This document shows positions 1 to 34,004 of a stretch of DNA of 34,004 nucleotides, one piece after another (the first letter of the stretch is position 1; each line of letters starts with the position of its first letter). Below the pieces are notes generated by a model, which saw only the letters and a program-made list of their open reading frames with translations, was not told where the DNA came from and searched no databases. A program made the position numbers and the translations under genes. This stretch comes from Propionibacteriaceae bacterium. GTDB taxonomy: Bacteria; Actinomycetota; Actinomycetes; Propionibacteriales; Propionibacteriaceae. The stretch is taken from positions 1 to 34,004 of the forward strand of contig JAISTC010000124.1 in NCBI GenBank assembly GCA_031272805.1, given 5' to 3'.

Positions 1-974
1 CCGGGGTGGCGGGCCAGCGTCCGGACGAAGGCGTAGCCGACGAGGTCGCCGAGCGTGACGTGGCTGAGGCCCCAGGCCGGGTCGGCGGCCTTGAAGCGGC
101 TTCGCAGCGCCAGGAGGGCCGTGGCGTCGGCCGTCGCCGTATAGGTCAACTGGGCCGACGTGGCCAGGGAGGCCAGCATCCGGTCGGCGATGATCTGGCG
201 CACTCCCTTGAGCGGCGTGTCGGTCGAAGGGCCGGGGAAGGGGAGGTCACGCTCTCCGGGCCCGGCGGTCGCCGGGGCTGTGGCGGGGGTCGCGGTGGGG
301 CTGGGGGCGGCCTGGTCGGCCAGGTCGGCCAGCGCCGTCCGGCCGCCCAGCGCGCTGCCCGGACCGGTCGGGAGGGCGCCGGAGTGGGCCTGCGCGGCCC
401 GGGTCAGGCCGGGGGAGGCCGCCAAGGCGGCCTGGACGTCACGCTCGGTCACGAGGCCGTCGGGGCCCGTGCCCGTCAGCGTGGCGGGGGAGAGACCGTG
501 GGCGGCGGCCAGCGCCTTGGCGCGGGGCGAGGCCAGGGCCGGGCCGGCCGGTGCCGCCGACTCGGCCGGTGCTGCCGGTGCCGCCGGCGTGGCGGTGGGC
601 GTGACGGGGGCGGCCGCGGTGGAAGGGGCCCGGGCGGCCCGGGCGGGCCGGCCGGCGGCGGGAGCCGGGGCCGGGGGTACGGTCGGCGTGACCGGCGTGG
701 CCGGGTCGGCCGTCGGCGCGTCGGGGACCGCCTCGCCCGGCCGGCCGATGACGGCGATCGGCGCCTTGACCGGCACGTCGTCGTCGACCGCGGCCAGCAA
801 CGCCAGGACCGTCCCCGCGACCCCGGCCGGGACCTCCATGGCGGACTTGTCCGTCTCGATGTCGCAGAGGACCGTGGCGGCGTCGACGCTGTCGCCGACG
901 GCGACCCGCCAGGCGGCCAGGAGGCAGCTCTCGACGGTGTTGCCCAACTGGGGCATGACGACGGTCGTGGCCAT
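1..974 (-). CDS. Dihydrolipoamide acyltransferase (E2) of a 2-oxo acid dehydrogenase complex, 3' end outside the window
   Basis: The 324 visible codons start at an ATG preceded by GGAG five bases upstream. Residues 1-75 are a lipoyl domain starting MATTVVMPQLGNTVES, with the lipoyl lysine at K43 in ETDKSAMEV. A long Ala/Pro/Thr linker follows, then a peripheral subunit-binding domain (ASPRAKALAAAHGLSPATLTG, about residues 155-195), a second linker and the start of the catalytic acyltransferase domain (TPLKGVRQIIADRMLASL). The catalytic HxxxD motif lies beyond the window edge. It begins nine bases after the stop of the dehydrogenase gene, so it belongs to the same operon. In the family, E2 transfers an acyl group from lipoate to CoA. 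Here it may oxidise a 2-oxo acid made by the sugar pathway upstream. E1 and E3 are not visible and the substrate cannot be read from this part. Confidence 0.85.
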   Translation of the reverse strand, partial: MATTVVMPQLGNTVESCLLAAWRVAVGDSVDAATVLCDIETDKSAMEVPAGVAGTVLALLAAVDDDVPVKAPIAVIGRPGEAVPDAPTADPATPVTPTVPPAPAPAAGRPARAARAPSTAAAPVTPTATPAAPAAPAESAAPAGPALASPRAKALAAAHGLSPATLTGTGPDGLVTERDVQAALAASPGLTRAAQAHSGALPTGPGSALGGRTALADLADQAAPSPTATPATAPATAGPGERDLPFPGPSTDTPLKGVRQIIADRMLASLATSAQLTYTATADATALLALRSRFKAADPAWGLSHVTLGDLVGYAFVRTLARHP

Positions 975-983
975 CGTGACTCC

Positions 984-2645
984 TTACTCCGCGCCCGCGA
1001 CGGCCGTGACGCTGGTGGTGGCGGTGCCCGTGACGTCGGCGAGGGCCGCCTCGGCGGCCGTGGTCCAGCGTCCGCCCGCCATCGCCGCGGCCACCGCCGG
1101 GTAGCGCTCCGGCAACTCGGCCAGCCTGGTCAGGGGCAGGTCCGCGATCCCCGGGTAGACCATGATCTTGCCGCCCGAGGTCCGGTTGTCGACGGCGGCG
1201 AGCGCGTCCGCCACGCCGCCCAGCCCCGTGACGGCGTCGAGCGACACGGTCGTGTCGAGGCGGCCCGACTCGACCTTGGCCAGGACCGCCCGCATGTCCG
1301 GGATGCGCGAGCCCGACGTGCCGACCAGGTAGACGCCGTGGCGGGCGACGTGGTTGAGGTCGAGGGCGGCCACCGTGCCGACGGGGAAGCCGGCGAACGC
1401 GTTGACGATGGCGCCGTCGCCCGCCAGCGAGACCGCCTGGGCCAGCAGGGCCGGGGCCGGGACCAGGACGGCGATGTACGAGTAGGGGCCGGTCAGCGGT
1501 TCGGCGGTGGAGTTGTGGCAGCGGCAGGGCACGCCGTGGGCTTGGGCCAGCGGGTCGACGACCGCGGCCAGGCGGGCCAGGCGGGCGTTGTCCACGTCGA
1601 CCGCCTCAATCTCGAGGCCCGCGATGCCGGCGACCGCCGCCCGGACCGTGTGCATCAGCCCCATCGGCCCGGCCGCGCCGATGATGGCGACCTTCTCGCC
1701 GGGGCGCAGCTCCGTGACCGCCGGGATGCGGGCGTAGGCGGCCGCCAGGTCGGGGCCGGCCGTCGCCGTGTAGCGGGTCTGGTCGTAGTGGATCCGGCCG
1801 ACGTCGAGCTGGACGGGCCGGGCGACCGCGGCGCCGCCGAGGGCGAGGGCGAACAGGCCCTGCGGCGCCAGGTGGGGGCCGAGCGCCTCGATGACGTCCG
1901 CGTCCGCGCCGCAGTAGGCGATGTCGTCGTAAAGGCCCTCGACCCGCGTGACGTCGGCCGCCGCCACCACCGGGACGCCCCAGCCGTCCACGCCCGTCGG
2001 AGCGTGGCCCGGGTCGGCCACGACGAGGCGGCGGCCGCCCGGCAGCGGGCCCTGGCGCTCCGGCCAGGCGTAGGCGCACTCGACGCAGGCCCACGGCTCG
2101 ATCAGCGCCACGCCGGCGGCCGTCGTCCGCTCGTCGACCGGGATGAGGAAGCGCTCGCCGGTCTGCGGGTCGATGACCAGGCGCTCGTCCAGGACGGCGT
2201 ACCGCTCCAGGCCGCCGTCGATCGTGTAGCCGAAGGCCGCCACGCTGGCCGCCGTCGGCAGGTGGCGGTAGTCCGTCTGGACGAGGACTCGCTCGCCCAC
2301 CGAGTGACGGGTGACGGCGGCGCCGACGGCGGCGATCCGCGCGACGCACTCGTGGCCCGGCGTGACGGGGAGGCCGCCGGGGGCGTAGCCCGGCTGTTCG
2401 GCGAGGGCCTGCGCGAGCTCGGCGGCGGGCGTGACCGGGCCGCCGACCACGCGCGTGACGGCGGACTTGCGCGGGTGGCGGTCGAAGGTGTGGAGGAGCT
2501 TCGTGTCGGAGAAGCAGATGCCGCAGGCCTCGACTGCGAGGACGATGTGGTGCGGCCCGATCTCGGGCAGCGGTTTGGCGGGGTTGAGGCGGACCTCGTT
2601 CGGGCCCGTGTACTCGATGGCGGGTTGGGTGGCTGGGAGAGTCAT
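984..2645 (-). CDS. Zinc-type medium-chain alcohol/polyol dehydrogenase, long variant (553 aa)
   Basis: A medium-chain dehydrogenase that should oxidise a sugar alcohol or hydroxy sugar with NAD(P). The N-terminal GroES-like part has CGICFSD with candidate zinc ligand C41, and PGHEC with H98/E99. IEPWACVECAYAW resembles the EPYSC region of SorE-type sorbose-1-phosphate reductases. A Rossmann motif GAAGPMGLMHTVRA lies near residues 335-350. The four-cysteine structural zinc loop of classical alcohol dehydrogenases is missing. At 553 residues it is about 200 longer than usual, with extra sequence between the two zinc-site halves and at the C terminus. I chose the ATG at 2645, just downstream of the aldolase/dehydrogenase gene, rather than earlier in-frame codons that would overlap that gene. 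It is the third gene of the PHP, aldolase, dehydrogenase, E2 operon. The substrate is not known. Confidence 0.75.
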   Translation of the reverse strand: MTLPATQPAIEYTGPNEVRLNPAKPLPEIGPHHIVLAVEACGICFSDTKLLHTFDRHPRKSAVTRVVGGPVTPAAELAQALAEQPGYAPGGLPVTPGHECVARIAAVGAAVTRHSVGERVLVQTDYRHLPTAASVAAFGYTIDGGLERYAVLDERLVIDPQTGERFLIPVDERTTAAGVALIEPWACVECAYAWPERQGPLPGGRRLVVADPGHAPTGVDGWGVPVVAAADVTRVEGLYDDIAYCGADADVIEALGPHLAPQGLFALALGGAAVARPVQLDVGRIHYDQTRYTATAGPDLAAAYARIPAVTELRPGEKVAIIGAAGPMGLMHTVRAAVAGIAGLEIEAVDVDNARLARLAAVVDPLAQAHGVPCRCHNSTAEPLTGPYSYIAVLVPAPALLAQAVSLAGDGAIVNAFAGFPVGTVAALDLNHVARHGVYLVGTSGSRIPDMRAVLAKVESGRLDTTVSLDAVTGLGGVADALAAVDNRTSGGKIMVYPGIADLPLTRLAELPERYPAVAAAMAGGRWTTAAEAALADVTGTATTSVTAVAGAE

Positions 2646-2665
2646 CTTTGTCCTCGTGTTTCCGG

Positions 2666-4732
2666 TCAGTTGAGCATGTTCTGGCCGCCCGTCACGGGGA
2701 GGGCCTGGCCCGTTTCGTAGGCCTGCTCGACGATGTAGTAGACGGCCTTGGCGAGGTCGGACGGGAGGCAGCCGCGGCCGAGCGGGACCTTGGCCTCGTA
2801 GAAGCGGCGGACGTCGTCGACCGTCCGCGCCCCCGGCACCTTGCCGGTCCGGAGGTACTGGACGAACAGGCCGCACTCGGGGTCGGTCCAGAGCGGCCCG
2901 TCGAGGTAGTTGCCCGGGCAGATGGCGTTGACCTTGATGCCGGCCTCGACCAGTTCGAGGGCGAACGACTGGGTCAGACCGATGCCGCCGAACTTGGAGC
3001 CGGCGTAGGCGAAGTTGCGTTTGGAGCCCTCCAGCCCGGACTTCGAGTTGATCTCGATGATGTCGAACCAGGCCGCCGGGTTGGCCTTGTGCTGGAGCGC
3101 CATGACCGGGGCGACCGCGCGGACGCCCAGGAAGTAGCCGCGGTAGTTGACGTTCGTGACGAGGTCGAAGTCGGCCACGGGCTGGTCGAAGACGGAGGCC
3201 GCGCGCAGGACGCCCGCGTTGGAGATGAAGACGTCCAGGCCGCCGAGCCGCTGGACCACCGCCGCGATGGCCGCCAGTTGGGAGTCAGGGTCGGAGACGT
3301 CGACCGGGACGGCCAGCGCCCGGCCGGGGCCGTGCTGGGCGGCCAGGCGCTCGGCGTTTTCCCTAGCCAGGGGCAGGTTGAGGTCGGCCAGGACGACCGT
3401 GGCGCCCTGGGCGGCGATCTCCTCCGCCAGGCCCAGGCCGAAGCCTTGGGCCGCGCCCGTGATGACGACGACCTTGCCGGGGAGGCGGCCGGGGGCGGTC
3501 TCTGCCGCTGGCCCCGCCCCGGGCCCCGTCCCTGGCCCCGCCCCTTGTCCTGCCACCTGGCGGCGGTAGCTTTCCGCCTCCCACGTCTCGATGAAGCCGC
3601 GTTGGCCTTCATCCAGGAGGCGGACCGCGCCCAGCCGCTCGGCGTCCCGGGCGACGCGGAGGGCGTCCGTGAACGTGGCCAACGCGGTCTCGGCGGCCGC
3701 CAGGTCCCGGCCCGCGGCGAAGGCCGCGATGCCCGGGACGAGCGTGACGATCGGATCGCGGCCGTAGAGCGCGCGGTAGGTCGCGACGGCGTCCGTCGCC
3801 GCGACCGCCCAGTCGTCGCCGGCCGGCGGGCCGACGATCGCCGGGAAGGACCCGGCGTAGACGATCTGGTCGGGGATGAGCGGGCCGCCCAGCATGATCG
3901 CCGCGCCGGCCCGCGTCAGCGTGACCGCGCGCAGGAACTCGGAGGTGTCGGACGTCACGATGGGCAGCCGGTCAGCGCTGCCGAGCAGCCCGCGCAGGGT
4001 CGGCGCGATCGCCGCCACGACGGCGGCGGGGTCGGCGGCGAGGGGCGACACGGGGGCCGTGGGTTCGGGCGTGGCGGCGATGGCCCGGTTGATGACAGCG
4101 GTGACGTGTTCCGCCAGCCCGCGCACCTCGTCCGCCGTCTGGCCGGCCACGATCAGGCCGTGGTTGCCGAGGAACGTCACGCCCGGCGCGGGCCGGCCGG
4201 TCCGGGCCTCGTAGTCGGCGCGGCGCCGTTCGATCGCCCGGGCCAGCGGGACGCCGGGGTCCGTGTAGGGGACGTAGACCGCGGCGTCGCCGAACAGGCG
4301 CGCCGCCAGGGCCTCGGCCTCCTCGTTGCAGGTCAGGGCATTGCAGGCCAGGGGGTGGGCGTGGAGGACGAGGGGTTCCGGCAGCAGCGCGTGGAACAGC
4401 AGCTCGACCGACGGGCGGCGCGCCGGGCGGCCGATCCGGGCGCGCTCCGCCGCCGCGCGGACGGGGTCGGCGTCGGGTGCGTCGGGTTCGGCGGGTTCAC
4501 CGGGCGTGTCGTGGCGCAGGGCCTCAAGGAGGACGTCGAGGCGGAGCGGTACGAGGTCGGCCGCCTCGATCGCCGCCAGGCTCAGCCCGCTCGGCTTGAT
4601 GTGGAGGACGCCGTCCGCCTTGTACGAGCAGTTGCCGCCGCCCGCGCGGACGTAGTTCGGGTCGGCGCCGACAGTGTGGGCGAGGTCGATGAGCTGGGCG
4701 GCGAGATCGCTGGGAGCGGCGGGAGCGGTCAT
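2666..4732 (-). CDS. Bifunctional class II aldolase / short-chain dehydrogenase (RhaEW-like)
   Basis: A 688-residue fusion. Residues 1 to about 400 are a class II aldolase/adducin-type domain with GGGNCSYK and the zinc motif LHAHPLACNAL, plus GNHGLIVAG. Residues about 415-688 are a short-chain dehydrogenase with the cofactor motif TGAAQGFGLG, a serine in INSKSG, and YAGSK as the YxxxK catalytic pair. The architecture matches RhaEW proteins, which cleave L-rhamnulose-1-phosphate to DHAP and lactaldehyde and oxidise the lactaldehyde. Many relatives are annotated only as bifunctional aldolase/dehydrogenase. The ATG overlaps the TGA of the PHP gene (ATGA), implying translational coupling. A low-complexity Gly/Pro/Ala linker lies at about residues 396-412. 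A rhamnulokinase is present in the window but 13 kb away, so rhamnose is plausible but unproven. No rhamnose isomerase is seen here. Confidence 0.8.
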   Translation of the reverse strand: MTAPAAPSDLAAQLIDLAHTVGADPNYVRAGGGNCSYKADGVLHIKPSGLSLAAIEAADLVPLRLDVLLEALRHDTPGEPAEPDAPDADPVRAAAERARIGRPARRPSVELLFHALLPEPLVLHAHPLACNALTCNEEAEALAARLFGDAAVYVPYTDPGVPLARAIERRRADYEARTGRPAPGVTFLGNHGLIVAGQTADEVRGLAEHVTAVINRAIAATPEPTAPVSPLAADPAAVVAAIAPTLRGLLGSADRLPIVTSDTSEFLRAVTLTRAGAAIMLGGPLIPDQIVYAGSFPAIVGPPAGDDWAVAATDAVATYRALYGRDPIVTLVPGIAAFAAGRDLAAAETALATFTDALRVARDAERLGAVRLLDEGQRGFIETWEAESYRRQVAGQGAGPGTGPGAGPAAETAPGRLPGKVVVITGAAQGFGLGLAEEIAAQGATVVLADLNLPLARENAERLAAQHGPGRALAVPVDVSDPDSQLAAIAAVVQRLGGLDVFISNAGVLRAASVFDQPVADFDLVTNVNYRGYFLGVRAVAPVMALQHKANPAAWFDIIEINSKSGLEGSKRNFAYAGSKFGGIGLTQSFALELVEAGIKVNAICPGNYLDGPLWTDPECGLFVQYLRTGKVPGARTVDDVRRFYEAKVPLGRGCLPSDLAKAVYYIVEQAYETGQALPVTGGQNMLN

Positions 4733-5895
4733 AGCGGGCCTCCGGGGTTGAGCAGCCGGTCGCCCTGGCGGGCGAAGTCCGCGATCGCGCCGGCCGGGGC
4801 GCCGTCGGGGCCGACGAAACCCGGGCGGCCCTCGGCGACGGCCTGCTGGTGGGCGGCGACGACGCAGGCGCCGCGGTAGAAGTGCTCCCGGGCGTAGTCC
4901 GAGAGCGGTCCGTCGGCCGCCGCCGGGTCGATGGGGAGGCGGTCGGGCGTGTTGTGCTCGGTCCCGGCGAGGACGATCAGCCCGGCCGCCGTGAAGGCCC
5001 GGACGTACTCGTCGACGCAGGCGGCCGTGTTGCGGGCCGGGATCAACTCGGCGGCGGGGAGGCCGCGGCGGAGGCACTCGGCGGCCAGGGCGTCGGCCGA
5101 CGCCTCGAACTCGGTCCGCGGCGTGACCCCATCGGCCACCGTCGGGTAACAGGGGATGCCGTCGAGGGCCAGGATGTAGTCGTAGGCGGCGGCGAAGCCG
5201 ACCGGGACCTCGGGCGCGAAGCCGGGCTTACCCGCCTTGAGGAGGCGGGCGCGCAGCTCGCCCTGGTAGGCGGCGGCAGCGTCGAACGGGCTGGTGGGTG
5301 GGCCGCCGAACGCTCGCTCGACCAACGCGTCCCGCTCGGCCGGCGGCAGCGTGGCCAGGCGTTCGTGGAGGGCGCGGGCGAGGTGGCGTTCCTGGAGGGA
5401 GACCCACTCGGCCGGCACCCCGGCCCGCCGCGCCACGTCGGCGGCGATGCCAGCCGCCGACAGGGCCAGGTCGAAGCCGAGGGCCTGGAAGTACGCGGTC
5501 AGCCGGTTGACCATGAGTTCGGCCCGCTCGTCGTTGCCCCGCCGGATCGCGGCGGCCGTGGCGGCGGCGGCCGGCGGCGCGACCCCGAACGGGTTGATCC
5601 CCTTGCCGGTCAGGTACAGCCGGCCCGGGTTGGCCGGGTCGTTGACGAGGACGCCCCGTTCCGCCAGGGCCGCGTCCAGCGTGATGAACTCCAAGCCGAA
5701 GAGCGGCCGGACGCCCGCCGCGACCGCCGCGTCCCGGAAGCGGCCGTAGACCTCCAGGCCGAAGAAGTTGGAGAGGCCGATGGCGGCGGCCCCCTCGGCC
5801 GCGGCGACCGTGACGGCGTCCTCGACCGTGGCGAAGGCGGAGAAGTTCGGGGGCAGGTGCAGGTGGGTGTTCGTGATGGGCCAACGCTGGATCAT
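4729..5895 (-). CDS. PHP-domain metal-dependent hydrolase-like protein
   Basis: This 388-residue protein opens with ITNTHLHLPPNF, the HxH metal motif of the polymerase and histidinol phosphatase (PHP) superfamily. It continues with a GLEFITLD acidic strand and a late GTEHNTPDR metal motif, so the metal site looks intact. Family members hydrolyse phosphoesters. The closest annotated relatives are stand-alone PHP proteins beside sugar aldolases, whose substrates are mostly unknown. I chose the ATG at 5895 because GGAGGCGG lies just upstream; an in-frame TTG at 5907 would sit inside that ribosome site. It is the first gene of the operon and its stop overlaps the start of the aldolase fusion. Its position suggests a phosphatase or lactonase-like step on the same sugar intermediate, which is inference only. 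Confidence 0.75.
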   Translation of the reverse strand: MIQRWPITNTHLHLPPNFSAFATVEDAVTVAAAEGAAAIGLSNFFGLEVYGRFRDAAVAAGVRPLFGLEFITLDAALAERGVLVNDPANPGRLYLTGKGINPFGVAPPAAAATAAAIRRGNDERAELMVNRLTAYFQALGFDLALSAAGIAADVARRAGVPAEWVSLQERHLARALHERLATLPPAERDALVERAFGGPPTSPFDAAAAYQGELRARLLKAGKPGFAPEVPVGFAAAYDYILALDGIPCYPTVADGVTPRTEFEASADALAAECLRRGLPAAELIPARNTAACVDEYVRAFTAAGLIVLAGTEHNTPDRLPIDPAAADGPLSDYAREHFYRGACVVAAHQQAVAEGRPGFVGPDGAPAGAIADFARQGDRLLNPGGPL

Positions 5896-5912
5896 TACCG
5901 CCTCCAATCCCC

Positions 5913-5918
5913 GAGTCT
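5913..5918 (-). promoter_or_regulatory. Candidate -10 box for the PHP operon
   Basis: On the minus strand TAGACT lies 17 bases before the ATG at 5895, with the GGAGGCGG ribosome site between them. It fits the actinobacterial TANNNT pattern. No convincing -35 hexamer is visible, consistent with activator control. Confidence 0.45.
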
Positions 5919-5990
5919 ACGCGGTAGCCGCAGGTGGGAGGAGATGTGGGGCGACGGCAAGCAACCTCATGGACGGACGCATTCTTCCCT

Positions 5991-6029
5991 GTCCCGGAAC
6001 CGGGACTTGAAACGTTACACAACGTAACG
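5991..6029. promoter_or_regulatory. Two adjacent palindromic operator candidates upstream of the PHP operon
   Basis: At 5991-6006 GTCCCGGAACCGGGAC has 7-bp arms around AA. At 6013-6029 CGTTACACAACGTAACG has perfect 6-bp arms around five bases. TGAAACGTTACA (6008-6019) overlaps the second and resembles a LacI-family half-site arrangement. They lie about 75-115 bases upstream of the candidate -10, and are the only strong dyads in this 250-base gap between divergent genes. The regulator is not identified. Confidence 0.5.
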
Positions 6030-6106
6030 AAGAAGGCGCGCCCTTGTCAACGCCCCCCTTTGTCACGCCTTGGTCACGCGGATCGCCGGGGGCGGCGCCG
6101 GTCCCG

Positions 6107-6112
6107 TATCAT
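6107..6112 (+). promoter_or_regulatory. Candidate -10 box for the 109-residue protein
   Basis: TATCAT matches TANNNT and would start transcription near 6119, giving a leader of about 30 bases that contains the strong ribosome site GGGAGGTGA before the ATG at 6150. No clear -35 is seen at 17 bases. Confidence 0.4.
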
Positions 6113-6149
6113 GGTGGGCCACACGCGCATTCGACGGGAGGTGACCGGC

Positions 6150-6479
6150 ATGGCCGAACCCCGGGTTCGCTACGGCGACCTCATCGAGTACGACACCCCC
6201 GACTCCCTCGACGACCTCCACGGCCCGGTCACGGGCACCGTGCGAGTCAAGCCCCACATCGACACCAGCCCCAACCCCGTCTACGACCTGACCGACCCCG
6301 CGCGCCTGCGCAGTCTGTACGGCCGCCTGGTGCGCGACGGCACGCCCAGAGAACAGGTGGCGTTGCTGAACAAGTCAACGTTGTTCCGGCTCTGGCCGGA
6401 CCTGACTTTGCCGGAGCGCTGTCGCACGACGTGGACACTGCGTTTTCCCCAACTCCTCCTGGACGGTGGCCTGTCATGA
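6150..6479 (+). CDS. Small conserved actinobacterial protein of unknown function (109 aa)
   Basis: The ATG follows GGGAGGTGA at ideal spacing. The protein begins MAEPRVRYGDLIEYDTPDSL and ends with ALLNKSTLFRLWPDLTLPE and a Trp/Phe-rich tail, with no signal peptide or membrane segment. The LLN...L..LWPDL.LP pattern is one I associate, from memory and tentatively, with small actinobacterial proteins encoded just upstream of AbiEii-type nucleotidyltransferase toxins, where it would be the antitoxin or regulator. Here its stop overlaps an ATG (tcATGA) of what looks like a destroyed second gene, which fits a two-gene operon that has lost its partner. The function cannot be read from sequence alone. 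Confidence 0.7.
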   Translation: MAEPRVRYGDLIEYDTPDSLDDLHGPVTGTVRVKPHIDTSPNPVYDLTDPARLRSLYGRLVRDGTPREQVALLNKSTLFRLWPDLTLPERCRTTWTLRFPQLLLDGGLS

Positions 6480-6571
6480 GGCCATGACGACGTGCCTTCT
6501 ACCGTCGTGACGCGATCATCGCACGCTTCGCCCGCTGGGCAGACGACATCGACCCGGGGCCTGGCGACTGA
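6476..6571 (+). pseudogene. Decayed remnant of the second gene of the two-gene unit
   Basis: An ATG at 6476 overlaps the TGA of the preceding gene. After three codons (Met-Arg-Pro) the frame hits TGA, then in the same frame reads RRAFYRRDAIIARFARWADD and seven more residues to a TGA at 6569-6571. The peptide looks like a real C-terminal helix, not random frame. The simplest reading is an internal deletion that joined the start of a translationally coupled gene to its last 27 codons. It may be the end of an AbiEii-like toxin, which is a guess. Confidence 0.4.
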
Positions 6572-6588
6572 CGCCTCGGCCTTGGGGG

Positions 6589-7494
6589 CTAATCCAGCTC
6601 TACTCGCACTGAGTCGTGCCACTCTGTGGCCACGACCGTGCCGTCGGGGCCGACGTGGGCCACGATCACCGCGGCTGGGGCCATCGGGTGGTCGGGGATG
6701 CCCAGCGCGCCGAGCATCGTGGCGCGGTTGGGGCGGTGGAGGCAGATGGCGGTCGGGATGCCCGAGCGGCCGACGGACTGGGCCAACGACGCGGTCAGCG
6801 CCGCCACGGCGGCCGGGTCCGCCGCGCCCGCCTCCTCCGTCAGGATCTCCTCGGGGCGGAGCGTGATCTCGTTCGCCTCGGCGAACGGCAGAACTGTGGT
6901 GGCGCAGCGGACGGCGGGGCTCGTGACGATGGCGTCGACGCCGTAGGCGCCGAGGACCTGGTTGAGGAAGGGCAGTTGGAGGAAGCCGTTGGGGCTGAGC
7001 GGCCGGTCCCGGTCGGAGCCCGTCCAGTCCTTCCGCTTGACCGCCTTGGCGTGGCGCACGAGCAGGAGCGGCGTCGACGGCGGCTGGGCCAGCGCCTCGA
7101 CCAGGAGCCGCCGCTCGTCCGCGTACGTCAGGCGGGTCAACGCCTCCTCCGGCGTGACCCACGTGACGGCGTCGATCTCGCTCGGCGCGGCCGTCCGGTC
7201 GTCCTCGTCGACGATCTCGCCCTTCCACCACGCCACGAGCTTGAGCCCGTCTTCCACGAAGTAGCGCAGCGGCGTCAGCGGTGCGCCCAGCCGCACGGCC
7301 AGCCCGGTCTCCTCGAAGACCTCGCGCACGGCCGTGGCCGGCAGCAGCTCGCCGTCCTCGGCCTTGCCCTTGGCCAGCGTCCAGTCGTCGTACTTGGGCC
7401 GGTGCACGAGGGCGACCTGGCCCTCCCGCAGGGCCACGGCCCCGGCGGCCCAGATGGGGGGATGGGTGTCAGTCGTCGTCACGGCGCTGAGCAT
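6589..7494 (-). CDS. mutT1: MutT1-like Nudix hydrolase / histidine phosphatase
   Basis: This 301-residue two-domain enzyme has an N-terminal Nudix domain with an intact box at residues 43-65 (GKAEDGE, seven residues, REVFEETGL). The C-terminal histidine-phosphatase domain has LLVRHAK with R147 and H148. This is the architecture of mycobacterial MutT1, which converts 8-oxo-(d)GTP to the monophosphate through the diphosphate and acts on dinucleoside polyphosphates. I chose the ATG at 7494 because the protein then begins close to the Nudix fold; upstream codons read through repeat sequence. It lies downstream of the polyphosphate kinase in the same direction, an arrangement common in actinobacteria, but with a 240-base gap that suggests its own promoter or a processed transcript. 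Confidence 0.85.
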   Translation of the reverse strand: MLSAVTTTDTHPPIWAAGAVALREGQVALVHRPKYDDWTLAKGKAEDGELLPATAVREVFEETGLAVRLGAPLTPLRYFVEDGLKLVAWWKGEIVDEDDRTAAPSEIDAVTWVTPEEALTRLTYADERRLLVEALAQPPSTPLLLVRHAKAVKRKDWTGSDRDRPLSPNGFLQLPFLNQVLGAYGVDAIVTSPAVRCATTVLPFAEANEITLRPEEILTEEAGAADPAAVAALTASLAQSVGRSGIPTAICLHRPNRATMLGALGIPDHPMAPAAVIVAHVGPDGTVVATEWHDSVRVELD

Positions 7495-7549
7495 ACCGGC
7501 GTCCCGCGGCGCAGCAACGGGGGCCTCCTCAATGTCACGCCCACCCTTC

Positions 7550-7689
7550 GTCATCCTGCGCGGAGGCCGTCTGCGGCCGGAGTCGCCGGATCTGCCTGCC
7601 ACCAAGACGACCACGTGACACGCAGATCCTGCGACTGCGGCGGCGGATGGCCTCGTTCCTCGGCCCGCGCCGCCTCCGCGCAGGATGAC
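7550..7689. repeat. Exact 18-bp inverted repeat enclosing about 104 bp
   Basis: The arm at 7550-7567 is GTCATCCTGCGCGGAGGC and 7672-7689 is its exact reverse complement. It fills most of the gap between the polyphosphate kinase and mutT1 genes. The arm starts like the common GTCATCCTGAGCGCAGCGAAG repeats. The inner part contains a second, weaker pairing (GCGGCCGGAG and CTGCGGCGGCGG regions). No protein is encoded here. Confidence 0.75.
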
Positions 7690-7735
7690 GGGGGAGGCTG
7701 CGGGGAGAGTGTGACAAAAGGAACCGTCCCCAATG

Positions 7736-10700
7736 TCACGCTCGGCCGCGGGCGGCCATTTCTGTGATCAGGTATTGGTGGAGGTCGATCAGGGGTTGGC
7801 CGTAGTCGTCGGCGGTTTTCTGGATCCAACCCTCGGGTGTCAGCCACCAGCTCGCCACGTTGTCGTCGAACGCCAGGTCGAACAGGTGGCCGATCTGGGC
7901 GATGTGGGACGCGCCCGTGATCTCGACCAGGACCTCGACGCGGCGGTCGAGGTTGCGGTGCATGAGGTCGGACGAGCCGATCATGACCTGCGGGTGGCCG
8001 CCGTTGCCGAACCAGAACAGCCGGGAGTGCTCGAGGAAGCGGCCCAGGATCGAGCGGACGCGGATGTTCTCCGACAGTCCGGGGATGCCGGCGCGCAGCG
8101 CGCAGATGCCCCGCACCCACAGCTCGACCGGCACGCCCGCCTGGCTGGCCCGGTACAGCGCGTCCATCGTGGCCTCGTCCACGATCGAGTTGACCTTGAG
8201 GCGGATGTGGCCGGGGATGCCGGAGCGGTGCAGTTCGATCTCGTGCTCGATTCGCTCCAACAGCCCGTTCCTGATGCCCAAGGGGGACACGAGGAGGTGG
8301 TTGTAGCGCGTGCCGCCGACGACCGTGGCCGACGCCAGCGAGTTGAACAACCTGTGCACGTCCGCCGTGATCCCCGGATCGGCCGTCAACAAGCCCATGT
8401 CCTCGTACTGGCGGGCGGTCTTCGGGTTGTAGTTGCCTGTGCCGATGTGGGCGTAGCGGCGGAGGACGCCGCCCTCCTCCTCGCGGATGACGAGGGCCAG
8501 CTTGCAGTGGGTCTTGAATCCGACCACGCCGTAGACGACGTGGACGCCCGCCCGCTCCAGCTTCCGCGCCCAGCGGATGTTGGCCTGCTCGTCGAAGCGG
8601 GCCTTGATCTCGATCAGCGCCAAGACCTCTTTGCCCGCCTGCGCGGCCTCGGCCAGCGCGTCCACGATCGGCGAGTCGCCCGAGGTCCGGTAGAGGGTCT
8701 GGCGGATGAGCTTGACCTGCGGGTCGGCCGCCGCCTGCTCGATGAAGCGCTGGACGGACGTGGCGAAGGAGTCGTAGGGGTGGTGGAGGAGCACGTCACG
8801 CTTCTTCAGAGCCGCGAACAGGTCCGCCGGACGGGCGGTCTCGGCCTCCGTCAGCAATGGGTTCGTCTTGGGCAGGAAGCCGGGGTACTTGAGGTCCTCC
8901 CGGTCGATGTCGGCGATGCCGAACAGGCCGCGCAGGTCGAGCGGGCCGCGGACGAAGAACGCCTCCTGCTTCGTGATGTCCAGCTCGCGGACGAGGAAGT
9001 CCAGCAATTCCGGCACGGTGCCCTCGGCCAGCTCCAGCCGCACCGGCGGCCGCCCCGGCCGCCGCCGCCCGCCGATCTCCTTTTCCATCGCGAAGAGGAT
9101 GTTCTCCGCGTCGTCCTCCTCGACCTCGATGTCCTCGTCCCGCGTGACGCGGCAGATCGTCGAATGGAGGACCGTCATGCCGAAGATCTCGTCCTGGTGG
9201 GCCGTCAGGATGTCCTCCAGCGGCACGTACCGCTCCTCCGACACGCGGTAGAAGCGCGGCAGCACGTCCGGCACCTTGACGCGCGCGAACAGCTTCACGC
9301 CGGTCGCCGGATTCTGCTCCTGCACGATCAGGTTGAGGGCGCGGGCGGAGAGGTGGGGGAAGGGGTGGCTCGGGTCGATCGCCAGCGGCGTCAGGATCGG
9401 GAAGATGCGGTCGCGGAACAGCGCGTCGAGGCGCTGGCGCTCCGGCGGCGTCAGCTCGTCCCAGTGGAGGATCTGGATGCCGGCGGCGGCCAGCTCGGGG
9501 CGGATTTCCTCGGTGAAGATGCGGCCCTGCTCGGCCATGAGGTCGCGCGTGGTCGACAGGATCGCCTCGTGCAACTCGCGGGGGAGGAGGCCGGACGTGC
9601 CGGGCTGGGCCATGCCCGCCTCGATGCGGCGCTTGAGACCGCCGACCCGGACCATGAAGAACTCGTCGAGGTTGGAGGAGAAGATCGCCAGGAAGCGCGC
9701 CCGCTCCAACAAGGGCACGCGCAGCCGGTCCTTCGACAGGTCGAGCACGCGCGAGTTGAACGCCAGCCAGGACAGCTCCCGGTCGAGGTACGGCGCGCCC
9801 TCCAGCCCGGGAACGGCCGGGCCGGCCGTCACGGGCGTGTCGGGCGAATACGGTTCCGGCGGCGGGACGGCGGGCGGCGTCAACGTCACGCGGGGCGCGG
9901 GCGGGGCGGCCTCGGCCAGGTCGGCCGGGAGGTCCGGCACATCCACGATCAGCGCCGGGCCGTCGTCGTCCGTCGGGTCGGAGTCGTCGTCGGGGATGTC
10001 GGCCAGCGCGGGGTCAGTCGGTTCAGGCGTTGCGAGCGTGACGGGCGGCGCTGGGGTGGGCGGGGCTGCGGGTGTGGCGGGGGTGGGCGGGGCGGTGTGG
10101 GTGGGGACGCGCGTCGGCGTGACCAGCGCGGCGATCGCCGCCGCGGCGCTGGGGCGCAGCGGTGTGGTGGGGGGGATGGTGTCTGCCGTCATCCGGCGCT
10201 CAGTTGCCGGATCGGTGGGGGGTTGTTCGGGGGCGGCCGCGGTATCAGGTGCCGCGGGCTCTGGCTCTTCTGGGCGGCCACGGTGTCGGGCCCCGTGGCT
10301 GTCGCTCGTTCCTCGCTCCGTAGCCACGGTGCCCGACCCCATGGCCTCAGGCCCCGCGGCCTCCTCGACGGCCTCGGGTGCGGGCTGGGGGGCGGCCGCG
10401 GTATCAGGTGCCGCGGGCGGCGCTCCTTCCTCGCTGGCCGCGGCGCCTGGCACCTCGGCCGGGGCTGGCGCCTCGGCCGGGGCTGGCGCCTCGGCCTGGG
10501 CTGGCGCCTCGGTCTCGGGCTCGGCGGGGAGTTCGGGGGGGAGGGCGAGGCGCAGGGTGTGGTCGACGGGGCCGCGGACCTGGGCCGGGGGGACCCACTG
10601 GGTCGGGTCGGACTCGATGATGTCCAGCTCGTCGAGCAGGTTCGGCTCGGCGTAGCGGGGGGCCGGCTCGGCGGCCGACAGCGCGCTGGCCGCGCTGGCG

Positions 10701-13189
10701 GCGTCGAACGGCGACGGGCCGGTCGTGAACTCGATCGTGACCTCGGGCAATTGCGCGTAGTCCGGCCCGGCCTCGGCCGGCGCCTTCGGGCTGAGCAGCG
10801 AGGGGGCCACGGGCGCGCCAGGCAGCGGCTCGGCCAGGTCGACGGGCCAGGGCGGGAGGTCCGGGGAACTGGGCGCGGCCGGGGCGGCCGGTGGGGTCGG
10901 TGCGGCCGGGGCCGGGGGCGTCGGGGCGAGCGTGGACAGGAGGTCGGCGGCCCAGTCGGCCGTCGCGGCGGCGGAGGCGCGGGCGGCCAGGCCCGAGATG
11001 GCCGCCTCCTCGTGCGCCGACGGCGCCGTCACGGCGGGCGAGTCGGCTGGGCTGAGGTCGGGCAGCGCGGCTTGCTGCCAGGCCGGCGGGACGGCGAACG
11101 GCGCGGGCTCGGCCGCGGGCTCCGGCGGCACCCACGAGGTGGGCACGGCGTACGTCCGGTCGGTCGGCAGGAGGTCGGCCGGCGCGGGCCAGGCCGTCTC
11201 ACGCCAGTCGGCCAGCGGGTCCGCGGCGGCTTGGGCGAGCCTGGTGTCTCCCAGGACGGCCGCGGTATCAGGTGCCGCGGGCCGCGCTCCTTCGTCGCTG
11301 GCCGCGGCGCCTGACACCTCGGCCTGGGTTGACGCCTCGGCCAGGGCGGCGGCGGTCATCGTGGCGGGGAACATGAAGGGCGTGGCCGCGGGTGCGGCGG
11401 GGGCGGACGGGGTCAGCCAGTTGGCCGTGGGGGTGGCCCAGGGGGTGTCACGCGGGGCGGCCATGGGGTCGGGTCCCGGGGCGACCACAGGCAGAGCTGG
11501 CTCCGTGGCCACGGTGCCCGACCGCGTCGCCGCGGGGGTGGCCGCGCTGAACCACGGGTCTGGTGGGGCGGCCGCGGCGGCAGAGGCCGTGGGCCGCGCT
11601 GCCTCGTCGCTGGGCGCGGCGCCGGACACTCCGGCGTCGGCGGCCGGCGCCGTGGGCGGCAGCGGCAGGGGCAGGAAGGGGGTGGGCGCGGGGCTGCGCG
11701 GGGACAGGGGAACGAAGCGGTCCCGACCCTTCGGGTCGGTTTCGCCCAGCGGCAGGGGGGTGAACTTGACGGCCGGAGCGGCGGGGGTGGGCGTCGTCGC
11801 GCCGCCCGGCATGATCGGCGTCCAGCCCGATGACACGGCGCTGACCCACTGGGCCGAGCCGGGCGCGGGCGTGTCGTGCCAGCCGGCCGCGACCGCCGAC
11901 GCGGCGGGGCGTGGGGCGGGTTCGGCCGGGGCGAACCAGGGGGACGCGTCCCCGGCGGGAGGGGTGGCGGGGGCAGCGGAGAGAGTGGCCACGCCTGGCC
12001 CCGCGGCCAGGCCTGACCCTGAGGTGGCGGCTGAGCCGATGGGTGCGGCGACCGGCGGAACGGACCCCGTGACGGGGGCGGCGGGGGGAGTGCCCACGGT
12101 GCCCGACCCCAGGGCCAGGCCCGAACCCAGGGCGGCGCCTGACCCGAAGGCCACGCCCGACCCTGTGGTCACGCCCGCCCCGACGGCCGCCGTGACCGGC
12201 GGAACGGAGCCCGTGACGACCGGCGCAACGGAGCCCGTGACCGCTGCAGTGGAGTGCAGCGCGGCGGACGCGGCGGCCGTGGGATCGGCGTAGAGGACGT
12301 CGCGGCGGCTGACCCAGAAGCCGGACGAGTCGTAGAGGTGGACGACGGGGGCGTTCGAGCCCTCGACGTAGAGGATGACGTAGCGGAGGCCGGCGGCGGC
12401 CAGGTAGTCGATGCCGGCCTCGAGCAGCGAGCGGCCGAGGCCCTTGCCCGCGAAGCTGGGCGACACCGCCAGGACGTAGACCTCGCCGACGGACTCGCGG
12501 CCCTCGGCGCGGTGGATCTTGGTCCAGTGGAAGCCGACGATGCGGCCGGACGACAGCTCCTCGGCCATGAGCAGGCCGGCCGGGTCGAACCAGTTCGCCG
12601 TCAGGCGGACGGAGAGGTCCGAGCGGGTCCACTGGCCCTGCTCCGGGTGCGTGGCGAAGGCCGCGCTGTTGACGAGGAGGAGCGCGTCGCCGTCGGCCGG
12701 TTGGAACGGCCGGATGCGGACGGGGAGGTCGGGCGTCGTGGGCTTGGGCGGGTGGCGGTTGAGGTCGCGCGTCATCTGGAGGAGCTCGCGGGCGGGGGCC
12801 AGACCGTGGCCGGCGGCGAAGCTCTGGGCTGCGGCCAGGTGCCCGAAGCTCCAGAAGCGCGCCTCCGGGTCGGTGGCCAGCCCGGCCTCGAGGAGGGCGG
12901 AGCCGACGCCCTGGTGGCGGTGGGCGGGGGCCACGACCAACTGGCCCGTGTGGGCGGCGTCGAGTTGGGCGTAGCCGGCGAGCGCGCCGTCGTCGGCCGG
13001 GACGAGGAAGTGGGTCACGGGGCGGGACGGGCGGGTCCCCGTCGGGCTGATGGCGAACAGGGCGTCGTCGTTGAGCGGGCCGATGCCGTCGGCGGCCGCG
13101 GCCGCCCTCGCCAGGGCGTGGACGCCGGAGGCCTCGGCCGTCGTCAGGACCGGGACCGTGGTGACGCGCCGCGCGCGTAGCTCTGCCAT
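7736..13189 (-). CDS. mshD-ppk1: Mycothiol synthase domain fused in frame to polyphosphate kinase 1 through an 830-residue linker
   Basis: One uninterrupted frame of 1817 codons. Residues 1 to about 300 are MshD, two GNAT domains with acetyl-CoA motifs RHQGVGSALLEAGL and AGKGLGRSLLEAG; MshD acetylates Cys-GlcN-Ins in the last step of mycothiol synthesis. Residues about 302-1128 are an Ala/Pro/Ser/Thr/Glu-rich, probably disordered linker carrying repeat elements. Residues about 1130-1817 are a full-length PPK1 (YLDRELSWLAF onward) with histidines H1581 (YAHIGTGNYN) and H1744 (LMHRNLDRR); PPK1 makes polyphosphate from ATP. In relatives these are separate neighbours. MshD has no stop codon of its own, so it must read into the linker. 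PPK could also start separately, for example at the ATG at 10192, but no strong ribosome site precedes that codon. The ATG at 13189 follows TAGTCT by 11 bases. Confidence 0.8.
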   Translation of the reverse strand: MAELRARRVTTVPVLTTAEASGVHALARAAAAADGIGPLNDDALFAISPTGTRPSRPVTHFLVPADDGALAGYAQLDAAHTGQLVVAPAHRHQGVGSALLEAGLATDPEARFWSFGHLAAAQSFAAGHGLAPARELLQMTRDLNRHPPKPTTPDLPVRIRPFQPADGDALLLVNSAAFATHPEQGQWTRSDLSVRLTANWFDPAGLLMAEELSSGRIVGFHWTKIHRAEGRESVGEVYVLAVSPSFAGKGLGRSLLEAGIDYLAAAGLRYVILYVEGSNAPVVHLYDSSGFWVSRRDVLYADPTAAASAALHSTAAVTGSVAPVVTGSVPPVTAAVGAGVTTGSGVAFGSGAALGSGLALGSGTVGTPPAAPVTGSVPPVAAPIGSAATSGSGLAAGPGVATLSAAPATPPAGDASPWFAPAEPAPRPAASAVAAGWHDTPAPGSAQWVSAVSSGWTPIMPGGATTPTPAAPAVKFTPLPLGETDPKGRDRFVPLSPRSPAPTPFLPLPLPPTAPAADAGVSGAAPSDEAARPTASAAAAAPPDPWFSAATPAATRSGTVATEPALPVVAPGPDPMAAPRDTPWATPTANWLTPSAPAAPAATPFMFPATMTAAALAEASTQAEVSGAAASDEGARPAAPDTAAVLGDTRLAQAAADPLADWRETAWPAPADLLPTDRTYAVPTSWVPPEPAAEPAPFAVPPAWQQAALPDLSPADSPAVTAPSAHEEAAISGLAARASAAATADWAADLLSTLAPTPPAPAAPTPPAAPAAPSSPDLPPWPVDLAEPLPGAPVAPSLLSPKAPAEAGPDYAQLPEVTIEFTTGPSPFDAASAASALSAAEPAPRYAEPNLLDELDIIESDPTQWVPPAQVRGPVDHTLRLALPPELPAEPETEAPAQAEAPAPAEAPAPAEVPGAAASEEGAPPAAPDTAAAPQPAPEAVEEAAGPEAMGSGTVATERGTSDSHGARHRGRPEEPEPAAPDTAAAPEQPPTDPATERRMTADTIPPTTPLRPSAAAAIAALVTPTRVPTHTAPPTPATPAAPPTPAPPVTLATPEPTDPALADIPDDDSDPTDDDGPALIVDVPDLPADLAEAAPPAPRVTLTPPAVPPPEPYSPDTPVTAGPAVPGLEGAPYLDRELSWLAFNSRVLDLSKDRLRVPLLERARFLAIFSSNLDEFFMVRVGGLKRRIEAGMAQPGTSGLLPRELHEAILSTTRDLMAEQGRIFTEEIRPELAAAGIQILHWDELTPPERQRLDALFRDRIFPILTPLAIDPSHPFPHLSARALNLIVQEQNPATGVKLFARVKVPDVLPRFYRVSEERYVPLEDILTAHQDEIFGMTVLHSTICRVTRDEDIEVEEDDAENILFAMEKEIGGRRRPGRPPVRLELAEGTVPELLDFLVRELDITKQEAFFVRGPLDLRGLFGIADIDREDLKYPGFLPKTNPLLTEAETARPADLFAALKKRDVLLHHPYDSFATSVQRFIEQAAADPQVKLIRQTLYRTSGDSPIVDALAEAAQAGKEVLALIEIKARFDEQANIRWARKLERAGVHVVYGVVGFKTHCKLALVIREEEGGVLRRYAHIGTGNYNPKTARQYEDMGLLTADPGITADVHRLFNSLASATVVGGTRYNHLLVSPLGIRNGLLERIEHEIELHRSGIPGHIRLKVNSIVDEATMDALYRASQAGVPVELWVRGICALRAGIPGLSENIRVRSILGRFLEHSRLFWFGNGGHPQVMIGSSDLMHRNLDRRVEVLVEITGASHIAQIGHLFDLAFDDNVASWWLTPEGWIQKTADDYGQPLIDLHQYLITEMAARGRA
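10235..10346 (+). repeat. Half B element joined to a full A element inside the MshD-PPK linker
   Basis: From 10235 the sequence reads GGCCGCGGTATCAGGTGCC, the left arm of a B element. From 10276 to 10346 it is a 71-bp A element: arms of the form GGCCAYGGKGTCGGGCMCC flank a centre with GCTCGTTCCTCGC. On the coding strand the A element reads [20 protein letters not shown], and the frame is kept. Near-identical DNA recurs at 14658, 28431, 29202 and 30274. Confidence 0.85.
10394..10504 (+). repeat. B element (67 bp) followed by 18-bp tandem repeats, inside the linker
   Basis: The B element is 10394-10460, opening GGCCGCGGTATCAGGTGCC and closing GGCACCTCGGCC. Its coding-strand peptide is PGAAASEEGAPPAAPDTAAA. 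It runs into an 18-bp unit (CACCTCGGCCGGGGCTGG and variants starting CGCC) repeated at 10451, 10469 and 10487, which encodes Ala-Pro-Ala-Glu-rich sequence. The tandem unit begins with the closing arm of the element, suggesting that slippage at that arm lengthened the linker. Confidence 0.8.
11258..11324 (+). repeat. B element inside the MshD-PPK linker
   Basis: A 67-bp copy from GGCCGCGGTATCAGGTGCC to GACACCTCGGCC with centre GCTCCTTCGTCGC. Coding-strand peptide: SGAAASDEGARPAAPDTAAV. It differs from the copy at 10394 at only a few positions. Confidence 0.85.
11569..11636 (+). repeat. Diverged B element inside the MshD-PPK linker
   Basis: GGCCGCGGCGGCAGAGGCC, centre GCTGCCTCGTCGC, then GGCGCCGGACACTCCGGC. 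It keeps the outline of a B element with mutated ends, and reads SGAAPSDEAARPTASAAAAA in the gene frame. It looks older than the copies at 10394 and 11258. Confidence 0.6.
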
Positions 13190-13312
13190 GATGGTCCACC
13201 AGACTAGTCGGCAACTTGCCTGACGACGCTTATCCGGGGCTTCCAGCGGCCCGACCTTGAAGCACGAGTTGACGGTCTGGGAGCCCGCGCCGAGCCGACG
13301 GGGTCACGCCCG

Positions 13313-13963
13313 CTACGGCCGGACGGCGAAGCGGTAGCCGACGTTGCGGACCGTGCCGATCAGCGCCTCGTGCTCGGGGCCGAGCTTGGCGCGCAGCCGC
13401 CGGACGTGGACGTCGACTGTCCGCGTCCCGCCGTAGTAGTCGTAGCCCCAGACCTCGGCCAACAGGTGTTCGCGCGAGAAGACGCGGCCGGGATGGAGCG
13501 CCAGGTACTTGAGGAGCTCGAACTCCGTGTACGTCAGCTCGAGGGGCTGGTTGTCGAGGACGACGGAGTAGGCCGCCTCGTCGATGAGCAGGCCGCCGAC
13601 CTGGATGACCTCGGGGTTGGACTCGGGCGGCGCGGCCAGGATGCGCAGGCGCGCGTCGTACTCGGCCGGGCCGGCGCCGTCGAGGATGAAGTCCGCGCAG
13701 TTCCAGTCCGGCGAATAGACGGCCAGGCCACCCTCGGCGAGGATGGCCAGGCGGGGCACGACGATGCCGGCGGAACCGAACATCTGACAGACCGACTTGG
13801 CGGACACGAGGTCGTCACGCGCGTCGACGATGACCACGTCCGCGCCGGCCGAGTCGGTCAGGACCTGGTCGTGGGACCCGCGCACGGTCACCTGGTGCGG
13901 CAACAGGGACAACGGAGGCAGCGGATTGGCCGACCGGTCCGTGATGAGCAGAATGGCTGCCAC
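13313..13963 (-). CDS. glnR: GlnR-like winged-helix response regulator
   Basis: This 216-residue OmpR/PhoB-type regulator starts at a GTG preceded by AGGAGG. The receiver-like half (residues 1 to about 115) has VVIVDARDD but little of the usual phosphorylation pocket, as in orphan GlnR regulators. The C-terminal winged helix (about 125-216) has LELTYTEFELLKYLALHPGR, FSREHLLAEVWGYDYYGGTR and VDVHVRRLRAKLG. In actinobacteria such proteins control nitrogen uptake and assimilation genes. The next gene downstream encodes MshD, as in Mycobacterium tuberculosis (Rv0818-Rv0819), which supports the assignment. A 123-base gap separates it from mshD. The regulon cannot be inferred from this window. Confidence 0.85.
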   Translation of the reverse strand: MAAILLITDRSANPLPPLSLLPHQVTVRGSHDQVLTDSAGADVVIVDARDDLVSAKSVCQMFGSAGIVVPRLAILAEGGLAVYSPDWNCADFILDGAGPAEYDARLRILAAPPESNPEVIQVGGLLIDEAAYSVVLDNQPLELTYTEFELLKYLALHPGRVFSREHLLAEVWGYDYYGGTRTVDVHVRRLRAKLGPEHEALIGTVRNVGYRFAVRP

Positions 13964-13987
13964 CGCCCCTCCTTTCCCAATGACCGA

Positions 13988-13993
13988 ACAATA
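13988..13993 (-). promoter_or_regulatory. Candidate -10 box for the GlnR-like regulator
   Basis: On the minus strand TATTGT lies 24 bases before the GTG start, with TTAGGT about 18 bases further upstream as a weak -35. AGGAGG then sits in a short leader. The region upstream holds a B element at 14047. Confidence 0.4.
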
Positions 13994-14046
13994 GTGCGTC
14001 CGGCGGGCTGAACCTAAGCGTGGGCAGGCAGGGAGTGTGTGGGGTC

Positions 14047-14134
14047 GGCCGCGGTATCAGGTGCCCTCGCCCGGGCCCGTTCCTCGCCAGGGCCAGGGCG
14101 CCTGACACCTCGGCCTGGGCCTGACACCTCGGCC
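14047..14134 (+). repeat. B element plus a duplicated closing arm, between glnR and dtd
   Basis: The full element is 14047-14115 (69 bp): GGCCGCGGTATCAGGTGCC, centre CCGTTCCTCGC, closing GGCGCCTGACACCTCGGCC. The last 19 bases, TGGGCCTGACACCTCGGCC, are repeated at 14116-14134. It ends nine bases before the stop codon of dtd, so it would be the 3' hairpin of the dtd transcript and could act as its terminator or as an mRNA-protecting structure. Confidence 0.85.
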
Positions 14135-14143
14135 TGGGCCGGG

Positions 14144-14617
14144 TCACGCTTCCAGGATCAGTGTGACCGGGCCGTGGTTGACCAACTCCACGTCCATCAG
14201 CGCGCCGAATTGGCCGGTTTCCACGTGCGCGCCCAGGGTTCTCAGCGTGGTCACGAGGTGGGCGACCAGCGGCTCGGCCAGCGCGGCCGGCGCGGCGTCG
14301 GACCACGACGGGCGGCGGCCCTTCTTGGTCCGGGCGTACAGCGTGAACTGGGAGATGACGAGGAGCGGCGCGCCGACCTCGGACGCCGACACGTCGCCTT
14401 TCGACCAGCCCTCGGCCGCGTGGTCCGCCGCCGTCAGCTCGCCCGCGTCGAGCAGGCGCAGGTCCCACACCTTGGCCGCCAGCTTCTCCGCCGTGGCCGG
14501 GGTGTCGCCGTGCGTGACGCCGACCAGGACGACCAACCCCGGCTCGGGCAACCGCCCGACGACCGCCCCGTCAACCCGGACCTCCGCCCGTGACGCCCGC
14601 TGAACCACCATGCGCAT
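14144..14617 (-). CDS. dtd: D-aminoacyl-tRNA deacylase
   Basis: A 157-residue Dtd that removes D-amino acids wrongly attached to tRNA. It has the family start [17 protein letters not shown], the active-site segment [17 protein letters not shown] and the C-terminal GPVT motif ([12 protein letters not shown]). The length is normal. The ATG at 14617 lies 7 bases after a TACCCT box with no ribosome site, which suggests a leaderless transcript. It is divergent from the 42-residue membrane protein gene, and an A element lies between their promoters. Confidence 0.93.
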
Positions 14618-14624
14618 GGCTGTG

Positions 14625-14630
14625 AGGGTA
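14625..14630 (-). promoter_or_regulatory. -10 box for leaderless dtd
   Basis: TACCCT on the minus strand is followed by 7 bases and then the ATG at 14617, placing the transcript start at or beside the start codon. No Shine-Dalgarno sequence fits in this gap. Confidence 0.5.
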
Positions 14631-14657
14631 ACCGACCGGGGCGGCGACCGGGTCCCA

Positions 14658-14758
14658 GGCCACGGTGTCAGGCCCTGTGGCTGTCGCTCGTGCCTCGCTC
14701 CGTAGCCACAGTGCCCGACCTCCTGGCCTTCGTGGCCACAGCGCCCGATCCCGTGGTC
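14658..14758 (+). repeat. A element plus a third arm unit, between divergent dtd and small-ORF promoters
   Basis: The full A element is 14658-14728 (71 bp), GGCCACGGTGTCAGGCCC, a centre with GCTCGTGCCTCGC, and a closing arm ending CTCCTGGCC. A further arm-like unit, GTGGCCACAGCGCCCGATCC, follows at 14732-14758. The element fills almost the whole gap between the two -10 boxes at 14625-14630 and 14765-14770, so it occupies the -35 and upstream zone of both promoters. Confidence 0.85.
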
Positions 14759-14764
14759 AGCAAC

Positions 14765-14770
14765 TACCAT
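14765..14770 (+). promoter_or_regulatory. -10 box for the leaderless 42-residue membrane protein
   Basis: TACCAT is followed by 7 bases and the GTG at 14778. There is no ribosome binding site, so translation would start from the 5' end of the transcript. Confidence 0.5.
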
Positions 14771-14777
14771 CTTCCCT

Positions 14778-14906
14778 GTGGCAACTGTTGGTTGGGGGAT
14801 CCTGGTCGCGCTGTTGGCGTTGATCGCGGTGGTCCTCGTGGTGGCGTTGGTCCGGCTGATCGCCGGGGCGCGGGGGGAGAGTTATGGCGTTCGAGATTCC
14901 CAGTGA
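14778..14906 (+). CDS. Small single-pass membrane protein (42 aa)
   Basis: Starts at GTG and reads [19 protein letters not shown], continuing [18 protein letters not shown] to a TGA. Residues about 5-30 form one hydrophobic membrane helix followed by a short basic tail. It overlaps the next gene, whose ATG at 14884 lies inside its last codons in another frame, so the two are probably translationally coupled. Placement after a -10 box with no leader supports a real gene. I do not recognise a family; small membrane proteins like this are often missed by annotation. Confidence 0.5.
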
Positions 14907-15384
14907 TCTGAACCCGGCCCTGATGCCGGTGGCGTGGCTGATCGGCCATTGGGAGGGCGGCGGCAACGGCCAGTGGCCCGACGGGACGGAGTTCACGTAC
15001 GCCGCCTCCGTCGAGTTCACGCAGGTCGGGCAACCGTGGCTCCACTACTTCATGCAGCTCTTCGAGATCGACGCGGCCGGCACCCCGGTCAAGCCGCTCA
15101 TCCTCGAGTCCGGTTTCTGGCGCTCCCGCGCCGACGGCGCGCTCGAGGTCGTCGTGGCCCAGCCGGAGGGCGTCGCCGAGATCTACTACGGGCAGTCGCA
15201 GGGCGGCCGGATCGACCTCGTGACGGACGCCGTGGCCCGGACGGAGACGGCCGACGTCGCCGCGACCGGCAGCCACCGCCTCTACGGCAACGTCGAGCAG
15301 GACCTGCTGTTCACGTGGGATCGGGGCACGGCCGACAGTGCGCTCCAGCCGTACCTCTGGGCCCGCTTGGGGCGCCGGAGTTGA
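14884..15384 (+). CDS. Nitrobindin-like heme-binding beta-barrel protein (DUF1794/THAP4-like)
   Basis: A 166-residue protein preceded by GGGGAGAGTT. It has the nitrobindin signature GHWEGGGNGQWPDGTEFTY near the N terminus, then QPWLHYFMQLFEID, ESGFWR and a C-terminal LLFTWDR. The family forms a ten-stranded barrel that binds ferric heme and reacts with nitric oxide or peroxynitrite; the mycobacterial relative is Rv2717c. The length is usual. It overlaps the YgfZ start by four bases (TTGA), making a coupled pair that also occurs in other actinobacteria. Confidence 0.85.
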   Translation: MAFEIPSDLNPALMPVAWLIGHWEGGGNGQWPDGTEFTYAASVEFTQVGQPWLHYFMQLFEIDAAGTPVKPLILESGFWRSRADGALEVVVAQPEGVAEIYYGQSQGGRIDLVTDAVARTETADVAATGSHRLYGNVEQDLLFTWDRGTADSALQPYLWARLGRRS

Positions 15385-16373
15385 ACCCGGTCACGCTCGA
15401 CGCCGGCCCCGACCAAGGGCTGGCCTGGCATTACGGCGACCCGCTGGGCGAGCAGCGCCGCTTCGGCCAGGGCGCGGGCGCCGTCGACCTCGGCAACCGC
15501 GCTGTCGTCACGATCGCCGGCGCCGACGGGCTCAAGTACCTCGACGTGATGTCGACCCAGCGCCTCGTGACGCTGGCATCGGGCGACGCCGCCACGGCCT
15601 ACTTCCTCGACCCGCGGGGCCACGTCACGTTCGACCTCCACCTGGCGGCCACCGACGGCCTCGTCTGGGCCTGGACCGCGCCGGGCCGGGGCGCGGCGCT
15701 GGCGGAGTGGCTGGAGCAGATGAAGTTCCGCTACGACGTCACGGTCGCAGCCCGACCCGACATCGCCCTCGTCTGGCTGGCGCCCGGCGTGACGCCGCCG
15801 GCCGATTGCCCCCTCCGGGCCGGGGACCAGCCCGACCTGCTGGGCGGGACCGAGGCGTTCGTGCCGCGTGACCGCCTGGACGCCGTCCTGGCCACGACCG
15901 CGCCCGCCGGCGTCTGGGCCTACGAGGCCCGCCGCATCGCCGCGGGCATCCCGCGCACCGGCGTCGACACGGACGACCGGACGATTCCCAACGAACTCGG
16001 CGTCCCCAGCTGCGCCGTCGCCCTCGACAAGGGCTGTTACCCCGGCCAGGAGACCGTCGCCAAGATCTACAACCTGGGCCAGCCGCCCCGCCGCCTCGTC
16101 CGCCTCCACTTGGACGGCTCGGCCGAGACGTTCGTGCCGCCCGGCACGCCGCTCGCGGCGGACGATGGCAGCACGGTCGGCCGCCTCGGCGCGATGGCGT
16201 ACCACTGGGAACTGGGCCCCATCGGCCTCGGCCTCGTCCGGCGTGACCTCCAGGCCACCGCCGTGACGGCCGGCGGCGTGGCCGCGGCGCTGGAGAACCT
16301 GGTCGACCCCGACGCGGGCCGCCACGTCCGGCCCGACCTGCCCTCCCGCCGCGGTCGCCCATCCCTCCTGTAA
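15381..16373 (+). CDS. ygfZ: YgfZ/GcvT-type folate-binding protein for iron-sulfur clusters
   Basis: A 330-residue YgfZ protein with the family signature DKGCYPGQETVAKIYNLG near residue 220; the cysteine and KGCYxGQE context are intact. YgfZ helps repair or assemble some iron-sulfur enzymes using tetrahydrofolate. The start I use is the TTG at 15381, overlapping the previous stop as TTGA. It lies directly after GCGCCGGAG, so initiation probably depends on coupling to the upstream gene. N-terminal residues LDAGPDQGLAWHYGDPLGEQ match the expected family beginning, so the start cannot be much later. Confidence 0.88.
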   Translation: MNPVTLDAGPDQGLAWHYGDPLGEQRRFGQGAGAVDLGNRAVVTIAGADGLKYLDVMSTQRLVTLASGDAATAYFLDPRGHVTFDLHLAATDGLVWAWTAPGRGAALAEWLEQMKFRYDVTVAARPDIALVWLAPGVTPPADCPLRAGDQPDLLGGTEAFVPRDRLDAVLATTAPAGVWAYEARRIAAGIPRTGVDTDDRTIPNELGVPSCAVALDKGCYPGQETVAKIYNLGQPPRRLVRLHLDGSAETFVPPGTPLAADDGSTVGRLGAMAYHWELGPIGLGLVRRDLQATAVTAGGVAAALENLVDPDAGRHVRPDLPSRRGRPSLL

Positions 16374-16450
16374 CAATCCTTGTTATCCCGAGCGAAGTAG
16401 TCTTGTCGCCCTGGGCGAAGCCGTCTTGCCATCCTGGGCGCAGCGCCCGA
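16371..16450. repeat. Small hairpin and three degenerate tandem units downstream of ygfZ
   Basis: TAACAATCCTTGTTA (16371-16385) is a perfect 6-bp-arm dyad that includes the ygfZ stop codon, and may serve as a weak terminator. From 16379 three imperfect units of about 24-26 bases follow: CTTGTTATCCCGAGCGAAG, CTTGTCGCCCTGGGCGAAG and CTTGCCATCCTGGGCGCAG. They resemble the GTCATCCTGAGCGCAGCGAAG repeat class. The rest of this 206-base gap holds the promoter of the next gene. Confidence 0.55.
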
Positions 16451-16544
16451 GCTCTCCCCTCCGACAGCCCCAACGACTCCTTCAAGCCCTTGTCACCCCC
16501 GCTTCCCGGGTCCGTCCGAGGGCCGGGAAATTGACGCCGGAGTC

Positions 16545-16573
16545 TTGTCGGCGCCAGCCCGTTTCTGTAGCCT
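16545..16573 (+). promoter_or_regulatory. Promoter for the condensation-type acyltransferase (leaderless)
   Basis: -35 TTGTCG (16545-16550), a 17-base spacer, -10 TAGCCT (16568-16573), then 6 bases to the GTG at 16580. This is the best-formed sigma-70-type promoter in the window and again has no ribosome site. Confidence 0.6.
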
Positions 16574-16579
16574 GACCAG

Positions 16580-17860
16580 GTGCCGTCGCCATACTCCGTC
16601 CGTCCTTTCGACGTCCTGCATTACCTGACCCTGCCCCGGCTGGAAGCGACCCTGCGCGTCCGCCTGGAATTCACCGGCCGGCTCGACGCCGCCGCCCTGC
16701 GCCAGGCGTTCACCCTGAGCGTCCAGACCGTGCCCGTCATCGCCGCCTCCTTCCACACGAACTTCCTCCGCGCCCACTGGCGCCCCCACCCGGAACAGGC
16801 CCAGGAAATCTGCGCGGCCGTCGCCGCCGACAGCCCGGCCGCCGCCGCGGCCGCCGTCACCACGGCGTGGGAGGCGGGCATCGACGTGACCACGGGCCCC
16901 AACGCCCAGGCCACGCTCGTCCAGGGCCCGGCCGGCGACACTCTCGTCGTCCGCTTCTCCCACCTGGTCGGCGACGTCGCCGCCTTCCGCGCCTGGCTGG
17001 CCGAGGTGGCGCGCCTCTACACGGCCCTGGTGGCGGGCCAGCCGGCGGTGCCCGCACCGTTCAAGACCCGCGCCGTCTCCCCGGCGCTGCGCTCGCTGCC
17101 GTTCGGCCGCCGTTTCCGCCTGTTCTTCTCGATGCCCAGCTCCAAGGGCCGCGTCCGCACGGCCGGCCTGGAGCGCCCCGACGGCCCGGGCCGCTCCGTC
17201 GTCGTCCGCGTCCCGGCCCCCGCGTTCGCCGCCGCCCACGAGCGGGCCCGGGCGGACGGCGTGACCGTCAACGCCCTGCTTGTGGCGGCGTGCGGCCGGG
17301 CGGAGTGCCGCCGGACGGGGATGGACCGGGTCGACTTCCCGTTCACGGTCGACCTCCGCCCCCTCGTCCCGGCCGGCCAGAAGTACGGCATCACGAACCT
17401 GACGGCCAACGCCTGGGCCTCCGTCACGCCGGGCGCCGGTACCCTGGCCGACACGGCCCGGGCAGTGGCCGAGGCCACGGCCGACGTCCCGCGGCGGGAC
17501 GAGCTGTGGGCGGGGACCGACTTCCTGCGCGTCGCCACGAAGTACATCCCCTATGCCTTCTTCTACGCCGTCTACGGGCGCAACGCCAAGATCCAGCCGC
17601 TCATCCTGACCAACTGGGGGGTGTGGCCCGAGGCCGACGTGCGGTTCGGCGAGGCCCCGGCCCGGTTGACCGGGGCGGCCGGGTTCAAGCCCTCGCCGAC
17701 GCTCCAGGTCAACGCCTGCACGTTCCGCGGCGAACTGACCCTGACCGCGTCCGTCAAGACGGACGACGCGGGGGCGGCGGCCGTCCAGGGCCTGCTGGCC
17801 GACATGGCGGCGGAGATCAAGGCGCTGGGCCGCGGCCCGGCCGTGGCGGCGGGTGCGTGA
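16580..17860 (+). CDS. Condensation-domain-like acyltransferase
   Basis: A 426-residue protein starting at a GTG 6 bases after a -10 box. It has the look of the chloramphenicol acetyltransferase/condensation superfamily: an N-terminal half with VRFSHLVGDVAAF around residue 130, where H and D fit HxxxD (the usual form is HHxxxDG), and a C-terminal half with FPFTVDLRPLVPAGQKYG, a DLRP-type structural motif, and LILTNWGVWPE. Relatives include wax ester synthase-like and alcohol acyltransferase enzymes that move an acyl group from CoA or a carrier protein to a hydroxyl or amine. No carrier domain is nearby. It overlaps the rhamnulokinase start by eight bases, suggesting a shared transcript. The acceptor substrate is unknown. 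Confidence 0.65.
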   Translation: MPSPYSVRPFDVLHYLTLPRLEATLRVRLEFTGRLDAAALRQAFTLSVQTVPVIAASFHTNFLRAHWRPHPEQAQEICAAVAADSPAAAAAAVTTAWEAGIDVTTGPNAQATLVQGPAGDTLVVRFSHLVGDVAAFRAWLAEVARLYTALVAGQPAVPAPFKTRAVSPALRSLPFGRRFRLFFSMPSSKGRVRTAGLERPDGPGRSVVVRVPAPAFAAAHERARADGVTVNALLVAACGRAECRRTGMDRVDFPFTVDLRPLVPAGQKYGITNLTANAWASVTPGAGTLADTARAVAEATADVPRRDELWAGTDFLRVATKYIPYAFFYAVYGRNAKIQPLILTNWGVWPEADVRFGEAPARLTGAAGFKPSPTLQVNACTFRGELTLTASVKTDDAGAAAVQGLLADMAAEIKALGRGPAVAAGA

Positions 17861-19316
17861 CGTGTCGGCGGCGCGGCTGGCGGCGGTGGACCTCGGCGCC
17901 TCGTCGGGCCGGGTCGCCGTGGCCGAGGTCGGGCCCGACCGGCTCGCCCTGACCGAGGTCTACCGCTTCCCCAACGCGCCGGCCCGCCGCGAGGGCCGCC
18001 TCGTCTGGGACTTCGACCAGCTCTGGGGTCACGTCGTGGCCGGGCTCCGCGCGGCCACCGCGACCGGGCCGATCGACGGCGTCGGCCTCGACACGTGGGG
18101 TGTCGACTACGGGCTGCTGGACGCGCGCGGCCGGCTCCTGGGCGACCCGGCCTGCTACCGCTGCGACCGGACCGAGGACATGCCGGAGCGCGTCTGGGGC
18201 CGCCTCTCGGCGGCGGGCTGGGGCGACGAGGCGGCGGTCCGGCGGCGCCTGTACGAGGTCACGGGGATCCAGCAGCAGCGCTTCAACACGATCTACCAGG
18301 TGGCCGAGGACGACGCCGCCGGCCGCCTCGTCACGGCCGCCCAACTGCTGTTGCTGCCCTGCCTGATCGCCGAGCGCCTGACCGGCGTGGCCGTGGCCGA
18401 GGTCACGCACGCCTCGACCACGGGCCTGTTCGACGCCACGCGCCGGGCGTGGGCCGACGACGTCATCGCCGGGCTCGGCCTGCCCCGGCGGCTATTCGGC
18501 CGCGTGGTCGAGCCGGGGACGGTCCTCGGGCCGGTCACTCCGGCCGTCCAGGTGGCCACGGGGCTGGGCCCGGCGACCCAGGTCGTGGCGGGCGCCACGC
18601 ACGACACGGCGGCCGCGGTCGTGGCGACGCCGCTGGGCCCGGAGGCGGCGTTCATCGCGTCGGGGACGTGGTCGCTGGCGGGGCTCGAGCTGCCCGCGCC
18701 GGTGTTGTCCGAGGCCAGCCAGGCGGCCAACTTCACGAACGAGCTGGGCGTCGACGGCACGGTCCGGTACCTCAAGAACCTGACGGGGCTGTGGCTGCTG
18801 TCGGAGTGCCAGCGGGCGTGGGGCGACGCGGGGTTGTCGTTGACGTTGGCGGAGCTGTTGGCGGGCGCGGAGTGGTGCGCGCGGGACGTGGCGCTGGTCG
18901 ACGCGGACGCGGACGAGTTCCTCGCCCCTGGCGACATGCCCGCCCGGCTGGCGCACGCCGTGACGCGGACCGGCGGGAAGCCGCCCGAGACCCCCTTCGA
19001 GACGGTCCGCTGCGTCCTCGACTCGCTGGCCGCCGCGTCCGCCCGGACCATCGCCGGGGCGGAGCAACTGACCGGCCGGACGGTCGAGCGCATCCAGCTC
19101 GTCGGCGGCGGTTCCCTCAACCGGGGGCTGTGCCAGGCCACGGCCGACGCCACCGGCCGCCCCGTCCACGCGGGCCCGGTCGAGGCGTCACTCCTGGGCA
19201 ACGCGCTGATCCAGGCCCGCGCGCTGGGCGCCCTGCGCGGCGGCCTGGCCGACCTGCGCGACCTCGTCACCCGCCAGTACCCCAGCCAGGTGTTCCTCCC
19301 GCACGCGTCGGCTTAG
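17853..19316 (+). CDS. rhaB: Rhamnulokinase-type FGGY sugar kinase
   Basis: A 487-residue FGGY-family kinase. The N terminus LAAVDLGASSGRVAVAEV is the RhaB form of the first phosphate motif. GLDTWGVDYGLLD, RFNTIYQ and THASTTGLFDA follow, and the C-terminal lobe has ASGTWSLAGLE and the adenosine motif LVGGGSLNRGLCQATADATG. It should phosphorylate L-rhamnulose to L-rhamnulose-1-phosphate, the substrate of the aldolase fusion at 2666-4732. The start could be GTG 17853 (overlapping the upstream stop) or GTG 17862. Its stop overlaps the stop of the convergent nuclease gene (19313-19316). Confidence 0.85.
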   Translation: MRDVSAARLAAVDLGASSGRVAVAEVGPDRLALTEVYRFPNAPARREGRLVWDFDQLWGHVVAGLRAATATGPIDGVGLDTWGVDYGLLDARGRLLGDPACYRCDRTEDMPERVWGRLSAAGWGDEAAVRRRLYEVTGIQQQRFNTIYQVAEDDAAGRLVTAAQLLLLPCLIAERLTGVAVAEVTHASTTGLFDATRRAWADDVIAGLGLPRRLFGRVVEPGTVLGPVTPAVQVATGLGPATQVVAGATHDTAAAVVATPLGPEAAFIASGTWSLAGLELPAPVLSEASQAANFTNELGVDGTVRYLKNLTGLWLLSECQRAWGDAGLSLTLAELLAGAEWCARDVALVDADADEFLAPGDMPARLAHAVTRTGGKPPETPFETVRCVLDSLAAASARTIAGAEQLTGRTVERIQLVGGGSLNRGLCQATADATGRPVHAGPVEASLLGNALIQARALGALRGGLADLRDLVTRQYPSQVFLPHASA

Positions 19317-19864
19317 CGCCCCAGTGTCTCGCACGTGGCCCAACTGCCGGTGCCGGCCGCCGCGGCGCGGTCCGTGGCGGCCGTGTAGTCCGCCCAGCGG
19401 TCGGGCTCGGGTTGGCGCGACGGGATCCACGCCTCGACCAGCCCCTCCTCGATCAGCGTCAGGCCGACGTCGGCGGTTGTGGGCGTCACGATGTAGCGCA
19501 GCCAGCGGCCGTACCGGTCCTGGTCGGCGGCCGCGGTATCGGCCACCAGCGTGACAGCGCTGCCGACGGGCGCCAACTCGCCCAGCCGGGCGGCCGCCGC
19601 GTCGCCGCCACACTCCGCCGTCCCGCCCGAGTGGGCGACCTCGGGCGCATCGATGCCGAGGAGGCGGACCTTGGCCTTGGTCCCGTCGCCGAGGGTCACG
19701 GTCAACGTATCGCCGTCGGCGATGGAGACGACTGTGCCCGTCACGCCGGGGACGCCGTCGGCGCTGACGGGCACCTCGGCCGGCGGGTGGCCGCACGCGG
19801 CCAGGCCGGCCAAGCCGGCCCACCCGATCACACCGGCCACCGCCAGGAGCCACCTCGTACGCAC
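19313..19864 (-). CDS. Secreted thermonuclease (SNase-like) lipoprotein
   Basis: This 183-residue protein starts at a GTG seven bases after a TACCCT box. The signal peptide RTRWLLAVAGVIGWAGLAGL ends in a lipobox LAAC, so it is probably a membrane-anchored lipoprotein. The SNase domain contains VVSIADGDTLTV, VRLLGIDAPE with the catalytic arginine and acidic residues, DRYGRWLRYI with the second catalytic arginine, and LIEEGLVEAWIP. It should cut DNA or RNA outside the cell with calcium. It converges on the rhamnulokinase with a 4-base overlap of stop codons. A 16-base stretch at 19530-19545 resembles half a B element but fits normal SNase spacing. Confidence 0.85.
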   Translation of the reverse strand: MRTRWLLAVAGVIGWAGLAGLAACGHPPAEVPVSADGVPGVTGTVVSIADGDTLTVTLGDGTKAKVRLLGIDAPEVAHSGGTAECGGDAAAARLGELAPVGSAVTLVADTAAADQDRYGRWLRYIVTPTTADVGLTLIEEGLVEAWIPSRQPEPDRWADYTAATDRAAAAGTGSWATCETLGR

Positions 19865-19871
19865 GGTGGCC

Positions 19872-19877
19872 AGGGTA
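19872..19877 (-). promoter_or_regulatory. -10 box for the leaderless thermonuclease gene
   Basis: TACCCT on the minus strand, 7 bases before the GTG at 19864, with no ribosome site. It stands 29 bases from the divergent box at 19906-19911. Confidence 0.5.
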
Positions 19878-19905
19878 CCTGGCCGGGCCGACAGCCCCGG
19901 CTTGC

Positions 19906-19911
19906 TACAGT
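19906..19911 (+). promoter_or_regulatory. -10 box for the leaderless nucleotidyltransferase gene
   Basis: TACAGT, 6 bases before the ATG at 19918, with no ribosome binding site between. No clear -35 at 17 bases. Confidence 0.5.
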
Positions 19912-19917
19912 CGCCCC

Positions 19918-20829
19918 ATGGGCCAATCCCTCAATCTGGTCGTCCTGGCGGCGGGACTCGGATCGCGCTTCGGCGGCCTCAAGCAGATCGCGGCGGTCGA
20001 CGCCTACGGCCACGCGCTGATCGACTACGCCGTCTTCGACGCCCTCCGCGCCGGCTTCGGCCGCGTCGTCATCGTCACCACCGCCGCCCTGGAACCCGAG
20101 TTCCACGCCCGCATCGGCGCCCGGCTGGCCGCGCACACCGACCTCGTCTACGCCCACCAAGACCTCGAGCCCCTGCCCGCCGGCTTCAGCGTCCCCGCCG
20201 GCCGGGAGAAGCCGTGGGGGACGGCCCACGCCGTGCTGGCCGCGGCCGACCAGGTGACGGGGCCGTTCGCCACGATCAACGCCGACGACTTCTACGGCGC
20301 CGACGCGCTCCGGGCGATGGCCGGGTTCCTCGCCGCCGACGTCGCGCCGGACCACCACGGCCTGGTCGGCTACCGCCTGGACAACACCTTGTCGGAGCAC
20401 GGCGAGGTGGCCCGGGGCATCTGCCAGGCGGACGCCGCCGGGCACCTCGTCGGCATCACGGAACACACGCGCGTCGGCCGCTCGGGCGACCGCATCGTGA
20501 CGATGACGGACCAGGGGGCGCTGCCGCTCGACCCGGCGACGATCGTGTCGCTCAACCTGTGGGGCTTCCACCCGGCCGTCCTGGACGAGTTCCGCGCCGA
20601 GTTCCCGGCGTTCCTGCGCGACGACCTGCCCGCCAACCCGCTCCGGGCCGAGTTCTACCTGCCGCGCGTGCCGGACACTCTCGTCACGTCCGGCCGGGCC
20701 GAGTTCAGCGTGCTGGCGACGCCCGACCGCTGGTACGGCGTGACGTACGCGGACGACCTGCCGCTCGTCCGGTCGGCCATCGCCCGCCTCCAGGCGGAGG
20801 GCGTGTACCCGGACCACCTGTGGGAGTAA
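19918..20829 (+). CDS. Sugar-phosphate nucleotidyltransferase
   Basis: A 303-residue nucleotidyltransferase with NLVVLAAGLGSRFGGLKQ at the N terminus, the nucleotide-binding signature of the GT-A fold, then EKPWGTAHAVLAA, INADDFYGADALRAM with the metal-binding aspartates, and a C-terminal ITEHTRV and YGVTYADDLPLV. It should join UTP or another NTP to a sugar-1-phosphate. It is followed two bases later by an N-acetylhexosamine kinase-like gene, so the two plausibly convert a free amino sugar to a nucleotide sugar through a 1-phosphate. It is shorter than GlmU and lacks the acetyltransferase half. The exact sugar is inferred only. Confidence 0.8.
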   Translation: MGQSLNLVVLAAGLGSRFGGLKQIAAVDAYGHALIDYAVFDALRAGFGRVVIVTTAALEPEFHARIGARLAAHTDLVYAHQDLEPLPAGFSVPAGREKPWGTAHAVLAAADQVTGPFATINADDFYGADALRAMAGFLAADVAPDHHGLVGYRLDNTLSEHGEVARGICQADAAGHLVGITEHTRVGRSGDRIVTMTDQGALPLDPATIVSLNLWGFHPAVLDEFRAEFPAFLRDDLPANPLRAEFYLPRVPDTLVTSGRAEFSVLATPDRWYGVTYADDLPLVRSAIARLQAEGVYPDHLWE

Positions 20830-20831
20830 GC

Positions 20832-21932
20832 GTGGCACCATCCGAGGGCGTCACGGGCGACGCCAGACCCAGCGCGGACCCGGTCATCCTGGCGCTGGCC
20901 GCCCGCTTCGCCACGGCCGCGCCGCCCGTCGCCGCGGCGCCGTTCGGCGGCGGCCACGTCAACACGACGTACCGCGTGACGGACGCCACCGGCCGGGCCT
21001 ACCTCCTCCAGCGCATCAGCCGGACCGCGTTCCGCCGCCCGGCCGACGTCATGGCGAACATCGTGACCGTGACCGCGCACCTGGCGGCCAAGGCCCGGTC
21101 GCCGCGCGACCACCTGACGCTCGTGCCGACCCTCGACGGCGGCTTCTGGACCGAGGCCGAGGGCGAGACCTGGCGGCTGTACGACTTCGTGGCGGACTCG
21201 GTCGAGTTGGGGGCGGACGCGACGACCGCGGACCTCCGCCGGGCGGGGGAGGCATTCGGCCGGTTCCTGGCCGACGTGGCGGACCTCCCGGCCGAGCGGC
21301 TCCACGTCACGATCCCGGACTTCCACAACTGGCCGCGCTACGTGGCGCGGCTGAAGCAGGTGGCGGCGGCCGATCCGCTGGGGCGGCGGCGGGAGGTCGG
21401 GCCCGAGCTGGAGCAGGCGCTGTCGTACGAGGACGTCAGTCACGCGTTCGACGACCCGGACCTCATGCCGCAGCGCGTGACGCACAACGACGCCAAACTG
21501 GCGAATGTCCTGTTCGACCGGCTCACGCGGGCGCCGCTCTGCGTCGTCGACCTCGACACGGTCCAGCCCGGCCTGGCGGTCAACGACTTCGGCGACTCGA
21601 TCCGGTCGGGCGCGACGTCCGCGCCGGAGGACGAGGGGGACGTCACTCGGGTCCACTTCGTGCCCGAGCGCTTCGCGGCCTACGCCGGGGGCTTCCTGGC
21701 GGCGGCCGGCCCGATCCTGACGGCGTCCGAGCTGGCGCACCTGCGCCACGGCGCGCTGCTGATGACCCTGGAAACGTCCCTGCGCTTCCTGACGGACTAC
21801 CTCGAAGGGGACGTCTACTACGCCACCGACCGCCCCGGCCAGAACCTGGACCGCGCCCGCAACCAGTTGGCCCTGCTGGCCGACATCCAAGCCCACTGGA
21901 ACTGGATGGCAGAAACCCTGGCCACTCTGTGA
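20832..21932 (+). CDS. nahK: N-acetylhexosamine 1-kinase-like phosphotransferase
   Basis: A 366-residue member of the APH-type kinase fold. The GTG at 20832 follows GGGAG, which overlaps the previous stop codon. FGGGHVNTTYRVTD is the glycine-rich loop. The catalytic and metal segments are THNDAKLANVLFD and CVVDLDTVQPGLAVNDFGDS, and the C terminus has LETSLRFLTDYLEGDVYYAT. These strings match the NahK group, which phosphorylates GlcNAc or GalNAc at C1 in the lacto-N-biose pathway of bifidobacteria and in Bacteroides. Pairing with the nucleotidyltransferase two bases upstream supports a salvage role. Symbol assigned by family resemblance, not by exact identity. Confidence 0.75.
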   Translation: MAPSEGVTGDARPSADPVILALAARFATAAPPVAAAPFGGGHVNTTYRVTDATGRAYLLQRISRTAFRRPADVMANIVTVTAHLAAKARSPRDHLTLVPTLDGGFWTEAEGETWRLYDFVADSVELGADATTADLRRAGEAFGRFLADVADLPAERLHVTIPDFHNWPRYVARLKQVAAADPLGRRREVGPELEQALSYEDVSHAFDDPDLMPQRVTHNDAKLANVLFDRLTRAPLCVVDLDTVQPGLAVNDFGDSIRSGATSAPEDEGDVTRVHFVPERFAAYAGGFLAAAGPILTASELAHLRHGALLMTLETSLRFLTDYLEGDVYYATDRPGQNLDRARNQLALLADIQAHWNWMAETLATL

Positions 21933-21933
21933 G

Positions 21934-22104
21934 GCCGCGGTGTCGGCCGATGCGAGACACCCCCCCGCTTTGTCATCCCACCCCCCTTTGTCATCCCGGC
22001 GAAAGCCGGGATCTTTCCCTGATGGTCGACCACATCGCTCCAAGATCCCGGCGTTCGCCGGGATGACAAGGGGGCCGGGATGACAGGGGGCCGACACCTC
22101 GGCC
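21934..22104. repeat. Palindromic hairpin pair framed by B-element arm fragments
   Basis: GTCATCCCGGCGAAAGCCGG starts at 21990 and an inverted copy ends at 22067 (GATCCCGGCGTTCGCCGGG...), so the two form one large dyad as well as two small hairpins. The block is flanked by GGCCGCGGTGTCGGCC at 21934-21949 and GGCCGACACCTCGGCC at 22089-22104, which are mutually inverted fragments of B-type arms. It fills the whole 208-base gap after nahK and probably terminates that transcript. The nitroreductase promoter lies just downstream. Confidence 0.75.
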
Positions 22105-22128
22105 GATCCGCCCAGCCCCCCACGTCGC

Positions 22129-22134
22129 TAGACT
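22129..22134 (+). promoter_or_regulatory. -10 box for the leaderless nitroreductase gene
   Basis: TAGACT, 6 bases before the ATG at 22141, no ribosome site. Confidence 0.5.
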
Positions 22135-22140
22135 CCCTTC

Positions 22141-22704
22141 ATGAGTGACACTCTCTCCGATATCCGCGCGCGCTACGCCTGCCGGGCGTTCTCCGACCAG
22201 CCCGTTCCCGCCGCCACGCTCCACACGATCGCCGAGGCCGGCCTCCACGCCCCCTCGGCGGTCAACCGCCAGCCCTGGCGCGTCATCGCCGTGACCAACC
22301 GGGACGCCATCGCCGCCCTCGAAACGGCCGGCCTGGCCGCCCTCAAGGCCACCGACGCCACGATGTACGAGCGCATCCAGGGCCGCGGCGGGAAGCTGCT
22401 GTACAACGCCCAAGCGATCATCGTCGTGGCCGAGGAACCGCTCGACGGTCCGTTCCCCGCGGCTTTGGACGTCGGCATCGTGGCCAGCCACGTGGCCTTG
22501 GCGGCCACGTCGCTGGGCGTCAACTGCGTCATCGCCGCCCTGCCCGGCTTCGCGTTCAGCGGCCCCGACGGCCCCGCGCTGCGCGACCTCTTCCACTTCC
22601 CGGAGGGCTACCGCTTCGGCATCTCCATCCTGCTGGGCTACGCCGCCGGCGCGCCGGGGACGCCGCACGAGATCGACCTGGCGAAACTGATCGAAATCGC
22701 GTAG
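22141..22704 (+). CDS. Nitroreductase-family flavoprotein
   Basis: A 187-residue FMN-dependent oxidoreductase of the nitroreductase family. RYACRAFSDQPVPAATL gives the N-terminal phosphate-binding arginines, APSAVNRQPWRVIAVT is the FMN segment, and SHVALAATSLGVNCVI and FGISILLGYA are the dimer and second FMN segments. Such enzymes reduce nitroaromatics, quinones or enones with NAD(P)H, and the natural substrate is usually unknown. It stands alone between a repeat block and the DUF805 gene. Confidence 0.85.
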   Translation: MSDTLSDIRARYACRAFSDQPVPAATLHTIAEAGLHAPSAVNRQPWRVIAVTNRDAIAALETAGLAALKATDATMYERIQGRGGKLLYNAQAIIVVAEEPLDGPFPAALDVGIVASHVALAATSLGVNCVIAALPGFAFSGPDGPALRDLFHFPEGYRFGISILLGYAAGAPGTPHEIDLAKLIEIA

Positions 22705-22873
22705 ACGCCCCGCGTCGGCCCGTGGCCGTGGCTATCCCGGCGCCCGCCGGGAGCCTGGGCGGGTCGTCCGCGGTCGGCCGTCGGCGCGCGCAACTTTCGG
22801 AGCGGCTGGCGGAGTTGGTAGCCTGATCTGGGCCCCCTATCCGACTCCCCGGGCCCAGACAAGGATGCTTGAG

Positions 22874-23632
22874 ATGTCCCAGGATCCCTACACGGCCAAC
22901 CAGCCGCCGACCACCCCGACCGGCCCCACCGGAACTCCTCCCGCCGCCGACGCCGCTTACGGCCAAGTGCCCCCAGCCGCCCCGCCCCAGAACCCCTACG
23001 GCCAGGCGCCGCAGAACCCGTACGCCCAGGCCCCGGCGTATGGCCAGGCGCCCGCGTATGGCCAGGCGCCCGCCTACGGCCAGAACCCGTACGCGCAGAA
23101 CCCCTACGGCCAGAACCCCTACGGCGCGGCGCCCCCGTACGCGCCGACGCCCCAGCCGGTGGCGACCGACACGGACCCCGGGATCGACCTCCCGTGGTAC
23201 GGCATCGGCTTCGTGGCCGCGTTCAAGCGCTTCTGGAAGAAGTACGCCACGTTCTCCGGCCGCGCCTCCCGCGGCGAGTTCTGGTGGGTCCAGTTGTGGC
23301 TGTTCATCATCTTCGCCGTCATGTTCGTGCTGTGGATCGCCTTGGGCTTCCGCTGGTCGGAGATGATCAACGACTCCTACTACTCAGGCTCGCCCTACAA
23401 CGGCTTCGGCTACTTCATGCTCGTTGTGCTCATGCTGTTCAACCTCGCCATCCTCGTGCCGTCCCTGGCGCTGACCTGGCGCCGCCTGCACGACACGGAC
23501 AAGTCCGGCGCGTTCTGGTGCCTCTCGTTGATCCCGTCGGTGGGCTCGATCATCGTCCTCGTGCTCTGCGCGCTGGAATCCCAGCCCGGCGGCGCCCGTT
23601 TCGACTCCTGGAACGCGCGCTCCCAATACTGA
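22874..23632 (+). CDS. DUF805 membrane protein with Gln/Tyr/Pro repeat N-terminus
   Basis: This 252-residue protein has a cytoplasmic N-terminal half made of tandem NPYGQ and AYGQAP units (about residues 35-90) and a C-terminal DUF805 domain. The domain has YATFSGRASRGEFWWVQLW and four hydrophobic segments, with LTWRRLHDTDKSGAFW between the third and fourth. AAGGA lies 8 bases before the ATG at 22874, so I prefer it to the ATG at 22865. DUF805 proteins are small inner-membrane proteins of unknown function. The repeat region is encoded by near-exact DNA repeats (23036-23090), so its length may vary between strains. Confidence 0.85.
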   Translation: MSQDPYTANQPPTTPTGPTGTPPAADAAYGQVPPAAPPQNPYGQAPQNPYAQAPAYGQAPAYGQAPAYGQNPYAQNPYGQNPYGAAPPYAPTPQPVATDTDPGIDLPWYGIGFVAAFKRFWKKYATFSGRASRGEFWWVQLWLFIIFAVMFVLWIALGFRWSEMINDSYYSGSPYNGFGYFMLVVLMLFNLAILVPSLALTWRRLHDTDKSGAFWCLSLIPSVGSIIVLVLCALESQPGGARFDSWNARSQY

Positions 23633-23642
23633 GGGCCAGATA

Positions 23643-23823
23643 GGCCGAGGTGTCGGAGGCCGCGGCCTTGGCGACGAAGGAGCCCGGGCGGCGGCCTCCG
23701 ATACCGCAGCCGGTGGAGTTCGTCTTCGGTCGGCCGCGGTATCAGGTGCCCCCGCCTGGGCTCGTTCCTCGCCAGGGCGGGGGCGCCTGACACCTCGGCC
23801 TGGGCGTCCGATACCGCGGCCGG
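23643..23823. repeat. Array of two full B elements and a half, in opposite orientations
   Basis: 23643-23711 is a reverse-oriented B element whose inner arm reads CGGAGGCC / GGCCTCCG on the element's forward strand. 23732-23800 is a forward copy with CAGGTGCC / GGCGCCTG and 69 bases identical to the reverse complement of 32452-32520. A half arm (TCCGATACCGCGGCC) follows at 23807. The array fills the gap between the DUF805 stop and tRNA-Gly, ending about 45 bases before the tRNA. Confidence 0.9.
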
Positions 23824-23868
23824 TTCCCTCAGGATGACAGGGGGAGGTCGGGTAGACTGCGCGGCGTT

Positions 23869-23940
23869 GCGGACGTAGTCCAATGGCTAGGGCCTCAGCC
23901 TTCCAAGCTGAAGATGCGGGTTCGATTCCCGTCGTCCGCT
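23869..23940 (+). tRNA. tRNA-Gly (TCC)
   Basis: A 72-base cloverleaf: acceptor GCGGACG pairs with CGTCCGC, anticodon arm TCAGC-CTTCCAA-GCTGA with anticodon TCC, T arm GCGGG-TTCGATT-CCCGT, discriminator T. CCA is not encoded. Confidence 0.95.
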
Positions 23941-23954
23941 CTCGAATCTCCTGG

Positions 23955-24028
23955 TCGGGGCGACAGGACTCGAACCTGCGATCTCGTGCTCCCAAAGCAC
24001 GCGCGCTAGCCAACTGCGCTACGCCCCG
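23955..24028 (-). tRNA. tRNA-Pro (TGG)
   Basis: A 74-base cloverleaf on the minus strand: acceptor CGGGGCG pairs with CGCCCCG, anticodon loop CTTTGGG with anticodon TGG, T arm GCAGG-TTCGAGT-CCTGT, discriminator A. It is divergent from trigger factor. The tRNA-Pro next to tig is a common actinobacterial arrangement. CCA is not encoded. Confidence 0.95.
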
Positions 24029-24138
24029 AAGGGCTTTCAGTCTAATACGCCCGTTCGCCGGGTTCTGGGGGAGCGGGTAGCATTGCCAGGGTTTGCGGCC
24101 GCAGCCGCCACACAGAACTCGATTCGCAGGAGCCGACC

Positions 24139-25524
24139 TTGCCAAGCACGCTGGAGCGTCTCAGCCCGACCCGGGCCAAGCTCACCATCACGATCACCGA
24201 AGCCGATCTCAAACCCGCCATCGACAAGGTCTACCGCCAAGTCGCGGCGCAGGTGACGATCCCTGGCTTCCGCAAGGGCAAGGTGCCGCCCGCCATCATC
24301 AACCAGCGCATCGGCCGGGGCGCCGTCCTCAACGACGCCGTCAACGACGTGCTGCCCGACGCCTACGGCGCCGCCATCATCGAGCACAAGCTGGCCCCGC
24401 TGGGCCAGCCCGAGATCGAGGTCGTGACGTTGGAGGACGGCCAGGACGCCGTCTTCTCCGCCGAGGTCGATGTCCGGCCCGACTTCGAGATCGCCGACCC
24501 GGCCACGATCGCCGTGACCGTCGAGCCCGCCACGGTCGACGAGGCCCTCGTTGACGAGCGCGTCGAGCTGCTGCGCGAGCGCTTCGCCGAAACGAAGGAC
24601 GTCGAGCGCGCCGCCGCCGCCGGCGACCAGGTGGTGATCGACCTGGCCGGATCGCAGGACGGGGTCACGCTGGACGACGCTACGGCCGAGGGGATCACGT
24701 ACATCATCGGCTCCGGCGGGATGCTCGACGGGCTTGACGAGGCCGTGACCGGCCTCAAAGCGGGCGACAAGAAGACGTTCTCGTCGACGCTCGTGGGCGG
24801 CGGTCACGAGGGTGAGGCGGCCGACATCGAGGTCACGGTCCAGAAGGTGGCCGAGCGGACGCTGCCGGCGGTGGACGACGAGTTCGCCCAGCTCGTGTCC
24901 GCGTTCGACACGGTGGCCGAGATGCGCGCGGACCTGCGCAAGGCGGCCGAGCAGGGCGCCGCGTACGCCCAGGCCGAGGAGGCGCGGACCAAGGTCCTCG
25001 ACGCGCTCATCGCGGCGACGCCGTTCGACCTCCCCGAGGGCCTCCTCCAGAAGGAGATCGACGGCCGCACGGACCAGATCAACCAGTCCCTCCAGCGCGC
25101 GGGGCTGTCCATCGAGGACTACCTCGAGCGCTCCGGCCAGGCCGAGACGCCCGAGGCGTTCTGGGCCGAACTGGCCAAGACCGCCGAGCAGAGCCTGCGC
25201 AGCCAGATCATCCTGGAGAAGCTGGCCGAGGACACGGACATCAAGGTCGGCCAGAACGACCTCACGGCCTACATCTTCCAGCGCGCCCAGGAGAACGGGA
25301 CCTCGCCGCAGGACGAGCTCCAGCACATGCAGGAGCACAACCACCTGGGCGAGTGGATGACGGACATCCGCCGGTCCAAGGCGCTCAACCAGGTCATGCT
25401 CCAGGCCAAGGTGACGGACACGGCGGGTGCCGCCGTGGACCTCGCGCCGCTCTTCACGCCGGTGGCCGAGCCGGCGGCCGAGGAGCCCGAGCCCAGCGGC
25501 GTCGAGGTCGTCGACATCGCCTAA
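24139..25524 (+). CDS. tig: Trigger factor, ribosome-associated chaperone and prolyl isomerase
   Basis: A 461-residue trigger factor. The start is a TTG preceded by AGGAG at 8 bases. The N-terminal ribosome-binding domain has the signature GFRKGKVPP (about residues 44-52). The FKBP-type prolyl isomerase domain lies around residues 150-245 (AAAGDQVVIDLAGS, GGMLDGLDEAVTGLKAGDKK). The C-terminal helical chaperone domain fills the rest and ends in an acidic tail (AEEPEPSGVEVVD). It binds nascent chains at the ribosome exit. A lacI-type gene follows after 48 bases; clpP, the usual neighbour, is not here. Confidence 0.95.
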   Translation: MPSTLERLSPTRAKLTITITEADLKPAIDKVYRQVAAQVTIPGFRKGKVPPAIINQRIGRGAVLNDAVNDVLPDAYGAAIIEHKLAPLGQPEIEVVTLEDGQDAVFSAEVDVRPDFEIADPATIAVTVEPATVDEALVDERVELLRERFAETKDVERAAAAGDQVVIDLAGSQDGVTLDDATAEGITYIIGSGGMLDGLDEAVTGLKAGDKKTFSSTLVGGGHEGEAADIEVTVQKVAERTLPAVDDEFAQLVSAFDTVAEMRADLRKAAEQGAAYAQAEEARTKVLDALIAATPFDLPEGLLQKEIDGRTDQINQSLQRAGLSIEDYLERSGQAETPEAFWAELAKTAEQSLRSQIILEKLAEDTDIKVGQNDLTAYIFQRAQENGTSPQDELQHMQEHNHLGEWMTDIRRSKALNQVMLQAKVTDTAGAAVDLAPLFTPVAEPAAEEPEPSGVEVVDIA

Positions 25525-25546
25525 GGCCACAGCCGCGGCCGCTGTC

Positions 25547-25560
25547 TGCAAGCGCTTTCA
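25547..25560. promoter_or_regulatory. LacI-family operator upstream of the regulator gene
   Basis: TGCAAGCGCTTTCA fits the LacI/GalR consensus TGNAANCGNTTNCA at every fixed position, with the central CG. It ends 12 bases before the first ATG of the LacI-type gene, so the regulator probably represses its own transcription. Confidence 0.8.
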
Positions 25561-25572
25561 GGTTGGGGCACA

Positions 25573-26592
25573 ATGGGGCCCATGGCGGTCAGCATTGAGG
25601 ATGTGGCCCGGGCGGCGGGGGTGTCCACCGCGACGGTGTCGCGCGCGCTGCGCGGTCTGCCCCACGTGACCCCGTCGACCCGCGCCGCCGTCCAGGCCAT
25701 CGCGGACGAGCTCGGCTACACCGCCTCGCCCTCCGCGTCCGCCCTCGCGTCCGGCCGGACGCGCACGGTCGGCCTCGTTGTCCCCGCCATCTCCCGCTGG
25801 TTCTTCGCCGAGTGCGTGGAAGGCGCCGAGGTCACGCTGCGCGCGGCCGGGTTCGACGCCCTCCTCTACTCGCTGCCGGACACGGCCCGCCCGCGCGGCC
25901 CGTTCGACGCCGCGGTCCTGCGCCGGCGCGTCGACGCGGTCCTCGTGGCGTCCATGTCGTTCAGTGCGGGGGAGACCGCGGCGCTGCGCTCGCTCGGCGT
26001 GCCGGCCGTGTTCGTCTCCGTCCCCCAAGAGGGCTTCGCCCACGTCGGCATCGACGACCTGGCCGGCGCCGTCGCCGCTACGCGCCACCTGGTCGGCCTC
26101 GGCCACCGCGTCATCGCCCACATCGGCGGCGGCCGCCACGACGCCCCCAGTTCCCCGACCGCGCGCCGCCGCGCGGGCTGGCGCCAGGTCCTGGCCGAGG
26201 CGGGCCTGGAGCACGGGGCCGACCTCGACGCCGAGGCCGACTTCACGGCCGAGGACGGCGCCCGCGTGACGGCGGCGCTGCTCGACCGGCGGCCGGACCT
26301 GACCGCCGTGTTCGCCGCCTCGGACGAGATGGCGATGGGGGCGCTGCGGACCGTGCGCGAGCGGGGCTTGGAACCCGGGCGCGACGTCTCGGTCATCGGC
26401 TTCGACGGCCACACGCTCGGGTCCGTCCTCGGGCTCACCACCATCGCCCAATCCGCCCACGACCAGGGGTCACGCGCGGCCGAATACCTGCTGGACGTCC
26501 TGGCCGGCGCCCCCGACAACGCGCCCACGGCCCTGTTCCCCACGGAGCTGGTGGTGCGCCAGTCGACCGGCCCTGTGCCCGTGGGATCCTGA
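25573..26592 (+). CDS. LacI-family transcriptional regulator, probably of the maltose-type operon
   Basis: A 339-residue LacI/GalR repressor. The helix-turn-helix and hinge are SIEDVARAAGVSTATVSRAL followed by an ALASGRTRTVG hinge. The periplasmic-binding-like effector domain starts at VGLVVPAISRWFFAECVEG and ends with SVIGFDGHTLGSVLGLTTIA. ATG 25573 and ATG 25582 are both possible: the second gives the common MAVSIEDVA beginning and lies 7 bases after CACAAT. It converges on the HAD/GH65 gene of the sugar-uptake operon, the likely target, with a maltose- or disaccharide-derived inducer as inference. Confidence 0.88.
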   Translation: MGPMAVSIEDVARAAGVSTATVSRALRGLPHVTPSTRAAVQAIADELGYTASPSASALASGRTRTVGLVVPAISRWFFAECVEGAEVTLRAAGFDALLYSLPDTARPRGPFDAAVLRRRVDAVLVASMSFSAGETAALRSLGVPAVFVSVPQEGFAHVGIDDLAGAVAATRHLVGLGHRVIAHIGGGRHDAPSSPTARRRAGWRQVLAEAGLEHGADLDAEADFTAEDGARVTAALLDRRPDLTAVFAASDEMAMGALRTVRERGLEPGRDVSVIGFDGHTLGSVLGLTTIAQSAHDQGSRAAEYLLDVLAGAPDNAPTALFPTELVVRQSTGPVPVGS

Positions 26593-26613
26593 CAAGAGTG
26601 TTGTCATGCCAGC

Positions 26614-26905
26614 GCCGCTGTCATCCCGGCGCCGCTGTCATCCCGGCGCCGCTGTCATCCCGGCGAAAGCCGGGATCTTTCCGCGGGTCGTGGTGCCTGC
26701 TCGCGGCGGCACGCACGGCTTTCGAAAAGAAGTGTTGTCATCCCGGCGAAAGCCGGGATCTTTCTGCGGGCCGTGGTGCCTGCTCTCGCCGGGACGACAC
26801 GGCTTGTGAAAAGAAGTGTTGTCATCCCGGCGAAAGCCGGGATCCTTCTGCGGGCCGTGGTCGATCAGCACTCGGGGGAAGATCCCGGCTTTCGCCGGGA
26901 TGACA
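26614..26905. repeat. Tandem array of GTCATCCCGGC repeats between convergent genes
   Basis: Three exact 17-bp units GCCGCTGTCATCCCGGC occur at 26614, 26631 and 26648. Full hairpins GTCATCCCGGCGAAAGCCGG then start at about 26653, 26735 and 26820, spaced 82-85 bases and linked by a semi-conserved spacer containing GCGGGCCGTGGTGCCTGCTC or variants. The last full unit is inverted (GATCCCGGCTTTCGCCGGG, 26881-26905). The block fills the 350-base gap between the LacI-type gene and the GH65 gene and could end transcription from both sides. No gene is seen in it. Confidence 0.85.
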
Positions 26906-26942
26906 AGGGTTTGGGATGACACGCAGGATGACGTTCCTCGGC

Positions 26943-29900
26943 TCAGGAGGGCATGTTGTGGCGCGTCAGTTTTCCTGCGATCGTCAGGGGGAAGGACAAC
27001 GTGGTCCAGGCGGGGGGTAGGCGGGGGTCGAGCGTGGGGTGCCGGCCGGAGTCACGGAGGCCGCCGAAGCCTTGGACCAGGGCCAGCCAGACGCCGCCGG
27101 CCGAGGCGATGTGGACGCCGTCGCGGGTGTTGGCGTGGCGGTCCTCCAGGTCCGTGGCCAGGGCTGCGCGGAACAGCTCGAGCGCCCGGTCGGGCTGGCC
27201 GACCTCGGCCGCGAGGATCGCCTGGGCGGCCGCCGACAGCGTCGAATCGCCCGTCGTCAGCGGGTCGTAGTAGGCGAAATCCGCCTGCTTCTGCGCCGCC
27301 GTGAAGCGGTCCGACTGCAGCAGCAGGGCGAGCACGACGTCCGCCTGCTTCAGCACCTGGTGGCGGTAGATCGTCAGCGGGTGGTAGTGGAGCAGCAAGG
27401 GCCGGCGCTCCGGCGGCGTGCCCGCGATGTCCCAGCGCGGCAGGTCGAGGAAGCGCGCGTCCTGCGGGTGGACGCCCAGCGCCTCGTCCCAGCCGATGAA
27501 CATCGCCTCCCCGGCCCTCCGCCAGGCCGCGGTCTCCGCCGCGTCGATCCGCCCGGACGCCTCGCCCCAGTCGGCGGCCAGCAGGAGGTTGTGGCGGGCC
27601 ATGACATTGGTGTAGAAGTTGTCGTCCACGATCGCCGAGTACTCGTCGGGCCCCGTCACCCGCTCGATGTGGAACTGGCCGTCCCGGCCGAAATGCCCTA
27701 GTCCCAGCCACAGTCGCGCCGTCTCGGCGACCAACTCCAGCCCTGGTCCGGCGCGGAACTCGGCGTCCCCCGTGACGGCCGCGTACTGGCCGGCCGCGAA
27801 CGCGATGTCCGCGCCGAGGTGGAACTGGGCCGTGCCCGCGGGGAAGTACGCGGAGGCCTCCTCGCCGTTGACCGTCCGCCAGGGGAACAGCGCGCCGGGC
27901 AGGTCGAGGTCACGCGCGTGGCGGCGCGCGGCGGGCAGCATCGCGTGGCGGAACTCGAGGAGCGCGCGGGCGCGCGGCGGGTCCGTGTACGTCAGGAACG
28001 GCAGGACGAAGATGTCCGAGTCCCAGAAATAGTGGCCGGAGTAGCCCGAACCCGTCAGGCCCTTGGCCGCCACGCCGTGGCCGGCGCAGCAGGCGGTGGC
28101 CTGCGCCAGTTGGAACAGGTTCCAGCGGATGGCCTGTTGGAGTGTGGGCGTGTCTGGCCCGGCCTCGAGCGTGACGTCGGAGCGGTCCCAGAAGTCGGCC
28201 AACCAGTCGCGTTGCTCGGCCACGAGGGCCGCCAGCCCGGCCTCACGCGCCTCGTCCAGCGTCGTCACGACCGTGGCCACGAGCGCGTCACGGTCGGCGT
28301 CGGCCGCGCCGACGACCGCGAGCGAGCCGTCCGCGACACCGAGCGGTGGGAGCGTGGGCGTGGCGTACGCGGCAAAGGTTGTCAGGAGCAGCCTCTGGCC
28401 GGGGGCGAGGGCGGGGAACGTGTGGGGGTCGGCCACGGTGTCAGGCCCCGTGGCTGTCGCTCGCAGAGCTCGCTCCGTAGCCACGGTGCCCGACCCCCTG
28501 GCCTCCGGCCCGAGGCCAGGGGGTCGGGCACGCGGGCTACGGAGCGAGGCACGCGCGATCGCCCGTGGGCCGGACACCGTGGCCGCCCCACCGCCTGACA
28601 CCGTGGCCGACCCACCATCTGACACCGTGACGGTGGTGTGCCACGCGTAGGCCAGCGGCAGGCGGGAGTTCCGGCAGGTGAACGTCTGGACGTCATAGTC
28701 GCCGCGCCTGACGACAGGCCCAGGCTCCAGCCCGCCGCCCGCGGCCGTCTCAGCCCGCCGCGGGTCCGCGGTGCCTTCCCCGACATCCCCTGCCCTGTCA
28801 ACCTGGGCGACCGCTCGGTCATCCTGAGCCACCGCTCTGTCATCCTGAACTCCTGCTCTGTCATCCTGAGCGCAGCGAAGGATCTCTCCCGAGGGCAGGT
28901 CGTCCCCCGTGCCATCACATCCCGGTGTCATCCCGGCGGAAGCCGGGATCTTTGCCTGGATGACAGTGGTGGGCGGGGCGGGCAGAGATCCTTCGCGGAG
29001 CCTGTCCTGAGCGTCAGCGAAGGGCTCAGGATGACAAAGGGGCGTGATCTCGTGGGTCACGATGACCAGGTTCTGGCGCGTCAACGACACCAGCCGCGTG
29101 GTCGTCACGGCCACGGGGGTTCCGTCCGGCAGCGCCAGCACCGTGTCCTCCGTCACCGTGCCCCGGCGGAAGTCCAGAACCCGGCGCTGCGTGGCGGGGT
29201 CGGCCACGGTGTCAGGCCCCGTGGCTGTCGCTCGCAGAGCTCGCTCCGTAGCCACGGTGCCCGACCCCCTGGCCTCGGGACCCGTGGCCTGACTGAGGCC
29301 AGGGGGTCGGGCACGCTGGCTACGGAGCGAGGAACGAGCGATCTCCTGCGGGCCTGACACCGTGGCCGCCCCATCGCCTGACACCGTGGCCGACCCGGCC
29401 CACAGGACCGCCAGCGGCTGCGGCCAGCCGCTGGCGTCGGGGACCGGCTGGATGGTCTGGCCGACTCGCGCCAGGCCGTAGGCCGCTTCCGGGTGGTGGA
29501 TGGCGTAGGTCTCGTGGAAACCGTTGACGAACGTGGCCTGGTCCCGCGCCGGGTCGCCCGCAGCCCGCACGCCGATGTACCCGTTGGCCACGGCAAACAG
29601 CGTGGCCGAGCGGGGGTCGGCCGGGCCGACGGCGTGGAGCGCCCACGGGTCGATCCCGCCGGTCCAGCGCGCCAACTCCTCCAGCCCGCGGATGACGACG
29701 TCGGCGCCCGCCGCGCGCAGCGCTCCCGCGCCCGCCCCCCGGTCCACTCCGACCACGAGCCCGAACGCCCCGGCCCGCCCCGCAGCGACCCCCGCCAGGG
29801 CGTCCTCGACGACGACGGCCCGGTCCGGCATGACGCCGAGGCGGCGCGCGGCGAACAGGAACGTGTCGGGCGCCGGCTTGCCGGGGAGCCCCTCGTCGGC

Positions 29901-30503
29901 CGCCACCACGCCGTCCACGACCAACTCGAAGAAGCCTGTCAGACCGGCCCCGTCCAGGACCGCCCTGGCGTTGCGCGAACTGGACACGACCGCCAACCGC
30001 AGCCCGCGTGACCGCAACTGCTCCAACGCCGGCAGCGTGCCCGGGAACGGCGGCACGCCCGTCCGCGCCAGCAGCGCGGCGAACGTGGCGTTCTTGCGGT
30101 TGCCGAGCGCGCAAATCGTGGCGTCGCCCGGCGGATCGGTCGGGTCGCCCCAGGGGAGTGTGAGGCCGCGTGACGCCAACACCGCCTGGATGCCGTCATA
30201 GCGGGGACGGCCGTCGATGTGGGCGTAGTAGTCCGCGTCGGTGTAGTCGGGGACCACGGGGGCGTCCTCGGGCGGCCACGGTGTCGGGCCCCCTGGCTGT
30301 CGCTCGTTCCTCGCTCCGTAGCCACGGTGCCCGACCCCCTGGCCGCCGCTCCCGTGGCTGTCGCTCGTGCCTCGCTCCGTAGCCACGGTGCCCAACCCCG
30401 TGGCCTCCGGGCCGCGGAATAGCTCGGACCAGGCGGCGCGGTGCAGTGTGGCGGTGTCCAGGAGGACGCCGTCGAGGTCGAACAGGATGGCGGTCGGGTC
30501 CAT
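26943..30503 (-). CDS. HAD phosphoglucomutase / GH65 disaccharide phosphorylase fusion interrupted by in-frame repeat elements
   Basis: A 1186-residue fusion. Residues 1 to about 300 are a beta-phosphoglucomutase-type HAD domain (FDLDGVLLDT, nucleophile D9 and acid D11). Residues about 300-1186 are a glycoside hydrolase family 65 phosphorylase, with the general acid E954 in VTGPDEYSAIVDDNFYTN and a phosphate-site TTGDSTLS. Phosphorolysis of maltose, trehalose or kojibiose would give beta-glucose-1-phosphate for the HAD half. Repeat DNA is translated at about residues 33-77, 370-434, 486-569 and 623-691, all in frame and all in loops or the N-terminal beta domain, none in the catalytic barrel. 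The ATG lies two bases after the malG stop, so this is the last gene of the transporter operon. Activity with the inserts is untested. Confidence 0.82.
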   Translation of the reverse strand: MDPTAILFDLDGVLLDTATLHRAAWSELFRGPEATGLGTVATERGTSDSHGSGGQGVGHRGYGARNERQPGGPTPWPPEDAPVVPDYTDADYYAHIDGRPRYDGIQAVLASRGLTLPWGDPTDPPGDATICALGNRKNATFAALLARTGVPPFPGTLPALEQLRSRGLRLAVVSSSRNARAVLDGAGLTGFFELVVDGVVAADEGLPGKPAPDTFLFAARRLGVMPDRAVVVEDALAGVAAGRAGAFGLVVGVDRGAGAGALRAAGADVVIRGLEELARWTGGIDPWALHAVGPADPRSATLFAVANGYIGVRAAGDPARDQATFVNGFHETYAIHHPEAAYGLARVGQTIQPVPDASGWPQPLAVLWAGSATVSGDGAATVSGPQEIARSSLRSQRARPPGLSQATGPEARGSGTVATERALRATATGPDTVADPATQRRVLDFRRGTVTEDTVLALPDGTPVAVTTTRLVSLTRQNLVIVTHEITPLCHPEPFADAQDRLREGSLPAPPTTVIQAKIPASAGMTPGCDGTGDDLPSGEILRCAQDDRAGVQDDRAVAQDDRAVAQVDRAGDVGEGTADPRRAETAAGGGLEPGPVVRRGDYDVQTFTCRNSRLPLAYAWHTTVTVSDGGSATVSGGGAATVSGPRAIARASLRSPRARPPGLGPEARGSGTVATERALRATATGPDTVADPHTFPALAPGQRLLLTTFAAYATPTLPPLGVADGSLAVVGAADADRDALVATVVTTLDEAREAGLAALVAEQRDWLADFWDRSDVTLEAGPDTPTLQQAIRWNLFQLAQATACCAGHGVAAKGLTGSGYSGHYFWDSDIFVLPFLTYTDPPRARALLEFRHAMLPAARRHARDLDLPGALFPWRTVNGEEASAYFPAGTAQFHLGADIAFAAGQYAAVTGDAEFRAGPGLELVAETARLWLGLGHFGRDGQFHIERVTGPDEYSAIVDDNFYTNVMARHNLLLAADWGEASGRIDAAETAAWRRAGEAMFIGWDEALGVHPQDARFLDLPRWDIAGTPPERRPLLLHYHPLTIYRHQVLKQADVVLALLLQSDRFTAAQKQADFAYYDPLTTGDSTLSAAAQAILAAEVGQPDRALELFRAALATDLEDRHANTRDGVHIASAGGVWLALVQGFGGLRDSGRHPTLDPRLPPAWTTLSFPLTIAGKLTRHNMPS
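28431..28635. repeat. Inverted pair of A elements plus arm fragments inside the GH65 gene
   Basis: A forward A element (28431-28503, 73 bp) is followed ten bases later by a reverse one (28514-28584). Two lone closing arms follow (GCCTGACACCGTGGCC near 28593 and TCTGACACCGTGACGG near 28619). Translated in frame it gives SGGGAATVSGPRAIARASLR and later [20 protein letters not shown]. The pair closely matches the pair at 29202-29367 in order, orientation and spacing. Confidence 0.88.
28797..29045. repeat. Cluster of GTCATCCTGAG and GTCATCCCGGC repeats inside the GH65 gene
   Basis: Half units with GTCATCCTGA occur at about 28816, 28837 and 28858, the last extended to GTCATCCTGAGCGCAGCGAA and onward. 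Next is a hairpin GTCATCCCGGCGGAAGCCGG at 28927, then an inverted long unit from GATCCTTCGCGG (28986) to GGCTCAGGATGACA (29022-29036). The gene frame reads through as CHPEPFADAQDRLREGS, VIQAKIPASAGM, and repeated AQDDRAV units. These peptides are familiar translations of widespread repeats, usually annotated by mistake; here they sit inside a conserved enzyme frame. Confidence 0.85.
29202..29393. repeat. Second inverted pair of A elements inside the GH65 gene
   Basis: Forward copy 29202-29274 (73 bp), reverse copy 29297-29367, then a lone closing arm GCCTGACACCGTGGCC at 29376. The forward copy has the same altered centre (CTCGCAGAGCTCGC) as the one at 28431, whereas other A copies have GCTCGTTCCTCGC or GCTCGTGCCTCGC. 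The two pairs therefore share a recent common source. The frame reads ATVSGPQEIARSSLRSQRAR and [20 protein letters not shown]. Confidence 0.88.
30274..30405 (+). repeat. A element with an added half, inside the HAD domain
   Basis: The 71-bp A element is 30274-30344. Six bases later a further centre-plus-closing-arm unit runs to 30405. On the coding strand this is about residues 33-77, including [20 protein letters not shown] and then GHRGYGARNERQPGG. It interrupts the HAD cap region between AAWSELF and VVPDYTDADYYAHIDGRPRY, which are adjacent or nearly so in ordinary phosphoglucomutase-type HAD proteins. Confidence 0.88.
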
Positions 30504-30505
30504 CG

Positions 30506-31423
30506 CTACCCCTTGACCGAGCCGGCCAGGAGCCCGCGGACGAAGAAGCGTTGCAGGGCTAGGAAAACAACCATTGGCACGATCATAGAGATGAACGCGC
30601 CGGCCGACAGGAGGTGCCAGGCGGAGCCGCGCGAGCCGACCATGTCCGATAGCCGGGCCGTCAACGGCGCGACGGCCGGCGTGTTGCCCGCGAACGCCAG
30701 CGCCACCAGCAGGTCGTTCCAGACCCAGAGGAACTGGAAGATGGCGAACGACGCGATCGCCGGGGTCATCAGCGGCAGGACGACGCGGAGGAAGATGCGG
30801 ACGTGGCCGGCGCCGTCGACGCGCGCCGCCTCGATCAGCGATCGCGGGATCTCGCGCATGAAGTTGTGGAGCAGGAAGACGGCCAAGGGCAGGCCGAACA
30901 TCGTGTGGGAGAGCCAGAGGACCCAGTAAGTGCCGTTCAGCCCCCACTTCACGTACTGCGTCAGCAGCGGGATCATCGTCACCTGGATGGGCACGACCTG
31001 GAGCGTGAAGACGGCGACGAAGAGGACGTGGCGGCCCTTGAAGTCGATCCAGGCGAAGGCGTAGGCGGCGAGCAGGGCCAGCGTGATGGGGATGATCACG
31101 CTGGGGAGGGTCACGACGAACGAGTTCGTGAAGTACGTGCCGAGTTGGTTCTGGCCGGACAAGGCCGTCTCGTAGTTGCCGAGGCCGAACTCGGACCAGT
31201 GGCTCGGCAACAGGGCTTCCCACCAGCCGGTCTTCGTGATGGCCCGGACGTTGTCGCGGAAGCTCGTCACGAACAGCCCGACCGTCGGCACCGTCCAGAC
31301 TACGGCGATGACCAGCGCCAGTGCCGACGCCCACGGCGACGACAGCCGGTTCTTGGCCTCGGCCAGCCTCTCCGCCCGGCGCCGCGCCCGGGCGGACGGA
31401 ACCTTCAGCGTGACCTCGCTCAT
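30506..31423 (-). CDS. malG: Maltose-type ABC transporter permease, MalG family
   Basis: A 305-residue inner-membrane permease with six predicted helices and the EAA loop EAARVDGAGHVRIFLRVVLP (near residue 205) that contacts the ATPase. The N-terminal cytoplasmic stretch is basic (SARARRRAERLAEAKNR). Its ATG overlaps the malF stop (ATGA). The ATPase is absent, as is normal in actinobacteria, where a shared MsiK-type ATPase usually serves such systems. Together with the binding lipoprotein and the GH65 fusion it should import and phosphorolyse an alpha-glucoside. Confidence 0.9.
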   Translation of the reverse strand: MSEVTLKVPSARARRRAERLAEAKNRLSSPWASALALVIAVVWTVPTVGLFVTSFRDNVRAITKTGWWEALLPSHWSEFGLGNYETALSGQNQLGTYFTNSFVVTLPSVIIPITLALLAAYAFAWIDFKGRHVLFVAVFTLQVVPIQVTMIPLLTQYVKWGLNGTYWVLWLSHTMFGLPLAVFLLHNFMREIPRSLIEAARVDGAGHVRIFLRVVLPLMTPAIASFAIFQFLWVWNDLLVALAFAGNTPAVAPLTARLSDMVGSRGSAWHLLSAGAFISMIVPMVVFLALQRFFVRGLLAGSVKG

Positions 31424-32406
31424 CGGATGTCCTCCGCCAACTTGAGTTGCCGCACGTTGTACACGATGACCGGCGCGATGATGACGAACAGCAGGACGGC
31501 CAGGGCGGCGCCGAGGCCCTTGTTCTGGTTCGTGAAGGACTGGGTGTAGAACTCGTTGGCCACAACTGATGTGTCGTAGTTGCCGCCGGTCATGGTGCGC
31601 ACGACGTCGAAGGCCTTGAGGCTGGTCATGGCCACGGTCGTCAGCACGACGACGACCGACGGGCGGATCATCGGCAGCGTCACGTGGAGGAACAGTTGCC
31701 GCGTCGTGACGCCGTCGACGCGCCCGGCCTCGACGATGTCCTCGGGGATCGCCTTGATCGCGGCGGCCAGGACGGTCATGGCGAAGCCCGCCTGGATCCA
31801 GACCATGACGACGATGAGGAACAGCGTGTTGGTCGGCGCGTTCATCAGCCACTGGGGCGCGTACTCGGCGGTCGAGCCGAACAGGTGGGCGAGGGCCAGG
31901 TACGCCTGGGAGAGCAAACCGACCTTGTTGTCGTAGACGAACTTCCAGATGATCGACGCGCCGACCATCGAGATCGCCATGGGCAGGAACAGGAGGATCT
32001 TGGCCGCCTTCTCGAAGCGTGTCCGGTCGACCAGCGCGGCGTAGAGGAGGCCGAGGCCGGTCGCGCCGATGGGCACGAGGACGACCCACGTCACGGTGTT
32101 GCGGAGGACCACGAGGAAGCCGGACTCCGTGAAGAGCCGGGCGTAGTTGGCGAAGCCGACCGGCGTCGTCCCGGCCTTGTCGTAGAAGGAATTGCGGATC
32201 GTCACGAGGGCCGGGTAGACGAGGCCGAACGTGACGGCGAGGAGCACGGGGCCGAGGAACCCGGCCACGGCCGCCCACTTCGGCAGCCGCTTCGGCAGCG
32301 TCAGCAGCCCCAGGATCGCGCCCATCGCGGCCACGAACAGCGCGATCGCGATGAGCATGAGGAGCAACTTCTCGCCCACCCCGGAGGGGTGGAGTAGCAG
32401 ATCCAT
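31420..32406 (-). CDS. malF: Maltose-type ABC transporter permease, MalF family
   Basis: A 328-residue permease starting at an ATG preceded by AAGGAAG. It has an N-terminal hydrophobic anchor, a second pair of helices (AVAGFLGPVLLAVTFGLVYP) and the EAA loop EAGRVDGVTTRQLFLHVTLP near residue 235. Upstream in-frame codons read through repeat sequence and are rejected as starts. It is separated from the binding-protein gene by about 220 bases filled with B elements, while malF, malG and the GH65 gene are packed tightly. Confidence 0.9.
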   Translation of the reverse strand: MDLLLHPSGVGEKLLLMLIAIALFVAAMGAILGLLTLPKRLPKWAAVAGFLGPVLLAVTFGLVYPALVTIRNSFYDKAGTTPVGFANYARLFTESGFLVVLRNTVTWVVLVPIGATGLGLLYAALVDRTRFEKAAKILLFLPMAISMVGASIIWKFVYDNKVGLLSQAYLALAHLFGSTAEYAPQWLMNAPTNTLFLIVVMVWIQAGFAMTVLAAAIKAIPEDIVEAGRVDGVTTRQLFLHVTLPMIRPSVVVVLTTVAMTSLKAFDVVRTMTGGNYDTSVVANEFYTQSFTNQNKGLGAALAVLLFVIIAPVIVYNVRQLKLAEDIR

Positions 32407-32425
32407 GTGGCTTCCTTGGGTGTGA

Positions 32426-32520
32426 GGCCGTGGTGTGAGGCCGAGGTGTGAGGCCGAGGTGTCAGGCGCCCCCGCCCTGGCGAGGAACGAGCCCAGGCGG
32501 GGGCACCTGATACCGCGGCC
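32426..32520 (-). repeat. Three 13-bp tandem arms and a full B element between malE and malF
   Basis: GGCCGTGGTGTGA (32426), GGCCGAGGTGTGA (32439) and GGCCGAGGTGTCA (32452) are consecutive 13-bp copies. The third opens a full 69-bp reverse B element (32452-32520) identical to 23732-23800. The element's arms pair over about 28 bases around the loop at CGTTCCTC, so it is a strong hairpin in the transcript. Confidence 0.9.
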
Positions 32521-32552
32521 GGTGGGTGGTTCTTGTGTTCTGTTCTGCTGTC

Positions 32553-32621
32553 GGCCAAGGTATCTGACGCCGCCGCCCGGGCTCGTTCCTCGCCTGGGCC
32601 GCGGCATCAGACACCTCGGCC
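32553..32621 (+). repeat. B element with distinct arms, next to the malE stop codon
   Basis: A 69-bp copy in which the arm reads GGCCAAGGTATCTGACGCC and the closing part GGCATCAGACACCTCGGCC: TCTGACGCC pairs with GGCATCAGA, where other copies have TCAGGTGCC with GGCGCCTGA. It ends nine bases from the malE stop codon. The 32 bases between this and the previous element hold nothing recognisable. Confidence 0.88.
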
Positions 32622-32629
32622 TGTGGCTG

Positions 32630-34004
32630 TTACGCCGGCCAGGTGGCTTCGATCGCGTCCAGCACGTCCTGCTCGGACTTGTCCTGCGCGAAGTAGTTCG
32701 TCATCTCGGTCCAGAAGCTGCCCGCGCCGACTTCCGACGGCATGAGGTCGGACGCGTCGAAGCGGAACTCGACCCCCGGGTCGGCCAGCACGGAGTACGC
32801 CAACTGGTCCATCGGCGACTGGAGCAGCGACGCGTCCAGGCCCTTGTTGGCCGTGACCCAGCCCTGCGGCGTGGCCGTGGCCTTGGCGTTGGCCCACTCC
32901 GGGCTCGACAGGAACGTCTGGAACGCGACCACCTCGGGCCGGTCGGCGAACGCCGCCACGAAGTCGCCGCCGCCGATGACCGGCTTCTCGTCGGCCGTCT
33001 GGCCGGGCAGCGGGAACGCCCAGACGTCGCCGTCCGGGCCGACCGTCAGGTTCGGGTCGAGCGTGGTCCAGTTGGTCTGGTAGAACGACGCGGCGCGGTG
33101 CATGTAGCACTCGCCGTCCACGATCGGGAAGCCCGCGTCGGTCCACGCCTCGGCCGCGATCGACTGGACGTCGCCGATGCCCGCGTTGACGTAGGCCGAG
33201 TTCTTCAGGATCTTCCCCATCTCCGTCAGCGACTCGACGATGGCCGGGTCGTTGAAGGGGATGTCGTGGCTGATCCACTGGTCATACGCGTCGCCGCCGG
33301 CGAAGCGCAGGACCACGTCCTCCAGCCAGTCGGTGGCCGGCCAGCCCGTGGCCGTGCCGGACTCGATGCCCGCGCACCACGGCTTGACGTCGCCCGCCGC
33401 CGCGATCGTGGCCGTCAATTCCATCATCTCGTCCCAGGTCTCCGGGACCGTGTAGCCCGCGTCGGCGAACATCTGCGGCGAGTACCAGACGAAGGACTTG
33501 GCCGACGCGCCGAGCGGGGCGGCGTAGAACGTGCCGTCGACCGTGCCGTAGGCCTTCCAACTGGCGGACCAGTACTGGTCGACGTTGGCGGCGACGGCGG
33601 CGGGCGCGGGGAGGACCTTGCCGGTCGCAACGACGGTCTTGAGGAGGCCGGGCTGGGGGAGGATCGCGATGTCGGGCGCGGCGCCCGCTTCGATGCGGAC
33701 GGGGAGTTGGGCCTCGAAGTCACGCGAGCCCTCGTAGGCGATCGTGGCGCCCGTGCAGGCCTCGAATTGGTCGAAGGACTGCTCGTACTGGGCGCCCTCC
33801 GTGTCGATGAACGTGGCGTAGACGGTCACGGTCGTGCCCGTCAGGTCGCCGTACTGCGCGTACGCGGCGCAGGCCGGGTCGGCCGCGGCGGTGGAGGCCT
33901 CGGCGGCGGAGGTGGCGGCGGAGGTGGTGGTGTCGGTGGCGCCGTTGTCGGCGCTGCTGCAGGCGCCGAGGGTCACGGCGAGCGCGGCGAGGACCGCGGC
34001 GCCG
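32630..34004 (-). CDS. malE: Sugar-binding lipoprotein of the ABC transporter, N-terminus outside the window
   Basis: The visible 458 codons begin inside the signal peptide (AAVLAALAVTLGAC), whose lipobox LGAC gives an acylated cysteine. A Thr/Ser/Ala-rich spacer follows (SSADNGATDTTTSAATSAAE), then a bacterial extracellular solute-binding protein type 1 domain: TTVTVYATFIDTEGAQYEQS, AAPDIAILPQPG, WTDAGFPIVDGECYMHRAAS and a C-terminal FWTEMTNYFAQDKS. It should capture an alpha-glucoside such as maltose or trehalose for MalFG. A GTG inside the signal peptide at 33976 is not the true start. It is the first visible gene of the operon. Confidence 0.88.
   Translation of the reverse strand, partial: GAAVLAALAVTLGACSSADNGATDTTTSAATSAAEASTAAADPACAAYAQYGDLTGTTVTVYATFIDTEGAQYEQSFDQFEACTGATIAYEGSRDFEAQLPVRIEAGAAPDIAILPQPGLLKTVVATGKVLPAPAAVAANVDQYWSASWKAYGTVDGTFYAAPLGASAKSFVWYSPQMFADAGYTVPETWDEMMELTATIAAAGDVKPWCAGIESGTATGWPATDWLEDVVLRFAGGDAYDQWISHDIPFNDPAIVESLTEMGKILKNSAYVNAGIGDVQSIAAEAWTDAGFPIVDGECYMHRAASFYQTNWTTLDPNLTVGPDGDVWAFPLPGQTADEKPVIGGGDFVAAFADRPEVVAFQTFLSSPEWANAKATATPQGWVTANKGLDASLLQSPMDQLAYSVLADPGVEFRFDASDLMPSEVGAGSFWTEMTNYFAQDKSEQDVLDAIEATWPA

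Follow-up and report, generated by a model that had tools for sequence, protein, structure and literature searches.

In the available text of PMC3733652, REPs of the GTAG type have stems of 5-13 bp and those of the CGTC type stems of 8-9 bp (Table 1 therein), and both heterodimers and intragenic copies of REPs are described. The same text describes TIRYT genes, which are flanked by inverted repeats, some of them carrying GGGGWSAS, and TIR families that are moderately abundant. According to the available portion of PMC6006769, 20 of 26 TIRYTs fall into subclass 2.1 of TnpAY1, with HTH-like C-termini; this subclass is the second largest among the Y1 enzymes (14.9% of strains), and that portion reports no REP-like sequences beside its genes. 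The E. coli enzyme TnpAREP is described as cleaving between C and T in the accessible part of PMC8266576.

In this study, we report the characterisation of a palindromic repeat family from a Propionibacteriaceae bacterium, starting from a stretch of 34,004 nt (the window), and conclude that the family is real and abundant, that it consists of mobile hairpins, and that these are most likely moved by a transposase of the TIRYT type which the genome encodes outside the window. A first-pass annotation of the window had proposed one superfamily of palindromic elements in two classes, A and B, with shared ends and centre, and had suggested as checks a search of the genome and its relatives, a covariance model and a search for a RAYT-like or other transposase; the search for a RAYT was successful. 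No publication describing the family was found in a literature search that lay mostly outside the subscription journals.

The window corresponds to contig 106 in a 239-contig, 2.96-Mb assembly with a completeness of 88.8%. A covariance model (R1) was built from 37 elements and run on the window plus a further 34 stretches of the genome, together 470,609 bases. After removal of overlaps 130 elements were kept; 16 weaker rows that were free of overlap had been put forward manually, and other weak rows were excluded. Genes were predicted for the placement analysis using our own simple codon-based finder, which called 87% of the sequence coding. The genome-wide search for transposases was directed at the Y1 family. 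The features are listed in Table 1.

Table 1. Elements and host genes of the window and the Y1 transposase gene of contig 30 (window positions, except where a stretch is named; R1, covariance-model score in bits)
Feature	Position	Strand	R1	Remarks
B1-like 5' half (head only)	10235..10258	+		exact end motif, no centre after it; in the presumed MshD-PPK ORF
A, 71 nt	10276..10346	+	84.0	ssDNA fold z -4.9 (+), -7.7 (-); in ORF 7736-13189(-)
B1, 67 nt	10394..10460	+	61.0	in ORF 7736-13189(-)
B1, 67 nt	11258..11324	+	64.8	in ORF 7736-13189(-)
Degenerate A	11459..11531	+	29.9	in ORF 7736-13189(-)
B1, 69 nt	14047..14115	+	82.2	intergenic
A, 71 nt	14658..14728	+	73.8	intergenic
B2	23643..23711	-	77.0	head-to-head with B1 at 23732, 20-nt spacer
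B1	23732..23800	+	86.1	partner of B2 at 23643
A, 73 nt, variant loop	28431..28503	+	63.5	in HAD-GH65 gene
A	28514..28584	-	54.4	tail-to-tail with 28431 copy; in HAD-GH65 gene
A, 73 nt, variant loop	29202..29274	+	63.5	in HAD-GH65 gene
A	29297..29367	-	62.5	tail-to-tail with 29202 copy; in HAD-GH65 gene
A	30274..30344	+	75.3	5' part of HAD-GH65 gene
A, altered 5' end	30350..30419	+	30.5 (over 30350-30390)	tandem with 30274 copy; centre with 1 mismatch; end 30419 extended by eye
B1	32452..32520	-	86.1	head-to-head with B2 at 32553, 32-nt spacer
B2	32553..32621	+	81.4	partner of B1 at 32452
Host ORF: GNAT domains, Pro/Ala-rich linker, polyphosphate kinase	7736..13189	-		Pfam
Host gene: HAD hydrolase + glycosyl hydrolase family 65 (HAD-GH65)	26943..30503	-		Pfam; six elements in three places
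C30 Y1 gene	L009:8952-9704	-		250 aa; contig 30

Chance similarity as the source of the repeats was ruled out by shuffled sequences and reversed controls. In the window, 35 end motifs (at most one mismatch) and 15 centres (at most two mismatches) were counted against 3.2 expected in either case, and neither number was reached in any of 100 shuffles. Across the 2.96-Mb genome the exact centre was found 264 times. The A core (at most two mismatches) gave 237 matches and the B core 179, half copies being included in both counts; the reversed control of each gave 0. The repeats first seen in the window are real and form part of a large family. No place in the 470,609 bases matched both the A-core and the B-core patterns. 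Of the 68 A cores in these bases 63 lay inside mapped elements, as did 49 of the 52 B cores; the remaining ones we take to be half copies of the loop-to-tail kind described below.

The 130 mapped elements comprise 75 A, 30 B1 and 25 B2, class B being split in two by its arms (B1, GGCCGCGGTATCAGG...; B2, GGCCGAGGTATC...). The covariance model detected 16 elements in the window, one incomplete and one degenerate, and these are nine A and seven B rather than the five and eight counted in the first-pass annotation. A 17th, weak row at 21989-22068 proved to be another palindrome and was rejected. Mapped elements are mostly 71 nt (A) or 69 nt (B). The sizes given earlier, 71-73 bp for A and 67-69 bp for B, agree with the window copies (A: five of 71 nt, three of 73 nt including the degenerate one, and a single copy of 70 nt; B: five of 69 nt and two of 67 nt). 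The half copy at 10235..10258 is, we infer, a remnant. Two other palindromic families, GTCATCCCGGCGAAAGCCGGGATC and GTCATCCTGAGCG...GGATC, also occur in the window (21979-22089, 26643-26937 and 28787-29050), with 65 and 22 matches, respectively, on both strands of the 470,609 bases.

Each element is a hairpin in which position i pairs with the i-th position from the end over 25 positions, enclosing a loop of 19-21 nt with GCTCGTTCCTCGC. Classes A and B have in common the ends GGCC(A/G)CGGT(G/A)TC and a 13-nt loop motif. The centre said to be common to both classes is so in general, and is exact in six of the 15 places where it was matched in the window, with a variant in the 73-nt copies at 28431 and 29202; two of the 15 matches, at 7651 and 25796, are not elements. 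The term superfamily is apt for structure, loop and ends; the arms of A and B may or may not share descent.

In the model alignment 87.2% of paired cells were complementary as against 78.2% in shuffles, and the arms co-varied beyond the level of shuffled alignments: the covariation score was 0.294, compared with 0.141 in shuffles (sd 0.009) and no more than 0.109 when the structure was slid, and 13 pairs were changed on both sides (10.1 in shuffles). Of five covariation measures one showed no excess, namely the count of further pair types (23, shuffles 24.3). Part of this signal reflects the difference between A and B. Within A alone (49 sequences), pair 19-53 is CG in 20, GC in 16 and TA in 9, and pair 20-52 is GC in 27 and CG in 17. 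Folding of three elements as single-stranded DNA, on both strands, gave z values of -4.9 to -8.6.

The foot of the hairpin was examined for marks of known systems. The majority consensus of the 12 positions in front of the element and the six behind it spells neither an unpaired GTAG nor an unpaired CGTC; GTAG occurs in A only internally, 3' to the loop. The tail is followed by T in 47 of 50 B elements and in 41 of 68 A elements, giving a C-T step whose resemblance to the TnpAREP cleavage site is only suggestive. The exact TIRYT motif GGGGWSAS was present in 0 of 121 elements. The related word GGGGWSGS was found on the complementary strand of 65 of 69 A (consensus GGGGTCGG), 0 of 27 B1 and 1 of 25 B2; the A consensus is one base off GGGGWSAS and also one base off the GGGGACGG of the repeats of many neighbouring families. 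These A matches count as one observation, since the A copies share descent, and the resemblance to either motif may be due to chance, a GGGGWSGS-type word being frequent in the sequence (618 times in 470,609 bases, about one per 760, A copies included).

Many elements are arranged in pairs. Neighbours at most 120 nt apart form 21 head-to-head, 10 tandem and two tail-to-tail pairs; 42 of the 130 elements sit in head-to-head pairs, and single elements are common. The head-to-head pairs that contain B are B1+B2 in 11 of 12 cases and A+B2 in one, and neither B1+B1 nor B2+B2 was seen. The two B2/B1 pairs of the window, 23643-23800 and 32452-32621, are composite units. A 71-nt stretch of the B1 at 32452 is the exact reverse complement of 23731-23801 (an inverted repeat of 100%), and the pair at 23641-23804 was found near full length on at least 13 other contigs with 84-91% identity, which indicates that the B2/B1 dimer recurs as a unit. 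Tandem arrays of A loop-to-tail halves with a period of 45-46 nt were observed at L016:5987-6149 and L035:55-213.

Elements with a loop-to-tail half (centre plus 3' half) immediately after them were seen at 12 places, six of them being A followed by a B half. Such places could be products of replication slippage, template switching or gene conversion amplifying hairpins without a dedicated enzyme, and template switching is also able to yield paired arm changes. We regard this explanation of the family as very unlikely, for it accounts neither for the spread over many contigs and insertion in the middle of unrelated genes, nor for the recurrence of the B2/B1 pair described above and the copies in another genus described below.

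With respect to genes, 106 of the 130 elements were intergenic, six lay across a gene edge and 18 were within predicted genes, in both orientations; 10 of these 18 belong to two window genes, and the window stands out in having 10 of its 16 elements inside ORFs. The intergenic elements were distributed over convergent, tandem and divergent gaps as 13, 53 and 21, against 12.9, 49.2 and 24.9 expected from gap length (for divergent gaps, 19.3 expected from gap number), with 19 further intergenic elements at contig ends falling outside these classes. An RNA-level function selected at gene ends, as terminator, mRNA stabiliser or regulatory hairpin, would fit the strength of the hairpins and the position of elements in tandem gaps, where 38 of 53 are closer to the 3' end of the upstream gene. 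It would also fit the mispairs, which are mostly A-C on the strand read and hence G-U on the other (nine of 11 class/position cases with at least five sequences, by our own count, the cases being non-independent). Placement near the chance expectation nevertheless counts against a terminator role, and the 21 elements in divergent gaps mean that gene ends are unnecessary; elements within ORFs in both orientations and the lack of matches in 18 congeners point the same way. A known RNA family for A or B was sought and rejected, the Rfam search of the window at gathering thresholds returning two tRNAs only. An RNA function as the reason for the family is thus, in our judgement, quite unlikely.

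The intragenic copies of the window are inserted in frame. The reading frame of the HAD-GH65 gene is open through all six elements, and the long insertion that its protein carries between LF and DYY, at the site of the 30274 element, was absent from all eight translated congeners. The other palindromes at 28787-29050 are likewise in frame within this gene. In the ORF at 7736-13189, whose GNAT domains we take to be mycothiol-synthase-like (MshD), the linker carries four elements and the half-copy remnant; the closest congener has the same GNAT-polyphosphate kinase fusion, uninterrupted (L086:841-6666), with a long Pro/Ala-rich linker. The D-Tyr-tRNA deacylase gene of this closest congener (G008, L086:7990-8230) has an in-frame repetitive insertion of its own, REPDTATPNQEE..., which is absent from the window gene.

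Among the genomes searched, the family looks almost confined to a single species. No A or B element was found in 39 relatives (18 of the same genus, five of the same family and 16 of the same order; completeness 64-100%, at most 127 candidates scored per genome). A wider search of 391 genomes of the order, in which 13 candidates per genome were scored under stricter filters and rare copies could escape, gave matches in four: the genome itself, one strong case (G198) and two weak ones, which on inspection were unlike an A or B element. G198 belongs to another genus and has two B2 copies on one contig (L129:1-910, G198 contig 50). Each of these copies lies just past the end of a duplicated reading frame. 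The copies are probably not contamination, since the contig bears other repeats that are also found on many G198 contigs; among the matches listed between it and the genome studied here, the element alone is shared. We read them as a transfer between genera. The nearest named relatives of the genome, Propionibacteriaceae metagenome bins with 74% and 73% identity in polyphosphate kinase, are presumably from termite guts, to judge from their isolate names. Phage records had no match to a stretch of contig 30 and plasmid records none to a B pair, and the head-plus-centre pattern was in none of the viral contigs among the matches listed.

The earlier statement that the window is free of a transposase stands at the level of Pfam: none of the 24 genes predicted in it was identified as a transposase by these scans, and two matched no family. 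In the whole genome, Pfam Y1_Tnp identified four genes, on contigs 29, 30, 191 and 229. The gene on contig 30 (C30) has A elements on both sides, at 8828-8898(+), 9813-9883(-), 9932-10002(+) and 10164-10234(+) of L009. The nearest two are inverted, with their tails toward the gene at 53 and 108 bases, distances that fall in the range seen for inverted repeats around other Y1 genes, and form a 72-nt inverted match of 90%. The gene is also enclosed by a direct repeat of about 210 bp (L009:8712-8920 and 10043-10250, 95% identical), each copy of which ends in A. The C30 protein matches PF01797 with 51.9 bits, carries HVH and YIHRNP motifs and, with 76.5 bits, narrowly misses the cut-off of NCBIfam for RAYT (80 bits); at its C-terminus a weak HTH_23 match (E 6.1e-5, 23.2 bits) lies under the Pfam cut-off of 24.6.

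The other three Y1 genes each have a different palindrome on both sides: GGGGACTGTCCCC at C29 (L029), GTGACATTGGGGACGGTTCC at C229 (L033; 52 matches in 470,609 bases) and a GTACCGGTAC-type palindrome at C191 (L032), the flanks of C191 and C29 being read by eye. Some 140 bases upstream of the C229 gene there is one A, enclosed by arms of that gene's own repeat. By position and by this exclusion, A goes with C30. None of the four genes found in the assembly, 88.8% complete, is flanked by B. Matches containing GGGGAC between the two flanks were counted by us at 25 of 30 Y1 loci, with fixed flank windows that were off target for L109, L113 and L122 and began late for L124; the inverted match at C30 is A. 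In a tree of 23 of 30 transposase rows, seven being left out as lacking the motif in the form searched, the C30 protein groups with those of C29 and C191 (96/94). Homologs of C30 were found in 18 of 198 genomes of the family, and within the genus only in the genome itself and in G014, which has five C30-type enzymes without A or B. G198, taken as one of the 198, has B2 copies and yet is outside those 18.

The position of C30 between A copies could be a coincidence, since A is common and another cluster of four elements within less than 1 kb occurs in the window (28431-29367). A clean empty site at the DNA level was found in none of 34 candidate rows, 22 of which came from one A between the arms of another repeat; nor was a target duplication seen. 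Mobility of a non-autonomous, REP-like kind, as first proposed, agrees with the spread over many contigs, the absence from 18 of 18 congeners, the largely extragenic placement, the inverted dimers and the in-frame insertions. The conserved inverted ends, fixed length and many copies would suit classical MITEs of a DDE transposase, encoded elsewhere or lost, with GGCC(A/G)CGGT(G/A)TC as terminal inverted repeats; we consider this unlikely, as the entire arm is palindromic up to the loop, the loop motif is common though the arms differ, the dimers have a head-to-head layout and there is a Y1 gene bounded on both sides by A repeats.

The reading we prefer, with a probability of roughly 0.65, is that A and B belong to the REP/TIR kind of non-autonomous mobile palindrome and that the TIRYT-type Y1 enzyme of C30 recognises, cuts and rejoins their hairpin. 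The C30 transposase (REP-associated, Y1, HUH, TIRYT type) would recognise the single-stranded hairpin, cut beside it and join it elsewhere. From the position of its gene we infer that this enzyme moves A, and that it may also move B through the common loop, which would be its recognition point; halves rejoined at the loop could then give new arm classes. A stricter form of this proposal, in which the enzyme reads the constant 13-nt loop and not a GTAG foot, the arms are free to change if complementary, and A, B1 and B2 arose by rejoining of halves at the loop and share one enzyme, is possible, if doubtful.

A TIRYT-type enzyme encoded between copies of a palindrome family of about 400 cores offers a pairing that can be tested in vitro, one loop with differing arms amounts to a natural experiment in enzyme recognition, and the copies in frame are a further example of mobile palindromes borne within protein genes. 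In this last respect the family resembles the Rickettsia palindromic elements, as described in the available text of PMC3733652, and the likeness drawn by the first-pass annotation is borne out by the in-frame insertions; it is one of behaviour, and the present family differs in its lineage, in having 106 of 130 copies extragenic and in having a candidate transposase. With REPs, REPINs and BIMEs and their RAYTs, as far as the accessible parts of PMC3116915, PMC3733652 and PMC8266576 describe them, it shares imperfect palindromes that number in the hundreds and lie mostly outside genes, the occurrence of inverted dimers and heterodimers, and a transposase gene flanked by the repeat; unlike these REPs, A and B have a stem of about 25 bp (5-13 bp in GTAG and 8-9 bp in CGTC REPs, PMC3733652), no GTAG or CGTC foot tag, and different arm classes on a common loop. 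The TIRYT/TIRtron systems, in the available portions of PMC3733652 and PMC6006769, are like the present one in having a Y1 gene flanked by inverted repeats, some of them self-complementary, and in repeats that occur genome-wide as singles, dimers and groups (PMC3733652); the HTH at the C-terminus of their enzymes has a weak match, just under the cut-off, in C30. They differ from it in that the exact GGGGWSAS is here replaced by the one-base variant GGGGTCGG on one strand of A, in that the TIR families described are moderately abundant (PMC3733652), and in that A and B present two arm classes on one loop. Compared with subclass 2.1 as the available text of PMC6006769 describes it, the locus is set apart by a palindrome family that flanks the gene of such an enzyme.
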